Below, one piece after another: positions 1 through 64,000 of a DNA stretch of 64,000 bases. The DNA lies in IMG/VR virus record IMGVR_UViG_3300020185_000029, positions 1 through 64,000 of that record; one strand, written 5' to 3'. The translations under genes and the position numbers were made by a program. Under the pieces are notes generated by a model. The model was not told where the DNA came from. It did no database searches and saw nothing but the letters and a program-made list of their open reading frames with translations. This stretch comes from a virus. Numbering within the stretch: the stretch's first letter is position 1; each line of letters starts with the position of its first letter.

Positions 1-493
1 TTATAACAGTTAAGCCTTCTAACTCCTTATGAACTTTACTGAGATTTGTACCTACAGCAATATACGGTCCACCACTTGGGTCAACTGAGTCTAAGCTACC
101 ATCATCCTTTCGAGAACATCCAACATGACCATCATCTTCAAAGGAATACTCAACACAATTCTTAGATATGATAGTGAATTTTCGTTCCTCATTGTATCGG
201 CTTTTAACTACAACATCTGGCCATCCAGCCCAACTACCTTGAATTGGATCAGAGACACCCGAAGACACTACATCTTCAGCAGAATCAAAATCAACTTCGA
301 TTTTATCATCTGGATAAAGATGCTCTGTCATTTCTCGACCTTTTTCAAAAAAGGACTCACCTACAGAATCTGGATGATACCCCGCGGCAACGCACAGACT
401 GTACAACTTCTCGGTCAGGACAGTCATCCCCATTGAATCGTGTTTACTTTCGTATGTAACCTTTTCTTCGTAATGCTCTATTGTAATTTTCAT
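1..493 (-). CDS. Hypothetical protein, truncated by the window edge
   Basis: A minus-strand frame of at least 164 codons begins with ATG at 491-493 (MKITIEHYEEKVTYESKHDS) and stays open to base 1, so the C-terminus is missing. It is acidic, with an aspartate-rich stretch near residue 65 and a Gly/Pro-rich stretch (DPSGGPY) near residue 140. No family is recognised. It lies downstream of two tiny membrane proteins on the same strand and is separated from the first by only three bases, so it probably belongs to the same operon. Confidence 0.75.
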   Translation of the reverse strand, partial: MKITIEHYEEKVTYESKHDSMGMTVLTEKLYSLCVAAGYHPDSVGESFFEKGREMTEHLYPDDKIEVDFDSAEDVVSSGVSDPIQGSWAGWPDVVVKSRYNEERKFTIISKNCVEYSFEDDGHVGCSRKDDGSLDSVDPSGGPYIAVGTNLSKVHKELEGLTVI

Positions 494-496
494 AAT

Positions 497-622
497 TTAT
501 AGACAACTCAACCAGATACAGAGGCATACAAAAATGCACACTGAAAATACACCAATAGTAATCTTCTCGATTAATTCGAGCGAGCCGTCCTTGGTCCTTT
601 GTTCGTTAAACGACTTTTTCAT
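497..622 (-). CDS. Small predicted membrane protein (41 aa)
   Basis: ATG at 620-622 to TAA at 497-499. The first 20 residues are polar (MKKSFNEQRTKDGSLELIEK) and the rest is one hydrophobic segment rich in I, V, F, L and C (about residues 21-41), so a single-pass inner-membrane protein is likely. A purine-rich AGAAGAAG lies upstream as a possible ribosome binding site. The gene starts two bases before the stop of the next upstream gene. Function unknown; small membrane proteins of phages are sometimes lysis or superinfection factors, but nothing here shows that. Confidence 0.55.
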   Translation of the reverse strand: MKKSFNEQRTKDGSLELIEKITIGVFSVCIFVCLCIWLSCL

Positions 623-624
623 AA

Positions 625-726
625 TTATTTCTTCTTCTCTGGATTAACATTAACTACCCACCACACAAATCTAGAGAATGCAGCAACTGAAACTACTGCG
701 GTAATTATATATATTACTTCACTCAT
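625..726 (-). CDS. Small predicted membrane protein (33 aa)
   Basis: ATG at 724-726 to TAA at 625-627. A hydrophobic N-terminal segment (VIYIITAVVSVAAF, residues 4-17) is followed by an aromatic patch (RFVWWVV) and a basic tail NPEKKK. A clear Shine-Dalgarno GAGGAAAG precedes the start with good spacing. The start codon overlaps the upstream stop as ATGA, so translation is coupled. No family is recognised. Confidence 0.55.
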   Translation of the reverse strand: MSEVIYIITAVVSVAAFSRFVWWVVNVNPEKKK

Positions 727-983
727 AATCTTTCCTCAAATTCAAGTTGTATATTCAAAGATCTCATTGCATATTTAGCAACGTGATTCAATGCTTCCAT
801 ATCTTCATACTCAACATATCGATTCCCGATAGTTCTCATATAGCAACCTTCGTTGTCTTGCATGATCCAACAGAGAGTAATACAAGTTTCCCTGTCTAAG
901 CTCTCGCTATAAGTCCAAGCAACAATCTCGGCGCGGCGGTCCACGGTTGCTGGTCTAAATTCAACATCTTTATATCTCATCAT
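723..983 (-). CDS. Hypothetical protein (about 86 aa)
   Basis: Taken from ATG at 981-983 (MMRYKDVEFRPATVDRRAE) to TGA at 723-725. A longer reading from TTG at 1040 would overlap the neighbouring 54-aa gene by 38 bases, so the ATG is preferred; a second ATG follows directly at 978-980. The protein is mixed alpha/beta in composition with a C-terminal helix-like segment. It is followed by a translationally coupled membrane protein. No family is recognised. Confidence 0.6.
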   Translation of the reverse strand: MMRYKDVEFRPATVDRRAEIVAWTYSESLDRETCITLCWIMQDNEGCYMRTIGNRYVEYEDMEALNHVAKYAMRSLNIQLEFEERL

Positions 984-1002
984 GATTGTTTTATATTTAC
1001 AG

Positions 1003-1167
1003 TCATTTCTTGTCCAGATTTTTTTTGATGGCCTTGTCAATCTTTGGAGTCACCAAATGACCGACATGATCGTTGTGGACAAGTGCGCCGCTTGAGCGTC
1101 CCATGAGTTTTCTCTTTGTTGGATTCGGCGCTCTTAAATCAGCACCTGGTTTTGTTTTTTTAGACAT
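1003..1167 (-). CDS. Small basic hypothetical protein (54 aa)
   Basis: ATG at 1165-1167 to TGA at 1003-1005. It is lysine- and arginine-rich throughout (starts MSKKTKPGADLRAPNPTKRK, ends IKKNLDKK), suggesting nucleic-acid binding or an unstructured peptide. A sigma-70-type promoter lies immediately upstream with only seven bases between the -10 box and ATG. It heads the small-gene operon running left to the edge. No family is recognised. Confidence 0.6.
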   Translation of the reverse strand: MSKKTKPGADLRAPNPTKRKLMGRSSGALVHNDHVGHLVTPKIDKAIKKNLDKK

Positions 1168-1202
1168 ACAACATATAATGCCTAAAATTTAATCAATGTC
1201 AA
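1168..1202 (-). promoter_or_regulatory. Sigma-70-type promoter, near-leaderless
   Basis: On the minus strand TTGACA (1197-1202), a 16-base spacer, CATTAT (1175-1180), then seven bases to the ATG at 1167. The -35 box is a perfect match and the -10 matches 4 of 6. It overlaps the end of the 78-aa upstream gene. Confidence 0.6.
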
Positions 1203-1435
1203 CAAAAAAAGTTTGGTTTGCTGCTTTTTTCTTTATTAAGATAATTTTTTAAAATTAAATAAGCCTCTTGTATTGTTTTGGGCTTCCACTCTGGATTAAC
1301 TTCACGCATTTCTGGGAGAGCTATTTTCTCAAAATATGTTTTGCGCAAATCAGTTATTTCGCCAGATTCAACAAAAGATTCAAGCATACAATAAGTTGAT
1401 TGAAGGTTTTTATGTGTTTTGTCCAAAGGTTTCAT
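1199..1435 (-). CDS. Hypothetical protein (78 aa)
   Basis: ATG at 1433-1435. It is mostly charged and predicted helical (TYFEKIALPEMREVNPEW, then IQEAYLILKNYLNKEKSSK) and ends in NFFC. It overlaps the 3' end of the upstream 63-aa gene by 26 bases in another frame, so the two are probably co-translated. No domain is recognised. Confidence 0.6.
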   Translation of the reverse strand: MKPLDKTHKNLQSTYCMLESFVESGEITDLRKTYFEKIALPEMREVNPEWKPKTIQEAYLILKNYLNKEKSSKPNFFC

Positions 1436-1601
1436 AGATAATAAACTCTGGTTGGTTATCTTTGGATTTGTACTTATTTGGGAAGACGGTTACTGGCATC
1501 TTCTTGCCATCAATAACGACGTATCCAGCGAGATACTTGCCGTTTTTCCCATCTTTCTTCCAGAAAGCGCCGCGTTGTTGATCGGTCCATGTAGTATTCA
1601 T
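1410..1601 (-). CDS. Hypothetical protein (63 aa), first gene of an early-type transcript
   Basis: ATG at 1599-1601. It carries a beta-rich stretch typical of small phage proteins (AFWKKDGKNGKYLAGYVVID, then KMPVTVFPNKYK). A perfect-consensus promoter (TTGACA-N16-TATAAT) sits directly upstream and places transcription start at or beside the ATG. Similar short proteins with a GKYLAGYV-like core are common in phage early regions; function unknown. Confidence 0.65.
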   Translation of the reverse strand: MNTTWTDQQRGAFWKKDGKNGKYLAGYVVIDGKKMPVTVFPNKYKSKDNQPEFIIYETFGQNT

Positions 1602-1636
1602 ATGTGCAATTATAGCACATAAAACAACGTTGTCAA
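1602..1636 (-). promoter_or_regulatory. Consensus sigma-70 promoter, near-leaderless
   Basis: On the minus strand TTGACA (1631-1636), exactly 16 bases, TATAAT (1609-1614), then seven bases (TGCACAT) to the ATG at 1601. Both hexamers are perfect. The -35 box overlaps the TGA stop of the upstream gene. Transcription should begin at or within a few bases of the start codon. Confidence 0.8.
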
Positions 1637-1878
1637 GTTAAATTCTTCCAAGCATTTTCACAATGCTTTTTATCTCTAAATAAAAAATTAATAAATTTAT
1701 AAAATTTTCCTCTTACTGGTAAATTTAATTGTTGCCAGTAGCCACAGTAGGCAGAAAAAGTTAGATTAGCATTTAAGCCAAAAACCGAGGCTAGTCCTTG
1801 CGACACAGCCTCGGCTAAATTCCAATAGTAAGACTTACCTCTCGATTTCGAGGGGTCAGCTTTTATAGTTATTCTCAT
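1633..1878 (-). CDS. Hypothetical protein (81 aa)
   Basis: ATG at 1876-1878 overlaps the previous stop as TAATG, which decides the start over an upstream TTG at 1884. The protein begins MRITIKADPSKSRGKSYYWN and has an aromatic-rich middle (FSAYCGYWQQLNL) and a basic C-terminus. It follows the DUF4376-like gene directly and may act with it. No confident family. Confidence 0.6.
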   Translation of the reverse strand: MRITIKADPSKSRGKSYYWNLAEAVSQGLASVFGLNANLTFSAYCGYWQQLNLPVRGKFYKFINFLFRDKKHCENAWKNLT

Positions 1879-2456
1879 TACCAAACAATAGCACTTAATT
1901 CTGCGAAACTAGTGGCGTTAGCGATTGCTTCGTTAAGTTCTTTTTCACGAGAAAATGCTGCCGACTTTCTTTGAATACCTTCCGAAATTGCTGTTTGAAA
2001 CTGAGCCTTTGAAATTGTATTGTACGAACCATCGGCGTTCTTATAATCTGGGAAAGAGCCGCCGTCTGGCAGGATTTCGATAATTGTTTTTGTGTCGATG
2101 ATGGTTTCTAGGTCGGCCTTAAATTGAAAACCATCACTAGTCGTGAGAATAGAGTTGTATTCCGCATCTCTAGCTCTTTTAATCTCTGCAAACTTTCTAG
2201 ATTTAAACATATCGGGATATTCAATAAATCTTTCTTCTCGTCGCTCCAGTCGTTTGATCTCCATCTTTTCTTGAAAAGTAACAACGTTATTGTTAATCAG
2301 GAAAAGTGGTTCGTCCGAAGACTCAAAAGTTGCAGCCTTCGCATTCGAGATTTGAACGACTTCTTCAGAATTGGTATTATAAGAGCCATCTTCGTATGCA
2401 TCTTCTTGCACTTCGATGATTCGTCTTGTTTCGATGTTAATTAGGGCGTTTTTCAT
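1878..2456 (-). CDS. DUF4376-like tail-associated protein (192 aa)
   Basis: The N-terminal 60 residues form a beta-rich segment (ALINIETRRIIEVQEDAYED). The C-terminal half from about residue 98 resembles the DUF4376 family: an Ala-Glu-Tyr start, ILTTSDGFQFKADLETIID, and a final helix with NEAIANATSFAELSAIVW. Proteins of this family usually lie next to tail fibre genes and are thought to be fibre tips or assembly helpers. Here the gene is downstream of the LRR tail-like array and the sulfotransferase. Start ATG 2454-2456 overlaps the sulfotransferase stop as ATGA. Family assignment is by eye. Confidence 0.6.
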   Translation of the reverse strand: MKNALINIETRRIIEVQEDAYEDGSYNTNSEEVVQISNAKAATFESSDEPLFLINNNVVTFQEKMEIKRLERREERFIEYPDMFKSRKFAEIKRARDAEYNSILTTSDGFQFKADLETIIDTKTIIEILPDGGSFPDYKNADGSYNTISKAQFQTAISEGIQRKSAAFSREKELNEAIANATSFAELSAIVW

Positions 2457-3253
2457 AATTCGTTGATCCAGTTAAATTTTTGGTTAAGTTGTTCTGAGAG
2501 TTGGCGGCCAAGTGTTTCGTGCCAATCTTTTTTTAGTGGTTTTACTTCTTGGCGAATAACATGGTCTCCATATGGGAAACCTACATCATTTTCTTTGGTG
2601 TATTGTTCTACGTTGGAAGTGTTGTGAACGAAAGGCTCTTCTCCAAGAAACTCCCATACATTATTCATTACACTTTGTGGGTCTTCTGTTAAGTCTTCAG
2701 CATGAATAAACATTAATTTATCACCAAATCTTTCGGCAGCTTCATGTAATCTCTCGATTGCAATACCAATTGGAGGGCTTTGTAGCCAACCTTGAGCGCG
2801 TTTATCGATAGTTGTCCAGCTTTGTGGGTTTTGTTGCTCCACTCCGTTAAAAACTTCTGGGTGCTGCTGGCGTTTCTTTTCCATGCTGGAAAGAATGCCG
2901 CGTATATCGCGGACTGGCACAAGAACCTTTGCGTCTGGCCACACCTTAAAAAGTTGATCTAGGTGACCAATCCAAGAGCGGCACTTGTCTACAACTACAG
3001 GGCGGTCTGTGATACTATTAAATGCGTTCTCACATCCAGCCTTAACGTAATCCAAATACATAGGCTCAAGAACTTTTTCCATATCCACTGCCTTTGCCTC
3101 TTCAGTCTGAAAGACTTGGCGAGCTATGTAGCCAATTTCGTGCAAGGCACTTGTTGGTGTAGCGTGGACCCTTGGGTTCTGCGCTAGAAGATTGCAGAGC
3201 AGCGTGGAGCAAGCTCTTGGAAGACCAGATACGAAGTGTAATTTTTTACTCAT
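2453..3253 (-). CDS. Sulfotransferase-family protein (266 aa)
   Basis: It begins with the 5'-phosphosulfate-binding loop typical of PAPS-dependent sulfotransferases (HFVSGLPRACSTLLCNLLAQ, residues 6-25) and has a second conserved stretch, AKVLVPVRDIRGILSSME (about residues 109-126), matching the 3'-phosphate-binding region. A conserved late region LTEDPQSVMNNVWEFLGEEP follows. The length fits a single-domain enzyme. Such genes recur in aquatic phages; substrates are unknown. It sits between the LRR tail-like array and the DUF4376-like gene, so sulfation of a glycan, of a tail protein or of the host surface is possible (inference). Confidence 0.8.
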   Translation of the reverse strand: MSKKLHFVSGLPRACSTLLCNLLAQNPRVHATPTSALHEIGYIARQVFQTEEAKAVDMEKVLEPMYLDYVKAGCENAFNSITDRPVVVDKCRSWIGHLDQLFKVWPDAKVLVPVRDIRGILSSMEKKRQQHPEVFNGVEQQNPQSWTTIDKRAQGWLQSPPIGIAIERLHEAAERFGDKLMFIHAEDLTEDPQSVMNNVWEFLGEEPFVHNTSNVEQYTKENDVGFPYGDHVIRQEVKPLKKDWHETLGRQLSEQLNQKFNWINEL

Positions 3254-3287
3254 ATTATTATGGTGTATCTAATCCTTTAAAAGTCAA

Positions 3288-4304
3288 CTATAAATCAAAG
3301 AAAACTGTCAAACCTCCATATGTAGCTGGGTAAGTTGCTCCTACTGGAACGTGAATTGTTGAAGCCGCTACACCAGAAAACACATCAGAACCCAAGGCAG
3401 GAGCAGTTGTAGCTAGGCAGTTGATTGTAGCCAGGCTAGCGCAGTTATAGAATGCTTGACTCCCGATGCTGGTGACGCTGCTGGGAATGGTGATGCTCGC
3501 CAAGCTAGTGTTAATAAATAGTGTAGCCTCAATGCTTGTAAAGTCAACATTATTTGGGAGGGTAGCGCTTTCTAAGATACTGGAGTAACCGAATGCGTAA
3601 GACCCGATACTGGAGACGCTGTCAGGGATGATAATGCTCGTCAGGACGTTGCATCTACTGAATGCGCTAAAACCGATGCTGGTGAAGTTAACGTTATTTG
3701 GGAGGGTGACGCTCGTCAGGCTAGTGCAGTAATCGAATGCGTAAGACCCGATGCTGGTGACGCTGTCGGGAATCGTGACGTTCGTCAGGCCGCAGTTATA
3801 GAATGCTAGAGACCCGATGCTGGTGACGCTGTCTGGAATGGTGATGCTCGTCAGGGCGCTACAGTAAGCGAATGAGGAAGAATCGATGCTGGTGACGCTG
3901 TCGGGAATGGTGATGCTCGTCAGGCCAGAGCAGCTAACGAATGCGCCAGCCCCGATGCTGATCACGCTGTTGGGGATGGTGACGCTCGTCAGGCTGCTGC
4001 AGCTATTGAATGCGGAAGTCCCGAAGCTGGTGACGTTACTTCCAATGTAGATGCTAGTTAATGTCGTGTTACCATCATAACCATCTAAATCAGTAATAGT
4101 TGTAAGATTTCTAGTCTGTGTTACGCCAGCCTGAATATCTGTAGTGAATGGCACAATAGATTCCTTTTCCGCATCACTCAGAGGAAGATCTGCCAACTTA
4201 ATCTTTTTGGTCTGATTTAGGTCGCTGTCTACTAGTGGTAGCACATCGATTGCTGGATCAGCTGAAGTTAGTTCTGTTAGTTGTGATATTTTTTTGTCTG
4301 CCAT
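3288..4304 (-). CDS. BspA-like leucine-rich-repeat protein 1 (338 aa)
   Basis: Residues 1-50 form a module shared with the next two genes (MADKKISQLTELTSADPAID ... TKKIKLADLPLSD), a type often seen at the N-terminus of phage tail fibres. Residues about 80-290 are roughly nine to ten LRR_5 repeats of about 23 residues (LTSITIPDSVTSIGSLAFYN-type). The C-terminal cap (residues about 290-338) differs from those of the two paralogs. LRR_5 proteins of the BspA type are surface adhesins; here the likely role is a virion-attached receptor-binding or adhesion protein. It is the last of three tandem paralogs. Confidence 0.8.
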   Translation of the reverse strand: MADKKISQLTELTSADPAIDVLPLVDSDLNQTKKIKLADLPLSDAEKESIVPFTTDIQAGVTQTRNLTTITDLDGYDGNTTLTSIYIGSNVTSFGTSAFNSCSSLTSVTIPNSVISIGAGAFVSCSGLTSITIPDSVTSIDSSSFAYCSALTSITIPDSVTSIGSLAFYNCGLTNVTIPDSVTSIGSYAFDYCTSLTSVTLPNNVNFTSIGFSAFSRCNVLTSIIIPDSVSSIGSYAFGYSSILESATLPNNVDFTSIEATLFINTSLASITIPSSVTSIGSQAFYNCASLATINCLATTAPALGSDVFSGVAASTIHVPVGATYPATYGGLTVFFDL

Positions 4305-4316
4305 GATTTTTAAAGA

Positions 4317-6149
4317 TTAAATTATATTAACGGTTACGTTTGCGTTTCCACCAATATTCAGGCCAGATCCAGCTGTCCAACCAAGTCCAGCTAGTACATT
4401 TATAGTAAGAGGAGATGCCGTGCCGAGGAAAATATTAATTGCGTTGTCTATAACAGTTTTATCTACATTGCAGTTAATTGTATTTAGTAGATTACAACCC
4501 TGAAAAGCTCTCTCTCCTATGCTGCCGACACTAATAGGAATTTCAACAGTTGTCAAAACATCAAGATTGCGGAATGCGTATGAACCGATAGTCGTTACTG
4601 TAGTGGGTATGGTCAAACTCAGTAAAGACCTAAGTTCAGCAAATGTGAATTGCTCAATGGTAGTAAAGCCAGTGTTGCTTGGGAGGGTGAGACTTTCTAC
4701 CCTGTCACAGCCTTGGAATGCTCTTAGTTTGATGGTGGAAACGCTGTCTGGGATGGTGATGCTCGTAAAGTCGCAGTTTTGGAATGCGCCTCTACCGATG
4801 CTGGTGACGCTGTTGGGAATGGTGACGCTCGACAGGCTAGTGCAGTTATAGAATAAGTAATCTTCGATGCTGGTGAAGCCAACATTATTTGGAAGAGTGG
4901 CGCTCGCGAGGTCAGTGCAGTTTTGAAATGCGCTATTCCCGATGCTGGTGACACTGTCGGGAATGATAATGCTCGTCAGGCTTTTGCAGTTGTCGAATGC
5001 ATTCGCCCCGATAGTTTCGACGCTGTCGGGAATGTTGATGCTCGTCAGGCTGCTGCAGTTATCGAATGTGAACTCCCCGATGCTGGAGACGCTGTTGGGG
5101 ATGGTGACGCTCGACAGGCTAGTGCAGCCAAGGAATGCGTAATCCCCGATGGTTTCGACGCTGTCGGGAATGACGATACTTGTAAGAAATACGCAAATGC
5201 CGAACGTATCTCCCGCAATCGAGGTAAACGCAGGATTATTTGGAAGCTTGATACTCGTTAGCGCAGAATAATAAAACGCAAAACTCCCAATGGTGGTGAC
5301 ACTATCAGGAATGGTGACGCTCGTCAGGCTGCTGCACCGATAGAATGCGCTAAACCCGATGCTGGTGACGCTGTCGGGAATGGTGACGATCGTCAGGCTG
5401 CTGCAGACAGAGAATGTGTTATTCTCGATACTGGTGAAATTGTTATTATTTGGAAGTGTGACGCTCGCGAGGTCAGTGCAGCGATAGAATGCCGCAGACC
5501 CGATAGTTTCGACGCTGTCGGGAATGACGATACTCGTCAGGCTAGTGCAGAAATCGAATGCGGAATCCGCGATGCTGGTGACGCTATTGCCGATGGTTGC
5601 GCTCGCGAGGCTAGTGCAGCCACGGATTGCGCGATCCCCGATGGTTTCGACGCTGTCGGGAATGACGATACTTGTAAGAGATATGCAACCGCCGAACGTA
5701 TCTTGCTCAATCGAGGTAAACGCAGGATTATTTGGAAGCTTGATACTCGTTAGCGCAGAATAATAAAACGCAAAACTCCCGATAGTGGTGACACTATCAG
5801 GAATAAAAACGCTCTGATTTGTTAAATTAGCTCCTGCAAAATTGCTATTGCTAAACGCCGCCGATCCAATGCTAGTTACATTAGTCCCAATATAAATGCT
5901 GTCTGGTTGATACGTATTGTAAAACCCATCCGAATTACTAATAGTTGTAAGATTTCTAGTTTGCTCCACGCCAGCCTGAATATCTATCGTGTATGGGTAT
6001 GCGGTATCTTCAGAGGCATCACTAAGCGGAAAGTTGGCTAATTTAATTTTTTTAGTTTTACTTTCGCTGGAGTCTACAACTGGTAAAAAATCTACTGCCG
6101 AGTCTGCTGAAGTTATTTCTGTGAGGTCTGATATTTTTTTGTTTGCCAT
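4317..6149 (-). CDS. BspA-like leucine-rich-repeat protein 2 (610 aa)
   Basis: The longest of the three paralogs. It has the same N-terminal module (MANKKISDLTEITSADSAVD ... TKKIKLANFPLSD) and then around twenty LRR_5 repeats of about 23 residues. Its C-terminal cap (residues about 560-610, with LGWTAGSGLNIGGNANVTV) is nearly the same as in the 230-aa paralog. An internal duplication is visible: two copies of a block beginning SVTTIGSFAFYYSALTSIKL, with a 73-base identical DNA core at 5216-5288 and 5708-5780. This points to growth by recombination between repeats. Probable tail-associated adhesin. Confidence 0.8.
   Translation of the reverse strand: MANKKISDLTEITSADSAVDFLPVVDSSESKTKKIKLANFPLSDASEDTAYPYTIDIQAGVEQTRNLTTISNSDGFYNTYQPDSIYIGTNVTSIGSAAFSNSNFAGANLTNQSVFIPDSVTTIGSFAFYYSALTSIKLPNNPAFTSIEQDTFGGCISLTSIVIPDSVETIGDRAIRGCTSLASATIGNSVTSIADSAFDFCTSLTSIVIPDSVETIGSAAFYRCTDLASVTLPNNNNFTSIENNTFSVCSSLTIVTIPDSVTSIGFSAFYRCSSLTSVTIPDSVTTIGSFAFYYSALTSIKLPNNPAFTSIAGDTFGICVFLTSIVIPDSVETIGDYAFLGCTSLSSVTIPNSVSSIGEFTFDNCSSLTSINIPDSVETIGANAFDNCKSLTSIIIPDSVTSIGNSAFQNCTDLASATLPNNVGFTSIEDYLFYNCTSLSSVTIPNSVTSIGRGAFQNCDFTSITIPDSVSTIKLRAFQGCDRVESLTLPSNTGFTTIEQFTFAELRSLLSLTIPTTVTTIGSYAFRNLDVLTTVEIPISVGSIGERAFQGCNLLNTINCNVDKTVIDNAINIFLGTASPLTINVLAGLGWTAGSGLNIGGNANVTVNII
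5216..5780. repeat. Internal direct duplication inside LRR protein 2
   Basis: Bases 5216-5288 and 5708-5780 are identical over 73 bases (offset 492), and similarity continues on both sides at lower identity. The offset is a multiple of three, so the reading frame is kept. This is the clearest recent duplication within the LRR array. Confidence 0.85.
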
Positions 6150-6161
6150 TGTGGGTTTACT

Positions 6162-6854
6162 TTATATTATGTTAACGGTCACGTTTGTGTTTCCGCCAAT
6201 TGTTTGGCCAGGTCCAGCTGTCCAACCCAGTCCAGATGGCGCGTTTATAGTAAGAGGAGATGCCGTGCCATTGAAAACATTATCTAGGCCATTTATAATA
6301 GAAAAATCTACATTGCAGTTAATTGTCGCTAAGTTAACGCAATTACGAAAAGCGTTATCCCCAATACTAGTCACACTGCTGGGAATGGTTAAGCTGTTCA
6401 GGACATTGCAGTTTTGAAGTGCGCTAACCCCGATGCTGGTAACGCTGTCTGGAATATTGATACTTTGGATAGCGAAGCAGAGCCGAAATGCATTTTGATC
6501 GATACTTGTGATACCGTTAGCGATGGTTACATCCGTCAGGGCATCGCAACGAATGAATGCGGATTGCCCGATGCTGGGAACATTGCTCCCAATATAGATA
6601 CTAGTTAAAGTAGTGTCATCGCCGTAATACTGATTGTAAGTCAACGGAGCAGTAATATTTCGTGTTTGCTCCACAGTGCCGTGAAAGTCTGTAGTATACG
6701 TATACACATGGTTTTTAGCCGAATCGCTCAGTGGCAAATTACTAAATCTAATCTTTTTGGTCTCATCTGCGCTGGTATCTACAACAGGTAAGAGGTCAGT
6801 TGCTGCGTCAGCTGAAGTTAGTTCCGTAAGTTCTGATATTTTTTTGTCCGCCAT
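6162..6854 (-). CDS. BspA-like leucine-rich-repeat protein 3 (230 aa)
   Basis: The shortest paralog: N-terminal module (MADKKISELTELTSADAATD ... TKKIRFSNLPLSD, residues 1-45), about four LRR_5 repeats (residues about 80-175), then the cap shared with the 610-aa paralog (LGWTAGPGQTIGGNTNVTV). It is the first gene of the LRR array and has a GTGTAATA late-type element six bases upstream of its start. The head-repeats-cap design suggests a minimal version of the same virion adhesin. Confidence 0.8.
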   Translation of the reverse strand: MADKKISELTELTSADAATDLLPVVDTSADETKKIRFSNLPLSDSAKNHVYTYTTDFHGTVEQTRNITAPLTYNQYYGDDTTLTSIYIGSNVPSIGQSAFIRCDALTDVTIANGITSIDQNAFRLCFAIQSINIPDSVTSIGVSALQNCNVLNSLTIPSSVTSIGDNAFRNCVNLATINCNVDFSIINGLDNVFNGTASPLTINAPSGLGWTAGPGQTIGGNTNVTVNII

Positions 6855-6868
6855 AGTATTTATTACAC
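6855..6868 (-). promoter_or_regulatory. Late-type promoter element GTGTAATA
   Basis: On the minus strand GTGTAATA (6861-6868) followed by AATACT and the ATG at 6854. The same octamer occurs just before the starts at 44802, 46948 and 57923. No good -35 box is visible. Confidence 0.55.
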
Positions 6869-6881
6869 TATAATTTATAGG

Positions 6882-7262
6882 TTAATCTATAATACTAGCA
6901 AAATCATTTTCTAAGTTAGTCTTTGGCTTATCTTCAACGTGCTTATTACCTACTTCTTTTTCATATTTTTCAAAATATGATTTTTTGACTGGATCATATC
7001 CAAGCCTCTCTTCTCTTTCTATGCTAAGCTCTTTAGAGTAGTCCAACATATCTCCATATGTGCCTTTCATTTTTCCAGTCTTATCAGTAAAAGCCACTTT
7101 GTCGAAGGCATCGATTTTACTATGGGTACTGAAGTTTATTGGGGTATAAGATCTATCCCATTTTAAGCCGTCCTCATCATGAAAAACATGTTCATCGTTG
7201 ACCGATTGAATTAACTCAATATACTCTTCTCTTTCTGGATGTTTGTAAATGTATTCTGGCAT
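6882..7262 (-). CDS. FmdB-like small phage protein lacking zinc cysteines (126 aa)
   Basis: The first 45 residues resemble the FmdB/putative regulatory zinc-ribbon domain of phages (MPEYIYKHPEREEYIELIQS, then DGLKWDRSYTPIN), but the two CxxC pairs expected in that family are absent and there is no cysteine at all. The remainder is charged and helical (YDPVKKSYFEKYEKEVGNKH). Members of this group sit in phage structural or late regions with unknown roles. It lies between the 345-aa conserved protein and the LRR array on the same strand. Confidence 0.5.
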   Translation of the reverse strand: MPEYIYKHPEREEYIELIQSVNDEHVFHDEDGLKWDRSYTPINFSTHSKIDAFDKVAFTDKTGKMKGTYGDMLDYSKELSIEREERLGYDPVKKSYFEKYEKEVGNKHVEDKPKTNLENDFASIID

Positions 7263-7300
7263 AATACATTATGCTATAGTTTTAACCTTATTCCAATTAT

Positions 7301-8338
7301 TTAAGATATAATATCCTTAACGCTTTCTCCAGACTCCCACATTCTGCAGGACCAGTAGCGAGCTTTATATTTTGGACCAGGATTTGTATCGCACTTATGC
7401 CTAGCTCTAAATGACTTTCTGCGATCTGGATCATCTCTCTTTATTTCCATATTAGGATCTCCGAAATTAACCTTTACTACATTCCCCTTTTCGTTTTTAA
7501 CATAAACCGAAAACTTCTTTGGACCCTTTGGTGTTCTGAATGGTTTATTCAATTTGACACCCTTTTTTAATTCAGCCGCAAAAGTAAAAGAGTCAACTTC
7601 TTTTCCATCTCTATCCAAATCATCGTCACAATCGCTAGACATTATACTCTTTGGTTTATTGTAAGAAGCATCATGAGAATCATTTTCGTTAAACCATTTT
7701 TGGAAAACGTCTTCGCTTGATCCTGGAAAATACATAGGAGTTCCGTCAGCCATTTCGTCTGTGTGAATTTCGCCCTTAAAACCAATTTGAATTGATTTTT
7801 TTCTTGCGCCTTCTGGAGTGGAAAAAATATAATCTTCCATTCCAGCTTTACACTTCGCCGCACCATTATGATCAGAGTCTTTCATTAATTTGCCATCAGG
7901 CATATAGTGATAACCTTCAGGAGCTTCTTTGGAGGCTTTTTTGGGTCTACCATCTTTTCCAGAAGGACCAGACATTGGGTGGCTCTTTGGCAATAAATCA
8001 GTGTCGTGTTTTCCACTTTTGTATTTTAAATTTCTTAATGCATGCAAGAAGGAATTGACTCGCGCCATAGCCCATTGCTGCGAGCTTTTTACGCTTGGTC
8101 TAACACTCTGAGGGTTTGTTCGATAGGCTCCAACCCCTCTTTTGTATACCGCTTCTAGTTTAGAGAGGGTAACTCTCTTTCTTTTGTCGTCTCCGAATTT
8201 TTCATTGTGTTCTTTTACCTTCTTTTTCAAGGATTCTGCAAGAGACGCTTCACTCATCTCTATAAAGCATAGCTCATCTTCTGAGAAAGATACTTCCATT
8301 ATTTGTTTTCCGTTTTTTAAAAAATTACGAATGTCCAT
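7301..8338 (-). CDS. Conserved phage protein, DUF5824-like plus ARYWSC C-terminal module (345 aa)
   Basis: Start taken at ATG 8336-8338 (MDIRNFLKNGKQIMEVSFSE) because a late-type element ends six bases upstream; a TTG at 8356 lies inside that element. Residues about 55-100 carry a block resembling DUF5824 (VYKRGVGAYRTNPQSVR then QQWAMARVNSFLHAL). The last 65 residues have a charged motif common in marine phage proteins (NFGDPNMEIKRDDPDRRKSF, then KARYWSCRMW). Related proteins have been labelled head or prohead-associated, but the true role is unknown. Cysteines near the C-terminus (KCD, SCRMW) may bind metal (inference). Confidence 0.6.
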   Translation of the reverse strand: MDIRNFLKNGKQIMEVSFSEDELCFIEMSEASLAESLKKKVKEHNEKFGDDKRKRVTLSKLEAVYKRGVGAYRTNPQSVRPSVKSSQQWAMARVNSFLHALRNLKYKSGKHDTDLLPKSHPMSGPSGKDGRPKKASKEAPEGYHYMPDGKLMKDSDHNGAAKCKAGMEDYIFSTPEGARKKSIQIGFKGEIHTDEMADGTPMYFPGSSEDVFQKWFNENDSHDASYNKPKSIMSSDCDDDLDRDGKEVDSFTFAAELKKGVKLNKPFRTPKGPKKFSVYVKNEKGNVVKVNFGDPNMEIKRDDPDRRKSFRARHKCDTNPGPKYKARYWSCRMWESGESVKDIIS

Positions 8339-8354
8339 AGTAGGTATTATACAC
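8339..8354 (-). promoter_or_regulatory. Late-type promoter element GTGTATAATA
   Basis: On the minus strand GTGTATAATA (8345-8354) followed by CCTACT and the ATG at 8338. It resembles the GTGTAATA elements of other virion genes with the same spacing of six bases. Confidence 0.5.
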
Positions 8355-8365
8355 AATAATATTGC

Positions 8366-8395
8366 AAAAAAGAAAGGCCTTCCCGAAGGAAGGCC
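8366..8395 (-). terminator. Rho-independent terminator
   Basis: A perfect 8-bp stem GGCCTTCC/GGAAGGCC (8376-8383 with 8388-8395) with loop CGAA is followed, on the minus strand, by TTTCTTTTTT (8366-8375). It ends the transcript carrying the sigma factor, glycosyltransferase and 68-aa gene. Confidence 0.9.
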
Positions 8396-8400
8396 ATCAA

Positions 8401-8607
8401 TTATACTACAGCAAGACTCTTGATTGAGTTTCGATGGACTTTAATTTCTCCACGCTTTCCAGAGAAGCGATCAAAGATTACGAATGTTTCTCCGATAGAT
8501 TTAACTTTACCCATAAAGCATTCGGAAACTTTAGAATTTTGTAGACTTACTCTCATAAATTTACCGCGGGACTTTGTTACTTTTGATTTAATAGTACTTG
8601 TATTCAT
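8401..8607 (-). CDS. Small basic protein, possible SH3/KOW-like fold (68 aa)
   Basis: ATG at 8605-8607 overlaps the glycosyltransferase stop as TAATG. The protein is basic at the N-terminus (STIKSKVTKSRGKFMRVSL) and then beta-rich with a turn pattern (GKVKSIGETFVIFDRFSGKR). The look is that of a small barrel that could bind nucleic acid, but this is inference; no family is recognised. It is the last gene before a strong terminator, in the same operon as the sigma-like factor. Confidence 0.6.
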   Translation of the reverse strand: MNTSTIKSKVTKSRGKFMRVSLQNSKVSECFMGKVKSIGETFVIFDRFSGKRGEIKVHRNSIKSLAVV

Positions 8608-9719
8608 TATATTTTTATTAGTTCTAGTATTTCGTCACAGAATTTTGCATCTGTGAACTGAGATGGTAGCTTTTTGCCGCCTTCATTAATTTTCCCATCA
8701 AGGACATTTTTAACGGCAGAATCTAATGAAGTAGACATATTTTCTATATCTAAATCATAAATATTTCCGCAATTAAATGGAGACCCCTGTTGAAAGAAAA
8801 GATTATCGATTGCTGAAATTTTACCATTAGGAGCCACTTTAATAGAATTACTATCAGTTGCCCACTCTTTAATTCCAGAATTAAAATTAACTACACATTG
8901 CTTGCCGAGTCCAGCCATATGGAAAGAAGGTAGAGACCAAGATTCTCCACCGCTTCCATCAACAACAATGTCTGCAATATTATATGCTTGATTCAACTCC
9001 GTTAACTTTCTAAAGTAGGGCATAAAGATCATGTTATGGGGAACATCTCCATCACAAGCCTCGACTACTTTCATTTTGTTTATCTCCATAGATTTATTCG
9101 GGTCTTGATGGAAAAAGGGATTGAATATATGAAGATGTATCTTGAATCTCTTATCATTCCCAAATTTATTTTTTAACAAATTAATGATACTAGCAGTATG
9201 CTTTCTTTTTTCAAATTTGCCAGCTAAAGCAATTACAATTTCATTATTTTCATACTTTTTAACTTCAGTCTCTTTAAAAGCAAGGGAGTTGTAACCCAAG
9301 TTAATTGTTTTGTGGTTATCAACTCCATATTCTTTGCAGACCTCTTCCGTGAAAGAACAAGGTGATGCAACTTTGTCATAGGAGTTCAAAATATTTTTTT
9401 CAGTCGCAGTAAGTTGATCTAGCTCATGGAAAAAATAAAGGAAGGGGTTTTTACTGATTGAATCTTGAGAGCCATTGATGTGCCAAATTCTCAAGGACGG
9501 TTCAGTTCTCTTGAAGTCTTTCAATGATTTTTGAGTACACAATTGCAACCAAGCCATGAACTGTTCAGGAATGATATCTTCATAAGAAGATAGATCTATT
9601 CCAGCTATTGGAAAAATATTAGGCTCCAGCTTTCTAGAGAATAGCTCATATAGAAGATTGGTAGATACTTGACCTAAGCTAGTGCCATTAATGGGGACCT
9701 GCAAACTAAAATTACTCAT
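8607..9719 (-). CDS. GT-B (GT4-like) glycosyltransferase (370 aa)
   Basis: The N-terminal half has the arrangement of an acceptor-binding Rossmann domain beginning VPINGTSLGQVSTNLLYEL, and a middle segment FFHELDQLTATEKNILNSYD leads to a sugar-nucleotide domain: IVIALAGKFEKRKHTASIIN (about residue 180), IFMPYFRKLTELNQAYNIAD (about residue 240) and VDGSGGESWSLPSFHMAGLG (about residues 260-280), the usual GT4 donor-binding region. The reaction is probably retaining sugar transfer; donor unknown. It overlaps the sigma-like gene by eight bases, an unusual pairing of a regulator and a glycan enzyme in one operon. Confidence 0.8.
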   Translation of the reverse strand: MSNFSLQVPINGTSLGQVSTNLLYELFSRKLEPNIFPIAGIDLSSYEDIIPEQFMAWLQLCTQKSLKDFKRTEPSLRIWHINGSQDSISKNPFLYFFHELDQLTATEKNILNSYDKVASPCSFTEEVCKEYGVDNHKTINLGYNSLAFKETEVKKYENNEIVIALAGKFEKRKHTASIINLLKNKFGNDKRFKIHLHIFNPFFHQDPNKSMEINKMKVVEACDGDVPHNMIFMPYFRKLTELNQAYNIADIVVDGSGGESWSLPSFHMAGLGKQCVVNFNSGIKEWATDSNSIKVAPNGKISAIDNLFFQQGSPFNCGNIYDLDIENMSTSLDSAVKNVLDGKINEGGKKLPSQFTDAKFCDEILELIKI

Positions 9720-10236
9720 TATTTAAAATCTGTTTATATCTATCTAAAATTCTATTGTACTTTTGACGAATCCATTCGCCAGAATATTTGTTATTCATGT
9801 CTTTAGCTATCTCTGAAAATGTCATTCCTGACAACCTTTTTTCTAAAATTTCTCTATTTTCTTTATTTTGAATATCATTTTCAACATAACTCAATAACTC
9901 CCTTTTACCGTAATTGGGCATGTGTACTAAGTGGTTATCCTCTATTTCTACGAAATACTTCTTTGAGCTGCAAAGGCTCTGACATGTCCAAAATGCTTTA
10001 TTGCCTATCCAGGTTGAGAATTTGCTCCTACTAACATCAAATTCTTTTGCAGCATCATAAAAAAAACTTAAAGGATTTTCTTTTAAATCTTCAATCTCCA
10101 TTATTCCAGAGTAAGCATTGGCCTTTTTATAAAAGATTCCGCTGTGCCGCTCTTGTAACTCTTTCAAACAGTTATTTACGTCAATACCATTTTTTATATT
10201 TTCAGTAAGCTCTAAATCAGATAAATCATCAATCAT
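9712..10236 (-). CDS. Sigma-70-like RNA polymerase factor (about 174 aa)
   Basis: Start taken at ATG 10234-10236 (MIDDLSDLELTENIKNGIDV), just downstream of a strong promoter. The N-terminal part follows sigma region 2: LKELQERHSGIFYKKANAYS, then FFYDAAKEFDVSRSKFSTWI, the last matching the FDPSxGxKFSTYA signature. The C-terminus follows region 4 with a helix-turn-helix (LSGMTFSEIAKDMNNKYSGE then IRQKYNRILDRYKQ). At 174 residues it is a short phage sigma factor similar in plan to T4 gp55-type late factors. It may direct host polymerase to the GTGTAATA elements of the virion genes (inference). Confidence 0.75.
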   Translation of the reverse strand: MIDDLSDLELTENIKNGIDVNNCLKELQERHSGIFYKKANAYSGIMEIEDLKENPLSFFYDAAKEFDVSRSKFSTWIGNKAFWTCQSLCSSKKYFVEIEDNHLVHMPNYGKRELLSYVENDIQNKENREILEKRLSGMTFSEIAKDMNNKYSGEWIRQKYNRILDRYKQILNNE

Positions 10237-10271
10237 TCCTCCTAATATACTACAAATAAAACAAATGTCAA
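10237..10271 (-). promoter_or_regulatory. Sigma-70-type promoter of the sigma-like gene, near-leaderless
   Basis: On the minus strand TTGACA (10266-10271), 16 bases, TATATT (10244-10249), then seven bases AGGAGGA and ATG at 10236. The AGGAGG occupies the space between the -10 box and the start and leaves only one base to ATG, so it is oddly placed for a Shine-Dalgarno. Confidence 0.8.
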
Positions 10272-10278
10272 TAAAAAG

Positions 10279-10314
10279 TTGACTTTTTTGCAAGATATTT
10301 TATATGTTTGATAA
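10279..10314 (+). promoter_or_regulatory. Sigma-70-type promoter of the winged-helix gene, near-leaderless
   Basis: TTGACT (10279-10284), 16 bases, TATATG (10301-10306), then eight bases to ATG 10315. It is divergent from the sigma-gene promoter, with the two -35 boxes eight bases apart, so both may respond to one regulator. Confidence 0.6.
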
Positions 10315-10608
10315 ATGGAAGATATAAAACAACCTAAACGTGCGTGGAAAGGGACTTGGATACCTAAAAATATCTGGGAGAACGAACAACTAACTTGGAT
10401 GGAAAAATGCATCTGGGCAGAAATCTTCAATCTGGATGATGATGATCGAGGTGGATGCTGGGCATCGAATGCTTTTTTGGCGAAAAAATTTAACACCAGT
10501 CCTCAAACCATAACCAATACAATATGCAAACTAAAAAAGCTTAAATTACTTAAGCAAGTAGCCTTTGATGGGAGGCAAAGAGTGCTAAAATCTACCTATT
10601 TAGACTAA
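10315..10608 (+). CDS. Winged-helix/helix-turn-helix protein (97 aa)
   Basis: The sequence follows the N-terminal wHTH domain of phage replication or regulatory proteins: GTWIPKNIWENEQLTWMEKC (residues 13-32), an acidic turn LDDDDRGGCWASNAFLAKKF, and a recognition-helix region SPQTITNTICKLKKLKLLKQ (residues 61-80) followed by the beta wing. It stops after the wing, so there is no second domain. Four palindromes lie directly after the gene and could be its binding sites (inference). Alternatives are an origin-binding replication starter or an early transcription regulator. It starts the plus-strand early block. Confidence 0.7.
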   Translation: MEDIKQPKRAWKGTWIPKNIWENEQLTWMEKCIWAEIFNLDDDDRGGCWASNAFLAKKFNTSPQTITNTICKLKKLKLLKQVAFDGRQRVLKSTYLD

Positions 10609-10708
10609 ACCTATAGGTTTACTCTGACCAAACCCTATGGTTTACCATAGAATAAAGGATAAAATAAAGATTTATTTCTAAAGAAATAAATAAGAAAACG
10701 AGTTTTCT
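10607..10708. repeat. Cluster of palindromes downstream of the winged-helix gene
   Basis: In order: AAACCTATAGGTTT (10607-10620, perfect), AAACCCTATGGTTT (10630-10643, near copy of the first), CTATGG-TTTA-CCATAG (10635-10650), a 9-bp stem ATTTATTTC/GAAATAAAT with loop TAAA (10670-10691) and a 7-bp stem AGAAAAC/GTTTTCT (10693-10708). None is followed by a T-run on the plus strand, so a terminator is unlikely. The region is an operator cluster or origin candidate. Confidence 0.65.
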
Positions 10709-10717
10709 AAAAAAGAA

Positions 10718-10746
10718 TTGTTTTTAAATCATAATATGACTATAAA
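10718..10746 (+). promoter_or_regulatory. Possible promoter of the glycosyltransferase island
   Basis: TTGTTT (10718-10723), 17 bases, TATAAA (10741-10746), then five bases to ATG 10752. It is weaker than the TTGACA sites but has the same close placement of the -10 box to the start codon. Confidence 0.4.
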
Positions 10747-10751
10747 AGTTT

Positions 10752-11594
10752 ATGGAAGATTTTACAGATAAGATAACGATTGGGATTCTTGACTTTTTTC
10801 AAGAGAAAGAGTCAAAGGAACTGCTAATGTCCTTAGCTGAAAATCTTTTGATAGATGTTAACATTCTTTTTATCGACAACGGAACTCCAAAAAGTTATAG
10901 TAAACAGTTCCTGAATGATGGACTAATTGATGAGTTAATTATAAACGATAGTAATCTTGGCTGTGGCCCAGCTACCGTTCAAATGTATGATTATTGCAAA
11001 ACTCCATATTTGATATACGTCCAAAGCGATCAAAGGCTAAATCAAAAGATTGACGCAGATTCAATGAATGGGATGATTAGAGCTTTGGACGAATACCACT
11101 GCATTGACTTGGCTGGAAATCAAGGGAATGGAAAATTCTCAGAAAGAGCTAATATGATGAAAACGGAATTCTATAAAAGAATTCCAAAACCTACTTTAGG
11201 TGGACCAGGAATCACAAATGATCAAAAGTATGTAGAGGAATGGGTTCAAGATTTTTTTGCAGACAATAATTGCGTTATAGCTCATGTTAGGCCAACAGTA
11301 TTTTCTGACGAAGGTTATTACTCAGTAAGAGAATTGTCACAAGAAGACCCTTGCATTTTAAAACATTCTTGCTGGACCAAGGAGATGTGGATTCTTACTG
11401 ACCCCCCGAAGAATAGGCATGAGGTTTATCCACCTCTTAACGAAGAGGAGTGGGATAGATTGATAAAAGGAGATTTTCCTAGGTGGAAAAACAACGAAAG
11501 GGGCTATGTACCAGAGGCTTGGAGAGACAACATTATTACCAATGAAATCGTGGAATCAAAAATTAGAGAAGACATAAAAAATGACACCGATTAA
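10752..11594 (+). CDS. GT-A (family 2-like) glycosyltransferase (280 aa)
   Basis: Residues 8-120 show a GT-A nucleotide-sugar fold: ITIGILDFFQEKESKELLMS, VNILFIDNGTPKSYSKQFLN (the IDNGS-type loop), SNLGCGPATVQMYDYCKTPY and YVQSDQRL, where SDQ takes the place of the DxD metal motif. Residue 140 onwards (NMMKTEFYKRIPKPTLGGPG) is an acceptor region without a known match. It opens a run of five glycosyltransferase-like genes and overlaps the next gene by 14 bases. Donor and acceptor are unknown. Confidence 0.7.
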   Translation: MEDFTDKITIGILDFFQEKESKELLMSLAENLLIDVNILFIDNGTPKSYSKQFLNDGLIDELIINDSNLGCGPATVQMYDYCKTPYLIYVQSDQRLNQKIDADSMNGMIRALDEYHCIDLAGNQGNGKFSERANMMKTEFYKRIPKPTLGGPGITNDQKYVEEWVQDFFADNNCVIAHVRPTVFSDEGYYSVRELSQEDPCILKHSCWTKEMWILTDPPKNRHEVYPPLNEEEWDRLIKGDFPRWKNNERGYVPEAWRDNIITNEIVESKIREDIKNDTD

Positions 11595-12450
11595 AAATAA
11601 AATTTGGCTATGCGGACTTACTTATGGCCCAGCTATTGAAGCCGTAAAAAATAACATTATCCCTATTGCTAAGCATTTCGATGGATTGAATATTGTTCTC
11701 CATAAGAGTGGACCAATCCTAACTGAACAGGAAAGCCAGTTATTTAGCATACTAAATGAAAATAGGGGACAAGGTAAAATTCATATTTTCGATTGGATTA
11801 GAAGATATGATTTTTCTAGGAATAGATATTTGTTTGACCCATTAATGAATTCTGGAGACTTCTTTGTAGTTTTAGACTCGTTGGAAAATATGACAGAAAA
11901 TTTCTGTACAACAGATCTTCCGAAGATTAGAAAATCAATGGTAGACAATGACCTTGAGGGAGTCTTTCTTCATGGCAAGGGTTTTATTTTTAGAAAAAAC
12001 GAATGGATGAAATATGAAAACGGAACTCATGAATGCATCAGACCCATGAATAGAGCTGCTGAGCTTACGCAGATTGCGGGCTATGAAGACAGTTCAAAAT
12101 ACTTCACAAACACTAGGCCAAACAAGAGAGAAAAACTTCATTTTGTAGAACACTTTTTTAGATATTATCTAATCGATAACACTATGCAGTGCTATTTAGG
12201 CACTGAGAAAGATGAAGGACTTACTAGAATTAGGTTAGAGAATAGACATGATTTTAGAAATCATCTGTTAAGCAAAGGAGTTGAATTCAATTACGAATCA
12301 GTCCTTGAGTTCTTTGAGCAGGACATAGATCAAGATACTAAAGATCTTATCAATAAAGAAAAAATTCTTAATGACTTCTATAGAAATAAAATACTAGGTG
12401 AAGTAGACATTTTAGATAATCACGATTACGAAAACATAAAGCCTATATGA
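11581..12450 (+). CDS. Putative GT-A-like glycosyltransferase (289 aa)
   Basis: Residues 8-100 look like a divergent GT-A domain: IWLCGLTYGPAIEAVKNNII, an RRYDFSRNRYLFDPL segment recalling the FSxxRN motif of family 2 enzymes, and FFVVLDSLENMTENF, where LDSLE stands in place of DADE. The rest is charged with several aromatic clusters. Only the local pattern supports the call, so it could be a related sugar-binding protein. It overlaps both neighbours (14 and 4 bases) and so is translated with them. Confidence 0.55.
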   Translation: MTPIKNKIWLCGLTYGPAIEAVKNNIIPIAKHFDGLNIVLHKSGPILTEQESQLFSILNENRGQGKIHIFDWIRRYDFSRNRYLFDPLMNSGDFFVVLDSLENMTENFCTTDLPKIRKSMVDNDLEGVFLHGKGFIFRKNEWMKYENGTHECIRPMNRAAELTQIAGYEDSSKYFTNTRPNKREKLHFVEHFFRYYLIDNTMQCYLGTEKDEGLTRIRLENRHDFRNHLLSKGVEFNYESVLEFFEQDIDQDTKDLINKEKILNDFYRNKILGEVDILDNHDYENIKPI

Positions 12451-13229
12451 TATCTCTAGCAACTAGTGCATTTAACATAGAGTCTAATGACTTTGACATT
12501 CATTCTGCAATTAAAAACTGGGAATTGTACGTAGATGAGATTGTTATAAGTACTATACCCTCTAGAGACAACTCTCTGCAAATCCTAAAGGAACTCGAAA
12601 GTTCTAAACCTATAAAGATAATTGAGGAAGATTTTTCACTGGAAGATCCTGAGTTTGATGGTAAGCTTAAAAATAGCTCGCATCAAAACTCTTCTAACGA
12701 AATTGTCGTTCAGTGTGATTTAGATGAAAGAATGGGCGGAAAGCCAGAAGCCTGGAAAAGCTTTGCAGAAACTCTTTTATCAAATGAGAGTGTAAAATCC
12801 TTGTTCATTCCAGTTATTGATCTTTATGGATCTTATTATGAATATTCCTCTATCAATAAAAAATGGTATATATGCAAGAAAGAGGGTACTAAGAGGGGAG
12901 TAGTCTCTTTTGCTAGAAAGCAAGATGGTAAAATTGATATAGAAAAATCAGATACTTGCGAACTTCTCGATGAAGATGATAATTTAGTTCCATATATTGA
13001 CATATGCCATCATTATCAAATAGATCCTCTAAGATATTGCCAGCTACATAATCCCTTCATTTGGCACTTAGGTTATATAGATATGGATAGAAGATCGAAA
13101 ATTAATTCTTGGTGGAAACCCCATTGGGAAAACCGTAAAGGAGAAAGTATTGAAGAGGTTGGAATATCTAAAAAAGATTTAGAATCAAGAGAAACTTTTA
13201 AACATAATATTGAAATAGATTTCTTATAA
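12447..13229 (+). CDS. Putative family 2-like glycosyltransferase (260 aa)
   Basis: The start overlaps the previous stop as ATGA. The N-terminus (ISLATSAFNIESNDFDIHSA, then VDEIVISTIPSRDNSLQILK) and the QCDLDERM motif at about residues 91-98 match a short GT-A enzyme with a DxDE-type metal site. The C-terminal half has conserved-looking His/Tyr/Trp residues (DICHHYQIDPLRYCQLHNPF, IWHLGYIDMDRRSKINSWWK), typical of the acceptor part of phage GT2-like proteins. Substrates unknown. Confidence 0.65.
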   Translation: MISLATSAFNIESNDFDIHSAIKNWELYVDEIVISTIPSRDNSLQILKELESSKPIKIIEEDFSLEDPEFDGKLKNSSHQNSSNEIVVQCDLDERMGGKPEAWKSFAETLLSNESVKSLFIPVIDLYGSYYEYSSINKKWYICKKEGTKRGVVSFARKQDGKIDIEKSDTCELLDEDDNLVPYIDICHHYQIDPLRYCQLHNPFIWHLGYIDMDRRSKINSWWKPHWENRKGESIEEVGISKKDLESRETFKHNIEIDFL

Positions 13230-13234
13230 GAATC

Positions 13235-13867
13235 ATGAATAAAAATAATAAAATAAAACAAATTCAAGAAGAGTATGATAAACTAGGGCTAAATTCTTGT
13301 TCCGTACCAGAAGAGGATGGCTGGATATTTGAATCTGCTATGAATATAACGGAATCAAATAATATTCTAGAAATTGGATTTTATAAGGGTGGTAGTGCAT
13401 TTATTATGCTTTCTTTAGATGAAGGTGTGAATTTAACTTCAGTTGACCCTATAGATGGATTGGCTTCCGAAGCATATCAAGCTGCTGAACAAAAGCAGTA
13501 TGATGAAAAACTCAAAGCAACAGAAAAAGTTAAAGAAAAGTTTGATGATCGATTTACTTTCATTAGAAAGTATTCTCAAGATGTCAGACCAGATTTAGAA
13601 GGGCAGTCTTTTGATATGATATTTATTGACGGTGATCATTGGGAAAGTGGCATAAGAAATGACTTTCAATTAATGCTAGATTTGAAAATTCCATATGCTC
13701 TAGTAGATGATTGGATACAGCCAAATAATTGCCACAAATCAGTTCCAACAGTATGGGCAGAAAGTTTTCAAGATAAATTGAAAATGAAAACAGTTTTTTT
13801 TAGACATGCTATTTCTTGCAATGGTGGTCCGATACCAGTTGTATTGCTGGAAAACTTGACCCTTTAG
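13235..13867 (+). CDS. Class I SAM-dependent methyltransferase (210 aa)
   Basis: Motif I NILEIGFYKGGSAFIMLSLD lies at about residues 43-62, the acidic strand-2 end follows at LTSVDPIDG, and a motif FDMIFIDGDHWESGIRNDFQ lies at about residues 126-145; this is the Methyltransf_24-type pattern with the IDGDH signature. Enzymes of this type methylate sugars or small molecules. It sits inside the glycosyltransferase run and probably methylates a glycan (inference). The start six bases after the previous stop has no strong ribosome site. Confidence 0.75.
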   Translation: MNKNNKIKQIQEEYDKLGLNSCSVPEEDGWIFESAMNITESNNILEIGFYKGGSAFIMLSLDEGVNLTSVDPIDGLASEAYQAAEQKQYDEKLKATEKVKEKFDDRFTFIRKYSQDVRPDLEGQSFDMIFIDGDHWESGIRNDFQLMLDLKIPYALVDDWIQPNNCHKSVPTVWAESFQDKLKMKTVFFRHAISCNGGPIPVVLLENLTL

Positions 13868-13872
13868 AAAGC

Positions 13873-14628
13873 ATGAAGAACTTACCCATATCATTAACGT
13901 TGTATACAACAACCAAAGGACATTTTGGCTACAAGGATTGTGCTAAAGATACAATTAATCATCTTTCTAAGATTGACGAAGGTTGTTTTTCTAACAAGTC
14001 TGCCCACATAAAGGTATGTGATAGCCAGGAAGGTGAAGACAAGTGCGAGGATTTAAAGTCTTTCTTTAAATCAAAAGGTTTTGATGTATTCACGACAAAG
14101 GGTAATTGGAACAGAAAAAACAATAATCATGCAATAGAGTATTTCAAAGACATGGAAACTCTAATGAATGAAAATGTTGTTCACGATAATGAATTTATCC
14201 TATTCCACGAAGATGACTGGTTAATAAACACTGAAAAGCCTTTGATATATCTTTTGCAGGAGGGCATAAAATTGATGAAAGCAAATAAGGATATTCTTTG
14301 TGTAAGAGTTAATGCAGATATAAATACAGATGTTTCAAAAGCCACAAAAATCACAAATGAAATATACTTACAAAATTTTGATTATACTGAATATGGGCCA
14401 ACAATAACATTTCAGCCTACTCTAATGAGAACTAGAGATTGGTATGCAGCAGTAAGACAAATAAACCGAAATGATTTGAGATTCAAATCCCATTGCGAAT
14501 TACTTAGCGGCATGTTTATGAAGGGGCTTTTTGCAACAGTGAGTACGCCATTTGCTTTCTTTGATCCTAATACGATTAATGCTACCCACATTGGCTCAGA
14601 AGAGTTTGCAAAGGAGAATACTAAATGA
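13873..14628 (+). CDS. Glycosyltransferase-like protein with HEDDW motif (251 aa)
   Basis: Start taken at ATG 13873 (MKNLPISLTLYTTTKGHFGY), five bases after the methyltransferase stop; an earlier in-frame ATG at 13816 would lie deep inside that gene. The N-terminal GT-A-like part has SLTLYTTTKGHFGYKDCAKD and the motif FILFHEDDWLINTEKPLIYL at about residues 112-131, where EDD is the likely metal-binding site. The C-terminal part has TITFQPTLMRTRDWYAAVRQ. The layout resembles small phage and LPS-type glycosyltransferases. Donor and acceptor unknown. Confidence 0.6.
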   Translation: MKNLPISLTLYTTTKGHFGYKDCAKDTINHLSKIDEGCFSNKSAHIKVCDSQEGEDKCEDLKSFFKSKGFDVFTTKGNWNRKNNNHAIEYFKDMETLMNENVVHDNEFILFHEDDWLINTEKPLIYLLQEGIKLMKANKDILCVRVNADINTDVSKATKITNEIYLQNFDYTEYGPTITFQPTLMRTRDWYAAVRQINRNDLRFKSHCELLSGMFMKGLFATVSTPFAFFDPNTINATHIGSEEFAKENTK

Positions 14629-14678
14629 TTTACTTTGATGAAGGCAGATCAGATTATATTTTAGATTGGTGGCTATGA
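14625..14678 (+). CDS. Possible 17-aa peptide linking two glycosyltransferase genes
   Basis: ATG at 14625 overlaps the previous stop as ATGA, and its own TGA (14676-14678) overlaps the ATG of the next gene in the same way. The peptide is MIYFDEGRSDYILDWWL. It may simply carry ribosomes from one gene to the next. At this length it could be chance. Confidence 0.25.
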   Translation: MIYFDEGRSDYILDWWL

Positions 14679-15430
14679 AAATAGGTTTTATGCTTTGTGC
14701 TTTCAATCAAGAAGAGTTTCTTGATGGCTGCTTACAGGACCTTGTTCCTTTTTGTAAGGAGTATGGTCATATTATTAGTGCTGTTTCAGTACCTTTTCTC
14801 GAATATAAAGATAAAGGTATAAAGTACGATGGCACTACTAGTATTTTAAAAGGTAAGTTAAAAAATGGTGATATTGATTATTTGATTAGTGATCCCAAAT
14901 ACATAACAGATGCTGAAGCGAGAAACTTCGCCCTGAAGCCTCTTCTCGAAAATGATTGCGACTTAATATTCTTGATTGATTCTGATGAAAAATTCAGCAA
15001 ATTGGATTTAGAAAACATTATTAATTATGTAGAGAATTCTGAATTTATTGATTGGTGGGCTATAAGCTACAAAAATTACGTTGGTAATGGTTACTTGATA
15101 GAGCCTTTTACTCCACCAAGAATATTCAAAGTAAACGCAAGGGGTTTAAAAGCCTCTCATTTTTATTTTGATAACGACTTACTTTACATCTCTAAAGATG
15201 GAAGTGAGTTGAATTACAAATCCCTGTCCAATAAAGTTATTCCACAGTCCATCGCATGGGTTCCACATTTTACTTGGACTAATACAGAAAGAAATAAGCT
15301 CAAAATAGAATATCAAAACATTCATAATCATGGCTGCTCATACAAATGGGAAGATGGAGAGGTTAAGTTGAATGATGATTTTTATCATCGAAACAATCTT
15401 ATCAAACCAAATATAATCTATGAAGATTAG
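14675..15430 (+). CDS. Family 2-like glycosyltransferase (251 aa)
   Basis: Start at ATG 14675 (MKIGFMLCAFNQEEFLDGCL), within an ATGA overlap. It carries the GT2-type ARN motif (ITDAEARNFALKPLLENDCD, about residues 84-103) followed by a DxD site in IFLIDSDEKF, and the acceptor region WWAISYKNYVGNGYLIEPFT then PRIFKVNARGLKASHFYF. It closely follows the layout of the other island enzymes. Its last nine codons lie inside the first copy of a 174-bp direct repeat. Substrates unknown. Confidence 0.75.
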   Translation: MKIGFMLCAFNQEEFLDGCLQDLVPFCKEYGHIISAVSVPFLEYKDKGIKYDGTTSILKGKLKNGDIDYLISDPKYITDAEARNFALKPLLENDCDLIFLIDSDEKFSKLDLENIINYVENSEFIDWWAISYKNYVGNGYLIEPFTPPRIFKVNARGLKASHFYFDNDLLYISKDGSELNYKSLSNKVIPQSIAWVPHFTWTNTERNKLKIEYQNIHNHGCSYKWEDGEVKLNDDFYHRNNLIKPNIIYED

Positions 15431-15577
15431 ATATTTAAAATTTAAGTTAAAATTGTATTTGACAACTCCAATATTTTCATCATACATAAGGGCTGCAACA
15501 ATTGCAGCAGTTGGATAAAATATCCAAAATAAAAAACACCACCAAATAAAAATGAAAGAAAAAAAAGAAATGCAAGT
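15404..15577 (+). repeat. Direct repeat, copy 1 (174 bp)
   Basis: Bases 15404-15577 match 16276-16449 with four mismatches and no gap (offset 872). The unit covers the last nine codons of a glycosyltransferase, a promoter-like TTGACA, two hairpins (GCTGCAA/TTGCAGC at 15492-15508; TTGGATA/TATCCAA at 15511-15527) and the first nine codons of the downstream gene (MKEKKEMQV). Confidence 0.9.
15459..15486 (+). promoter_or_regulatory. Putative promoter within repeat copy 1
   Basis: TTGACA (15459-15464) is followed after 16-18 bases by a -10-like CATACA or TACATA (15481-15488). Two hairpins and an A-rich, ribosome-site-free leader separate it from ATG 15552. The duplicated copy has TTGACA at 16331-16336. 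Confidence 0.45.
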
Positions 15578-16271
15578 TAACGTTGATGGAGAAGTTATGG
15601 ATGAATTAAAAAAAAATAGAGAGAGCTTATTAAAAAGTATGCATAGTAGTTTTTTTGGTTGTTTTACGCAACAAAGGCATGAAGCTTTTGCGGCAATTAA
15701 TGATCTTTTAAATTATTATAATTTTACAAATATTATTGAAATCGGAACCCATGACTGTGGATTATCTATACCTCTTGCTCTTTATTGCTTGAATTCAAAA
15801 ATTCCAGTTGAAGCAGAAAATCCCTCAGAGCCATCTACCCATAAAGCCAGAACTCATCATAAACAACCAAAACAATTTTACACTATGGATATAACTGTAA
15901 GAGATATTCATTCTATAAAATTAATTATTGGGATGGGAGCAAAGTTTTTTAAAGAAGATTGCTTTTTAAAAGAAGCTGAAATTGGAAATTTAATCCAACA
16001 AAATGGACGAAGTCTGTTATTATGTGACGGAGGGGACAAACCAAAGGAAGTAAATACTTTTGCCAAATATCTTAAAAAGGGCGACATTATCATGGGTCAC
16101 GATTATTTTCATAGTGAAGAGGAGGAAGAAAAATATCTTAATAAAATTTGGTATGGCAAGGAATTATGTTATAAAGATGTAGAAAAAACTTTGGAGAAAG
16201 AAAATATTTCTGTAATTTACAGAGAAACTTTTGATCCAGTAGTTTGGATGTGCGCTATAAAAAACGAATAA
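15552..16271 (+). CDS. Methyltransferase-like protein with CmcI-type motifs (239 aa)
   Basis: Residues 60-75 carry the SAM-binding motif I (TNIIEIGTHDCGLSIPLALY), and SLLLCDGGDKPKEVNTFAKY then KKGDIIMGHDYFHSEEEEEK (about residues 154-198) follows the pattern of CmcI/cephalosporin hydroxylase-like class I methyltransferases. A probable sugar or small-molecule methyltransferase. It is flanked by the 174-bp direct repeats, so it appears to be an inserted cassette; its first nine residues (MKEKKEMQV) are shared with the next small gene. A composition rich in Lys/Glu matches neighbouring genes, so no sign of foreign origin is visible. Confidence 0.65.
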   Translation: MKEKKEMQVNVDGEVMDELKKNRESLLKSMHSSFFGCFTQQRHEAFAAINDLLNYYNFTNIIEIGTHDCGLSIPLALYCLNSKIPVEAENPSEPSTHKARTHHKQPKQFYTMDITVRDIHSIKLIIGMGAKFFKEDCFLKEAEIGNLIQQNGRSLLLCDGGDKPKEVNTFAKYLKKGDIIMGHDYFHSEEEEEKYLNKIWYGKELCYKDVEKTLEKENISVIYRETFDPVVWMCAIKNE

Positions 16272-16275
16272 AATA

Positions 16276-16449
16276 AAACCAAATATAATCTATGAAGATT
16301 AGATATTTAAAATTTAAGTTAAAATTATCTTTGACAACTCCAATATTTTCATCATACATAAGGGCTGCAACAATTGCAGCAGTTGGATAAAATATCCAAA
16401 ATAAAAAACAACACCAAATAAAAATGAAAGAAAAGAAAGAAATGCAAGT
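16276..16449 (+). repeat. Direct repeat, copy 2 (174 bp)
   Basis: Copy of 15404-15577 (four mismatches). It begins with a non-coding relic of the glycosyltransferase 3' end, shows TTGACA at 16331-16336 and both hairpins, and ends in the start of the 57-aa gene. Confidence 0.9.
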
Positions 16450-16597
16450 AGAGGTCGATGGGAAATTTGAGACCAGGGAAGTGGACTTTATTGTCCATAG
16501 AGATGGTTCCCCTTTTAGATATCCAAAGATTAATGACTTCGAACATATTTACGAAAATGAAAAAAGAATATTTGTTTTTACTAGTACGGTAAAGTAG
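16424..16597 (+). CDS. Small hypothetical protein sharing its first nine residues with the upstream methyltransferase (57 aa)
   Basis: ATG at 16424 to TAG at 16595-16597. It begins MKEKKEMQVEVDGKFETREV, has a beta-rich middle (VDFIVHRDGSPFRYPKIND) and ends IFVFTSTVK. The leader and first codons lie in copy 2 of the direct repeat. It may be the ancestral gene in front of which the methyltransferase cassette was placed, or a remnant. Function unknown. Confidence 0.5.
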   Translation: MKEKKEMQVEVDGKFETREVDFIVHRDGSPFRYPKINDFEHIYENEKRIFVFTSTVK

Positions 16598-16677
16598 ATT
16601 CCGTTACACAATTTAGAGCTATAATTTTATTTCTTTTAAACTTCTTGCAAAAGTTTTTTGAAAGATGTAATTACCTA

Positions 16678-16690
16678 TTGCCCTAACATA
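16678..16690 (+). promoter_or_regulatory. TTGCCCTAACATA element upstream of nrdB
   Basis: This 13-mer is identical to 28981-28993 upstream of the SSB gene, where it ends in the putative -10 box (TAACAT) of a TTGACA promoter. Here the best upstream -35 candidates (TTGAAA 16658-16663) are badly spaced. A 17-base A-rich leader without ribosome site leads to ATG 16708. The rest of the 16598-16707 gap is AT-rich with no other clear signal. Confidence 0.45.
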
Positions 16691-16707
16691 CAAAACAAAA
16701 AAAACAA

Positions 16708-17676
16708 ATGATATTCGAAGAACAAATCGCAAGAAAACCAGATCACTATCCTTGGACAGAGGAATTCATGAGAGCAATGTGGGAAGGACATTGGACAGAT
16801 AAAGAATTTAGCTTTACGTCCGATGTTCAAGACTACAAAATTAACATGACTGACCAAGAAAGGGAGATTATTATTAGAGCCTTATCGGCCATCGGGCAGA
16901 TAGAGATAGCTGTTAAGACGTTCTGGGCTAAGATTGGAGACAATCTTCCTCATCCATCTATTAGAGATATGGGTTACGTCATGGGCAATATCGAAGTAAT
17001 TCACAACAACGCATATGAGCGCCTGATTGAAGTGCTTGGTTTGGATGACGTATTCGAGCAAAATCTTAAACTGGATTGGATCGATGGTCGAGTTAAGTAC
17101 CTAAAGAAGTATACTCATAGATATTATAAAGACTCTAAAAAACAGTTCGTTTATGCTTTGATACTATTTACTCTTTTTGTAGAAAATGTGAGCCTATTCT
17201 CTCAATTTTATATCATAAACTGGTTTGGCAAAAAGAACTTGTTGAAGGATACTAATCAGCAAACAGCATATACTGCTAGAGAAGAAGATATCCACGCAAA
17301 GATAGGTATCAAGCTAGTCAACGTTATTCGTAAAGAGCATCCAGAACTTTTTGATAAAGATCTAGAAGACAAAATCCTACATGAAGCAGAAGAGGCTTTT
17401 AAGGCAGAGTCTCAAATTATTGAATGGATGATCAATGGGATTAAAGAAGAGGGGCTGTCTTCAGATCTGCTCAAAGAGTTCGTAAAAAGTAGGTTAAATG
17501 ATTCTCTTGAACAAATTGGCTACAAAAAGATTTTTGAAGTTGACAGTGAACAATTGGAGAGTACGCTTTGGTTTGATGAAGAGGTATTAGGTAATTCAGC
17601 TACGGATTTCTTTAACTCTCGTCCAGTGGAATACAGCAAAGGAAACAAGTCTTTTGATGAAGACGATTTATTTTAA
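16708..17676 (+). CDS. nrdB: Ribonucleotide reductase class I small subunit (322 aa)
   Basis: Makes and holds the radical used by NrdA to reduce ribonucleotides for phage DNA synthesis. The ligand set can be read as E66 (in QIEIAVKTFW), E96 and H99 with the radical-type Tyr at 103 (GNIEVIHNNAY), E159 (LFVENVSLF) and E193 with H196 (EEDIHAK). The first ligand is Glu where E. coli has Asp84, as in some other NrdB groups. The acidic C-terminal tail FDEDDLF would dock to the large subunit. Length is close to usual. It precedes nrdA by five bases, the reverse of the common order. Confidence 0.95.
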   Translation: MIFEEQIARKPDHYPWTEEFMRAMWEGHWTDKEFSFTSDVQDYKINMTDQEREIIIRALSAIGQIEIAVKTFWAKIGDNLPHPSIRDMGYVMGNIEVIHNNAYERLIEVLGLDDVFEQNLKLDWIDGRVKYLKKYTHRYYKDSKKQFVYALILFTLFVENVSLFSQFYIINWFGKKNLLKDTNQQTAYTAREEDIHAKIGIKLVNVIRKEHPELFDKDLEDKILHEAEEAFKAESQIIEWMINGIKEEGLSSDLLKEFVKSRLNDSLEQIGYKKIFEVDSEQLESTLWFDEEVLGNSATDFFNSRPVEYSKGNKSFDEDDLF

Positions 17677-17681
17677 AATTA

Positions 17682-19328
17682 ATGGAAAAATATTATTGGT
17701 TAAACGAAGACTCTAGAACATTTCTTTCTAGAGGTTATTTAAAAAAGGGTCAAAGCCCAGAAGGTAGAATTTCTGAGATTGCCGAAAATGCTGAGAAGAT
17801 TCTTGGTGTAGATGGGTTTGCAGAAAAATTCTTAGACTATATGTCTAAAGGTTTTTACTCTCTATCTACCCCTGTATGGGTCAACTTTGGTAACAAGAGA
17901 GGTCTTCCAGTGTCATGCTTTAATTCTCACGTATCGGATACTATGGAGTCGATCTTAGATAAAGCTTCCGAGGTGGGCATTATGTCTAAAATGGGAGGTG
18001 GTACTTCTGGATTTTTCGGAGAGCTTAGGGCTAGAGGTAAAAATATTTCTGTTGGTGGCGAGTCGTCGGGACCAATCCATTTCATGGAAATTTTTGACAA
18101 AATCGCTGAAGTCGTTAGTCAAGGTTCTGCAAGGCGAGGATCTTTTGCTGCTTACCTTCCCGTTGAGCATCCTGACATTGAAGAGTTTTTGCAGATTAGA
18201 GAGGATGGGCATCCTATTCAAAAAATGAGTATTGGGGTTACGATCACCGATGACTGGATGGAGTCAATGACCGCAGGGGATAAAGATAAAAGAAAGGTTT
18301 GGGGTAAGATTATAAAGAAGCGTTTTGAGAGCGGTTACCCTTATATCTTTTTCTCTGACACGGTCAACAACAACTCGCCTAAGATATATCAAGATCTTGA
18401 CAGAAAGATAAACAGTTCTAACCTTTGTTCTGAAATTTGCCTTAGCTCTAATGAAAACGAGTCTTTTGTCTGTGTATTATCTTCTTTAAATTTACTACAC
18501 TGGGACAAAATTAAAGAAACTGATGCAGTAGAAACTCTAACATATTTTCTTGATGCAGTTAATCAGGAGTTTGTTGATAAGACTGAGAATATCAAGCACA
18601 TGGAATCTTCGCACAAGTTCGCTAAATCTCAAAGAGCTTTGGGTATGGGAGCTTTGGGCTGGCATTCTCTACTTCAATCTAAAGGCATTTCCTTTGAAGG
18701 TCTAGAGGCAAATATACTTAACAGTTCAATTTGGAGTGAAATAGAAAGTAGATCACTAAAAGCATCAAAAGAGATGGCTGATAAGTTTGGTGAACCAGAA
18801 ATGCTAAAGGGTAAAGGAATAAGAAATGTTACTAGACTAGCAATAGCCCCAACAACATCATCCTCTTTCATTCTGGGTCAAGTATCTCCGTCTATTGAGC
18901 CGTTGAATAGTAATTACTTTGTAAAAAAACTGGCTAAAGGAAATTTTACTTATAAAAACCCTTTCTTGAAGTCACTTTTAGAATCTAAAGGTGAGAATAG
19001 TCCAGAATCTTGGAGATCAATCTTACTGCATGGTGGATCAGTGCAACACCTAGACTTCTTAAGTCAAGAGGAGAAGAATGTATTTAAAACATTTGGGGAG
19101 ATATCTCAAAAAGACATTGTTATTCAAGCATCTTCTAGGCAAAAGTTTATAGACCAATCCCAGTCCCTCAATTTAATGATTGGACCAGAGGTAAAACCCA
19201 AAGATGTTAGCGACTTGTTGATTTTTGGCTGGAAGTCTGGAATTAAAACGTTCTATTATCAAAGAAGTGCTAATCCCTCTCAAGAATTAAGTCGGAAGAT
19301 TAATAACTGTACTTCCTGTGAAGGATGA
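17682..19328 (+). CDS. nrdA: Ribonucleotide reductase class I large subunit, compact (548 aa)
   Basis: Catalytic subunit reducing ribonucleoside diphosphates. Seen: the first redox Cys at C79 (LPVSCF), N247/C249/E251 in SSNLCSEICL, the second redox Cys at C264 (SFVCVLSSLNL), the radical-path tyrosines Y525-Y526 (TFYYQRS), and the C-terminal CTSC pair (C543, C546). All active-site residues are present, so it should be functional. At 548 residues it is about 200 shorter than the E. coli type because the N-terminal ATP-cone regulatory domain is missing; loss of dATP overall inhibition is the expected effect (inference). No glutaredoxin gene is seen nearby. Confidence 0.95.
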   Translation: MEKYYWLNEDSRTFLSRGYLKKGQSPEGRISEIAENAEKILGVDGFAEKFLDYMSKGFYSLSTPVWVNFGNKRGLPVSCFNSHVSDTMESILDKASEVGIMSKMGGGTSGFFGELRARGKNISVGGESSGPIHFMEIFDKIAEVVSQGSARRGSFAAYLPVEHPDIEEFLQIREDGHPIQKMSIGVTITDDWMESMTAGDKDKRKVWGKIIKKRFESGYPYIFFSDTVNNNSPKIYQDLDRKINSSNLCSEICLSSNENESFVCVLSSLNLLHWDKIKETDAVETLTYFLDAVNQEFVDKTENIKHMESSHKFAKSQRALGMGALGWHSLLQSKGISFEGLEANILNSSIWSEIESRSLKASKEMADKFGEPEMLKGKGIRNVTRLAIAPTTSSSFILGQVSPSIEPLNSNYFVKKLAKGNFTYKNPFLKSLLESKGENSPESWRSILLHGGSVQHLDFLSQEEKNVFKTFGEISQKDIVIQASSRQKFIDQSQSLNLMIGPEVKPKDVSDLLIFGWKSGIKTFYYQRSANPSQELSRKINNCTSCEG

Positions 19329-19647
19329 TATACTAAATAAGGAGGAGATGGATCTACTCAAGGAAGATTCCCTACCTTCCATAAATCGGTGTCTCGATGT
19401 TATAATTAAATCGCGAGACATCGTTATGGATACGCATAAGTGGAGCGTAGATCGCAGAACGGACGATAGAGTTCTGGATTTATACTCCGCTCTATGTATT
19501 TCCTACAAAGGTATGGTTAAATATAAGAATAAGTTTGCTAGAAGTCAAAAACTTGAATCCATGATAAACAATAAGGAGGATTTTACATCCTCTTACTTAG
19601 TATGCACAAGAATTATAGAAAGAATGCTAAAAGAATACAAAGAATAG
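19318..19647 (+). CDS. Hypothetical helical protein (109 aa, or 99 aa from an internal ATG)
   Basis: Reads from GTG 19318, overlapping the nrdA stop, or from ATG 19348 (MDLLKEDSLPSINRCLDVII). An AGGAGG at 19340-19345 is only two bases from that ATG, too close for normal use, so the start is uncertain. The protein is charged, helical, with no domain recognised (ends RTDDRVLDLYSALCISYKGM then RIIERMLKEYKE). Its position suggests a role linked to nucleotide metabolism, but nothing in the sequence shows it. Confidence 0.6.
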   Translation: MKDDILNKEEMDLLKEDSLPSINRCLDVIIKSRDIVMDTHKWSVDRRTDDRVLDLYSALCISYKGMVKYKNKFARSQKLESMINNKEDFTSSYLVCTRIIERMLKEYKE

Positions 19648-19683
19648 TTGCTCAATTGCTCTAATCTCAATATCATCTTCCGT

Positions 19684-20712
19684 ATGAAGAAAGTAATTAT
19701 TACTGGTGTTACGGGGCAAGTTGGATCTTATATGGTAGATTTTCTGTTGAAAAATACAGACTACAAGATTTTTGGAGCAATCAGAAGATTGAGCGTACCA
19801 AATCATCGGAATATTAGCCATATCGACAACCCGCGCTTTGAATTGATCGAAATGGATCTGACGGATGAACCAAGCATCTCATCATGTATCCATGAAATTA
19901 ACCCAGATTATTTTATTAATTTTGCTGCGAACTCTTTCGTAGGAAATAGCTGGAAAATGCCAATAAATCATTTTGATGTTAATGCCGTAGGTGTTATGCG
20001 TCAACTTGAGGCGATAAGAAAGTTTTGCCCTAACTGTAGATATTATAATGCTGGATCTTCGGAAGAATTTGGCGATGTTGCGTATAGCCCACAAGACCTC
20101 AAGCATCCATCCAGACCAAGAAGTCCGTATGGTGCGGCTAAAGTTGCAGCTAGACAAATAGTAAAGGTATGGAGAGACTCATACGACCTGTATGCGGTTC
20201 AGGGCTATTTGTTTAATCATGAGTCGGAGCGCCGTGGCGAAGAGTTCGTAACAAGAAAGATTACTAAGGCTGTAGCTAGAATCAAGAAGTCTATTGAAAG
20301 TGAAGAAGATTTTAAGCCGCTAGAGCTTGGGAACATGAACGCCAAGAGAGACTGGAGTCATGCAGAGGATTTCGTTGAAGCAGTTTGGCTAATGATGAAT
20401 CAGGAAAATCCCAAAGACTATCTTCTTGCTTCTGGCGAAACTCACACAGTAAGAGAGTTTGTTGATTTGGCATTTAAAAATGCTGATATTAATAACAGCT
20501 ATTTTGAATGGGTTGGCTCAGAAGAGAGCGAAATTTTATATTGTAATGGTAAAGCTGTTGTTAGGGTTAATCCTGAGTTTTATCGGCCAGCAGAGGTTGA
20601 CTTATTGCTAGGTGATCCATCAGAAGCTGTAAATGAATTGGGTTGGATCAAGAGAGTAGATTTTGAGACTTTAGTCAAAAGAATGGTTAATAATGATTTA
20701 ATCATTGACTAA
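19684..20712 (+). CDS. gmd: GDP-mannose 4,6-dehydratase-like SDR enzyme (342 aa)
   Basis: Start at ATG 19684 (MKKVIITGVTGQVGSYMVDF). NAD(P)-binding GxxGxxG lies at residues 8-14. The catalytic region reads YYNAGSSEEFGD, then SPYGAAK (Tyr/Lys about residues 150/154), and the family signature LFNHESERRGEEFVTRKIT follows. This matches GDP-mannose dehydratase, which makes GDP-4-keto-6-deoxymannose, a precursor of GDP-fucose, GDP-rhamnose or GDP-perosamine. No second-step enzyme is seen in the window; the host may supply it. It would feed the glycosyltransferases of the island. Confidence 0.85.
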   Translation: MKKVIITGVTGQVGSYMVDFLLKNTDYKIFGAIRRLSVPNHRNISHIDNPRFELIEMDLTDEPSISSCIHEINPDYFINFAANSFVGNSWKMPINHFDVNAVGVMRQLEAIRKFCPNCRYYNAGSSEEFGDVAYSPQDLKHPSRPRSPYGAAKVAARQIVKVWRDSYDLYAVQGYLFNHESERRGEEFVTRKITKAVARIKKSIESEEDFKPLELGNMNAKRDWSHAEDFVEAVWLMMNQENPKDYLLASGETHTVREFVDLAFKNADINNSYFEWVGSEESEILYCNGKAVVRVNPEFYRPAEVDLLLGDPSEAVNELGWIKRVDFETLVKRMVNNDLIID

Positions 20713-20740
20713 TACTCTACTATTAGCATAGTCATAATTT

Positions 20741-21346
20741 ATGATTAAAAGAATTAGGGGAATATACAAAGGAAACATATGCAAAAAGGGAGAATATGGA
20801 ATAGCGCCAAAAATGCTTTTTATAGATCTTTATGCAGACGACCAGTTCCTATGTAGCTCTTACGACTTTTCTTTATTAAAATCTTTTAAAAATTTAAACA
20901 TTAAGCCAAGCAATCTTATTGAGTTTGATGCTACTGTAGAAACGGAAGACGGATTAAAGATAAAGAGACCCAAAAATGTAAAAAAGATTGACCTGTCCTT
21001 CTTGAAAGATTCTTTTGAATACTGTTCAAGTAAATTTATCAAGAAAAAGAAGGCCTTGTCTCGTGAAGAAATGAAGTCAGAGAAAATTGCATTCATAAGG
21101 ATGTATAATAACTATGGAGATGATTTTAACTTTTGGAAATTTCTAACACTTGGCTTCGAGTTGAATTCACTGCACTGGTTTTTAACTGACAAGGGGGAGA
21201 AATTTGTTAGAGAAAACCTAAAAAAGTATTATTATAATAATGTTGACATTCCAGAAATAAAGCCTAACTATATTCTTGAAGATGAGTTCGTCGCAGAAAA
21301 GATTGAACTAAAAAAACCTAAAACAATTATGAATTTTTTAAAATAA
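20741..21346 (+). CDS. Hypothetical protein (201 aa)
   Basis: Lysine-rich protein with no recognised domain. It has a beta-rich first third (GNICKKGEYGIAPKMLFIDL), a lysine-dense middle (FIKKKKALSREEMKSEKIAF) and an aromatic-rich C-terminal third (GDDFNFWKFLTLGFELNSLH). The stop overlaps the recA/uvsX-like start as TAATG, so it is co-translated with a recombination gene and may work in recombination or replication (inference). Confidence 0.65.
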   Translation: MIKRIRGIYKGNICKKGEYGIAPKMLFIDLYADDQFLCSSYDFSLLKSFKNLNIKPSNLIEFDATVETEDGLKIKRPKNVKKIDLSFLKDSFEYCSSKFIKKKKALSREEMKSEKIAFIRMYNNYGDDFNFWKFLTLGFELNSLHWFLTDKGEKFVRENLKKYYYNNVDIPEIKPNYILEDEFVAEKIELKKPKTIMNFLK

Positions 21347-22449
21347 TGGCCAAGCAAAAAATAAAAGAGGGTATGGACCCCACATCTCAGTTAACTTCGT
21401 TCTTAAAGCAGAACAAGGATGATCACTTTAATTTCGAAGAGTCTGTTGACTTTAGCGTTACCCAAGGAAGTCTACTACTTGACTTACATGTTGGGAAGAT
21501 TACCCCAGGAATCATTCGTCATACTGGAGTTAGTAGGGGTGGAAAAACTTCTCAAATGCTGGAAGATGTTAAGAACTTTCTACAGGGAGTAGAAAACGCA
21601 AGATGTATTTGGGTGTTGGCTGAAGGTAGGCTAGGCAAAGAAACTAAGAAGCGTTCTGGTTTAAAGTTTACTCATGATCCAGAGACATGGGAAGATGGGA
21701 GTGTTTTTGTTTTCGAGTGCCAAGTATACGAAGCTGTATTTGATCTAGTGAGAAGCTTAATTCGTAACAACCCAGAAAATAAGAGATACTTTTTTGTCAT
21801 TGATTCTACGAATGGCCTTAAGCGTAGGGAAGATCTAGAGAAGGCCTCTGGAGCCGTTGAGAAGGTCGCAGGAGCCGCCCTGATAACTTCTGACTTCCTT
21901 AGTCGTGTATCACTCGCTATGTCCAAATTCGGCCATGTATGTGGCCTTATAGGTCAAGTTCGTTCAACTATTAGAATTAACCCGTATGAAAAGGGTTCTC
22001 CGCAACTTTCCAGCGCATCTGGTGGTGCAGCGCAAGATCACTATCCAACAATCTTCCTTGAGTTTCAGCCAAAGTATAAATCAGACTTGATTGGAGATCC
22101 AAACGATCCTTCTGGTCACTGGTGTAAAGTGAACGTTATTAAAACTGATAAAGAGAGGACCTTATCCGTTAAATATCCTATTAAATACAATTCTACTGGG
22201 ACATCTGGAAGTGTTTGGCTTGAGTATGAAATTGCCAGCCTTATGATGGAATGGGGATTTGTTAAGAAGGCTGGGGCTTGGCTATCTTTTAGCAGTGAAT
22301 TCCTTGAAGAGGCAAAATTAAATTCTCTAATCCCAGAAAACTCTGAAGATTTCAAGCTTCAAGGCGAACAGAAGCTTAGAGACTGGCTAGAAGAGAATGA
22401 GATTGCTAAAAAGTATTTATTTGAAAAATTTCAATCCCTGCTCTCTTGA
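21346..22449 (+). CDS. uvsX: RecA/UvsX-like recombinase (367 aa)
   Basis: A RecA-fold ATPase for strand exchange and recombination-dependent replication. Walker A reads HTGVSRGGKTSQMLEDVKNF (about residues 58-77), Walker B FFVIDSTNGL (about residues 148-157), and a loop IGQVRSTIRINPYEKGSPQL precedes a DNA-binding loop region SASGGAAQDHYP. The length and layout match UvsX/RecA of phages. The C-terminal domain is helical and charged. The next gene starts at TTG overlapping the stop, so recombinase and nuclease are coupled. Confidence 0.85.
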   Translation: MAKQKIKEGMDPTSQLTSFLKQNKDDHFNFEESVDFSVTQGSLLLDLHVGKITPGIIRHTGVSRGGKTSQMLEDVKNFLQGVENARCIWVLAEGRLGKETKKRSGLKFTHDPETWEDGSVFVFECQVYEAVFDLVRSLIRNNPENKRYFFVIDSTNGLKRREDLEKASGAVEKVAGAALITSDFLSRVSLAMSKFGHVCGLIGQVRSTIRINPYEKGSPQLSSASGGAAQDHYPTIFLEFQPKYKSDLIGDPNDPSGHWCKVNVIKTDKERTLSVKYPIKYNSTGTSGSVWLEYEIASLMMEWGFVKKAGAWLSFSSEFLEEAKLNSLIPENSEDFKLQGEQKLRDWLEENEIAKKYLFEKFQSLLS

Positions 22450-22862
22450 AGATAAAGAATATATTCGGCAAAGATGTAAACAAGTCTTTTGCAAAGAGTA
22501 AAATTGATTGGGATAGGTCCGTATCAAAATCTCAAAAACGAATAAAGGATATCGTTAAACCTCTTTGGTGCTTCCAAGATGTTCACGAAGAACTTTATAT
22601 ACCAAGTAGTAAGCTTAGGGTCGATCTAATTAACTTTACAACTTCAACAGTAATTGAAGTTTCCCCAAAACAGCATGATACATACAATGAGTTTTTCCAC
22701 AAAGATAGGCAAAAATTTTTACGATCCCTAGAAAGGGACTTTAAAAAGATTGAATGGTGCGAAATGAATGGTTTTCAATATATCGAAATCGATGAGAAAA
22801 CACTAAAACTAACAAATGAACAGATCTTTAATTTTATTAAGGATTCAATAGAAAGTGTATAA
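22446..22862 (+). CDS. Small predicted nuclease (138 aa)
   Basis: Starts at TTG in a TTGA overlap with the recombinase stop. The core LRVDLINFTTSTVIEVSPKQ (residues about 57-76) fits the PD-(D/E)XK pattern, with Asp in VDLI and Glu-x-x-x-Lys in EVSPK, followed by helices (FLRSLERDFKKIEWCEMNGF) and a strand YIEID. The fold type is inferred from the motif, and phage Holliday-junction or repair nucleases of this size are known. Being next to UvsX fits a recombination role. Confidence 0.55.
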   Translation: MKIKNIFGKDVNKSFAKSKIDWDRSVSKSQKRIKDIVKPLWCFQDVHEELYIPSSKLRVDLINFTTSTVIEVSPKQHDTYNEFFHKDRQKFLRSLERDFKKIEWCEMNGFQYIEIDEKTLKLTNEQIFNFIKDSIESV

Positions 22863-22863
22863 T

Positions 22864-24144
22864 ATGAGTATGGAAGACAAAAAGTTGACAAAGGATTGCA
22901 TCGATCTTTACAAGGATGGTTGCAGTAGAATGGAAGTGGCTAGACATATCATGTCTGAAACAGGATTAAAAGAAACTGCTTCAAAGGTTAGAGCTAAAAA
23001 TATATGGGATGAAAATTTTGACGCGGATTACTCTCCGCAACAAAGTAAAAACGAAGAGTCTATTAATCCTGAAAAGGCTACTTTTGACGAAAAGAAAGAT
23101 TCGGCCACGGCAGAGTCTAAATCTTCCAACATTAGAACTCTTGAGGATCTTATCGAAGTGTGCAAGATTGACCTAGATATTTGGGAGATTGAGAGATACA
23201 TAGTAAATAAATGGGAGGTCGCAGCTAAAGGCAATGACGGAGAGATGAGACACTCTCCGCTCTATCAAGTAAAGGCATGGCTAAAGAAGAAGGAAACAGT
23301 AAATGCCAAAGAAGTAATCAAACTCTTCAAGGAGGAGCTTAATAACATCTCCAGACCAGTACAAAAAAGAAACTCTGCTGGTCAACATATCTATGAAATA
23401 TCTATTCCAGATCTGCATTTAAGCAAATTATGTTGGGGCAAAGAAACTGGCTATGAAGATTATGACATTAAGATTGCCAGCAACCTCTTCAGAGAAGCCA
23501 TGCATTATCTGGTTTCTAAGGTCGATCTAAAATCTGTTGATAGAATTGTGCTTCCCATTGGAAATGACTTCTTTAATTCAGAGGGTCTATCTGGGATGAC
23601 TACAAAGGGTACTAGGCAGGATGATGACTCAAGATGGCCGAAGTCTTTTCAAGTTGGTTGTAATTTGATTGCAGAAGTGGTTGATGAACTATCGAAAAAG
23701 GTAAATGTAGATATAGTTATTGTTCCAGGAAATCATGATTTCGAGAGATGTTTTTATCTTGGAGAATTCTTAAGCGCTTGGTATCGAAACAATGATGCTG
23801 TCAAAATTGACAACTCCCCTACTTCTAGAAAGTATGTTACCTTTGGCAAAAATCTAATTCTATTTACTCATGGCAACGAAGAAAAGGCAGCTAACCTACC
23901 TCTTCTCATGGCTACAGAGAACGCAAACTTCTCTAAGTGTAAGTTTAGAACTGCTCACCTTGGTCACTTTCATGGCACAGAAATGAAAGAATATAATGGA
24001 GTTAAAGTCAGGATACTTCCATCTCTATGCGCCCCAGATGCTTGGCACTCCAATAAAGGGTATGTGGGGAATGTTCGCTCAGCTACAGCTTTTCTCTATG
24101 AAGAGTCGCTTGGAGAAGTAGCTAACTTTTACTATAACGTCTAG
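22864..24144 (+). CDS. Calcineurin-like metallophosphoesterase with N-terminal HTH (427 aa)
   Basis: Start at ATG 22864 (MSMEDKKLTKDCIDLYKDGC). The N-terminal 45 residues look like a helix-turn-helix (CSRMEVARHIMSETGLKETA). From about residue 180 the five motifs of a two-metal phosphoesterase follow: DLHLSK, IGNDFFNSEG, PGNHDFERCF, LFTHGNEE and GHFHGTE. Similar proteins occur in replication regions of marine and other phages and may act as DNA or RNA phosphodiesterases. The HTH suggests DNA binding. It is followed by a strong terminator and the helicase promoter. Confidence 0.75.
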   Translation: MSMEDKKLTKDCIDLYKDGCSRMEVARHIMSETGLKETASKVRAKNIWDENFDADYSPQQSKNEESINPEKATFDEKKDSATAESKSSNIRTLEDLIEVCKIDLDIWEIERYIVNKWEVAAKGNDGEMRHSPLYQVKAWLKKKETVNAKEVIKLFKEELNNISRPVQKRNSAGQHIYEISIPDLHLSKLCWGKETGYEDYDIKIASNLFREAMHYLVSKVDLKSVDRIVLPIGNDFFNSEGLSGMTTKGTRQDDDSRWPKSFQVGCNLIAEVVDELSKKVNVDIVIVPGNHDFERCFYLGEFLSAWYRNNDAVKIDNSPTSRKYVTFGKNLILFTHGNEEKAANLPLLMATENANFSKCKFRTAHLGHFHGTEMKEYNGVKVRILPSLCAPDAWHSNKGYVGNVRSATAFLYEESLGEVANFYYNV

Positions 24145-24163
24145 AACATATTGATCAACTTTG

Positions 24164-24200
24164 CTCCCGATTACTGACTTTCAGTTTTCGGGAGTTTTTG
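24164..24200 (+). terminator. Rho-independent terminator with nested hairpins
   Basis: A 7-bp stem CTCCCGA/TCGGGAG (24164-24170 with 24188-24194) encloses a second stem ACTGA/TCAGT, followed by TTTTTGTTT. It ends the recombination transcript right before the helicase promoter. Confidence 0.9.
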
Positions 24201-24201
24201 T

Positions 24202-24237
24202 TTGACATGCTAAAGAAATTGCCCATATTCAACTCCA
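24202..24237 (+). promoter_or_regulatory. Sigma-70-type promoter of the helicase gene, near-leaderless
   Basis: TTGACA (24202-24207), 16 bases, CATATT (24224-24229), then eight bases to ATG 24238. The spacer ends in TTGCCC (24219-24224), also found before the SSB and nrdB elements. Confidence 0.65.
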
Positions 24238-25725
24238 ATGACAAACGTAGAACTTCCCAAGAACAAAGCACTAGAACGCAAGTTTATATCTGGATTGATA
24301 TATAACTCAGATAAAGTATGGGATGAGTTTTCTGAATTTATTAGTGAGGAAGACTTTAAAGACACTGACTCAAGGTCGCTATTCCGTATTTGCAAAAGTC
24401 TATTAGAAGAAGGTCTCTCTCTTGATGCAGCCATAATTTCTGCTAGATGCAAAAGTAGTGGCATAAGTTTAATGTCGGGTAACGTAGAGGACTTTATCGA
24501 CAATATGTTGCTAACTCCCCTGTCTGAAAAGGCGACTGTGGATGCTGCAAAAGAGCTAGTAATTTTACGGATAAAGAGAAATGTAATTGTAAACTCTAAT
24601 GAGATTGCAGAGATTGCTTCTCAATATAGTGGCAGCAATCTATCTGACTTCATGGCATCTATTGAGAGCAAGTTCTCTGAAAATGGCGAAAATATCATAA
24701 GTAGGAATGAACCAATAAATATTGCTTCAGTTGCATACGACCTTGTTGAGGCAACACTTCATGACGATAAGGCTAACTATATAATTAAAACTCCTTGGCC
24801 AACCTTCAATGAGGCTTTTAGTGGGTTTCGCCCAAAGGACAGCTATTGCTTTGCTGGTAGGCCTTCTCATGGCAAATCTGGCGCTTTACTTAGTTTAGCG
24901 CAACAATGTGCAAATCAAATTAAAGAGAATTTTATTGACGGTAAAAAGCTTCCAGTTTTATATCTTGATACAGAAATGGAGCATAAAGAGCAAGCATTGC
25001 GGTGGGCCGCTTTGGTTGCAGATGTAGACCCCTATCTCATTGAAAGTGGTCAATGGGCTAAGAATAAAGATTCCGTTAATAAAATTAGAACGGTTCTTAA
25101 AAGTAGCTCCTCTACTGACAACTTCCACCACGTTTATATTCCAGGAATGAATGCGATTGAAATTCGATCTATCTTTCGAAGATGGATACGTAAGCATGTT
25201 GGCAAAGAGAATCCAGCCATCGTTGTCTTTGATTATCTTAAGATTACTGGAGATGGTTTAGCTAACCCTAAGCATGCTCGATTTGATATAGCTAGAACTC
25301 TAGATATTTTAAAAGATGAGATTAAGCAAAACTCCAATGCAACATTTCTTTTCGGCGCTCAACGAAACAGACATGGAGAAGATGACGATTCATCTTTAGC
25401 AGAAAGTGACTACATTCAGCAACTCTCGACCTTCGTTGGACTAATCAAGAAAAAGACTATGGATGAAAAAGCTGAGCAACCAGTAGAGCGATTTGGAACC
25501 CATGCTTTGATACCAGTTAAATTCAGAAAGCTAGGAAAAGATGGATGGAAGTTTGAAAATCCAGTTAAGATCAATAATAAGTATTGCTCTAATTGGATAA
25601 ATTTAAATTTCCACAACTTTAGATTCGAAGATGGCGGAGATGGTAGAGCTGTTCAAGAGTACCTCGAACTACTTGCTGATGGTAATCCAAGAGACAACAA
25701 TTCAACTAGAGAGGCAATACTTTGA
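24238..25725 (+). CDS. DnaB-like replicative DNA helicase (495 aa)
   Basis: A RecA-fold helicase of the DnaB family that unwinds DNA at the fork. An N-terminal helical DnaB-N-like domain (LERKFISGLIYNSDKVWDEF onwards) is followed by Walker A AGRPSHGKSGALLSLAQQC (residues about 206-224), the DTEMEHKEQALRWAALVA helix, and Walker B IVVFDYLKITGDGL (about residues 327-340). FLFGAQRNRHGEDDDSSLAE carries the sensor-type Gln and Arg. The primase gene overlaps its stop (TTGA), so the two probably act as a pair. Confidence 0.85.
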   Translation: MTNVELPKNKALERKFISGLIYNSDKVWDEFSEFISEEDFKDTDSRSLFRICKSLLEEGLSLDAAIISARCKSSGISLMSGNVEDFIDNMLLTPLSEKATVDAAKELVILRIKRNVIVNSNEIAEIASQYSGSNLSDFMASIESKFSENGENIISRNEPINIASVAYDLVEATLHDDKANYIIKTPWPTFNEAFSGFRPKDSYCFAGRPSHGKSGALLSLAQQCANQIKENFIDGKKLPVLYLDTEMEHKEQALRWAALVADVDPYLIESGQWAKNKDSVNKIRTVLKSSSSTDNFHHVYIPGMNAIEIRSIFRRWIRKHVGKENPAIVVFDYLKITGDGLANPKHARFDIARTLDILKDEIKQNSNATFLFGAQRNRHGEDDDSSLAESDYIQQLSTFVGLIKKKTMDEKAEQPVERFGTHALIPVKFRKLGKDGWKFENPVKINNKYCSNWINLNFHNFRFEDGGDGRAVQEYLELLADGNPRDNNSTREAIL

Positions 25726-26729
25726 ACTCAGTAAAAGACATTTTAGACGAAATAGGTGTAAAAGTCATCAGCGTTAATGACTCTGGCTTTGCTCAATTCT
25801 GCCCAACTTATAGAAATAGTGATAACCCTTCTGGGGCTTCTATAAATCTAAAGAATGGTTGGACTACAGATTGGTCAATAAACGAGAATTTCCCTATTGA
25901 GATTTTGATTGAAAAGATGACTGGCAAAAAGCCAGACAAGGCGGTTATAAATAAAATTGCTTCCTTAGATCTAGACATCATCAATGACGAAAATGAAGTA
26001 AAGTTTTGGTCAAAGGATTCCTTACTCCACCTCTTGCCAGAACACTCTTACTGGATGAATAGAGGAGTATCCAAAGAAACGCTGGACTTCTTTCAAGGTG
26101 GTGTTTCTCATAGCGGAAAGCTTTACCAGCGATACGTATGGCCAGTCTTCGACAGACATCAAAGAATTGTAGGTTTTACAGGAAGAGATCTTACTGAAAA
26201 ACACAGTGTAAAGTATAAGCACGAAGGCAAGTCTACAAATTTCTTATTTGGGCTTTACAATAAAAAGAATGACGAGTTTCCTATTTTAAAATCTATTTTA
26301 AAGAATTCTCATTTGATTCTTGTAGAAGGTCCAAGTGATAGCGTTGCTTGCTATGATGAGGGCATCACCAACGTACTTCCAACTATGGGTTTAAATATTA
26401 GCAAGCCTATGATGTCCTTTATATTGGGAGTCAATCCTAGCCTAATAACTATCTGCTATAATAAGGATAGTAAGTTTAATGGTCAAAATGCAGCAGTAAA
26501 AAATTATACAAAGTTATTTGAGTATTTCGAACCTCATAACTTAGAGATAAAAACTCCTTCATGCAATGATCTTTCAGATGATAAAAGTAATGTAAAAAAC
26601 TTTTTCAAATCAGATCCAGATGATATAATAACTTTATTCAGAGAAAAATATATTAGAGCAAAATCAGATACTAAACAAAAGATGAGTCAAAAAGAGATAA
26701 ACGTAGGAAGGGTTTTATCTAATGGATAA
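25722..26729 (+). CDS. TOPRIM primase-like protein (335 aa)
   Basis: Begins at TTG in a TTGA overlap with the helicase stop; no ATG lies nearby. The N-terminal domain (FAQFCPTYRNSDNPSGASIN) recalls the DnaG zinc domain without its cysteines. The TOPRIM core is ILVEGPSDSVACYDEGITNV (about residues 199-218, catalytic Glu) followed by PTMGLNISKPMM and ITICYNKDSKFNGQNAA, in which the DxD motif is reduced to NKDSK. It would make RNA primers for replication. The catalytic Asp change deserves a check. Confidence 0.75.
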   Translation: MNSVKDILDEIGVKVISVNDSGFAQFCPTYRNSDNPSGASINLKNGWTTDWSINENFPIEILIEKMTGKKPDKAVINKIASLDLDIINDENEVKFWSKDSLLHLLPEHSYWMNRGVSKETLDFFQGGVSHSGKLYQRYVWPVFDRHQRIVGFTGRDLTEKHSVKYKHEGKSTNFLFGLYNKKNDEFPILKSILKNSHLILVEGPSDSVACYDEGITNVLPTMGLNISKPMMSFILGVNPSLITICYNKDSKFNGQNAAVKNYTKLFEYFEPHNLEIKTPSCNDLSDDKSNVKNFFKSDPDDIITLFREKYIRAKSDTKQKMSQKEINVGRVLSNG

Positions 26730-27777
26730 GCCAACAAAACATGTACTAAGTGCCTCCAAGATTGAAACATATCAGAAGTGCAGTTTAGTTTATTATGCAA
26801 AGTATTTGAACAAGACTCCAGATAAAGAAAATTATGGAGCTTTAAGAGGCACGATATGTCATGACATTTTCGAAATGCTTATCGAAGAAAAACATAAGGA
26901 CAGAGTTGACCAAATTCTAGAAGAGGGGTCTATCCTAAAAGATAAGAAGCTTATTGATTTAATCAATTCTATGATGTCTGGCTTCAACATGGAGGAGCTA
27001 GATGATAAGGGTCAGAATAATTTTGAGATGATTTGCGAAATGATTTTCGTAGGTTTGAATTATGACTTTTACTGCAAAGGCTATAAGGTTGACTATGAAA
27101 ACCTAGAAACCATGTTTTACTTAAAGGGTACTGAAGATCAGCCTTATGAGTTGAGAGGCAAGATTGATAAGCCTTCTAGCCGTGGCAAAAAATATAGAAT
27201 TGTTGATTATAAATCTTCTGCTCAGAAAAAACAAGATGTAGAGTTGGAGTTCAGTGTTCAGGCTCTGTCCTATATTCTCTGGGCTAAGAAAGCTAAGGAT
27301 ATGACTGCCTTTGTTGAGTTTGTTTTTCTTAGATTTCCAGATAAGCCAGACCAAAGAGTAGAAGTCACCGATGAAGTTTTAGAAGGGTTTGAATCTTGGC
27401 TCTCTGATCTTTACGTATACCTAAGAAACTTTGACGAGCTAAACATGTATGACAATATGGCAGCAGACAAAGGCTATCCAAAGGATGGTACATTCTCTGG
27501 TTCTATTGTATGCGGTTATGGAAAATATCCTGGACACTCCTATTCAGACACTCATAAGAATGTAGAAAAGAGAGGCAAGCCATATTACGTATGTTCTGAA
27601 AAATGGCCATACGATTACTGGATACTTAAAGATGAAGATGGCAATATTATAAAAAGTACAAGGGATGAAGAAGATTTTAAAGATAAGGATCAAAGCCTTG
27701 TAGAAAAGAAATCATGGCAAGGATGTCCAAAATTCACAAATTCCGTTGATTTCTTGGAATGGAAAGGCTCTAAATGA
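26722..27777 (+). CDS. RecB/Cas4-like PD-(D/E)XK nuclease (351 aa)
   Basis: Motifs in order: SASKIETYQKCSLVYYAKYL at the N-terminus, GTICHDIFE (H about residue 47), YELRGKIDKP (D about residue 148), RIVDYKSSA (D-x-K about residues 162-164) and QALSYILWAKK. This is the nuclease domain of the PDDEXK_1 superfamily found in RecB, AddB and Cas4. Cysteines for an iron-sulfur cluster are not clear. It follows the primase with an 8-base overlap and is likely an exonuclease in recombination or replication. A Cas4-like role in CRISPR is not supported, since no array is present. Confidence 0.75.
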   Translation: MDKPTKHVLSASKIETYQKCSLVYYAKYLNKTPDKENYGALRGTICHDIFEMLIEEKHKDRVDQILEEGSILKDKKLIDLINSMMSGFNMEELDDKGQNNFEMICEMIFVGLNYDFYCKGYKVDYENLETMFYLKGTEDQPYELRGKIDKPSSRGKKYRIVDYKSSAQKKQDVELEFSVQALSYILWAKKAKDMTAFVEFVFLRFPDKPDQRVEVTDEVLEGFESWLSDLYVYLRNFDELNMYDNMAADKGYPKDGTFSGSIVCGYGKYPGHSYSDTHKNVEKRGKPYYVCSEKWPYDYWILKDEDGNIIKSTRDEEDFKDKDQSLVEKKSWQGCPKFTNSVDFLEWKGSK

Positions 27778-28571
27778 TTTTAGTTATTGGAGAATTTATA
27801 AAGGACGAGTTCATTTACTGTTCTTCCGACAGGCTTTCTCCAGAAGCTTGCTGCCCAGTAATAAAAGAAATTTTCAGAGAAAAGAATGATGGAGGAGCTG
27901 CTAATGTAGTAAGCAACTTAAAGTCATTGGGATGTGATAAAATTTTATTCGTCCATCAAGACAACGAAATCATTAAAACCAGATACGTGCATAAAAGTTC
28001 TGGGCAACATATTGCAAGATTAGACAAAGAAAGTCCCTGTAAACCCCTTAGTCTTGAGAGCTTGATTCAATCAACATCTTCGAGCAAATGCAGTGACCCT
28101 ATAGATATGATTGTAATTTCAGACTACTGCAAGGGATTTATTACTGAAAGTCTTATACATGATATTCGTAAAAAATTCTCATGCAAAATTATTATAGATA
28201 CAAAAAAGAAAGCTGGAAACTGGATCAAGTATGTAGATTTTATAAAAATTAATAAAAAAGAATTTGATGAAAACTTTCTTCCTTATGACCCTGGGAAACA
28301 AGTTAGCACCCTGCTCAAGAAAACTAACTTATTTGTCACGTTGGGCGAGAAGGGGGTTTATCACTTCAATACTGACTCTACCATTAAAACAAAAGAAGTC
28401 GAAGCTAACTGCGTGTCTGGAGCTGGTGACAGCTATTTAGCTGGCTTTGTAGCAGAATACTTGCGCTCTGCCAATATTAATAAAAGCCTTTCATTCGCAA
28501 ATCAAGTCGCATCAATAGCTGTATCAAAGAGAGGAGTTGTTTCTGTTTCAGAAACAGAGCTTAATGACTAA
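27774..28571 (+). CDS. PfkB-family kinase resembling the HldE N-terminal domain (265 aa)
   Basis: The start overlaps the nuclease stop as ATGA. Residues 1-55 follow the HldE kinase layout, with DRLSPEACCPVIKEIFREKN replacing the usual SPEAPVPV segment and DGGAANVVSNLKSLG as the substrate-binding stretch. The catalytic motif GAGDSYLAGFVAEYLRSA with the base Asp lies at about residues 216-233. HldE kinase phosphorylates D-glycero-D-manno-heptose 7-phosphate in ADP-heptose synthesis; a related sugar is possible. It is shorter than usual by about 45 residues. The next gene is the matching nucleotidyltransferase half. Confidence 0.75.
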   Translation: MILVIGEFIKDEFIYCSSDRLSPEACCPVIKEIFREKNDGGAANVVSNLKSLGCDKILFVHQDNEIIKTRYVHKSSGQHIARLDKESPCKPLSLESLIQSTSSSKCSDPIDMIVISDYCKGFITESLIHDIRKKFSCKIIIDTKKKAGNWIKYVDFIKINKKEFDENFLPYDPGKQVSTLLKKTNLFVTLGEKGVYHFNTDSTIKTKEVEANCVSGAGDSYLAGFVAEYLRSANINKSLSFANQVASIAVSKRGVVSVSETELND

Positions 28572-28968
28572 TAACCCCATCGAAGGTTTTATAGCTGGAT
28601 GCTTTGATGGATTCCATGAAGGTCATCAATATATTTTAAAGACAGCTATGGAGCAATGCGATATTCTCCATGTTGCTCTTAACTCAGATAGGTATATTAT
28701 AAAAAACAAAAGACTTTTGCTCTCTTGCATTGATGAAAGAAAAAAGAAGATTAGAAATTTTGGAGTAAATGAAATTCATTCGTTCATAGAAGACAGCCCC
28801 ATAGACCTGATTAATAAAATTAAACCCAAAATAATATTTGTTGGCGATGACTATCCACTAGAAAAAATAGTTGGTCACAAAGAGTGTAAATACTGGGGAG
28901 GAGAGGTAAGAATCATAAAACGAATTCCAGGATTTTCTAGCACAAATATAAGACAAAAAAATACTTGA
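28564..28968 (+). CDS. HldE C-terminal-like nucleotidyltransferase (134 aa)
   Basis: Start at ATG 28564 (MTNNPIEGFIAGCFDGFHEG). The HxGH nucleotide-binding motif (FHEGH, residues 16-20) and the second motif SSTNIRQK near the C-terminus define the cytidylyltransferase-like fold of RfaE domain 2. A segment INKIKPKIIFVGDDYPLEKI matches the conserved VGDDY region. In bacteria this half transfers AMP to heptose 1-phosphate, here in a separate polypeptide overlapping the kinase by eight bases. It would supply an activated sugar for the glycosyltransferases nearby. Confidence 0.75.
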   Translation: MTNNPIEGFIAGCFDGFHEGHQYILKTAMEQCDILHVALNSDRYIIKNKRLLLSCIDERKKKIRNFGVNEIHSFIEDSPIDLINKIKPKIIFVGDDYPLEKIVGHKECKYWGGEVRIIKRIPGFSSTNIRQKNT

Positions 28969-28992
28969 CATTATATAACTTTGCCCTAACAT
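28965..28992 (+). promoter_or_regulatory. Sigma-70-type promoter of the SSB gene
   Basis: TTGACA (28965-28970), 16 bases, TAACAT (28987-28992), followed by an A-rich leader of about 45 bases without a ribosome site. The -10 region is part of GCCCTA-ACA-TAGGGC (28983-28997), a perfect 6-bp inverted repeat that may be an operator. Confidence 0.6.
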
Positions 28993-29045
28993 AGGGCATC
29001 TAAACAACAAACAATAAATAATAATACAAAAAATAATACAAAATT

Positions 29046-29690
29046 ATGGCACTAAACAAACAAACTAAATCATCTACCTACTTGACAGTAGTCGGTGGGA
29101 AGATTTCACAACGTGTCCCAGAAGGCACAGAGGGGGCAGTATCTCGCACCCTTAAAAATGGACCTAACGAAGGCTCTGAAGTATATGAGCTTCAGTACGG
29201 TAGCGTTACTGGTAAGATCTCTGGAGGCTCTGTCGAAAGCGGAGACTATGGTGATCAAATCTCTATTAATCTTGAAGATGGGAAAGAATCGTATATCGTC
29301 AAGCTTCCTTGGAATTCCAAACTCCGAGATGCTTTCGTAAAACGAATTCCAAATATTGAAGTCTCTCAGGAAATAGAATTAGTATGCTTTCCAGATAAGC
29401 AAGATAAGAGTCCTGTAATGCTAATCAAACAAAATGGAGGTTTTGTGAAGTTTGCATATACGAAAGATAATCCAAATGGCCTTCCCGCTCCGAAAAAAAA
29501 GGTTGTTCGTGGCAAGGAAGAGTGGGATTGGTCCGAACCAGAGACTTTCCTGTGGGACGTAGCCTCTTCATTCTTTGAGCAGTTCGAAGGGAATAGTAAA
29601 CCAGCTTTTCAAGAGGAAGAGAAGGAAGCTCCAGATCAATTCGTTGAATCAAGCAATCCGCTTAGTTCCGACGACGATCTGCCGTTTTAA
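29046..29690 (+). CDS. Single-stranded DNA-binding protein-like (214 aa)
   Basis: Recognised mainly by its acidic C-terminal tail ending SSDDDLPF, the typical SSB tip that recruits replication proteins, after a long acidic linker (EEEKEAPDQFVESSNPLSSD). The N-terminal 130 residues are beta-rich as in an OB fold (SSTYLTVVGGKISQRVPEGT, then QISINLEDGKESYIVKLPWN). It would protect ssDNA near the fork. It has its own promoter and is closed by a strong terminator, as expected for an abundant protein. Confidence 0.7.
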   Translation: MALNKQTKSSTYLTVVGGKISQRVPEGTEGAVSRTLKNGPNEGSEVYELQYGSVTGKISGGSVESGDYGDQISINLEDGKESYIVKLPWNSKLRDAFVKRIPNIEVSQEIELVCFPDKQDKSPVMLIKQNGGFVKFAYTKDNPNGLPAPKKKVVRGKEEWDWSEPETFLWDVASSFFEQFEGNSKPAFQEEEKEAPDQFVESSNPLSSDDDLPF

Positions 29691-29719
29691 TAAGGTCAAG
29701 GTGGGTTAATATAAAAACT

Positions 29720-29750
29720 AGCCAGCTATCGAAAGATGGCTGGCTTTTTT
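29720..29750 (+). terminator. Rho-independent terminator with GAAA loop
   Basis: An 11-bp stem AGCCAGCTATC/GATGGCTGGCT (29720-29730 with 29735-29745, one G-T pair) with loop GAAA is followed by a T-run ending at 29750. It ends the SSB transcript. Confidence 0.95.
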
Positions 29751-29751
29751 A

Positions 29752-29785
29752 TTGTTAAATTAAAGTTTAAATCTATAATTTGAAA
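29752..29785 (+). promoter_or_regulatory. Sigma-70-type promoter, near-leaderless
   Basis: TTGTTA (29752-29757), 16 bases, TATAAT (29774-29779, perfect), then six bases to ATG 29786. It follows directly on the SSB terminator. Confidence 0.7.
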
Positions 29786-31705
29786 ATGAAGAAAAAGAAA
29801 ATCATATTCCTCACCAACGCTCTTTTTATTAAAACTGGTTTGTCTCGAAACTTGAAAGCTATTCTAAAGGAGATTTATCCTTTAGACAAGTACGAGATAG
29901 TACATTACTGCTCTGGAGTTAGCGAGAATGATCATAACTTAGATAAGTATCCCTGGAAAACTCTTGGTTCTATTCCCAGTAATCCAGCAGATATTCAAAA
30001 AATACAGTCTGACCCACATCTTTCTCGCATGGCTACATATGGAGGATATAGAGTCGAGCAGATAGTTAAGGATGAAAAGCCTGATATTTTATGGTGTTCT
30101 GATGATATTTGGGCTTTTCCCCCAGATAAGTTTTGCGATACTAAGTGGGCAAAACATCTTAATCTAATTAGTCACGTTACTATAGATTCGGTTCCAATCT
30201 TGCCCGAAGCTATACAGCAAGCAAAGAACTCTAACTTTTATTCTTGGGCAAGCTTTGGTGAAAAAGAAATTAAAAAGGTTTTTGATAAAGAGAATTTTTC
30301 CTCTAGATATAATCTAGGTACTGTTAATGGAGCTGTAGATGGAGAGTGCTACAAGCCAATTTCTAAGTTACAAAAGTCAGAGTTAAGAAAGAAATTTGGG
30401 ATCGAAAAAGACTGTACTTTATTCTTTTACCTTGGACGTAATCAACTTAGAAAAAAATATGACTCTATCCTAAGGGCTTTTAAAAGTCATAAGCTACAGA
30501 ATCCAAAAAGCAAATCCAAGCTACTATTCCATTGTAGCTGGACAGAAGGCTGGCCGCTAACTCGTATCATCGAGTCTCTGGAAATTGATCCAGAAGACAT
30601 TTTAACCACTTATGTTTGCAATAAATGTAAGGAGTTTAAAATTAATAGGTACGTTGGAGAGCAGAAAGACTGCGAATTTTGCGGGAATAAGAAATGCGTA
30701 GACTCTTCTTCTGTTGGGAATGGGGTCACGGATGAGGACATGTGTAAGATTTATGGAGTGGCAGATGCGTGTATTTCAGTTTTTACTAGCGGTGGGTTTG
30801 AATTTTGTAACGCAGAGTCTATGATGTGTGGGCTTCCGCTTGCTACTGTTTCTTATTCTTGCGGGTCAGAGTATACTGCCTGTGATTCAGTTTTCGAAAT
30901 AAGACATATTGAAAGTGGAGAGTGTCAAACTGGCTTCGTAAAAGCAGAGCCAAACATTAATGATATTATTAAATTTATTAAAAAGATCGAAACAATCTCA
31001 GAAAAGGATAAGGATGAAATAAAAATCAAATCCATCAAATGGGCTAAGGAAAGATATGATAGCAAAGTTATTGCCGCTAAATGGATGGAAATCTTCGACT
31101 CTTTACCTGAAGTAGATTATACTGACTTTTCTTTTGACGACGAAGATAGGTCAAATCCAAGCTTTGAACCAAATTTTAATTTAACTGGAGAGAACTTCAT
31201 ACGCAGTCTCTACTTAGGGTATCTTGGAGCAGAGTATCCAGATGAGGCTGGAATGAGGCATTGGATGCAAAGGGTTGAGCAGGGAGAGGACTATAGTAGT
31301 ATCGCTTCCCTATTTCGTAATATTTCTCAGCAAAATGTTGAAAAACAAGAAGATTCCAAGAATCGTGACATAGAAGATATCTTGCCTAAAAATGGCAAAA
31401 AGAACGTGCTGTTCGTAATCAAGGAGAGCTTGGGTGATACCATTATCTCACTTAGCCTTTTAGAGGGTGTTAGAAAACAATATCCAGAGCATAACATTAT
31501 TGTTTGCACTGACCCAAAATACTTTGAAGTGTTTGTTGGCTGCGACTTTGTCGATAAAATGATACCATTTTATCCACAATTAGAGCAAGAGCTTTTTGTA
31601 ATTGGAGCAGGTAGCGAAAAGAATATAGCTGATGTATTCATCATGCCAACAGTATCAACTCAAAAGCACTTAAACTACCTTTCAAACAACAACCCAGAAC
31701 TATAA
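29786..31705 (+). CDS. GT4 glycosyltransferase with zinc ribbon, DUF4214 and GT9 N-terminal domain (639 aa)
   Basis: Start taken at ATG 29786 (MKKKKIIFLTNALFIKTGLS), since the promoter ends six bases upstream. Residues 1-430 are a GT-B enzyme with donor region TLFFYLGRNQLRKKYDSILR and TSGGFEFCNAESMMCGLPLA. At about residues 278-307 a CNKCKEF ... CEFCGNKKC zinc-ribbon pair is inserted. Residues about 455-510 carry a DUF4214-like repeat (ENFIRSLYLGYLGAEYPDEA). From about residue 535 (NVLFVIKESLGDTIISLSLL) a GT9 heptosyltransferase first half begins and breaks at a TAATG overlap with the next gene. Confidence 0.7.
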   Translation: MKKKKIIFLTNALFIKTGLSRNLKAILKEIYPLDKYEIVHYCSGVSENDHNLDKYPWKTLGSIPSNPADIQKIQSDPHLSRMATYGGYRVEQIVKDEKPDILWCSDDIWAFPPDKFCDTKWAKHLNLISHVTIDSVPILPEAIQQAKNSNFYSWASFGEKEIKKVFDKENFSSRYNLGTVNGAVDGECYKPISKLQKSELRKKFGIEKDCTLFFYLGRNQLRKKYDSILRAFKSHKLQNPKSKSKLLFHCSWTEGWPLTRIIESLEIDPEDILTTYVCNKCKEFKINRYVGEQKDCEFCGNKKCVDSSSVGNGVTDEDMCKIYGVADACISVFTSGGFEFCNAESMMCGLPLATVSYSCGSEYTACDSVFEIRHIESGECQTGFVKAEPNINDIIKFIKKIETISEKDKDEIKIKSIKWAKERYDSKVIAAKWMEIFDSLPEVDYTDFSFDDEDRSNPSFEPNFNLTGENFIRSLYLGYLGAEYPDEAGMRHWMQRVEQGEDYSSIASLFRNISQQNVEKQEDSKNRDIEDILPKNGKKNVLFVIKESLGDTIISLSLLEGVRKQYPEHNIIVCTDPKYFEVFVGCDFVDKMIPFYPQLEQELFVIGAGSEKNIADVFIMPTVSTQKHLNYLSNNNPEL

Positions 31706-32871
31706 TGCCCTCATTGTTAAAAACCTACTCTTTAAATTCTGGCTTTAAAATCAGAAAATGCAAGCCGCTAGAATTCTTCTATCCAACACCTAAAAAGTAT
31801 ATTACTATACAGACCTCATCTGGGATGAGTAGTAAGAATTATGATTACTGGATTGATGTATTAAAATACATTAAAAAGGATCTGCATGATGCTGGATATG
31901 AAATATTGCACATAGGAACAGAGGGGTTAAATATCCCTTTCGTGAAATCTCTTATTGGCAAAACTAGCTTGCATCAAACCAATTACATACTAAGAAACAG
32001 CAGCCTTCATTTGGGCAATGATTCCTTTGCTGTACATTTGTCTGGACTTCACGAAACTCCCGTAGTCTCCGTATATGGCCCAACTACTCCAGAGAATCAT
32101 GGACCTTATTTTAAATCTGAAAATACGCATTTAATCTCTTCACATAGAAATGGGAACAACCCCTCGTTCGCTTCTAATGAGCCTGATAAGACGATTAACA
32201 TGATAAAGGTAGAGGACATTGTAAATAAAGTCTACGAAGCTCTTAGAATTAAAAAGAGTAGTGACGAAGAAACTATCTTTACTGGTAAATTTTATCCGCA
32301 ACAAATAATAGAAATTGTCCCAAATTTAGACGTAGACGCAAACATTCTTAATAATGTTGAGCCAACAATTAGATGCGACTATGAATGTAATGATAACGTT
32401 TTATTTAGTTTATTAAAAAAGGTCAAATGCTCTGTCATTACTTCCAAAGAAAGCGAAATAAGGCTGTACAAAATTTGTAGAGACAATATCTCAAATATTA
32501 ATTTCAAAGTATCGCTTGATGCTAATAAAGATTACGTCAAAAGTCTTTTGAATATCGGTATAGATTGTAAGTTATGGTCAGATGATGCAGAAAATATAGA
32601 CAAAATAAGATTCATGTTTTTAGACATAGGCCAGGTCCACCTAAAGAAGATTGATTCAGTTAATATAGATGGTCTTAATTCTGACTGCTTTTACATTTCG
32701 AATAAATTCATTTTAAGTAACGGCAAGGTCTTTACATCTAAACAAGCGATGATTGCCGATGAAAGCATTAAATCTCTAGAAGATAATTGTATTAAATTCA
32801 AAGAGATGGATGAAGATTTCATGGAAGAGGTCCAATTTTTTAGAATCATCAAAAAAAACTTGACAAAATAA
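31705..32871 (+). CDS. GT9 (heptosyltransferase) C-terminal half plus unknown domain (388 aa)
   Basis: The start overlaps the previous stop as TAATG. The first 180 residues complete the GT9 fold begun in the preceding gene: YITIQTSSGMSSKNYDYWID, ILHIGTEGLNIPFVKSLIGK, and the donor-binding motif LGNDSFAVHLSGLHETPVVS then YGPTTPENHGPY. The last 190 residues are an unrecognised alpha/beta domain (YECNDNVLFSLLKKVKCSVI). The two GT9 halves in consecutive frames could be a natural two-chain enzyme or a split gene. A role in adding heptose-like sugars is suggested by HldE-like genes upstream. Confidence 0.65.
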   Translation: MPSLLKTYSLNSGFKIRKCKPLEFFYPTPKKYITIQTSSGMSSKNYDYWIDVLKYIKKDLHDAGYEILHIGTEGLNIPFVKSLIGKTSLHQTNYILRNSSLHLGNDSFAVHLSGLHETPVVSVYGPTTPENHGPYFKSENTHLISSHRNGNNPSFASNEPDKTINMIKVEDIVNKVYEALRIKKSSDEETIFTGKFYPQQIIEIVPNLDVDANILNNVEPTIRCDYECNDNVLFSLLKKVKCSVITSKESEIRLYKICRDNISNINFKVSLDANKDYVKSLLNIGIDCKLWSDDAENIDKIRFMFLDIGQVHLKKIDSVNIDGLNSDCFYISNKFILSNGKVFTSKQAMIADESIKSLEDNCIKFKEMDEDFMEEVQFFRIIKKNLTK

Positions 32872-32893
32872 CAATCCCAAATAATATATAGAT
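32860..32893 (+). promoter_or_regulatory. Sigma-70-type promoter, near-leaderless
   Basis: TTGACA (32860-32865) at the 3' end of the glycosyltransferase gene, 16 bases, TAATAT (32882-32887), then six bases to ATG 32894. Confidence 0.7.
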
Positions 32894-33241
32894 ATGATTA
32901 AAAATAGCACAGTAGTTAAAAATAAAGAGGAGTTCGAAGATATGAAGCTTATGATGGCAGAAGATTGCCAAATAAATAACAAAGAAGTATTCTTCTCTGA
33001 GGATGTCCCAGAAGATTTTCCATGTTTAGTTAAAATTGTTGAAATGGAGGATGTTGGCCTTGAATTTAATTTCGATGAAAACGAGGATGAGCCAGAAGAT
33101 ATTTTTAATTCAACTGTTCCTTTCTCATCAAATTTCGATTCTTCTATTGAAGAAGATGATATCACCCAAGAGGCTTTTGGCATTTTTTATGACTTTTGGT
33201 TCCTTAGCAAAAAAGAAGTGCAGAAACTATTAGAAAGTTAA
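32894..33241 (+). CDS. Acidic hypothetical protein (115 aa)
   Basis: Strongly acidic, with clusters such as LEFNFDENEDEPEDIFNSTV and FDSSIEEDDITQEAFGIFYD, no cysteine pairs and no domain recognised. It has its own promoter. Small acidic phage proteins can mimic DNA or bind basic partners, but nothing specific is visible. The following gene starts two bases after its stop. Confidence 0.65.
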   Translation: MIKNSTVVKNKEEFEDMKLMMAEDCQINNKEVFFSEDVPEDFPCLVKIVEMEDVGLEFNFDENEDEPEDIFNSTVPFSSNFDSSIEEDDITQEAFGIFYDFWFLSKKEVQKLLES

Positions 33242-33242
33242 T

Positions 33243-33944
33243 ATGATTGATTGGAAAAAACACTTAGAAGATAATCCAGAGTTTTTGGTTCTGAATAAAC
33301 AGATGGCCAAGAGTTATGGTAAAATAGACAGCGAAAAAATTTCCAAGAAAAAGGAAAAGGAAGTTTTAGAGTCTGTTGACGAAAAGTTTAAAATTATTCT
33401 GCTACAATTCTTCAAAGACATTTTGCACGAAGAAGGTTTCGAGTCAATTGACTATGAACCCATTGGTCAATCTCATGAATCCTACACTGGACTATGCTGT
33501 AAGATTAAGTGGGCAAATGGAAAAGTTACTAGCGGAATTGGTGATGCTCACTATTGCAATACAAATTCTTTTGCAAAATATTACTTAGGTCCTATTGCAG
33601 AAAATCGTTCTTTTGTCAGAGCCGTAAAAGCATATTTTAATATCTCGATGCTTGGAGCTGATGAAATTGGGGAAATTCCAAAAGAGAATGATACATCGAC
33701 TCTTTCTATTGGCGCTCCTACTGGCCCGATCTTCACCCTGAGAAAGGCCTCCAAGGACAAGCTGTCCATTACATCCTTCGATGAATTCAAGCAGTTTCTT
33801 AGGGATAGAGTTAAGTCTCATCCAAAAGAAGCCTGGATTAAGCCAAGCGAATATGACGAATGGGCTGAGTATGGAGATTGGGAAAGTGTAAAGAAAGTGA
33901 AAGCAACTGAGCTTATTTCTAAAATTAAAAGACTAAATCAATAA
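33243..33944 (+). CDS. Hypothetical protein, possible single-strand annealing relative (233 aa)
   Basis: Charged N-terminus (GKIDSEKISKKKEKEVLESV) followed by a core with a beta-rich part (YTGLCCKIKWANGKVTSGIG) and a helix AENRSFVRAVKAYFNISMLG (about residues 119-138). The AENRSFVRAV segment is reminiscent of the AExRAxxRA helix of Rad52/Red-beta-type annealing proteins, but this is weak. The C-terminus SPKEAWIKPSEYDEWAEYGD then helices. Gene context with UvsX, SSB and nucleases would suit recombination. Treat as unknown. Confidence 0.45.
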   Translation: MIDWKKHLEDNPEFLVLNKQMAKSYGKIDSEKISKKKEKEVLESVDEKFKIILLQFFKDILHEEGFESIDYEPIGQSHESYTGLCCKIKWANGKVTSGIGDAHYCNTNSFAKYYLGPIAENRSFVRAVKAYFNISMLGADEIGEIPKENDTSTLSIGAPTGPIFTLRKASKDKLSITSFDEFKQFLRDRVKSHPKEAWIKPSEYDEWAEYGDWESVKKVKATELISKIKRLNQ

Positions 33945-33947
33945 AAT

Positions 33948-34289
33948 ATGAATACTATTTGTAATTTCCCCCTAATTGTCTACTTGTCCGTATCAGGATG
34001 CCTAGTTCTTACTGTTTGGTTTTTAAGCGACTTTAAAATCCATTTTATTAATACTTTATTTAAAACAGATCTGGATAGCTCAAACATCAATGAGTTTATA
34101 GCAATGAAGTTTGATTTTAAGATCCTTAAGACGGATTTCAGTGTTGCCTCATTACTAATGTGTCCCATCTGCATAGGCTTCTGGATATCAGTAGTACTCA
34201 CCCTTATAGGAGGAAGTGTAATGTACTTGCCCTATATCTACTTCTTGCAAATATTGTTATTTGCAACACTTAAAAAGTTGATGCAATAA
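33948..34289 (+). CDS. Predicted membrane protein with CPICIGFW motif (113 aa)
   Basis: Three hydrophobic segments (about residues 7-27, 66-83 and 87-107). The second carries SVASLLMCPICIGFWISVVL, a CPxCxGFW motif as in DUF1360-like membrane proteins of unknown function. The loop between the first two is charged (FKTDLDSSNINEFIAMKFDF). It is the last plus-strand gene before the convergent terminator. Role unknown; lysis is possible but not shown. Confidence 0.6.
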   Translation: MNTICNFPLIVYLSVSGCLVLTVWFLSDFKIHFINTLFKTDLDSSNINEFIAMKFDFKILKTDFSVASLLMCPICIGFWISVVLTLIGGSVMYLPYIYFLQILLFATLKKLMQ

Positions 34290-34313
34290 TTTTAAAAAAA
34301 TATAAAAATAACC

Positions 34314-34350
34314 AAAAGATAGCAAGCTAAATACTTGCTATCTTTTTTTT
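34314..34350. terminator. Bidirectional terminator between convergent blocks
   Basis: A stem of 9 to 13 bp, AAAAGATAGCAAG pairing with CTTGCTATCTTTT, with loop CTAAATA (34327-34333), has a T8 run (34343-34350) on the plus strand and TTTTGG on the minus strand. It ends both the early plus-strand and late minus-strand transcripts. The stop codon of the minus-strand gene lies in the loop. Confidence 0.9.
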
Positions 34351-34689
34351 GTATTGGCTTATCAATCCGTTAAGCTTGCACTGTGAGCAGCCTTTACCCA
34401 AATTATTTTTATCGTTAAGATATGATATTTTTAAATCTTTGTACTTATTAGGAAGTTTTCCTTTTTTTATTCCAAAGAATATATCTTCTAAATTCGCTGG
34501 AGCTTTCTCAACTTCAATCTTCCGCACGGGTTTTATCGACCAGTTCACTAGCCTTCCTATGGCACTTTTATCCTCAAATGCATTTATTGGACACCTCATA
34601 CCCACACAAACCTTAGCCCACTTAATGCAAACTTTATTAGCTTTTAACGGGCAGGTATTACAAATAGCTTCTTTTTCTTCGCAAATCAT
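34327..34689 (-). CDS. Cysteine-rich small protein, putative zinc binding (120 aa)
   Basis: Start at ATG 34687-34689 (MICEEKEAICNTCPLKANKV), overlapping the upstream stop as ATGA; an upstream start at 34737 would lie within the previous gene. Eight cysteines occur (ICNTCPLKANKVCIKWAKVC, VGMRCPI, and CSQCKLNG near the C-terminus), so one or two metal sites are likely. The middle (VEKAPANLEDIFFGIKKGKL) is charged. It is the last gene of the late transcript. Function unknown. Confidence 0.6.
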   Translation of the reverse strand: MICEEKEAICNTCPLKANKVCIKWAKVCVGMRCPINAFEDKSAIGRLVNWSIKPVRKIEVEKAPANLEDIFFGIKKGKLPNKYKDLKISYLNDKNNLGKGCSQCKLNGLISQYKKKIASI

Positions 34690-37013
34690 TGTATTACTAT
34701 TACTGAATTTGGTATTGGGGGCTGTGCTTCTGGGCAATCATCCACACATTTTCCATCTACACATATCTGTCCATCTGGACACGGTCCGTCACAGTTACGA
34801 GGATCGTCAGGATCGTCAGGATCGTCAGGAGGTTCGACTGGCGGTGGCTTGTCTGGACCATCTGGACCATCTGGACCATCTGGACCATCTGGACCATCTG
34901 GATCACTTGTATTGCATTTTCCATCTACGCACTGGCTTCCTGCAGGGCAGAGCGAAGGATCATCACCACAGTCTATGTCAAGAGATCCCCTACATTTTCC
35001 GTCGTTATCGCAACTCTGACCTTCTGGGCATTCGGAATTGTTACTACATGGTTGCGTTAAAGTTGCAACGCACTTATTATTTCTACAGTCCTGACCTGAA
35101 TTGCAGTCTTCGTAAGTCTCACAGTAACCTTCTACATCAGGTGGGTTCTGGTCAAATATAGCATCAGGCGTCTCGAATGTTGCTATGATGCCAGGACCAC
35201 TTATGTATACGTCGGTTGCATCATCATACAAACTAGTTGTATACACATTAGTCACGACTATCTTCTGTTGAATTTGAATAGGGTATTTAGTTCCATTAGG
35301 ACTCACTCCGTTTACATCTACAATTCTAGTATCATAGGGTACGCTAGACCAAGGTATAGTTGTGTCAGAGGGCGTAGTACTAATAAAATTTTCATTTGAA
35401 GTTCTTCCATCTACATAAGTATCTTTTTCAGATACAGTGATTTGATCAGTCTGAGTGGTTCGACTAATTTCAATATCTTCACCCCTTTCCTCTGTGGTTA
35501 CAAAACTCGGTGAACTAGCAGTACTAGTTTCTATAACCTTTACAAAATAGTATTGAATCTTCTCTATAAAACCATTTGTCCCATAGCTAGAGCCTGCGTC
35601 AGAATTTACATTTTGCCCTCTTTTAACGTCAGTCGAGCGACTCCCATCTTCATTAAAAGTTATTGTCTTTAAAACCCCATTTTTTGGAAAACCTTTATAG
35701 TTGTCAAATGAAGACTGAAGAATTGCGGTTTTCATAATAGTCCTTAAACGGGCGCTCCTATAAGGAGTATCGAAAATACCCTGGTCGTATATTAAGTCAT
35801 CTGGAGGATTATAATTAGTACCCTCAAGCTGTACATATGCCCTCGTAAATGATCCATCTCCATTTCTTGGTTCTCCATCGTCGGAGTTATTATCAATTGT
35901 ACAGGGTCCTTTATTGCCTATCTGTTTTCCGTACTCACTATACTCATATCCGTTAAAATTTGTACAACCCTCATCAACGTCAACGGTTCTGTATCGCCTA
36001 AACACAATAGTCTGATCTGTAAAATTCTTATAAAAAACTTCACTTGCAACCTGTCCTATTTGATCCCAACCATATTTAACCTTGTTAAGCTCTACCCTTA
36101 CCTTTTGAACCATCATGTATACCTGTCCAATACTAGGAGGATCAGGATCATCTGTTTCCACGCACTCCCCATTTATGCATTCAAAACCAGTGGGACATGG
36201 TCTGTCATCACCACAATCACGACCATCAGGATCATCTGGATCATCTGGATCATCCTCACACTTTTTATCTACACATCTTTGCCCTTCTGGGCATGGGCAT
36301 TCGGTAGCTATTTGGCATTCCCCATCTACGCACCTAAAATCATTTTCGTCATCCGTACAGCAATCGTCATTAGTTTCACAGCCTTGGGTACACTCCCCTT
36401 CTCCATTTGTATAAGCGTCATTTTGCCATATAGGGGCAGATGAATCACAAAAACTATTGCAATCGCATTCTACATCGTTGTCGCATTGAGCAGGTAGTGG
36501 ACATTCGCAATAAACGGTGCAACCTCTATAATCTATATGCGGAAGAAGAGCGCAATCACAACACTGATCATAAGTATAAAAATCATACCCAGCGTTAAGA
36601 ATTTCTACAGTTCCTTTAAATTGGATTGTTACCTCTACTGGTAGAAAATTTGAACTACCTTCAGTATCTCTGACCAACAAAATTTTATTTTCATAATAAC
36701 CTAGAGGCTCATCAAATTCATTTTGTACAGTAGGCTCCTTTGGAAGTTTAAAGCTGGTTATTACTTCATCTTCTTCTATGTCGTAAAATTCAATTCCACT
36801 TCTAGCAAATAATTGAAAAGTTCCCTGAAGTCCATTGTTGGCAACACTATCAAGCGTATTGAAAGTGAAAGACATGGTGTCTCCAACAGAAACGCTCACT
36901 TTAACCGTTCTAGATTTTTCCTCTCTGCCATCTCTGTCACCACCTGAGTTAGTGGACTGCCCAAGGATTATTGGGTTTCCATAAATTTTAAAGTATACGT
37001 CTTCGTCGCCCAT
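34686..37013 (-). CDS. Cysteine-rich, collagen-like virion-type protein (775 aa)
   Basis: Residues 1-150 are beta-rich and free of long repeats. Residues about 150-290 and 620-765 contain cysteine modules of the form Cx(3-6)CPxGxxCxxxxC (for example CPEGQRCVDKKC, CPTGFECINGEC, CPAGSQCVDGKC, CPDGQICVDGKC), reminiscent of eukaryotic-like disulfide knots. Between them a beta-rich part holds the central 330 residues. Linkers are DPDDPDDPDG and a run of GPD triplets (collagen-like). The pattern fits an extracellular, disulfide-rich appendage on the virion. Its position at the end of the distal tail genes suggests host binding (inference). Confidence 0.65.
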   Translation of the reverse strand: MGDEDVYFKIYGNPIILGQSTNSGGDRDGREEKSRTVKVSVSVGDTMSFTFNTLDSVANNGLQGTFQLFARSGIEFYDIEEDEVITSFKLPKEPTVQNEFDEPLGYYENKILLVRDTEGSSNFLPVEVTIQFKGTVEILNAGYDFYTYDQCCDCALLPHIDYRGCTVYCECPLPAQCDNDVECDCNSFCDSSAPIWQNDAYTNGEGECTQGCETNDDCCTDDENDFRCVDGECQIATECPCPEGQRCVDKKCEDDPDDPDDPDGRDCGDDRPCPTGFECINGECVETDDPDPPSIGQVYMMVQKVRVELNKVKYGWDQIGQVASEVFYKNFTDQTIVFRRYRTVDVDEGCTNFNGYEYSEYGKQIGNKGPCTIDNNSDDGEPRNGDGSFTRAYVQLEGTNYNPPDDLIYDQGIFDTPYRSARLRTIMKTAILQSSFDNYKGFPKNGVLKTITFNEDGSRSTDVKRGQNVNSDAGSSYGTNGFIEKIQYYFVKVIETSTASSPSFVTTEERGEDIEISRTTQTDQITVSEKDTYVDGRTSNENFISTTPSDTTIPWSSVPYDTRIVDVNGVSPNGTKYPIQIQQKIVVTNVYTTSLYDDATDVYISGPGIIATFETPDAIFDQNPPDVEGYCETYEDCNSGQDCRNNKCVATLTQPCSNNSECPEGQSCDNDGKCRGSLDIDCGDDPSLCPAGSQCVDGKCNTSDPDGPDGPDGPDGPDGPDKPPPVEPPDDPDDPDDPRNCDGPCPDGQICVDGKCVDDCPEAQPPIPNSVIVIQ
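34852..34905. repeat. Nine-base tandem repeat encoding GPD triplets
   Basis: Five perfect copies of TCTGGACCA (34852-34896) followed by one copy with a single change. It codes on the minus strand for the (GPD)n linker. A related repeat, GATCGTCAG about three times, lies near 34801-34829 and codes for DDP units. Such arrays change length easily. Confidence 0.85.
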
Positions 37014-37021
37014 ATTGTATA

Positions 37022-37369
37022 CTAGGGGTCTACTCTAAAAGCTTGGCTGCAAAGGACCACTATGTTAGCCTCTAACCCATTATTGCATACTTTCAATGTT
37101 CTAAATTTCATCTCTATATCCTTATCCGCCGCATCTGCAATAGCTTTTAAATCTTCTAGATTCATGTCTATATTAAACATCTTTGATCCATTGTCCGAAC
37201 CTGCTTGAATTCTAAACGTATTGAACTTCTTCTCGTCCTCCATATTAAGACTTGGTTTGTCGCTAGATGTTAATGGGGAAATCGAGTAGCTTAAATGTCC
37301 ATCTTGGTTTTCTCCATCTACGTCGTATTCTATAAACGATGCTGCTAAACTTGTATTATTTATTGCCAT
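37022..37369 (-). CDS. Small structural-type protein (115 aa)
   Basis: Beta-rich protein beginning MAINNTSLAASFIEYDVDGE, with a core FRIQAGSDNGSKMFNIDMNL and an LKAIADAADKDIEMKF helix. It has no recognised family. It lies between two large appendage-type genes in the late transcript and starts two bases before the giant gene's stop, so it is probably a tail accessory or an assembly factor. Confidence 0.55.
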   Translation of the reverse strand: MAINNTSLAASFIEYDVDGENQDGHLSYSISPLTSSDKPSLNMEDEKKFNTFRIQAGSDNGSKMFNIDMNLEDLKAIADAADKDIEMKFRTLKVCNNGLEANIVVLCSQAFRVDP

Positions 37370-37371
37370 AA

Positions 37372-40300
37372 TTATCCTATAAAAGTTAAAGATCCTGTGT
37401 TATCGTATGATGCGTCTAAAGTACCGATGCCACTATATTTAATTATATTTAAATCTACAGAATCAGCAAAGTATTTTTTCTTTACCATTTGGATATTTAA
37501 GTCATCATCTCCAGTAAGAACAACATAACCCGAATAGCCAGTTAGATTAATAGAAGGTATATTAAAGAAGCCAGTGCATTTAGCAAATCCAGTATTGTTA
37601 ATACCAGTAAGAATCTCATACTCTCCAGTAAAGGTCTTTATATAGTTTGGAATAGGGAAGCTATAACTCAAAGATTCTAAGTCAGCAGGATTAACAAAAT
37701 CAGTATAAAATCCAGTTCCAATAAAAGAGCTATTTAAGTTTCCAGTGAATGGAGTTATAGGAACATTTCCAGAAGATAGTAAAAATACCTCCTGTCCTGT
37801 TGGTACTACTGAATTTATAAACTGCGGCAGTCCAGTTTGAATTCCAGAGAAATTAAACTCTCCGCTTCCTGGGTATACTATTCCAGTAATGTTTCCAGAT
37901 ATTACTCCAATTCCAATCTTGACTCCCGTTTTTTGTAAGTTTCTTTGAGTGAAGTTTAATATTCCAGTGTAATCAAACGATCCAGTTAATATCCCAGTTG
38001 CAAAGTTGAATCCCTTTCTAACTCCCGAATATATAAAATTATCTGCATAAGAATCCTCAAACCCTCCTACTGGTTGGTCAAAGGTTATTGTCTGCAAATT
38101 CACTCCACTAAATGGAAGCATATTGAGAATGGCTTGGTCGAATTCGCCAGACTGCTGTCCAGCAAGGATCGTAATAGGGTCTATTCCAGTTCCACTTGCT
38201 ATGGTTGGCACATAGCCAGTGACTGTAGCATCTAGGTCTAGAATATTGCCACTGAAGTCTAAATTATCTATATACCATTTGGCAGGCCCAGTTTGGATTC
38301 CCGTATAACCTATAGCATATAAAGAACCAGTACTGTCATCCCCAGTAGCAAATGATATTCCAGTAGGAACGCCCGAAAATATATAGTTATCCGCATAAAG
38401 GTCATTATCCCCACCCAATGGGGGGCTATTGGATAATGCCCTTACTCCAGTTCCAGAAAAAGGAAACATATTTAAAAGGGTCTGGGCTAATTCGCCAGAC
38501 TTCTCTCCAGCAAGTACCGTAATTTGGTCTATTCCAGTTCCAAGTCCAGTAGAGGGTATTATTCCGCTAGAAGCAAAGGGATCTATATAAATATCTCCTT
38601 CATTTAATGAACTTATAAAGTATTTGGAAGTAGTATTTTCAATACCAGTAAAAGTTATAGAATAAATATTTCCACTAACTCCAGAATTGAAAGGAACGTA
38701 TCCAGTAGCAAAGGTAGTTGGAATTGCAGTAGTTATTTTTCCAGACATTATACCTGAATATGGAAGATTTGATCCTTGGGTAGCAACCTCTATACCAGTT
38801 TCGATTAAAGTATAAAGTCCTCCACTTTGCCTGGTTGCATATTTTGCATCTTTACTCCAAGGACCATAAGCAGTACTTGTGGTAGTGCCAAGACCAAAAC
38901 CTAATGCACCTCCGATTGGGTAAGTTAATCCAGGATCAGAAGTAAATCCAATTCTGCCACTTCCAAAATATACATTATACCCAATTTTATCACAATATGC
39001 TTTCATGATACCGCTAATCTCTTCCATACTACTTTGATAATTAGATATTCCTAATCGCTCTATTAGTTCATAATTACCCAATGAATAACCGTCGATTTTT
39101 TCGTTGGTGGAGTCTACTCTTTTTCTTAAAAAGCCAACCACATTATTCATAAAAATTCCAGTAGGAATCTCAAAATTATTTATACTTTTCTCGCCATTAA
39201 AATTTCCAGTCATTTGAGTGAATATTTCGTTGGGTATGTTACTATTAGGAAAAAGACTTTCATCTTGAAGGGCATATAAAAATCCAGCATTTTCACCAGT
39301 TACTTCAATAGTACCGCCAACTCCAGACATTCCAGTACCCTCAAAGCTGACATTTTCAGCATATCCAGTCATATTAAACCCAGTTTGAAATACATTCAAG
39401 CCACTTGTAACGCTAATGGTGTTTGGTAAAGCTATGGCGATCCTATTAGTTGTAGACCCAGTTGGATATTTGGTATCGGCAGATAGTAGATATCCACTAG
39501 CATCAGTCGGTGAAGAGTAATTTGTTAAAAATCTGCGAAATCCCTGCCCAGAGCTATCTAAGAACGTATTAAACTGGCGAGGGCCGAACTCAGGTGGATT
39601 CTTGCTGTTGTCGGTGTCCTGAAAATAGAAGTAATTAAACCCACTAGGTTCCAAATCTTCGGTGTCTGAAGTTATTAGAAAGTAGACATTAAACACACCA
39701 TATTGGTCTGCGTTTATATTTCTATCGTTAAATCTCTCATTGAAATCAGTAGTTGAATTAACGCTTATGGTTTCTCTCTCTTTATAGATCATATCTGCAA
39801 GGTTATTCCCAGTATAAACAGTAATTCTGTAGCTTCTACTTTTTCGGCTTTTGTAAACTCCAGTTCCAGATAAAAAGTACTTAGGACTTACGCCAACTGT
39901 CATGTCTGACGGATCGAGATCGAAAAAACCACTCAGCAATCTTCTATTGAGCCATACTGGGTTATGAATATATGAACCCCTGTCTGCATCGTTAGTAGAA
40001 AATGATAATATAGGGGCCTTTTCGTTGGTGTGATCAGAATATAGAAGTATTCCACTGTTGCCACTAAAAATAAAGGGATTAAATCTTGTATAAACGCTGG
40101 AAACGGGGATTCCGTAGGAATTTCCATTCAAAGAAATGCTATCGTCAATAAGCGCTCCAGTGTTTGTTAGATACCGACCAGTTACCCCACTTTCCCCATT
40201 GAAAATTATATCTTTTACTGGTTCAGAAATTGAGCCTATGAGGCCAAGTCCAGTATATCCTATACCAGTAATTTCTTGAGGATGCACATATGCGCCAGTT

Positions 40301-42609
40301 CCTGAATAATGAAACTGACCAGTAAAATCAACATATCCAGAAGAAATGTCTTGTGCTTGAACAGTAAAATTCTTGCTGAAAGTGTTGCCCAATCGAATAG
40401 ATCTGAACAAATAATCATAATTTCCTAGCATTGACAAATCAGTAGCAACATATCTGTCGTCCGTAACTTCATGAACAGTTTCATTAGTCATTCCACTCAA
40501 AAGTTTACCTTTTGCAATGTAATTATAAGTAAAATCTATTCCAGTAAATCCACTTGCTAATGCAGAAGCTTGCCCAGTAATTATTCCGCTACCCGTCAAA
40601 ACTCCAGTAGTAAATTTAGATTCGATTCCAGTTATTCCAGTTCCACTAAATATAAATCCAGTTAAATTTGGATCTTCTGGCAATAACCCAGTTGCTAGTC
40701 CAGTAAGCTCTGTACTAACATACAAACTGTAATCGGGTATTGGAAACTTCATATCAATTCTATTGATTCCAGTAACATTAAAAGCCCCAGTTCCAGTCCC
40801 TATGAATGCCCCTGGAGTTCCAGAAACCTTAAATCCGCTAATAATATTCGTTCCAATTAAACCAATTTGGTCGGCAGGAATTCTCATTTCTCCATCAAAA
40901 ATTCCACTAGAAAACCCGCTAAATATATTAGAATAATAAACATTAGAAGTTTGATTAGATCCAGCGCCAGTTACTCCAGTACCAAATGAGAGCAATCCAG
41001 TAAGATTTGGATCTTCTGGCAATAAGCCAGTTGCTAGTCCAGTTAAAATTCTGTCAGATAGATCTATCGTCCAGCCATTATTAACAAAACCTCCTTGGGA
41101 ATCTCTAGTGTCCATCGGAAAGGTTCCAATGAGGTCAAAAACCCCAGTTCCAGTCCCTATGAATGCCCCTGGAGTTCCAGAAACCTTAGATCCACTAATG
41201 GTAGTGGTTATATCTAAGCCAGCCTGATCTCCTGGGTAATACGCAATCCCATCAAATGCGCCAGTTGCAAATCCGCTAAATCTACTGGCATATTCCTTAT
41301 TTCTTGTTTGATTTGATGTAGCGGTAAACGACTGAACGTCGAAGGAAAAGCAAAGAGAGTCATTTTTCGATGTTACTATCGGTTCTCCGTCAGTATTATT
41401 TCCACTAAGTATTATTCCAGTCGTAAAGCTTGGAAATAGAGACTGTTGACCAGTAAATCTAATAGCGCCAGTTTCAGTGAAGTTATATCCTCCACTAACA
41501 TTCCTTATGAATCCAACATCTAATCCAGTTACAATCCCACTAGAGGACGTTAAAAATGGATACGACATTTCTCCAGTAGCAAATACTGTTTCTCCAGTAT
41601 AAATCTGAGATGGTATATTTCCAGTATAATTAATTTCAAGACCAGTGCTATAGCCAGAGAGTGTTAAATACCCGCCGCCCAAGCTGGACTCAATCATTCC
41701 AGTTAAATTGCCAGTGCCTATTATATTTCTAGAAATATCAAATCCTGGAATTGACCCAGTTATTTTACCAGTTTTAATATCATAGTCAGCGTAACCACCA
41801 TAGCCACTAATATTACCAAATGTAAAATGAAGTCCGAATGGATCATCTGTAAGATTTGGACCGTATCTTTCAGAAAATAAAACATTATAATTAAATATTC
41901 CAGTAGAATCCAAAAAGTCTGACCCCAATAAACTCAACAGGTACTCGTATTCCCTCGTAAAACTAATTAAGCCGCTTTTTGTAAAAGTTCCAAAGTCTGA
42001 AACAAAAGATATTGGTATCAGTACTCCAGTTCCAGTAGTGACATTTGAAATTTGATTAATTAAAAAGTCTCTACTAGATTGACCCTCTATTATTCCAGTA
42101 TTTTGTCCAGTATTGAAATTGAAAAAGTTAGATAATTCTTCAAATTTTCCAGAAAATATATTAAATGATATTCCCTCACTAGAATTATTGCTAACCTTTA
42201 AACTTCCAGTTAAATTACTATTTTCGAATATTCCACTAATACTAATTACTGGCTCTACTCCCATTAAACTAAGTTCCGAAACTACTCCATTTTCAGTAAA
42301 GTTATTTATGTAGCCAGTGCCATTTTCATGGTAAGAATTTATAAGTACATTATTAACGAAATAATTATTATAATTCCCAATTTTATTCCCAGAAACGGAG
42401 AAAGTATCTTGATTCTTGTAAGAGTAGAAAAAGTTATTATCAGAATCATAAAGCTTTCCGCTTTCGCCACTAAAAACAATCCTATCTTCAATAGAGCCAT
42501 CTCCAGTATTTATAAATGAAAACCCAAATGAAATATGATCGTCCCTTTGAGGCCGTATAAAGGCTTGATAAGAAAAGTTTCCTGACTGGGTTCCAATTGA
42601 GAATGACAT
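37372..42609 (-). CDS. Giant Thr-Gly-rich repetitive tail protein (1,745 aa)
   Basis: Nearly the whole chain repeats short TG-containing motifs (such as FSGTGVRAL, SGTGITG, FATGIL, YTGIL) about every 8-15 residues, typical of a long beta-stranded fibre. Two larger duplications are visible: blocks with VSGTPGAFIGTGTG and LATGLLPEDPNLTG, and blocks with GIDxITxLAGxxSGE then ADNxIYSGV. A non-repetitive central segment (about residues 1150-1280) contains YNVYFGSGRIGFTSDPGLTY. No signal peptide or membrane segment is seen. A distal tail fibre or adhesin is likely. The Thr/Ser density could make it a glycosylation target (inference). Confidence 0.7.
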   Translation of the reverse strand: MSFSIGTQSGNFSYQAFIRPQRDDHISFGFSFINTGDGSIEDRIVFSGESGKLYDSDNNFFYSYKNQDTFSVSGNKIGNYNNYFVNNVLINSYHENGTGYINNFTENGVVSELSLMGVEPVISISGIFENSNLTGSLKVSNNSSEGISFNIFSGKFEELSNFFNFNTGQNTGIIEGQSSRDFLINQISNVTTGTGVLIPISFVSDFGTFTKSGLISFTREYEYLLSLLGSDFLDSTGIFNYNVLFSERYGPNLTDDPFGLHFTFGNISGYGGYADYDIKTGKITGSIPGFDISRNIIGTGNLTGMIESSLGGGYLTLSGYSTGLEINYTGNIPSQIYTGETVFATGEMSYPFLTSSSGIVTGLDVGFIRNVSGGYNFTETGAIRFTGQQSLFPSFTTGIILSGNNTDGEPIVTSKNDSLCFSFDVQSFTATSNQTRNKEYASRFSGFATGAFDGIAYYPGDQAGLDITTTISGSKVSGTPGAFIGTGTGVFDLIGTFPMDTRDSQGGFVNNGWTIDLSDRILTGLATGLLPEDPNLTGLLSFGTGVTGAGSNQTSNVYYSNIFSGFSSGIFDGEMRIPADQIGLIGTNIISGFKVSGTPGAFIGTGTGAFNVTGINRIDMKFPIPDYSLYVSTELTGLATGLLPEDPNLTGFIFSGTGITGIESKFTTGVLTGSGIITGQASALASGFTGIDFTYNYIAKGKLLSGMTNETVHEVTDDRYVATDLSMLGNYDYLFRSIRLGNTFSKNFTVQAQDISSGYVDFTGQFHYSGTGAYVHPQEITGIGYTGLGLIGSISEPVKDIIFNGESGVTGRYLTNTGALIDDSISLNGNSYGIPVSSVYTRFNPFIFSGNSGILLYSDHTNEKAPILSFSTNDADRGSYIHNPVWLNRRLLSGFFDLDPSDMTVGVSPKYFLSGTGVYKSRKSRSYRITVYTGNNLADMIYKERETISVNSTTDFNERFNDRNINADQYGVFNVYFLITSDTEDLEPSGFNYFYFQDTDNSKNPPEFGPRQFNTFLDSSGQGFRRFLTNYSSPTDASGYLLSADTKYPTGSTTNRIAIALPNTISVTSGLNVFQTGFNMTGYAENVSFEGTGMSGVGGTIEVTGENAGFLYALQDESLFPNSNIPNEIFTQMTGNFNGEKSINNFEIPTGIFMNNVVGFLRKRVDSTNEKIDGYSLGNYELIERLGISNYQSSMEEISGIMKAYCDKIGYNVYFGSGRIGFTSDPGLTYPIGGALGFGLGTTTSTAYGPWSKDAKYATRQSGGLYTLIETGIEVATQGSNLPYSGIMSGKITTAIPTTFATGYVPFNSGVSGNIYSITFTGIENTTSKYFISSLNEGDIYIDPFASSGIIPSTGLGTGIDQITVLAGEKSGELAQTLLNMFPFSGTGVRALSNSPPLGGDNDLYADNYIFSGVPTGISFATGDDSTGSLYAIGYTGIQTGPAKWYIDNLDFSGNILDLDATVTGYVPTIASGTGIDPITILAGQQSGEFDQAILNMLPFSGVNLQTITFDQPVGGFEDSYADNFIYSGVRKGFNFATGILTGSFDYTGILNFTQRNLQKTGVKIGIGVISGNITGIVYPGSGEFNFSGIQTGLPQFINSVVPTGQEVFLLSSGNVPITPFTGNLNSSFIGTGFYTDFVNPADLESLSYSFPIPNYIKTFTGEYEILTGINNTGFAKCTGFFNIPSINLTGYSGYVVLTGDDDLNIQMVKKKYFADSVDLNIIKYSGIGTLDASYDNTGSLTFIG
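40785..41188. repeat. Long internal repeat in the giant tail protein gene
   Basis: Bases 40785-40831 and 41142-41188 are identical over 47 bases (offset 357, or 119 codons), and a second pair of nearly identical stretches lies near 40667-40703 and 40995-41041. This shows a duplication of a 119-residue module within the gene. Confidence 0.8.
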
Positions 42610-42615
42610 GTCTTT

Positions 42616-44802
42616 TTATTTTTTGATGAATTTTAAAAGCTTTTCCCGATTCGAAGGTAGCACCTCTATATTTCGGGTATTTAAAGAACTTTTTACTGAA
42701 TACACATTCTTCTTTGGAGGTAATGAATTTGGATTGCCGACAATAACTGCACCCCTTGGCTGAGTTATTAATTCTTTACTAGGTAAAGTAAAGTTTCTAT
42801 TGCCAATCGTATAAGTAGTTTTTACGCCATTACTACTAATACTTATATCTACGTTTTGCAGCCCCTTTTCTATAGAAGCGGTATAATTTGGTATATCTAT
42901 ATTATTAATTGTAAAAGTTTTTTGGACTTTTTTCTGCGTTATAGTATATCCCAAGTTTGGGTAATTAGTTAATGATCCTCCTATTCTAGGACTATTACCA
43001 AGCCTTATATTATTACCGTCTACTTGAATTATATCCGATAAGGCCGCTACTTGATTTGGTGATGTATCCAAATCGACGTCAGTCCTAATTGTATTAGAAT
43101 TATAACTTGGCTGAGTAAAAGCTATTGACTCTAAAGCAGCTGTAAAATTCTCTTCTCCTCCTTGATCTCCTCCTCCTCCTCCATCATCAATGCTGCCCCT
43201 TATATCGATTCTTTGACCCTCCACTCTCAGAGTCTGCTTTAACTCGTATTTAAAGTTTATTCTTTCAAATATATTAGTGAAGTTTATATTCTTAAGAACT
43301 GCTGCAAACTTCAAATTTGGATTATATCCGTCACTTCTAGCCTTGTATCTAGCGGAACTACTTACTTCTAAAAATATTACAGACTTATTTAAATTTAATG
43401 ATTTAACACTATCATAAACGTCGAAAGACAAATCCCACGGAATGGTTGCATATATTCTATGATTACTTTCAGCTGCACTCTTCCTATCTGGATTGACATA
43501 TTCAGTTATATCCTCTCTGTCATACTTTAAATCCGCACCAATAGCCCAATTGTATCTAAAATATTGGGCTTCAGCTAGATTATTCTCGTAGGTCAAGAAT
43601 TGCGCAAATTTTTGCTTTACAGTTTCCACTGTGACTGTATCGGAAATATCTGACTCAATATATGAGATTATGTTATAATCCTCATATAAATCATCCTTTG
43701 GATCAAAAGCCTTTTTTTGCTTAGGGTTCAAAGTATAGACCTGTTCATATCCAAATACACTTGAATATGAATTTGGATCTTTCTTGCACAAGTACAAAGC
43801 AGCGTAAGCAAAAAAAGACTCTCCTACCGCAGCAGCTTTGCCTAGATTTATAGCAAATCCTGGATTAGCCCAATACTGATCTGGCCTGTCAGTAGGCCTA
43901 TAAAGATATATCTGTGTATCTGATTTCTCTTCAAATTCTCCATACTTAGTTTCTCCGCCTCCACCAGTGCTTGTTGTATTTCCGCCTCCTCCACCAGCAT
44001 CTATATTTTTACCAGGCTTTCCGTAATAAACGGAGTGACCTTTTGATATAGTATCTCTCAATGAGAATGAGTTTTTTTCAGATATGAAGTTAACTTCGTT
44101 AGGGAAAACTGGAGAAATACTTTCAGTAAGATCTATAAACTGTATCTTACCAGACTCATTAAAAAAAAAGGTAAATCCATATATTGAACCCCAAGAACTT
44201 AATACGTTTCTTAAAGTACCAGTAGTTTCCTTCAATAGGCTATTATCGTGTCTGGCTAAAGCAACATCTATATTTTCAATTTTCCCTCGAATTTTTCCCA
44301 ACAGCTCCTCAAGGTTATATAAATAATCTGGGAGCTGCCTGACATCCTGAGAGGAGGTTGATCTAGTTAGTGGAATCGAATCTCCACCTAATTCCGACGA
44401 TTCTTCTAATGTAAAGTATCCTCTGCCAACTAGTATTAAAGACTCGTCCGTTGCTGTTGCGTTAAAATTTCTCCCCAATAAAGCAACAAACTTTTTGTCT
44501 AAAAGAAGAATCGACTTGTCGTTATAAGTGACGGTCAAAATTCTTCCACTAACACTATCGTCTATGGAGTACTCTATCGCAACCATATTTAGTTCTCTTG
44601 ATCCTAGATTTATCTTATCACTATCAAAAACATTCAAACTATCTTCGCTTATAGTGTAAGCTCCATTCTCGCTCGAAATAGTTAATGTTAACTGCGTGAC
44701 TTGCGTCCCAAAGCCAATAGAATAAGATGCACTAATTATTAGTCCACCGTACGCTGAAGTACTCCCATTCAAAGTAACCTTATCTGTTTTTCTTATCGCC
44801 AT
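42616..44802 (-). CDS. Distal tail/baseplate-type structural protein (728 aa)
   Basis: The N-terminal third is beta-rich (LTLTISSENGAYTISEDSLN). Middle residues (about 155-240) read YLYNLEELLGKIRGKIENID, then SWGSIYGFTFFFNESGKIQF, a layout seen in tail-hub or distal-tail proteins. A glycine-rich linker AGGGGGNTTSTGGGG (about residue 272) and another (IDDGGGGGDQGG, about residue 541) divide the domains. The C-terminal part is beta-rich with FTINNIDIPNYTAS. Located between a lectin-like protein and the giant fibre. Exact role is not shown; homologues not identified by eye. A late-type element lies upstream. Confidence 0.5.
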   Translation of the reverse strand: MAIRKTDKVTLNGSTSAYGGLIISASYSIGFGTQVTQLTLTISSENGAYTISEDSLNVFDSDKINLGSRELNMVAIEYSIDDSVSGRILTVTYNDKSILLLDKKFVALLGRNFNATATDESLILVGRGYFTLEESSELGGDSIPLTRSTSSQDVRQLPDYLYNLEELLGKIRGKIENIDVALARHDNSLLKETTGTLRNVLSSWGSIYGFTFFFNESGKIQFIDLTESISPVFPNEVNFISEKNSFSLRDTISKGHSVYYGKPGKNIDAGGGGGNTTSTGGGGETKYGEFEEKSDTQIYLYRPTDRPDQYWANPGFAINLGKAAAVGESFFAYAALYLCKKDPNSYSSVFGYEQVYTLNPKQKKAFDPKDDLYEDYNIISYIESDISDTVTVETVKQKFAQFLTYENNLAEAQYFRYNWAIGADLKYDREDITEYVNPDRKSAAESNHRIYATIPWDLSFDVYDSVKSLNLNKSVIFLEVSSSARYKARSDGYNPNLKFAAVLKNINFTNIFERINFKYELKQTLRVEGQRIDIRGSIDDGGGGGDQGGEENFTAALESIAFTQPSYNSNTIRTDVDLDTSPNQVAALSDIIQVDGNNIRLGNSPRIGGSLTNYPNLGYTITQKKVQKTFTINNIDIPNYTASIEKGLQNVDISISSNGVKTTYTIGNRNFTLPSKELITQPRGAVIVGNPNSLPPKKNVYSVKSSLNTRNIEVLPSNREKLLKFIKK
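42646..42668 (-). repeat. 23-bp exact repeat, copy in the distal tail gene
   Basis: Identical over 23 bases to 58156-58178 in the tail-tube gene, same orientation (starts CCGATTCG, ends CACCTCTA on the plus strand). The two copies are read in different frames (EVLPSNR here; RGATFES there), so shared protein ancestry does not explain it. Confidence 0.9.
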
Positions 44803-44820
44803 TCCTTTATTTTATTACAC
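44803..44820 (-). promoter_or_regulatory. Late-type promoter element GTGTAATA
   Basis: On the minus strand GTGTAATA (44813-44820) then AAATAAAGGA and ATG 44802. AAAGGA would also serve as a ribosome binding site. Confidence 0.55.
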
Positions 44821-44851
44821 TTAATTATAGTCCATTTTAAACTTAATCAAA

Positions 44852-46948
44852 CTAAAGATCGAAAAAGCCACTGGCTCCAGTTAGATAAGATCTATATACT
44901 GATCCAGTTGATAGCTCGCTCTGATAATTTCTATTAACAAATAGAGATTTTACTCCGCTTGGAATAAGCTGCTTTTTATTAGATATTAGATCTGAAGATT
45001 CACTAGTCTCTAAATATAGATCACGGCGCAGCCTCAGCCTTCCAAAATAATTGGTAGAGGAGCCTCTAAAGAATTTCCCCGAAGATGGTATGATATTAGA
45101 CTGGTGTTGACCACTCTGAACTCTAAAGCCAATAGCTAAAATTTCTTTAGTTGAGTCAGATGTTTTTATTGCGGTGAACGAGTTGTTAATTGCGTCTCCA
45201 GTATAATCCAATCCAGACGCTAACTTATACCCTTTTTTGAAAAACAAGTTATCGTGTACGCTTATATTGTTGTTGCCACTAAAGACACTTTTTACTGCAA
45301 AGTCATTAGCATCGTAAAATACTTTTGAGTCAGTATTATTACCGCTTAATATTACCTTACCTGGTTCTATTGAACCAGATTTATAAAAATTTTCTAGACC
45401 AGCTGATGTTATGGTAGAGTTTGAAAATCTCAAAAGACCATTAGAAAAGACTCTAAATTCGGACCCATCATACTCTTGATTAATTGAAAATCCAGTCCCA
45501 TCTAAGCTTGCAAGAGATGTCTTGTTTAAGAAATTGAAATTTCTAAATTCATTAGAATAATCGTCTTCTTTTTCATATAAAGCTAAAGAGTTAAAGCTAT
45601 TTATTCCAGTCTCTTCTTGACCAAACGATTGATCAAAATACTCGCCAAGATAAATAGTTTCACTCATTCCATACTCAGAAAGCTGTCTTCTGTCGCCACT
45701 CATAATATTCTTAAGTCCAGAAATGTCATTGTTGCCAGTATTGAAAATAGTAGTAGCTCTTAACCCACTAGACAAGAACCCAGTGATGTTAACGTTTTGA
45801 TATATATCCGTTCCATTGATAACTTCATCGGTTCCAGAGAATTGACGAATCAACCCAATTACGCCAGTTGAATCTAATGTAACAACCTTTCTATATATTG
45901 GAACTTCTTCGTTTCCTATGCAATACTGCGGTAAGTTTTGTAAGAACTCTATCTTTTCCTCTCCAGGTGCTATAACTCCCGTTTCAACAACATATTGATA
46001 AATGTCAGAGTAACCAGTAGTATATCCAGTGCCAGTCAAAATGCTGTTTGTAGAAAGTATGCCAGTTACTCCAGTTAAATTATATTCATAGCCACTAACT
46101 CCTCCAGTAATTCCAGACTCTATCAAGAAAGGAATCCCACTCTTGGTGTCCGACCAAAAGCCCGAAGCCAGTATGTTTGCATCTACAGTTGAAATGTTTT
46201 GATTTAAGTATACAAAATCGTCCATAAAGCCAGAATAGCTTTTTTGATTTTGCCCACTACCAATTAAAAATTTATTACAAGGAAGAATTTGGTCGGATAT
46301 AACGCTTTTTATTTCACTCTCAAAAGATTTCGTACTATTATTATAAGCTAAAAAGTAAATTGAGTCATCGAATTTTCTTAATCCTATTAAGTTTTTATCT
46401 GATAGCTGCAACAAGCTAGTTTGTATATCGTATCTTTGGTTTTGATTATCAAAATATTCAAAATACATTTTATTTGCAGAATTTATCCCAAAAGAATATC
46501 CACTTTTTATAACGTTGTCGTCAAAACAAGAAAATAAAACTCCATCTCCAGTATAACGCTTATCTTGAGATAAGAGTACGGTAAAATCTCTAGAGAATAA
46601 ATCTTTTTGATTATTTATTTCTAAATATCCGTAATTAAAATTTCCAGAATTTCCATTTCCAGTAAAGCTATCAACGTTTCCTATTATAGAAGCAGAGTTT
46701 GAGCTTAAAATATTTATATCTTGCCCAATAAAAAAAGAAGCAAAGTTTACAGAATTGTATCCTGAAACATCGACGTCCTCTAATATTATAAAAGAAGAGT
46801 CTTGCGTAATTAAGGGGCTTCCTGACTGTGTGACTAGCTGAGTATAAAATTCATCACTAAAATTATTAAAGTCATAGTATACTGGCATGTTGCCTGTATC
46901 TAGTTTTAATATTCCAGAATAAATGTAGTTTATGCCCCTTAAGCCCAT
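44852..46948 (-). CDS. Tail protein with a lectin-like (LamG) domain (698 aa)
   Basis: The region around residues 110-265 follows the concanavalin-A-like/LamG pattern: DFTVLLSQDKRYTGDGVLFS, SGYSFGINSANKMYFEYF, and a closing FLIGSGQNQKSYSGFMDDFV. This fold binds carbohydrate in many fibres. The remainder is beta-rich with frequent SG and TG pairs (ITGGVSGYEYNLTGVTGILS), like the giant tail protein. A distal tail or receptor-binding role is inferred. A late-type element GTGTAATA lies upstream, so it starts a transcript. Confidence 0.6.
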   Translation of the reverse strand: MGLRGINYIYSGILKLDTGNMPVYYDFNNFSDEFYTQLVTQSGSPLITQDSSFIILEDVDVSGYNSVNFASFFIGQDINILSSNSASIIGNVDSFTGNGNSGNFNYGYLEINNQKDLFSRDFTVLLSQDKRYTGDGVLFSCFDDNVIKSGYSFGINSANKMYFEYFDNQNQRYDIQTSLLQLSDKNLIGLRKFDDSIYFLAYNNSTKSFESEIKSVISDQILPCNKFLIGSGQNQKSYSGFMDDFVYLNQNISTVDANILASGFWSDTKSGIPFLIESGITGGVSGYEYNLTGVTGILSTNSILTGTGYTTGYSDIYQYVVETGVIAPGEEKIEFLQNLPQYCIGNEEVPIYRKVVTLDSTGVIGLIRQFSGTDEVINGTDIYQNVNITGFLSSGLRATTIFNTGNNDISGLKNIMSGDRRQLSEYGMSETIYLGEYFDQSFGQEETGINSFNSLALYEKEDDYSNEFRNFNFLNKTSLASLDGTGFSINQEYDGSEFRVFSNGLLRFSNSTITSAGLENFYKSGSIEPGKVILSGNNTDSKVFYDANDFAVKSVFSGNNNISVHDNLFFKKGYKLASGLDYTGDAINNSFTAIKTSDSTKEILAIGFRVQSGQHQSNIIPSSGKFFRGSSTNYFGRLRLRRDLYLETSESSDLISNKKQLIPSGVKSLFVNRNYQSELSTGSVYRSYLTGASGFFDL

Positions 46949-46963
46949 ATATTTATATTACAC
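46949..46963 (-). promoter_or_regulatory. Late-type promoter element GTGTAATA
   Basis: On the minus strand GTGTAATA (46956-46963), then TAAATAT and ATG 46948. No Shine-Dalgarno is evident. Confidence 0.55.
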
Positions 46964-46966
46964 CTT

Positions 46967-47869
46967 TTATTCTGCATCCTGCGAAAATTGCCTAGACCTG
47001 TCTTTAATCTTTATACCCATCTTATCGGCTTCTTCATGCGTCATGCCAACCACATCTACATCTTTTCCGCCAGACACTTCTTCTAGCTTGGACCTGGAAT
47101 TTGCTAATCTAATAATTTCGTCAGGATCTTCGCTTTTTATATTTGGATACCTCTCAAAGATTGTTGTAAAAGTTTTTGCGTAATTAGCTAAATTAGTTTG
47201 ATGGAAAGAGAGTTTGCAAATAGGTTTTCCAAAATACTCAAAAGCATTATTACATATTCTCCAACTAGAAGTAAAAAACTCTTTAGTAGATACCGTTTTT
47301 ATACTTTGCATAGAAATATTTTTAAGACATTCCGAATGTATTCTAAAGTATTTTTGCACATCTAAAGATGGGTCCTGCTTATCGTCTTCGCTAAGCAAAG
47401 GTTCTTCAAATTTTTTATCTTTAAAAAGACTATTTAATAAATAATATTCATTCAGCCTCCTATCGGCGATACTCTCACAAGAATGGGCTAGAAAAGAATT
47501 TTTTTTATTAATTAAAATAAACAGCTTTTGCTCAAGCTCATCAATATAATCTAATTGAACCTTCTTCTGAGAATGGAGAAGAAGTTTCTGAGAGCTTTGC
47601 CTAGTATGATCTATTAGTCGTTCTAAATCTTCAATTTCATAATCTTCCTGCTTAGACCATAGATCCTTGGACTTGGCTTGATCTAACAGCTCTTCATTAT
47701 TCAATACCTTCTTTTTCCTGAGATTTTCGTAGAAAGCATCATATTCACATTCAAAATCTACATAGTCGTCTAGAGTCAAATGCTTAATATAAAAATTTTC
47801 ATCTTTATAATAAGAGAAGCCTTTTAATATGTCAGAAAGAGCTGAACGAAGCTTCGACTCTTCTTTCAA
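46967..47869 (-). CDS. Hypothetical helical protein of the tail region (300 aa)
   Basis: Starts at TTG 47867-47869 directly after the previous stop. It is charged and largely helical (LNNEELLDQAKSKDLWSKQE, then QKLLLHSQKKVQLDYIDELE) with three cysteines in the second half. No domain is recognised. Between the tape measure block and the distal tail genes, it may be an assembly factor or baseplate component. The C-terminus VGMTHEEADKMGIKIKDRSR is polar. Confidence 0.55.
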   Translation of the reverse strand: MKEESKLRSALSDILKGFSYYKDENFYIKHLTLDDYVDFECEYDAFYENLRKKKVLNNEELLDQAKSKDLWSKQEDYEIEDLERLIDHTRQSSQKLLLHSQKKVQLDYIDELEQKLFILINKKNSFLAHSCESIADRRLNEYYLLNSLFKDKKFEEPLLSEDDKQDPSLDVQKYFRIHSECLKNISMQSIKTVSTKEFFTSSWRICNNAFEYFGKPICKLSFHQTNLANYAKTFTTIFERYPNIKSEDPDEIIRLANSRSKLEEVSGGKDVDVVGMTHEEADKMGIKIKDRSRQFSQDAE

Positions 47870-48622
47870 TTAGCCCTCCTTTTTTTTCGAAACTTCTTCT
47901 AAAGGTTCCTCTTCAGCTTCTTCTGCAGGTTCTTCTACAGTTTCCTCCTCAGCTTCTTCCGAAGGCTCTTGCTCTTCTTCAAAGTAGGAGTCATAATAGG
48001 ATTGAAACTCCGCCTCCGTCTGAGCGAGATCTAGATACCATATTGTAAACAAGAATACAAACCTATCGATAACTGAACTCCAGAATTCCGATTCATCTCC
48101 ACCCCTTAGATCGTCAACTTTCTCATATTGTAATATAGCTCTTTTTTGGAAATCTTCTTCATCGACATCAAAAATTGGATCTCCATCCAAACAAGAGTAA
48201 TTTAACATACAGAAGTCAACAGTCTTATCTCTGGATTTAATCTCTGCCGTATTATCATATATTGCAGAATAATAAGATGTGAATTTACGCATATCCTCTT
48301 GTATTTGTACAATTTTAGCGTAAAGCTCAAACTTCTTTTCGGAGTTTGATTTTTCTCTGATCAACTTTTCTTGATTTTGCGCTAATTCCTTTTGCAGATT
48401 AAAATAATAAGCCTGATCTTTCTTTGGTAGGGCGGTATCGCTATTATCAGCATAATACTTGTCTACGGAAGCTTTTGTCTGAACTCCCATGTTCATTAAC
48501 TTTGAGAGCATGGCTGCGTAGTAAATCTCTATTTCCTCTCTCTCGGTTCTATTAGGTTGCTTGAGCGTGAACTCGTAATCCTTGTCCTTATTTTTTTCCT
48601 TAAAACTAAATAATTTTTTCAT
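47870..48622 (-). CDS. Hypothetical tail-region protein with acidic tail, possible assembly chaperone (250 aa)
   Basis: The N-terminal half (KKLFSFKEKNKDKDYEFTLK, then EREEIEIYYAAMLSKLMNMG) resembles the helical start of tail assembly chaperone-type proteins seen in other phages. The C-terminal 45 residues are a string of Glu/Ala blocks (EEETVEEPAEEAEEEPLEEV), probably disordered. Its place near the tape measure is typical of a chaperone, but here it lies downstream of it. No frameshift product is evident. Tentative. Confidence 0.5.
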   Translation of the reverse strand: MKKLFSFKEKNKDKDYEFTLKQPNRTEREEIEIYYAAMLSKLMNMGVQTKASVDKYYADNSDTALPKKDQAYYFNLQKELAQNQEKLIREKSNSEKKFELYAKIVQIQEDMRKFTSYYSAIYDNTAEIKSRDKTVDFCMLNYSCLDGDPIFDVDEEDFQKRAILQYEKVDDLRGGDESEFWSSVIDRFVFLFTIWYLDLAQTEAEFQSYYDSYFEEEQEPSEEAEEETVEEPAEEAEEEPLEEVSKKKEG

Positions 48623-48847
48623 TTATTCTCCTGAGTTTAATTTTGTATAATTCTCTCCCTGATCCCTAAAGAAACGAATAGTATCATTGCCCTTATCTAA
48701 AACTCGATTTCTTATTTTTTCGAAATCGTCGTCCTCTATAGAGTATTTTTCCTGTATATCCTCTAATTGATAAAGGAAGTCCTTGAACAAATGCTTGATA
48801 CACCTTTCGCCCAAAAACTCAAAATAATAAAAATCCTTTTCTTCCAT
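48623..48847 (-). CDS. Small acidic hypothetical protein (74 aa)
   Basis: Starts MEEKDFYYFEFLGERCIKHL and has a helical middle (FLYQLEDIQEKYSIEDDDFE). It starts a unit with the two following genes, being separated from the next start by no base. Function unknown. A late-type-like CTGTATATA element and AGGA precede it. Confidence 0.55.
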   Translation of the reverse strand: MEEKDFYYFEFLGERCIKHLFKDFLYQLEDIQEKYSIEDDDFEKIRNRVLDKGNDTIRFFRDQGENYTKLNSGE

Positions 48848-48864
48848 TCCTATATCTATATACA
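48848..48864 (-). promoter_or_regulatory. Possible late-type promoter element CTGTATATA
   Basis: On the minus strand CTGTATATA (48856-48864), then GATATAGGA and ATG 48847. Similar in spacing to the GTGTAATA elements but a weaker match. Confidence 0.35.
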
Positions 48865-48889
48865 GACATTTAACTAGTATGTGAAATAG

Positions 48890-50539
48890 TTAAACCCTAA
48901 AATCATTTACAACTGAATAGTTGGGAGCCGTAAAAAGATTCTTATTACTTTCAAAAGAGTATTTTGAATTTAGAGTTATCGATAGTGGGTCCCCAGTACC
49001 AATCGATACTCCTTCTAAATTTAAAGATTGAAGCTTCCCGTATTCGCTAAGCATATCATTCGACTTCACTTTCAATGAGGATACCAATTGATCCATAGAC
49101 AGAGAACTTCCAGTTTCAAGTATAGCATTTAAGGATATGTCTAAATATGCTCTGTTTTTAATTTCCAAATCAATTGTATCATATTTTCCACCCTTGCCTG
49201 GAAGTGCGCTTGACGCTATAGAAATCTTAGACGGAGTAAATGATAGAGACGTCTTTACTTCCTTAAAAAAGTCTTCCTCTGGAGCGTCTTTATTATCAAA
49301 TGACTGATCGAAATTTATAGCGAATGTATCAGAGTCCCTTGAAAATGAGTCAGCAGTAACTCTATTGCTTAAAGACTTTGGTGCATTTCCTCCGAAAAAA
49401 GCATTAAACTCTCCATTAGCTATATCGAATATATTTATATCCTCAAAAGCGCTTTGTATAAGTCCAGACCTTATAGACTTATCGGCAGATGATGTTACAG
49501 ACCCTCCTACAGAAACGGAGACTAAAGAGGTTCCACTATTGATCGAAATGTTTGTATCAACTCTAACCTGATCCCGTATAGATTCATCATCACCAAATGA
49601 GTATGAGAAGTTTATATAGTTATTAAATAGGTCTTCAGTAATATCCTTCTGCAGTGGCTCTTGTCCAATAGATGTTGAACCAAATTGATTTGTCAGAAAT
49701 TCACTAGCCGTAGAGAACCAATCATAAGTTAAAAATCTATTCCTAATTATAGATATTGGATCACCTATGCTTCCCTCTAATCTACCTTTTATTGAGATAG
49801 AATTTGGAGCGTCAATAGATGAGTCTATATCTGCCGAATATCTTAATATACCAGAGTTTCCATACAAATCAGAAGAGTAACTTTCAGTTACACTATAAGT
49901 TCCTTGAACTCTATCTATACTTTCTTGCAAAGAATTTAAATTTAAAGAGTAGTCCGAATCCTTGCATATAAAGTGAGGAGAAATGAAAGTTTGAGTAGAT
50001 CCAGTCCTTTGCCTAACGTAGTCTATTGCATTCTGTAATGAAGATGATTTGTCATATGAATCGGCTTGAGGAGTTTCTATGCCCTTTGCGCTTATAAGGT
50101 GAGAAATTGAAACTATTCCATCATTACCTTCTTCAAACGACCAACTCTCCTGTGGATCTATAACTCCATAATTATCACCAAAATAATCTACTGGGTAAGC
50201 AGTAAAGTTAATATTATAATCAATAATTTTATTATATTTGCTTTGCCCAAAGTCGATAGAATCAATCTTTACTCCGCTCCTTACCATTACCTCTGCTTCA
50301 TAAGGCTTAAAATCCTTAACTATAAAAATTCCAAAGTCTTTTGAAAACCCGCTAATCAGCTTCAATTGCTCTGACCTAAGATCATTGAAGTCCCTTCCAG
50401 TAAGCTGACCATTTAGAGAGTACGATTCCTCACTCCCAAAGTTTTCCCCATACTTTAAAAAATTCTCCTGACTACTCAAGAATGGTGTTGGTTGATCACC
50501 AAAGTCAAAGCTATCGTAAATTATTTTAGTTGGAGTCAT
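48890..50539 (-). CDS. Tail structural protein, unknown (549 aa)
   Basis: Beta-rich protein (MTPTKIIYDSFDFGDQPTPF) with many Ser/Asp/Ile residues and a segment TSLVSVSVGGSVTSSADKSI; the C-terminal region has FTPSKISIASSALPGKGGK. It overlaps the upstream 536-aa gene as ATGA and shares its composition, so the two may be related distal tail proteins. No family recognised. Position between tape measure and baseplate-like genes is typical of distal tail components. Confidence 0.55.
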   Translation of the reverse strand: MTPTKIIYDSFDFGDQPTPFLSSQENFLKYGENFGSEESYSLNGQLTGRDFNDLRSEQLKLISGFSKDFGIFIVKDFKPYEAEVMVRSGVKIDSIDFGQSKYNKIIDYNINFTAYPVDYFGDNYGVIDPQESWSFEEGNDGIVSISHLISAKGIETPQADSYDKSSSLQNAIDYVRQRTGSTQTFISPHFICKDSDYSLNLNSLQESIDRVQGTYSVTESYSSDLYGNSGILRYSADIDSSIDAPNSISIKGRLEGSIGDPISIIRNRFLTYDWFSTASEFLTNQFGSTSIGQEPLQKDITEDLFNNYINFSYSFGDDESIRDQVRVDTNISINSGTSLVSVSVGGSVTSSADKSIRSGLIQSAFEDINIFDIANGEFNAFFGGNAPKSLSNRVTADSFSRDSDTFAINFDQSFDNKDAPEEDFFKEVKTSLSFTPSKISIASSALPGKGGKYDTIDLEIKNRAYLDISLNAILETGSSLSMDQLVSSLKVKSNDMLSEYGKLQSLNLEGVSIGTGDPLSITLNSKYSFESNKNLFTAPNYSVVNDFRV

Positions 50540-52146
50540 AATGTAGCTCTATTCCTAACCAGTTTGTTGAATTTATATTTTACAGATACTTCTAATGCAT
50601 TTTCCTCTAAATTGTATTGGTAAGTTGCGCCATCAATATAAGTATCATTATAGTTCTTTACATGCTCATTAGCTACACCCTTTGCCTGGTCAAGAAGATC
50701 ATAAAGCGTATCTTCCTCTTGTCCATTTATAGATATTTTTAAGTCTCTAGATCCCTGATTTGTAGTATCGATTTTTTGTACAAATTGTTTCTCACCTAAG
50801 GCGGAGAAATTGGCAAATGTATTAATTGAATCGTCATCGTTAACCGAAATAGAAACTCTTCTTCCGCTTATTAGAGAAGAGTCATCGGAAAAGTTATATT
50901 TATAGTCTATAGAACTTCCATTCGTTTTTTTATTATAAGAACAATCCTCTAGGCTCAAATCTTTAATACCGCCCCGCTCCTGATAAAAACTATAACATCT
51001 TCCATAGATATTTTCTTTTTCTATATTGTAGCCATTCACAGAGTTTTGCATTTTTTCTGCCTCAGATTCACCTCTTCCCAATATACTTGCTTCCTCAGAA
51101 ATCTCCATAATGTCTCCTAGTCTTTGCATGGAGAGTGTTGAATTTAAAATATAATTTTCTCCATAATTAGAATCAGCATCGTTAAAGGATATTGTGTAGT
51201 TAGCCTCGCCAGCAAAATTATCAATAGTTTGAGAATTAGAAATGGCTCCAGAAGGTAGAGCTGAGGAATTACCATATGCTAGATAAGTTTCACTACATCT
51301 ACCATAAGATCCGCTTATTTCACTTTTTATAGCTTCGGATAGATCGACTTCTATAGAAAAGGATTTTGCCTTTATTGAGCCATTTTCAGAAACAGAGATT
51401 ATTCCGTCTGCTTGTTTTGTGAAGTTATGAGAGCGCTTTACTGAATATTTTTCAAATTCAGAAGTATATGTAGAAAATTTTCTAGAAATACTAACCGAGT
51501 TGTTTACTAAATCGTAGGATTCATTAAATTTCTCGTCTACTGCCCCAGTAAAAAAATTCTGTCCAGGAAAGCTATCTAAAAGTTCAAAGGGCGGTTCTAC
51601 TGTTTGAAAAATTTCCGTAGCTAAACCTTTTGCTCTTTGAATAGGGGTGATTATCACTCCATCGCCACTAGCATATTTAATATTTATACTATGCGTATAA
51701 GAAAATTGATCACCATCCCTGTTAATATTAAAATCTTCAGAAAAATCCTCAAGCAGGTATGGAGATTCTAAAATGGTGTTTCCAGTTACTAAGGGAGCTA
51801 ATCCGCTATAATATTTACCAGAAAGATTGCTTAAATTTCCAGATTGGAAGCCTTCGATTGATAGATTGTAAGTAGAGTACTGTAAAGAGTTTGCATCGTT
51901 ATTACTAAAACTTAATACCCTACCTTTTCCGAAGTCATTTCCATTTAGTATTATCGGCTGATAATCTTGAAGACCAGTTCTAAAAAACTCAGAAGCGCTA
52001 ACTAATCCGCTTACACCAATATCATTTTGAAGATCTATGAAATATCCCTCTATCTCATACTCAACTCTTGAACCGAATCTAAAATTGGAATTTAAGAATT
52101 GATTTGTTTTTTTAAAACCTAATAAACTAGCATTATTAAAATTCAC
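50536..52146 (-). CDS. Tail structural protein, unknown (536 aa)
   Basis: Starts with GTG 52144-52146 (MNFNNASLLGFKKTNQFLNS) eight bases after the tape measure stop. Beta-rich, with repeated Ser/Asp/Tyr-rich strands (SFSIEVDLSEAIKSEISGSY, RVSISVNDDDSINTFANFSA). The style matches the next gene. A distal tail or tail-tip role is likely from position; nothing more specific can be seen. Confidence 0.55.
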   Translation of the reverse strand: MNFNNASLLGFKKTNQFLNSNFRFGSRVEYEIEGYFIDLQNDIGVSGLVSASEFFRTGLQDYQPIILNGNDFGKGRVLSFSNNDANSLQYSTYNLSIEGFQSGNLSNLSGKYYSGLAPLVTGNTILESPYLLEDFSEDFNINRDGDQFSYTHSINIKYASGDGVIITPIQRAKGLATEIFQTVEPPFELLDSFPGQNFFTGAVDEKFNESYDLVNNSVSISRKFSTYTSEFEKYSVKRSHNFTKQADGIISVSENGSIKAKSFSIEVDLSEAIKSEISGSYGRCSETYLAYGNSSALPSGAISNSQTIDNFAGEANYTISFNDADSNYGENYILNSTLSMQRLGDIMEISEEASILGRGESEAEKMQNSVNGYNIEKENIYGRCYSFYQERGGIKDLSLEDCSYNKKTNGSSIDYKYNFSDDSSLISGRRVSISVNDDDSINTFANFSALGEKQFVQKIDTTNQGSRDLKISINGQEEDTLYDLLDQAKGVANEHVKNYNDTYIDGATYQYNLEENALEVSVKYKFNKLVRNRATL

Positions 52147-52154
52147 TTTTATAA

Positions 52155-55100
52155 TTATTCACTGATCGTGTCTACAATTGATTCTAAATTTCTCCTAAAC
52201 TCTTCAACCGCTTCTTCTACTGAACCCAACCTAGCTATGCTGCCTTCTGGAAGCTTTATATCTATATTAGTAACAACATCAGTGGTTTTGATTACTCCCT
52301 CTGCAATCTTTTGACTTAGATTATTAGATGCTTCAATAAATTGCTGTTGAGTAAGAGTATTTGCATTTAATTTTTCTACTAGAGTGGCTATAGCATCTCT
52401 ATTTATCACCGCTTCGGCCTCCTGTATCTTGAGTGCAGCTAATACATTTGCTGCAGAGTCTGCTGCGGTGGCAGATTCGTTGCCTCCTTCTACAACTGGT
52501 GGCGCTCCAGGAAGCCTACCTTCGGTTGGAGTAACCTTACTTAATAGTGAGCCTAATGTTGGGCTGACCTCCCTAAGGGATTCGACAATATCACCTAAAC
52601 CTTGGTTAATTACTTCAAAGCCACCAATCTCTTCACCTGTATTAGTTTCAATCTTAACTAGTTCGTCTAAGTCCAGTCTAACACCCTGATCAGACAAACG
52701 GTCAAATACACGTTCTAATCTTCCAGGTAAATCCGCAAGCCCTTCAGGAGTTCTATCCCCTTTACTCAACTCTCGTTCAAAAATGCTCCTAGCTCTTTTA
52801 CTCTGTTCATCGGTTAGTTGACCCCCTTCAGCTTTTGATCTAGTAACAAGATTAAACTGCTCTCTAATTACATCAGCCGCCCCCTTTAATGCTTGAGCCT
52901 CTGGAGAATTCTTATCAGCCAGCACTTCTCTAACTGGATTTGCTCCATTATCTCCACCATATTGACCCAATCCTAAGAAAGTTTTTCTCATTCCCGTTCT
53001 AATTTCTTCAGTGAGGCTATTAGCTGCCCTATCTTCACCAAATAATTGTGAAAGGTTCTGACCTCCCGTCTTTGACCCTAAATCGTTTAATGCTGCTTGA
53101 GCAACTCTCTGATTTTCAGCCTGTTGATTGAGAGCTACTGTATCTGCAAGTGACTGATTTGTATTTGCGACAAGAGCATCTCTATTTCCTGCTAGTTCAA
53201 TTGCCAATTTTGCAAGCTCTTGTTTCAAATCCTTATCATCTGTCTTTCCTATTAGAGAGTTTATATCGCTAATTGAGGCTCCTTCATTCGCAACCCTTTC
53301 CAAGATTGGGGAAACCTCAGCTCTTTGTTCTGGTGTGAATGTGGACAATCTATCTTTAAAAGCAGATTGGACACCCCCTGAAGCACCCAAGTTAAGATCC
53401 TTTAACCCATCTGTAAGAGCTGTTTTCAGATTACTTATCTGAAGGTCCTGCTTTTTACGTGTCTGGTCAAATCCCTGCCTAGAAAGAAACTCCAATTTAT
53501 TTTGCGCGAGGTTGGACGCTCTACTAACTTCACCCCTTTGCGTTATTCTATCAGCAGCAGACTGTCCAGCCTGAGCTTGGAACAAATTAGATGAAGCAGC
53601 GTCAGAGTCTCTGTTAGCTCCTGCGACTTTAAAGTTCGCATCTGTTATCGCAGCGGCAGCTTGCTGTTCAATTATATTGGTCTTAATGGAGCCATCTCCA
53701 ATCACTTTCTTGAATAGGTTTGATAGAAGCTTATTTGTGTCGAACTGAAGAGCAAAAGCTTTTGCAGTTTCCTTTTCAAGGCCCAGCGCAATTAGCCTCT
53801 GGAGATTACTTCCAGACTTCTCTAAAGTGGAAAAGTCAACATTGTCAAGATCTATATCCGCTAGAAGACCTCCAATAAAAAGAGATACCTCATCTTCTGT
53901 AATCTTACTAAGATCAAGTTGATCTTGGTTTGTTACTCTTGTTATTGGCGCTCCAAAGGCAAATTGACCAACACCCCTAATAGTTTCTGTCTCCTTCTCT
54001 ATAGTAGCTCGCCTATCTTTAGATTTTGTAGCGAAATCGTCGAAAGCCTTCTGTGTTGACGCTGTCCTTATTTTTGACTGCCCTTCCCTTTGGAGTTCAT
54101 CCAATATCCCTCTTCTTTCCTCTGGAGTTGCAGTAACAAAGTCTTGCTTAAGCTTCCTCCCTCTTTCTGATTTCCCAAGATTTGGATCGTTCTGAAAATC
54201 ATTAAAAGTTCTTTGTATATCAGAGAACAGGGCCGCTATCTGTTTTCCTGATGCAGTTCCACTTTCAAATGCATCATTTAGTCTAAACTGCGCATTTACA
54301 TATGCCTGTGCAGAAGCTATATTCTTTTTATAAAAATCTTGCTGCTCGCCCAGAGACTTGGAATACTTGCTGGCATCATCAGTGGCTGTAGAAAGCGCAG
54401 CACTAACTCCACCCAGTAGACCCCCAACTCCAGCACCTATTGCAATACCAAGCGGATTCCCAGAAAATGCACCCACACTTGCTCCAGTCGCAGCTCCACC
54501 TAAAGCACCAGATGCAATTGACCCAGCTCTTTCATTTCCACTTACCTTTGCAATCCCCTGACCAATTACTGGCGCTGCCAAAGCACCAGCAAAGCTAAGT
54601 CCAAATCCAGCCCCCTGTAGTCTTTGTCCTCTAGCTATTTTTCTAGATTGAACCGATTCGTTAAATTTAGCTCTAGACTCTGGTGTAAGTTTTTTACCAG
54701 TTGACGAGTTTAATATTCCTTTTGCCTTTTTTTCTAGGCCGCTGTCGAAACCAAACCTACCCGTTCCAGACTTCTCTAGTTGTGTTTGTGCATCAGCCAA
54801 AAGAGACTGTTGAACTGCATTTCTTGTTCCCTTTTCAATTTGTTTGAAGTTTACCAGTCCAGCATTTTTAATTTTATTTGCTAACTCCCTACCCTCCTTG
54901 GATCTATTGAGTTCCTCGAAGCTCAATGATTTCCCTTGTGATTTAGACTCCTTTTTTAATTCGGCCTCTATAAGCTCAAGTCTTAACCTTCTCTTAAATT
55001 CTGCAAATGGAGCTGCATCTCCCCTAAACCCACTAGGCACAGCGCCAGCCGCAAATTGTTTTTTAAAATCCTTATAGTTGTACTCTTTTAACTCTTTGCT

Positions 55101-57923
55101 AAAGTTTTTTGGCGCATTTCTTGCCTGCTCGGCTAAACTTGGCTGTATTATTGCTGGTGGACCAGCGACTTCAGGGACAAGCCTTGTTTTTCCCTTTAAG
55201 TCCGTTTGTCCAGTAAAAGTAAATCTGCTATTTCTAAGGTCCCCAGTAAATCCAGTTGATCCAGGATTATAAATTGGATCACCTACTGGTCTAAATTTCC
55301 CTTTATCATTTTTAACAAAAGGTTTTTGTGTCGGAGATACTCTAGTCCTTTCATCAGCACCGCTTGGTGGTGTTTTTGGTGTATCTCTACCAAAACCTCT
55401 AGTAGCCTGTTGTGCAGCCATAGAAGTTTGTTCAGCAGCAGCCTGTCTCAATAGTGTTGGAATTTTAAAGCCTTGACCAGAGGCTAAACCAGCTTCAATT
55501 CTTGAAATTTGTCTTGGAGTTAAAGGCTGTCCTGCTCTCAGCCTTCTTTCCATTTGTTTAATTTCTGTATCGCCTAAGTTGACCCTGCCTGAGGATTGAC
55601 CAAAAGGAAAAGGATCGGTTACATCAAGATTGACCCTGCCTTCTGCAAAATTAGGTATATAGGTAGCTCCCCCAGCTCTAACCCTTCTTATATCAGAGAG
55701 TTTTATATTTTTAGTTACTTGTTCGCCACCCTGCATACCTCTAAGAGTAACCATCTGATTCTCCCTTTGGTATTGCTTCCAGCTAGAATACCCCTTAGGA
55801 GGCGGCTTTCCAGCCTTAGATGACTGAGCAACCATAGATGAATGCTGAACCCCTGAAAGCTGTCTAACTGAGTCATATTTCTTACTGTAGTAGCTTACAG
55901 ACTGAAACTTGGTGTTACCCATCAGAAGCTTGCTAATGCCATCCCTAGAGGCCTTGTAGGTCAATCCCTTAACCATAGGGATCTTACCTCTGGCAAAGTT
56001 TCCACCCATAGAGCTAATAGCAGAAGATCCTGCCATATCTCTATTCAATACAATGTCGCCATTTTTATTAGGTATTAAAATCTCATCACTATTCAATACG
56101 GCTGGCCCAATCTTGCCCTTTCCATAATTGAATGAATTTACTACTTTTACTTGCGCGTTTGAACTAGCTCCACCAACGCCATTACTGATCGCCCTTTTTT
56201 CATTTTCTATTGCTCCCCCCAAAGTTCCTCCAGCAAAACCTTTTGCTCTTCCTCCTTTCCTACTTACGTCTCCAGTAAAAACAGATCCACCAAGAGATAC
56301 ACCCTGTCTCGACAAGCTTTGCGCAGTTCTAATCGAACTAGCTTCTAAGGCTTTTTGCGCAGCAAGTTGTTTAGTCAGCAAGCCTAATATAATTTGTTCT
56401 TTTTGTGCCTGCGAAGTTGCTAATTCTAGTTGTTTTAACTCGGAAGAGGTAGCTTGAGCTAACAAGCTTTGAATAACTCTCTGATTTGCTATTCGTTTTT
56501 CTGAAACTTTGTTTATACCACTGAGTTGAAGCAAACTTGCGCCACCCTGAGTGAATACATTTTTTAAAGTATTGGCAATAATTGCCAAGCCAGTTACAAA
56601 TGCAGGACCAGTCAAGACTTTCACAAACCCTTCAGCAAGTGGCGCTAAAAGCTTAAGATCATTAGCTAGTAAAATTACGTCCTTGGTAATATTCGCCAAA
56701 AAGGACCCACCTCCAATATCATTGCCTTGAAGAGCTTCTAGCAATACATTTATATCCGTTACAATAGACTTGAAGAAGTCTTGAAGCCCAGCCTTTCCAA
56801 GGCCTGCAAAAATTTGACCTATATTGTTAGATATTTGATTACTAATACCCTCAATAGTTTGATTGTAAGCTAAGTTGGCTATAATAGCTTCATTAGTTGC
56901 CTTAGTCGCAGCGTCTGTCGCTCCTCCAGCAATACTTTGTTGGGATGCTAAATCTCTAAATAGGGCCGACAATTTTGAAACCTGGAACTGGCCAGCAACA
57001 ACTGTAGATATTTGAGTGGCAAGACTTCTTTCCCCGTCCTTTTGAGCTTGACTAATGGCTACAGATGCTGCTACTAAGTTATCAAAGGTCGAGGCACTTT
57101 CATCAACAGCGACCCCAAGTTCTTTCAACTGTGCAATTCTAGTAGGTAAATTAAGTCTAGTTAAAGCAGTCTTCAGACCTTGACCAATAGTAGCGCCACC
57201 CAAACCAGTTCTTTGTTTTATCGCAGTAATGAAACCCAGCAATTCTTCAAACGATATGCCAGCATCCTGAGCAACGGATGCCGATCTAGAAACCGCATCA
57301 ATTAGATCTGTAGAAGAAACCGCAAAAGCAGTTTCAACTGCTCTTAACTTATTTATGACTTCAGTAGTCGTTATAGCAGAGGATGCAAAACCATTAACAA
57401 CCGCAGTTAAACCAGAAATTGCTTTTTCTGTGTTTAAAGTTGTTAGTCGAGTTAATATCAGAGCGTCACTTGTTCTCTTTAGAGTTTGCTCTACGCTCAA
57501 GCCCTGTCTGGCAAATTCCTGTGCAGTTTCAGCTACTCTTTGAAATCCCTGACCAGTATTCTTAGCAACCTTAAACAGCTCGTCACCAAACTTCGATATC
57601 GTATCGCTACTTCTTCCGAAGATGGAGTTAATAGCATTCAAGCTACTTTCCACCTGTACTACGGTGGTAGCCAATTCTAGGAAGGCTCTTCTTACCCCTT
57701 CAATGACGGCCACAGAAGCACCGAAAGCGATGACACGGGCATTAGAAGCTTCAAGTGATTTAGTAAACTCATTTGCCTTGCCTGTAATTCTGCCTAAAGC
57801 CTGCTCACTTCGCTTTGTGTCAATTATAACTTTACGTTTTTCAAGACCACGCAACTGAGCATTAAACTCTCTTGTGTTTGAGAGTTTTACTTCCGCTAAT
57901 ATTTCTAAATCAGATCTAGCCAT
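52155..57923 (-). CDS. Tail tape measure protein (1,922 aa)
   Basis: Sets tail length. The N-terminal domain (about residues 60-330) shows the phage tape-measure pattern (FRRAFLELA-like start, TEKAISGLTAVVNGFASSAI, DAGISFEELLGFITAIKQRT, LGGATIGQGLKTALTRLNLP). A long helical, Ala/Gln/Glu-rich middle and end follow, with a Gly/Ala-rich hydrophobic stretch at about residues 1105-1185 (FAGALAAPVIGQGIAKVSGN, IAIGAGVGGLLGGVSAAL). Segments such as ATYIPNFAEGRVNL near residue 760 recall motifs of marine phage tape measures. At this length a tail near 250-300 nm is expected if the usual ratio holds. Confidence 0.95.
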   Translation of the reverse strand: MARSDLEILAEVKLSNTREFNAQLRGLEKRKVIIDTKRSEQALGRITGKANEFTKSLEASNARVIAFGASVAVIEGVRRAFLELATTVVQVESSLNAINSIFGRSSDTISKFGDELFKVAKNTGQGFQRVAETAQEFARQGLSVEQTLKRTSDALILTRLTTLNTEKAISGLTAVVNGFASSAITTTEVINKLRAVETAFAVSSTDLIDAVSRSASVAQDAGISFEELLGFITAIKQRTGLGGATIGQGLKTALTRLNLPTRIAQLKELGVAVDESASTFDNLVAASVAISQAQKDGERSLATQISTVVAGQFQVSKLSALFRDLASQQSIAGGATDAATKATNEAIIANLAYNQTIEGISNQISNNIGQIFAGLGKAGLQDFFKSIVTDINVLLEALQGNDIGGGSFLANITKDVILLANDLKLLAPLAEGFVKVLTGPAFVTGLAIIANTLKNVFTQGGASLLQLSGINKVSEKRIANQRVIQSLLAQATSSELKQLELATSQAQKEQIILGLLTKQLAAQKALEASSIRTAQSLSRQGVSLGGSVFTGDVSRKGGRAKGFAGGTLGGAIENEKRAISNGVGGASSNAQVKVVNSFNYGKGKIGPAVLNSDEILIPNKNGDIVLNRDMAGSSAISSMGGNFARGKIPMVKGLTYKASRDGISKLLMGNTKFQSVSYYSKKYDSVRQLSGVQHSSMVAQSSKAGKPPPKGYSSWKQYQRENQMVTLRGMQGGEQVTKNIKLSDIRRVRAGGATYIPNFAEGRVNLDVTDPFPFGQSSGRVNLGDTEIKQMERRLRAGQPLTPRQISRIEAGLASGQGFKIPTLLRQAAAEQTSMAAQQATRGFGRDTPKTPPSGADERTRVSPTQKPFVKNDKGKFRPVGDPIYNPGSTGFTGDLRNSRFTFTGQTDLKGKTRLVPEVAGPPAIIQPSLAEQARNAPKNFSKELKEYNYKDFKKQFAAGAVPSGFRGDAAPFAEFKRRLRLELIEAELKKESKSQGKSLSFEELNRSKEGRELANKIKNAGLVNFKQIEKGTRNAVQQSLLADAQTQLEKSGTGRFGFDSGLEKKAKGILNSSTGKKLTPESRAKFNESVQSRKIARGQRLQGAGFGLSFAGALAAPVIGQGIAKVSGNERAGSIASGALGGAATGASVGAFSGNPLGIAIGAGVGGLLGGVSAALSTATDDASKYSKSLGEQQDFYKKNIASAQAYVNAQFRLNDAFESGTASGKQIAALFSDIQRTFNDFQNDPNLGKSERGRKLKQDFVTATPEERRGILDELQREGQSKIRTASTQKAFDDFATKSKDRRATIEKETETIRGVGQFAFGAPITRVTNQDQLDLSKITEDEVSLFIGGLLADIDLDNVDFSTLEKSGSNLQRLIALGLEKETAKAFALQFDTNKLLSNLFKKVIGDGSIKTNIIEQQAAAAITDANFKVAGANRDSDAASSNLFQAQAGQSAADRITQRGEVSRASNLAQNKLEFLSRQGFDQTRKKQDLQISNLKTALTDGLKDLNLGASGGVQSAFKDRLSTFTPEQRAEVSPILERVANEGASISDINSLIGKTDDKDLKQELAKLAIELAGNRDALVANTNQSLADTVALNQQAENQRVAQAALNDLGSKTGGQNLSQLFGEDRAANSLTEEIRTGMRKTFLGLGQYGGDNGANPVREVLADKNSPEAQALKGAADVIREQFNLVTRSKAEGGQLTDEQSKRARSIFERELSKGDRTPEGLADLPGRLERVFDRLSDQGVRLDLDELVKIETNTGEEIGGFEVINQGLGDIVESLREVSPTLGSLLSKVTPTEGRLPGAPPVVEGGNESATAADSAANVLAALKIQEAEAVINRDAIATLVEKLNANTLTQQQFIEASNNLSQKIAEGVIKTTDVVTNIDIKLPEGSIARLGSVEEAVEEFRRNLESIVDTISE

Positions 57924-57941
57924 GCCTATATACTATTACAC
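57924..57941 (-). promoter_or_regulatory. Late-type promoter element GTGTAATA
   Basis: On the minus strand GTGTAATA (57934-57941), then GTATATAGGC and ATG 57923. It sits directly downstream of the tail-tube terminator, so the tape measure should be transcribed separately. Confidence 0.6.
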
Positions 57942-57942
57942 T

Positions 57943-57979
57943 AAAAAAAAGCCCACTGATAAAAAAATCAATGGGCTTT
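57943..57979 (-). terminator. Rho-independent terminator after the tail-tube gene
   Basis: A 13-bp stem with one G-T pair, AAAGCCCAYTGAT type (57948-57960 with 57967-57979), and a loop of six A/T bases, followed on the minus strand by a T-run (57943-57950). Confidence 0.9.
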
Positions 57980-58003
57980 GTTTTTTAAATGAATATTTAA
58001 AAT

Positions 58004-59233
58004 TTATGAACGACCTGCGTATCTCGCAGCAAGTTCTGCTGTTGTGACGGCTCCACTGAAGAATATGCCTTTTCCAGTTTCATCAACAGTACCAAGTGGG
58101 ACTTGGAATGTTACAGAACCGTTTCTTGCAGATCCGATATCAAGAGATGTATTTTCCGATTCGAAGGTAGCACCTCTAACAAAAATAGCGAATTGATCTG
58201 TATCTACCGAATTACCAGTACTTCCAGCAGTTACAATACTAAAGTCAAACTCAGTGTTCGATGTGCCGTTGAATAGATCAACAAGAGAACCTGTTGACAT
58301 ATCAGTGACATTAAAATCGAAGCTTACTGTTCCATCGATTGGTGTTTGCAATGGGCGAGCAAAAACGAATTGACTTCCTAGTCTTTCAAGGTTGTCACGA
58401 GCAACTGGAACGCTAACGGAAAACGAATTGATATTCGATTCTGTAATGTTAACACCCATGTTACCCGAAAGAGCATTGATGTTAAGTTTAATTCCACCTT
58501 GTTTGATGACCGCTGGCATTGTAGAACCTGCACCAGCAAAAGCTCCAGTGGAGTCTTGTGAGATTGCAGGAATATCATATTGCCACCCAGTAACCTTGTC
58601 TCCATTTTCTGGGAAAATTGCTGGAGAAATGTTGCCAGTACTATTAGAATTAACTACGTAATTAGAACCTTCAACAGAAACTGTAGATTCCATGAACCCA
58701 CCAACACTTGCGCTAACTTCATAATTAGTTATGAAGCCATTCGACAAGCAAACTACAAAGTCCTCTGAATCGGCAGAGGTATCTCCATAAACGGACTTAC
58801 CTTCTGGGACGAATTGTGCGAAATAGTTCTTGGAATCATTTGTAGAATCAAAGAATCCAGACAAGCAATTTCTCAAGCCACTTACATTTCCAGCAATAGT
58901 GGAAGTTTCAAGGGACACTGGAAATCCAAGAATAGCTTCGTTCAATCCATTATTAGTGAAATAAGTGAAATCGAAGGTTGGGGTCGGTGCAGAAGTAGCT
59001 AATTTGGCAAGAGTAGTAGCTTGTCCAAATTGATTAATGTTCTGAAGAGGGTTGTCGAAAGAGTCGGAGAACGACTGTACTCTGAATAGTGGTCTGATTT
59101 GGTTATCACCGCTTGATCCACTTAATAGATTGGTGTAACCGTAAAGACCATCTGCAAAGTGTCTGCCAGTTGCTGGCGAAGGGCCTACAAATAGGCCAGC
59201 ACTTTCATATCTTGTTTGAATTCTTTTTGCCAT
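58004..59233 (-). CDS. Major tail (tube) protein (409 aa)
   Basis: Beta-rich (MAKRIQTRYESAGLFVGPSP, VGGFMESTVSVEGSNYVVNS, KLNINALSGNMGVNITESNI) with an overall pattern of repeated short strands like phage tail-tube proteins. It lies between tail-completion-type genes and the tape measure, and a strong terminator follows, as expected for an abundant component. The larger size than usual suggests an extra surface domain. No sheath-like gene accompanies it. Assignment is by position and composition. Confidence 0.75.
   Translation of the reverse strand: MAKRIQTRYESAGLFVGPSPATGRHFADGLYGYTNLLSGSSGDNQIRPLFRVQSFSDSFDNPLQNINQFGQATTLAKLATSAPTPTFDFTYFTNNGLNEAILGFPVSLETSTIAGNVSGLRNCLSGFFDSTNDSKNYFAQFVPEGKSVYGDTSADSEDFVVCLSNGFITNYEVSASVGGFMESTVSVEGSNYVVNSNSTGNISPAIFPENGDKVTGWQYDIPAISQDSTGAFAGAGSTMPAVIKQGGIKLNINALSGNMGVNITESNINSFSVSVPVARDNLERLGSQFVFARPLQTPIDGTVSFDFNVTDMSTGSLVDLFNGTSNTEFDFSIVTAGSTGNSVDTDQFAIFVRGATFESENTSLDIGSARNGSVTFQVPLGTVDETGKGIFFSGAVTTAELAARYAGRS
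58156..58178 (-). repeat. 23-bp exact repeat, copy in the tail-tube gene
   Basis: Identical over 23 bases to 42646-42668, same orientation; see that entry. Here it codes in frame for RGATFES (within FVRGATFESENTSLDIG). Confidence 0.9.
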
Positions 59234-59289
59234 AGTTTTAAAAAAGTTGGGTTATAATAGTTAATACATTTTATTTGCGAAATTGTGAA

Positions 59290-60126
59290 TCATTTTCTTG
59301 GGAACCTATAAGCTATAATCGAAAATTCTGCATAGCCTATATTAAACTCTGAAAATTCATTATCTACACTATTTGTAGAGTTTATAGTCACCTTATCAAT
59401 ATAAGCTTTTTCATACCCACCGCTAAATGCTGCGTTGATATCATTGTAGCTATATTCTGGATCTTTTAAGTCACCCTTAAAGTCCCAAGGTATTTTTTCA
59501 AAGTCTCCTACCGAAAAGTAATTTTCCCTCAAATCTCTAAATATAGATAAAGCTCCATCCAAATCATAGTAATTATCAGTTAAAACTAAAGTCTGTAAGT
59601 TATAAGTTACTTCATCTAGGCCACCAAATGCGAGAGGCTCGCTAGAGCTATTTTTAGAACTGACTATAATGCATGGGGCATTTATTCTCAAATTATTAGA
59701 TCCAGTTAAAAAGTTCAACGGGTCCTTGGACCTAAAAGCTTCTCTCAATAAAACCTGAGTTTCATTTTCTGGTTTAAAGTATACGTTAAAGTCCTTGTAT
59801 GCGAATGCTCCCGACACTGGAGAGTCTCCAAAGTCTTCATGATAAGCGCCACCATTTAAAAAGTCTATAGACAATCCACTAGTACCTCTATTCACCTCTT
59901 CGCCATTTACATAAACTCCACTTGGGATTATAGCACCAGTAATTGAGTGATCATAAACCCACTGACCATAAGGACTATTTGAAAAGGTTAGTCCATTAAT
60001 ATTATTTTGATCGTTTGGGTAAAAAATTCCAGTAGTATTAGTAAAAGCCTGCCCCTTCTCTAAGAGCCTGTTTTCTAGATATAGAGTAAAATAAGACCCT
60101 AGCTTATGATCGTATTGCGGTATCAT
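59290..60126 (-). CDS. Hypothetical head-tail or tail-completion protein (278 aa)
   Basis: The start overlaps the upstream stop as ATGA. Beta-rich N-terminal part (SYFTLYLENRLLEKGQAFTN, then TNTTGIFYPNDQNNINGLTF) and a helix-containing middle (LDGALSIFRDLRENYFSVGD). It lies directly upstream of the major tail protein, the position of tail terminator or completion proteins. No family recognised. Confidence 0.6.
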   Translation of the reverse strand: MIPQYDHKLGSYFTLYLENRLLEKGQAFTNTTGIFYPNDQNNINGLTFSNSPYGQWVYDHSITGAIIPSGVYVNGEEVNRGTSGLSIDFLNGGAYHEDFGDSPVSGAFAYKDFNVYFKPENETQVLLREAFRSKDPLNFLTGSNNLRINAPCIIVSSKNSSSEPLAFGGLDEVTYNLQTLVLTDNYYDLDGALSIFRDLRENYFSVGDFEKIPWDFKGDLKDPEYSYNDINAAFSGGYEKAYIDKVTINSTNSVDNEFSEFNIGYAEFSIIAYRFPRK

Positions 60127-60689
60127 CTATTCCCCCCTCTAAGTTTTGTTTCAAAAATATCTCTTAATCTGTCTAGATACGAACTATCTCTTGGCTCACT
60201 CTCCCTGTTTATTGAGTTTTTAATCTGATAACCAAGCTCAGACCTACCAGCACCTGGCTTAAATAAGAATTTTTCAATACTTCCTAGCCCCTCCTGCAAC
60301 GCTTGCACCCAAGTCTTTGCAGTCCACGGTAGACTCAATCGATCATCATTATAAATTTCTGGCCTTGATGGATATTGTATTTGAAACTTGTAAAATGCTC
60401 TATTTTTATCTCTAGTAGTGCTAGGCCTAGTATTCAGTTGAATTTTTTCTTCGAAAGATTCTTTTATATCTTGCACTGGATTTTGTGATGGCTCTAAGCC
60501 GAAGTAACCTCTTGTTTTATCATCAGACTGAACCATTTGTGACGACCTATCAGAGCCAACCTCCGACAAAAACTGCCTCTTAGATCTTTTGAAATCGGCA
60601 GACATTTTTTTTATTGCGCTAGACCTAGCCTTTCTTCCAGTTAAGGCTTTCGTAATTTTCTTATTTATCTGTGCCTTGAAGATTGCCAT
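60123..60689 (-). CDS. Putative tail-completion (HK97 gp10-like position) protein (188 aa)
   Basis: Basic protein (AIFKAQINKKITKALTGRKA, RSKRQFLSEVGSDRSSQ). The central segment (YPSRPEIYNDDRLSLPWTAK, WVQALQEGLGSIEKFLFKPG) has helix and strand pattern of small neck proteins. It overlaps both neighbours, so the neck genes form one translational chain. Family assignment is uncertain and rests on position between connector and tail genes. Confidence 0.5.
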   Translation of the reverse strand: MAIFKAQINKKITKALTGRKARSSAIKKMSADFKRSKRQFLSEVGSDRSSQMVQSDDKTRGYFGLEPSQNPVQDIKESFEEKIQLNTRPSTTRDKNRAFYKFQIQYPSRPEIYNDDRLSLPWTAKTWVQALQEGLGSIEKFLFKPGAGRSELGYQIKNSINRESEPRDSSYLDRLRDIFETKLRGGNR

Positions 60690-61132
60690 TAGTTAATTTT
60701 CTCTAGGAAGTAAGTGTAGAAGTTATTTTGCAGTAAGCCGTGTCTTCTTGGTTCTGAAATTAAATCATAAAACTCTTCATCCCAATAAACGTCCTTTGAG
60801 TCTTCTAAAAAATCTCTTCCCGTTATATCAGTTACTAGCTTAATTCTAGGGCTTGCTGCAACACTACCCTGATTTCCGTCTATTGGCTTAAATTCAGTAC
60901 CTCTGTCTAGATAATATGCCCTAGCCAAAAACATTCCACTGGTTTGAGTTTCAACAGTTTTACTATTCTCAATGCTATTTTGATAATAAGAGTTATGAGC
61001 GCTACTCTCACTAATAACAGTAGTAGTACCTTTTTTGATAGCAAATAATTTGTTTTTACTAGCAAAAAAATTATGCAAACTCATCATTCCATCATTAACA
61101 CTATCTTGCTGACTGTCGGTCAATACTATCAT
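60689..61132 (-). CDS. Hypothetical neck protein (147 aa)
   Basis: Start overlaps the upstream stop as TAATG (MIVLTDSQQDSVNDGMMSLH). Beta-rich in the second half (AASPRIKLVTDITGRDFLED, then DVYWDEEFYDLISEPRRHGL). Likely head-closure or neck component by position. No family recognised. Confidence 0.55.
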   Translation of the reverse strand: MIVLTDSQQDSVNDGMMSLHNFFASKNKLFAIKKGTTTVISESSAHNSYYQNSIENSKTVETQTSGMFLARAYYLDRGTEFKPIDGNQGSVAASPRIKLVTDITGRDFLEDSKDVYWDEEFYDLISEPRRHGLLQNNFYTYFLEKIN

Positions 61133-61587
61133 TAATACTTGAAGCCAGTTAAATTCTCTTGAGGGTCTCTTGGTCCAGACCTATTATATTTATATAGATT
61201 TACTAAATCCGTAGACCTGCTATCCATATCTCTAGCAATTTTATATATCTCCACAGAGGAATCCTTACTCTTTTCAAAAGTAACTGAACTTTCGTCATCC
61301 TTTATAGAGACAATGTTTCCGCCACTAGAGCTTTTTATTAAGATATCCCTAGATAGATTTGTATAATACTCAACATAGTATAGAGACTTTAAGATGTCTT
61401 TTTCGTCTTGATGTAATAGAGGTGCATATTCTCCAGAATTTAAACTGTAGTTAGTAGAAATCTTATTGTTTAATTTCCCGACGTTGTATTCTAGCCAAAG
61501 GTTTATTCTATTTTGACTTGGTTCGCTAGGGAAATTTAACTCTTGATGAAGCTCATAAGCAACTCCTGTTAATTGGTACGTAGACAT
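61132..61587 (-). CDS. Putative head-tail connector/adaptor (151 aa)
   Basis: Mostly helical with a long first half (TGVAYELHQELNFPSEPSQN, then ISTNYSLNSGEYAPLLHQDE). The DEKDILKSLYYVEYYTNLSR helix and later ARDMDSRSTDLVNLYKYN resemble small gp6-type connector proteins. It directly follows the capsid genes in transcription order, the usual connector position. Preceded by a CTGTAATA late-type element. Confidence 0.55.
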   Translation of the reverse strand: MSTYQLTGVAYELHQELNFPSEPSQNRINLWLEYNVGKLNNKISTNYSLNSGEYAPLLHQDEKDILKSLYYVEYYTNLSRDILIKSSSGGNIVSIKDDESSVTFEKSKDSSVEIYKIARDMDSRSTDLVNLYKYNRSGPRDPQENLTGFKY

Positions 61588-61601
61588 AACTATTATTACA
61601 G
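61588..61601 (-). promoter_or_regulatory. Late-type promoter element CTGTAATA
   Basis: On the minus strand CTGTAATA (61594-61601), then ATAGTT and ATG 61587; spacing of six as at 6854 and 8338. Confidence 0.5.
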
Positions 61602-61622
61602 TTAAAAAACCCTACAAAGAAA

Positions 61623-61946
61623 TTAAATCCCCTTCTTCAGAACTTCATCTAGCTTCTTTTGTTTGGTCTTAGTCAGCTTTTTTGATAAATCTTGATTCAT
61701 CAATTGGCCAGTAGATTTTCTGAATGCAGCCAAGCATTTTTTTTCAAAAGTTTCTCTACCTTTCAAGGATCTGTTTGGCTTAATACCAAATTCTTCTAAA
61801 CCATGCCTATATAGTTTTTCCATAGGCATCTTACTAATAAGAATTTTATAATCCAAAAACTGAGAAACACCTGCTACTGACTTTTTATTACCCAAAGCGC
61901 TTACCAAAGTATCACTGCCATTAATTTTTCCATTAATTTTTTCCAT
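61623..61946 (-). CDS. Hypothetical basic protein (107 aa)
   Basis: Start taken at ATG 61944-61946 (MEKINGKINGSDTLVSALGN); the frame stays open upstream to 62324, but that part lies inside the capsid gene and beyond its terminator. Basic and helical (KILISKMPMEKLYRHGLEEF, ending TKTKQKKLDEVLKKGI). Located between capsid and connector genes, preceded by a CTGTATATA-like element. Function unknown. Confidence 0.55.
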   Translation of the reverse strand: MEKINGKINGSDTLVSALGNKKSVAGVSQFLDYKILISKMPMEKLYRHGLEEFGIKPNRSLKGRETFEKKCLAAFRKSTGQLMNQDLSKKLTKTKQKKLDEVLKKGI

Positions 61947-61960
61947 ATTATTATATACAG
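61947..61960 (-). promoter_or_regulatory. Possible late-type promoter element CTGTATATA
   Basis: On the minus strand CTGTATATA (61952-61960), then ATAAT and ATG 61946. It lies just downstream of the capsid terminator. Confidence 0.4.
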
Positions 61961-61998
61961 GTGTAGCGTCCTTTTGGGAAAATTCTAAACTTAGGCAC

Positions 61999-62027
61999 AA
62001 AAAAATCCCGCCATTTCTGACGGGATT
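61999..62027 (-). terminator. Rho-independent terminator after the major capsid gene
   Basis: A 10-bp stem (62004-62013 with 62018-62027) with a GAAA loop on the minus strand, followed by a T-run (61999-62005). It ends the capsid transcript. Confidence 0.95.
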
Positions 62028-62046
62028 AGTTTTGATTTTATTAGTT

Positions 62047-63186
62047 CTAGATCGCGATAGCGAAGAGGTTTCTTGGCTCAACGCTAAGATAACCTGCTTC
62101 AGTTGTTCCGTAGAATCCAACCTTACCTTCTCTGGCAACAAACTGGTTGTCAGGAAGAGCATTGAATGTCGAACCACTTTCACTGTCGTTGATTTCAACC
62201 TTAACAAGACCGTTAACATCAACAGATCTGTTGATACCAAGAACGATTTGCTCAGTAGCACCATTGAATTGTGCTGTACCAGTTCCTGCATTATCAGGAT
62301 AAGCATTAGAACCTGCAAACGCATCGAAGATGGTATTGAAGTCCTGACCTACGCCCATTTCAACCATTTGGATGATGTTGCAACCATACAGGGTTGGGAT
62401 ACCAGCAGCACCATACACTTCGTTACGAAGCGAATCAGGAGCAGCAATGCCGTCCTCTGTGTTAGCAGGAGCGCCACCATCAGCAGCAACAGTATTCATT
62501 GGGTTATAAGCGATAGCGCGAATGTCTTCAACGATTTCAGGAGAAACTAGCAGATCAGTAATGCCACGAGCGCCCGAAGCGTTAGGAGTTCCGCCAAGAG
62601 CAGAAGTAACGATACGAGAAGCAAGAGTTTCAAGTCGGTTCAAGTCGGCAAGAACGAATCTGCCAGCTTGGTGCGAACGAGTAACGTGATACTGATCGTT
62701 AGTTTGAACATTAGCAACCGAATCAAGGATTGGCTGGATGCCTTGGCGCTTCATCTTGAAGCGAACTTCGTTGATCATCTTGCGAATACCATTTTCAGCG
62801 TGTTGAATACGTCCAGCCTTAAGATACTTACGATACATTGCGATAGCAGCTGTAACTACGAAAGTAGTGAAGGGGATGTCATCAGCACCAGTCAATTGGC
62901 TGTATGCAAGATCGCCTGGTTGGCTAGAGAATGTTACACGAACATAGTCTGGCTTATCGACGTTATAAAAATCATCGAGAGGAATAGTGCGAGGCTCAAA
63001 CTCTCCAACGGAAATAGTATCATACAAAGAATCGATGATATTAGTTTCGTCAAGAACCTTTCTTGCAAGAGGGCCAACTAGGTTTGCGAAAACCTTCATT
63101 GCTTTTGCAGAAGTTTCCTCGTCACTCGAACCCATTGCCTTAATAAGGGCGATTTGTTCTGGTTTTTCTTTTAGTTTAATTTTCAT
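62047..63186 (-). CDS. Major capsid protein, HK97-like (379 aa)
   Basis: The pattern follows an HK97-type capsid: a helical N-terminal arm (LKEKPEQIALIKAMGSSDEE), an A-domain-like stretch (GRIQHAENGIRKMINEVRFK, helix, then RFVLADLNRLETLASRIVTS) and the insertion LLVSPEIVEDIRAIAYNPMN. A conserved-looking C-terminal segment GYLSVEPRNLFAIAI closes it. Visibly higher GC and fuller codon choice than its neighbours suggest a highly expressed gene. It is followed by a strong terminator. Confidence 0.85.
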   Translation of the reverse strand: MKIKLKEKPEQIALIKAMGSSDEETSAKAMKVFANLVGPLARKVLDETNIIDSLYDTISVGEFEPRTIPLDDFYNVDKPDYVRVTFSSQPGDLAYSQLTGADDIPFTTFVVTAAIAMYRKYLKAGRIQHAENGIRKMINEVRFKMKRQGIQPILDSVANVQTNDQYHVTRSHQAGRFVLADLNRLETLASRIVTSALGGTPNASGARGITDLLVSPEIVEDIRAIAYNPMNTVAADGGAPANTEDGIAAPDSLRNEVYGAAGIPTLYGCNIIQMVEMGVGQDFNTIFDAFAGSNAYPDNAGTGTAQFNGATEQIVLGINRSVDVNGLVKVEINDSESGSTFNALPDNQFVAREGKVGFYGTTEAGYLSVEPRNLFAIAI

Positions 63187-63205
63187 TTTAGTAATAACTT
63201 ATATT

Positions 63206-63793
63206 TTAGAGTGACAGTTGGATGAGAACATCAGACTGACGAGTGCCAGTGCTTGAGATAACTTTTCCGATTTGAAGAGCAGCGGCAGGAACAGCGCCTG
63301 TAACAACAACAGATGTATCAACAAGAGCAAATGTGCCAGCAGCTCCAGCCTTAAGACCAGAACCAGGAGCAGGAGTACCACCATTGACTTGATTTGCATC
63401 AATCCAAAATAGACCTTCTGTAGCAATTTGAACTGGCTTGCCAGAAGCAACGTAACCATTTTCGTCAGCCCAACGTTTGTTGAAGCCATCGACTTTATTC
63501 CCGTTAGCGTCTACAGTAGCAGTGCCTTCGAGGGTGATGCCAAGAACCTGAGCAGAAGTATCTCCTGCTGCGGCTTTAGCGACTGAATATGGAGCTACTT
63601 GCTGATTGCTGTAGATACCATCATAGGAACCTCCTACTGGGGATGAGCTGTAATAAGTGTCACTGTCAGGATCGTACGAAGAAACCTTAACGAGATGACC
63701 AGCCTGACCAGTGAAGTCCGTGCGGAACTCAGAAACGATCTTATGAGGAGGAACGTTGCGAGTTGGTTTTAGGATTAGGTCTTTATATGCCAT
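63206..63793 (-). CDS. Head decoration-type protein (195 aa)
   Basis: Beta-rich, Gly/Ala-rich protein (DTYYSSSPVGGSYDGIYSNQ, then AGDTSAQVLGITLEGTATVD and KAGAAGTFALVDTSVVVTGA) directly upstream of the capsid gene in transcription order. The pattern fits a capsid decoration or DUF2190-like protein stabilising the shell. The short 3' gap to the capsid gene implies co-transcription. Assignment by position and composition. Confidence 0.6.
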   Translation of the reverse strand: MAYKDLILKPTRNVPPHKIVSEFRTDFTGQAGHLVKVSSYDPDSDTYYSSSPVGGSYDGIYSNQQVAPYSVAKAAAGDTSAQVLGITLEGTATVDANGNKVDGFNKRWADENGYVASGKPVQIATEGLFWIDANQVNGGTPAPGSGLKAGAAGTFALVDTSVVVTGAVPAAALQIGKVISSTGTRQSDVLIQLSL

Positions 63794-63816
63794 AATTTAT
63801 TTTTTTTATGTTTTTT

Positions 63817-64000
63817 TTATTTACCCGCAAGTTCGAATTCGAAGTTTTCAAATTCATCTTTAAGGGATTTGTATTCATGTTGAGAGTTAGTAACTTCTTC
63901 TGTTGCTGAATTGGAAGCTTCGGTGATTACCGCCTCTGCTTCTTCTTCCGCCGCAGCTTCTGCTACACACTCTTCGGTTTCTTCTGAATCGGACTCTTCT
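63817..64000 (-). CDS. Acidic C-terminus of a scaffold or protease-scaffold protein (partial)
   Basis: An open frame enters from the right edge and ends at TAA 63817-63819. The 60 visible residues are strongly acidic (EESDSEETEECVAEAAAEEE, then EFENFEFELAGK at the end). Acidic coiled tails of this kind just ahead of the decoration and capsid genes are typical of scaffolding proteins or of a prohead protease-scaffold fusion. The start lies outside the window. Confidence 0.6.
   Translation of the reverse strand, partial: EESDSEETEECVAEAAAEEEAEAVITEASNSATEEVTNSQHEYKSLKDEFENFEFELAGK

Follow-up and report, generated by a model that had tools for sequence, protein, structure and literature searches.

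Background

Sugar genes printed as 'LPS genes' are known from several marine phages. The closest described set is T4-GC 304/305/307/308, known from the cyanophages P-SSM2, S-SM2 and S-SSM7 (PMC3037559) and made up of a kinase, a nucleotidyltransferase, a cupin and an epimerase; in the portions of that paper considered here (Sullivan et al. 2010), no heptose is named and the choice between function and filler is left open for the LPS genes. Jumbo cyanophages have polysaccharide clusters in which epimerases, cupin sugar isomerases, PfkB kinases, HIGH nucleotidyltransferases and glycosyltransferases occur together (Iyer et al. 2021, PMC7824862), and, unlike in the reading given below, the latter paper does not use the word heptose and, in the sections that bear on these clusters, does not assign the cupin to the GmhA step. 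As for other phages, excerpts from the SynMITS9220M01 announcement list heptose genes (PMC7378029), and the pelagimyophage paper names rfaE in part of its text (PMC7029224). Among the matches listed, the open-access literature gave neither a cupin assigned to the GmhA step nor a phage ADP-heptose cassette. Parts of the set are thus known in marine phages; the pathway reading and the role of the cupin are proposed here as new.

The window analysed (the whole stretch of 64,000 nucleotides, positions 1 to 64,000 of IMG/VR virus record IMGVR_UViG_3300020185_000029) belongs to a phage in which homologues of all four T4-GC genes are present, with 28-60% identity to those of P-SSM2 and S-SM2, the two phages that the identities cover. 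Whereas the described phages are T4-like, here the genes are not adjacent but split into two places, and the accompanying HAD phosphatase is of the NT5C family. We propose that this phage probably carries an ADP-heptose cassette with a cupin isomerase as its first enzyme, the sugar being passed on by GT9/GT4 transferases to an acceptor that would most likely be the phage's own tail or fibre proteins.

Results

Layout of the sugar genes

The initial annotation had described positions 10752-32871 as a contiguous glycan kit. Eight replication or nucleotide genes, some of them weak matches, lie inside this span (NrdB, NrdA, UvsX-like, homing-endonuclease-like, phosphoesterase-like and below cut-off, DnaB, primase and PD-(D/E)XK), which rules out a single 22-kb kit and leaves two sugar blocks, 10752-16271 and 27774-32871, around a replication block that also houses the GDP-mannose 4,6-dehydratase gene (Table 1). 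Sugar and replication genes are kept together in the records L147 and L127, and partly in sister phage L043, synteny in such IMG/VR fragments being bounded by contig ends.

Table 1. Features of the window, with profile scores or E-values; dN/dS values are against the relative G003
Feature	Position	Strand	Evidence
Sulfotransferase	2453..3253	-	PF13469 1.8e-16; G003 contig ends before reaching this position
Protein without known family (earlier: glycosyltransferase)	8607..9719	-	No GT family at E 10
Possible GT-A glycosyltransferase	10752..11594	+	PF00535 12.7 bits, E 0.13, cut-off 23.3 missed; dN/dS 0.10
Unclassified, glycosyltransferase only by eye	11581..12450	+	No family at E 10; dN/dS 0.17
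Unclassified, glycosyltransferase only by eye (DxD-like stretch)	12447..13229	+	No family at E 10
Class I methyltransferase (Methyltransf_24)	13235..13867	+	PF13578 1.2e-14
Unclassified, glycosyltransferase only by eye	13816..14628	+	No family at E 10; dN/dS 0.09
Possible GT-A glycosyltransferase	14666..15430	+	PF00535 14.1 bits, E 0.047, below cut-off
Unclassified (earlier: methyltransferase)	15552..16271	+	No methyltransferase family; unmatched in G003, present in L036
GDP-mannose 4,6-dehydratase	19648..20712	+	PF16363 351.3 bits vs 27, 8.3e-105; TIGR01472 340 vs cut-off 415
Heptose-7-phosphate kinase-like (HldA-like, PfkB)	27774..28571	+	TIGR02198 3.5e-43, below cut-off
Heptose-1-phosphate adenylyltransferase-like (HldC-like)	28537..28968	+	TIGR02199 1.5e-25, below cut-off
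GT4-like domain, then segment matching GT9 heptosyltransferase N-lobe	29780..31705	+	PF00534 26.5 bits vs 26.4
GT9 heptosyltransferase C-lobe, separate ORF with C-terminal extension	31705..32871	+	PF01075 41.7 bits vs 22, 1.1e-10
Thr/Ser/Gly-rich giant protein, tail gene block, candidate acceptor	37372..42609	-	TG dipeptides 84 vs 23 expected

That the region holds enzymes for making and transferring activated sugars, as first annotated, agrees with the profiles and can be refined to two branches, one of ADP-heptose type and one leading to GDP-4-keto-6-deoxymannose. The dehydratase, the sulfotransferase and the Thr-Gly-rich giant protein were likewise correctly called. Concerning the two methyltransferases, the one at 13235 stands and the one at 15552 does not; the HldE-like kinase and nucleotidyltransferase keep their family assignments as best models, both below curated cut-offs, but are two separate genes. 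The count of at least six glycosyltransferases falls to two supported, two marginal and three without a GT family among the seven countable ORFs in the span, and the additional one at 8607-9719 is likewise unsupported.

Between the window and G003, dN/dS is 0-0.25 in the eleven sugar-gene ORFs compared, two of these values resting on at most six changes, so the sugar genes are not chance ORFs; in three tail-block genes it is 0.5-0.8. This comparison concerns in-window genes, G003 not reaching the HldD, cupin and HAD genes. The 8607..9719 protein is identical in G003 at 370/370 residues, with 11 synonymous changes, and the 13235 methyltransferase has no match on that contig, though both of its neighbours are kept there. 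Dehydratase copies are 50% identical in sister record G004 and 62% in L147. The giant protein (T 10.0%, S 10.5%, G 13.3%) has a dN/dS of 0.78 and, judging from its gene block, is presumably part of the virion.

The putative ADP-heptose genes and their order of action

For the kinase, TIGR02198 is the best NCBIfam model (147.9 bits vs an equivalog cut-off of 345), the profile match to the heptose kinase of PDB 4e84 has an E of 2.5e-28, and GAGD, which we take to be an active-site motif in HldA-type kinases, is invariant across five phage kinases (alignment A3). The best-scoring model of the nucleotidyltransferase, TIGR02199, gives 89.8 bits vs a cut-off of 181.5. The HldD-like epimerase (L025:8669-9445:-) is best matched by TIGR02197 (1.5e-43; 149.2 bits vs 274.6) and, in the PDB, by HldD structures 3sxp and 1eq2; its Y109 and K113, invariant across six phage proteins (alignment A2), would belong to the Tyr-x-x-x-Lys motif that we assume for short-chain dehydrogenases, HldD-like proteins included. 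All three proteins of this phage thus stay below the NCBIfam equivalog cut-offs, which counts against the heptose reading, and a homologue of the epimerase in phage L128 scores above the TIGR02197 cut-off (337.2).

The HldD-like, cupin and HAD phosphatase genes lie 8-10 kb upstream of the window on the overlapping contig G002. At the start of the window, a check of 1322 bp showed the two sequences to be identical, and inside the window they agree at 20790/20795 bp. The four cassette genes of this phage consequently span two overlapping, near-identical records, with about 37 kb between the kinase/nucleotidyltransferase pair and the HldD/cupin/HAD group; in sister L043 they are adjacent.

Every catalytic step, as well as the nucleotide and the acceptor, is inferred. 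The cupin would act as a ketol-isomerase turning sedoheptulose-7-phosphate into manno-heptose-7-phosphate (GmhA's job), the PfkB kinase would add the 1-phosphate, the HAD phosphatase would strip the 7-phosphate (GmhB's job), the nucleotidyltransferase would yield ADP-heptose, and the HldD-like epimerase would set the C6 configuration. A two-chain GT9 heptosyltransferase (the C-terminus of 29780 plus 31705), with the GT4 domain, may then transfer the sugar, and in a second branch the dehydratase would supply a 6-deoxy-hexose precursor.

Recurrence of the gene set

Within 8 kb of the best 80 of at least 568 HldD-like viral loci, the kinase was found at 65, the nucleotidyltransferase at 59 and the cupin at 61, vs none of the three at 15 terminase control loci (relatives of this phage, only 4-12 kb long). 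The reciprocal scan of 79 viral cupin loci, one being this phage and at least four contigs being common to the HldD set, found HldD at 72 and at least one of HldD, kinase and nucleotidyltransferase at 75; a cupin away from heptose genes was seen at the other 4 viral loci and at 6/16 cellular-labelled ones. The highest identity to cyanophage or L032 proteins is 66% for the cupin, 38% for the kinase, 35% for HldD and 34% for the nucleotidyltransferase. Sister phage L043 has the genes in a row, ending in a cupin::HldD fusion (kinase, nucleotidyltransferase, HAD, cupin::HldD). A Parcubacteria genome (L213) has an operon in which HldA, GmhB and HldD score above curated cut-offs and adjoin a GT9 and a cupin; this 0.7-Mb bin, of unstated completeness, gave no gmhA match.

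Glycosyltransferases and their acceptor

The profile matches support two predicted glycosyltransferases, a GT4 at 29780 and a GT9 formed by the C-terminus of 29780 and by 31705. The C-terminal segment of 29780 matches a free-standing ORF of phage L128 located before the GT9 C-lobe of that phage, which has the same split into two ORFs; in the window, the two ORFs overlap by the stop/start TAATG. The C-lobe ORF matches WaaF (PDB 1psw, 3.5e-4) and, with only half a protein scored, gives 33.4 bits against TIGR02195 (LPS heptosyltransferase II; cut-off 134.6).

As for the candidates picked by eye, an attempted proof of a GT-A fold for 11581, 12447 and 13816 failed. The AlphaFold model of 12447 has a pLDDT of 36.7, tblastn against phages (E <= 1) gave no match for 12447, 10752 or 14666, and 13816 matched 0/148 Bacteroidota genomes in a search run without positive control. 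A GT2 profile that was seeded from L128 and iterated did not extend past its seed and so has no bearing on the fold; with a GT4 seed profile, only the seed's own protein came up among the window proteins.

GT9 enzymes typically build LPS core, and the matches of the C-lobe ORF to PF01075 and 1psw are in that respect what would be expected of host-surface remodelling, in which sugars added to the LPS or capsule of the infected cell would block the attachment of competing phages. Such remodelling, which we consider quite possible while leaning against it, is also how the 'LPS genes' of cyanophages and pelagiphages have been interpreted in print, those of P-SSM2 and the pelagimyophages included, in the relevant passages of PMC2984593, PMC7029224 and PMC7824862. 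Against it, cyanophages carry the cassette although cyanobacterial LPS has no heptose, according to part of PMC4390846, and fibre or fibre-like genes lie beside the cassette or a few genes away in P-SSM2, S-CAM1 and L032. The absence of host heptose is not decisive here, because a surface change needs no pre-existing heptose. Scored with cyanophage models and two further families chosen by eye, virion genes were near 18/80 HldD loci and 31/79 cupin loci, but also near 3/14 controls, which tells against the virion reading; when only models of annotated structural genes are used, these numbers are 13, 27 and 3. The proximity of fibre genes in three phages, together with the heptose-less LPS of cyanobacteria, argues for virion glycosylation, which on this genomic evidence we favour over host-surface remodelling: the acceptor would most likely be the phage's own tail or fibre proteins and, less likely, a host surface glycan. 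If the heptose goes onto Ser/Thr of an adhesin, the system would resemble the TibC/BAHT protein heptosyltransferases, as presented in sections of PMC4358343. It differs from them in that its GT9 is in two chains, and the PDB matches obtained with the C-lobe ORF (E <= 1) do not include TibC.

The cupin and the GmhA step

By its kinase, nucleotidyltransferase and epimerase, this phage best matches the families of the GmhA/GmhB heptose pathway, from which it departs by a cupin and an NT5C-type HAD that accompany the cassette instead. No GmhA-family match (PF13580) occurred in 93 distinct viral records, the model being weak on phage SIS proteins, and no SIS-domain isomerase (PF13580/TIGR00441, E <= 1) in the four records that represent this phage and its close relatives. 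The weakness of the model is illustrated by SynMITS9220M01, which carries a SIS protein and a cupin together and whose SIS protein scores only E 0.0017. An ORF of another record, L132:14594-15220, looked SIS-like by eye and had no Pfam match.

The predicted model of the cupin (pLDDT 95) has D-lyxose isomerase as its top two Foldseek matches (E 2e-9), phosphomannose isomerase also being listed; CapF, oxalate decarboxylase and other proteins come next, with E-values at most about 10 times higher. VIA-align did not separate the groups (Z of 15.4 for Pac13 and 15.2 for CapF vs 14.8 to 13.7 for isomerases). The generic nature of the cupin fold also weighs against an isomerase assignment: by sequence profile, quercetinases and oxalate decarboxylases rank first; an assignment as dioxygenase from sequence alone was set aside and is retained as a rival. 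We propose that the cupin, a protein of 119 aa, takes GmhA's place.

The cupin may instead be a tailoring enzyme, an epimerase or oxygenase acting on a finished heptose or another sugar, with heptose-7-phosphate supplied by the host's GmhA. We regard this as possible, though less likely than not; it is in keeping with the diversity of cupin functions, with the presence of oxygenases, decarboxylases and CapF, an enzyme of capsule sugars, among the nearest solved structures, with the cellular-labelled cupin loci devoid of heptose genes, and with a Cytophagaceae genome that has both a cupin cassette and its own GmhA over cut-off (sub-cut-off matches occur in 2 more of 8 genomes). The Parcubacteria genome, with its above-cut-off HldA, GmhB and HldD and no gmhA match, and the D-lyxose isomerase matches speak against it, and a host supply would be unlikely if cyanobacteria make no heptose.

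Regarding the phosphatase step, inspection of the ORFs of this phage revealed no canonical GmhB beside the NT5C-family HAD. Among 133 cupin+HldD loci, 97 have a small HAD only, 8 a GmhB only, 28 neither and none both (P = 1.5e-5, only a guide because contigs are partly double-counted and related loci are not independent); a marine virus fragment outside these loci, L041, has both a small HAD and a GmhB match. These small HADs are the proteins of about 110 aa that are annotated 'phosphoheptose isomerase' in cyanophages; they resemble HAD phosphatases by eye and may well be such, their DxDGT start being, we assume, a HAD phosphatase motif; the P-SSM2 protein had no Pfam match.

Cargo genes and DNA glycosylation

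The sugar genes might also be cargo ('stuffer') taken from hosts and unused by the phage, a role raised for cyanophage LPS genes in part of PMC3037559; this is very improbable in view of the low dN/dS of the eleven sugar-gene ORFs relative to the three tail-block genes and of the same gene set being shared by dissimilar phages. DNA hypermodification by glycosylation, to which the operon-like run joining sugar and replication genes (together in L147/L127, partly in L043) would lend itself, is the least probable reading of all and is rejected, as it was doubted in the initial annotation, because no hydroxymethylase family match was found (PF00303, thymidylate synthase/dCMP hydroxymethylase, in 0/4 possibly incomplete records from this phage and close relatives vs 9/14 control genomes), the supported transferases being moreover of GT4/GT9 type.

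Discussion

A wider reading, which we consider unlikely as a whole, is that marine phages and some Parcubacteria use an unrecognised, non-homologous cupin-fold isomerase in place of GmhA, that ADP-heptose is made in heptose-less hosts, and that a two-chain GT9 puts heptose on Thr/Ser-rich tail adhesins. The ADP-heptose reading makes testable the question, put in part of PMC3037559, of whether the 'LPS genes' of marine phages are functional or filler. Should the cupin be an alternative way of carrying out the GmhA step, it would fill a gap in the heptose metabolism of gmhA-less genomes, and the cyanophage genes called 'cysteine dioxygenase' would be misnamed.

Organisation of the phage genome and its sugar genes

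The tailed phage to which the window belongs is represented by a virus record of 78,182 bases, and its tape-measure protein measures 1922 aa. Its terminase had 22 matches among 50,697 phage records, all below 60% identity and none covering more than 80% of the query; judged by sequence, its relatives in this set are distant only. Three near relatives (G001, G002 and G003) were found among viral contigs. The 1322 bases of G002 compared at the window start are identical, as are 20,790 of 20,795 bases inside the window. Since G002 extends 37.7 kb upstream past the window start, it implies, together with the phage's own record, a genome of more than ~115 kb, and half of the sugar pathway is missed if the window alone is read.

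Shine-Dalgarno-like sites are nearly absent in the window (5 of 47 genes vs. 3.3 expected), and were found in 0 of 16 genes of the sister phage L043 vs. 15 of 19 in another phage, L032. Such near-absence is a Bacteroidota-type trait, and the scarcity in the window and L043 would fit a host of this type. NrdB is closest to that of phages of alphaproteobacteria (58%). In the far-upstream part of the phage, two alike genes (by eye) form an apparent duplication.

Pfam and NCBIfam matches in the window support a GDP-mannose dehydratase, two proteins resembling a heptose kinase and a heptose nucleotidyltransferase, a single methyltransferase and a single sulfotransferase, a GT4 domain (Pfam score barely above the cut-off) and a GT9 enzyme. 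The initial annotation had counted at least seven glycosyltransferase-like proteins, which is too high: 10752 and 14666 gave marginal family matches, and 11581, 12447, 13816 and 8607 had no glycosyltransferase family support. The annotation was correct in having the phage make and transfer activated sugars, and its doubt about DNA glycosylation was justified, but the rest of the pathway lies outside the window, where it could not be seen. As the span 10752-32871 also holds eight replication or nucleotide genes, the layout is one of two sugar blocks, plus the dehydratase gene amid replication genes. Homologues of the dehydratase, recombinase, nuclease, helicase and primase stay together, in the same order, in the related phage contigs L147 and L127, and the dehydratase of the sister record G004 is 50% identical over 348 residues.

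Features discussed in the text (bare coordinates refer to the window)
Feature	Position	Strand	Remarks
HAD, cupin (119 aa), HldD-like epimerase	G002, ~8-10 kb upstream of window start		HAD of NT5C family
Subtilase-domain protein, 1253 aa	L025 (locus on G002):11224-14985	-	PF00082
Subtilase-like protein	L032:16119-17714		near L032 cassette
HldA-like kinase	27774-28571
HldC-like nucleotidyltransferase	28537-28968
GDP-mannose dehydratase	19648-20712
GT4 domain and putative GT9 N-lobe	29780-31705	+
GT9 C-lobe	31705-32871
GT9 counterparts	L128:2757-3134, 3136-3690		consecutive ORFs
LRR-type proteins	3288-6149		3288 by Pfam, 4317 by eye
BspA-type LRR protein 3288	within 3288-6854	-	PF13306
Cysteine-rich repeat protein	34686-37013	-
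Thr/Ser/Gly-rich protein	37372-42609
Two alike genes, 267 aa	L024:1971-2774, 4003-4806	-
Cyanophage cupins annotated 'cysteine dioxygenase'	L038:9803-10159, L040:9767-10120, L039:10110-10541
SynMITS9220M01 cassettes	L042:196-3011, 6809-9888

A proposed heptose cassette

The HAD, cupin and HldD-like genes on G002 are flanked by DNA polymerase genes (named by eye) and a large subtilase-domain protein; a subtilase-like protein also occurs near the cassette of L032. The top NCBIfam model for the epimerase is ADP-glyceromanno-heptose 6-epimerase (1.5e-43) and its top PDB matches are HldD enzymes, and the PDB entry ranked first for the kinase profile is D-beta-D-heptose 7-phosphate kinase, well ahead of the second (2.5e-28 vs. 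6e-12). Kinase, nucleotidyltransferase and epimerase all fall under the curated equivalog cut-offs and are therefore named '-like'.

The kinase, nucleotidyltransferase, cupin and epimerase families are also present together in cyanophages P-SSM2, S-CAM1, P-TIM68 and S-SM2, whose cupins are 59-66% identical to that of this phage. The name 'cysteine dioxygenase', under which the cassette cupin is annotated in cyanophages, is probably wrong. Searching IMG/VR with a profile built from six phage HldD proteins gave at least 568 relatives. In the best 80 loci, many of which end at contig ends, a kinase (65), nucleotidyltransferase (59), cupin (61), small HAD-like protein (33), GT9 (13) or true GmhB (8) lay within 8 kb of HldD; none of these was found in 15 terminase control loci, which are relatives of this phage only 4-12 kb long. 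The reciprocal cupin scan gave at least 583 relatives, of which the best 80 yielded 79 loci new to the survey, one of them this phage, with at least four contigs common to the HldD set. Among these 79 loci, HldD was near the cupin in 72, and any of HldD, kinase or nucleotidyltransferase in 75 (59 of the 61 loci of at least 10 kb). Over 133 loci, the median gap between the cupin and HldD open frames (stop to stop) was 4 bases, and the two were at most 1500 bases apart in 118. L043 carries kinase, nucleotidyltransferase, HAD and then a cupin fused to HldD in a single run, the sole such fusion among the loci scanned. A phage-type heptose cassette was also seen in L203, a contig titled as a Bifidobacterium breve MAG, an organism label that looks doubtful.

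The cupin and GmhA

The first enzyme of the canonical pathway is the SIS-domain isomerase GmhA. Its family, PF13580, had no match in 44 + 50 viral records (93 distinct) vs. 9 of 14 control genomes, nor, at a laxer limit, in the four records covering this phage and near relatives. The Parcubacteria locus L213 runs GT9, cupin, HldA, one ORF on the opposite strand, HldC+GmhB and HldD. HldA (349 vs. 345 bits), GmhB (196 vs. 178) and HldD (308 vs. 275) exceed the curated cut-offs, HldC stays below (157 vs. 181.5), and gmhA had no match in this 0.7 Mb genome of unstated completeness; this is thus firmly a heptose-type operon, with a cupin at the expected place of gmhA. With the cupin model (51 sequences, pLDDT 95), Foldseek ranked D-lyxose isomerases best, phosphomannose isomerases also scoring high. 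Both catalyse a ketose to manno-aldose conversion like that of the GmhA step. The usual cupin metal ligands (H42, H44, E49 and H90) do not vary across the 51 sequences.

Against a substitution stands the wide occurrence of the cupin fold. Quercetinase and oxalate decarboxylase rank first in sequence searches, CapF and oxalate decarboxylase follow closely after the isomerases in Foldseek, and VIA-align gave Pac13 (Z 15.4) and CapF (15.2) scores equal to or a little higher than those of the isomerases (14.8 to 13.7). The cupin had no heptose gene nearby in 6 of 16 cellular-labelled loci and in 4 of 79 viral loci (the best of at least 583), and among eight cellular genomes tested, gmhA was over the cut-off in a Cytophagaceae genome and matched below it in two more. 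In cyanophage SynMITS9220M01, a SIS protein lies next to an annotated D,D-heptose 7-phosphate kinase, and a cupin lies next to a separate kinase, GHMP by Pfam. Its two cassettes also hold a sugar nucleotidyltransferase on the cupin side and a HAD-nucleotidyltransferase on the SIS side. Since PF13580 matched this SIS protein at only E 0.0017, under the cut-off, the counts overstate how firm the absence of GmhA from other phages is. A model made from this single sequence had no match in the 80 HldD and 79 cupin loci. On balance, the cupin may act as an isomerase in place of GmhA.

A probable two-chain GT9 enzyme

Two consecutive ORFs of phage L128 correspond, in the same order, to the C-terminal end of 29780-31705 (31% identity) and to the start of 31705-32871 (32%). 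The second L128 ORF and window ORF 31705 both match the C-lobe part of PF01075; the first had no Pfam match and is called a GT9 N-lobe from its position and by eye. A frameshift error is opposed by the reading-frame relation, which differs between the window, where TAATG joins the ORFs (identically in G003), and L128, and which argues for a true split gene. A CxxC...CxxC stretch in the GT4 domain (by eye) is reminiscent of a metal-finger insertion, and may parallel the iron finger described for the TibC heptosyltransferase (PMC4358343).

Acceptor and selection

In S-CAM1, an annotated tail-fibre gene adjoins the epimerase, and in P-SSM2 one gene separates the two. L032 has fibre-like genes (by eye) within a few genes of the cassette, one ORF matching the S-CAM1 fibre (4e-8), and the cassettes of S-SM2 and P-TIM68 are part of larger sugar clusters. 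As PMC4390846 describes cyanobacterial LPS as free of heptose, a canonical core role is unlikely in cyanobacteria. Cyanophage-derived models, supplemented by two families chosen by eye, placed virion or adhesin genes near 18 of 80 HldD and 31 of 79 cupin loci (best-ranked in each survey) vs. 3 of 14 control loci; the numbers were 13, 27 and 3 when only models of annotated structural genes were used. Because control loci are also positive, the survey alone is no proof of a link between cassette and virion.

Candidate acceptors are the Thr/Ser/Gly-rich protein and the LRR-type proteins. ORFs 4317 and 6162 (minus strand) share, by eye, the N-terminus and repeats of LRR protein 3288 and are fibre-like. 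The ORFs of 3288-6854, inside which the G003 contig ends, have best G003 matches of 58-72% identity vs. 97-100% for their neighbours at 6882-8607, which points to a variable adhesin locus. Between the window and G003, dN/dS was 0 to 0.25 for the sugar genes within reach of G003, that is without HldD, cupin and HAD (two of eleven values rest on six changes or fewer), vs. 0.78 for the Thr-Gly protein, 0.67 for 34686 and 0.52 for the tape measure. The fast-evolving 34686 product shows, by eye, cysteine-rich repeats of the CPxGxxCxxxxC kind and GPD/DPD runs. Reading the sugar genes as 'stuffer DNA', an idea raised in PMC3037559, is opposed by a sugar kit that is kept while tail proteins change.

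Cyanophages were already known to carry the parts of the cassette. What appears to be new, as far as the literature searched goes, is the reading as a pathway, the role given to the cupin and the splitting of GT9. The observations are best explained by an ADP-heptose cassette in which the cupin would be the likely first enzyme and whose product would pass to a two-chain heptosyltransferase, a virion acceptor being favoured.
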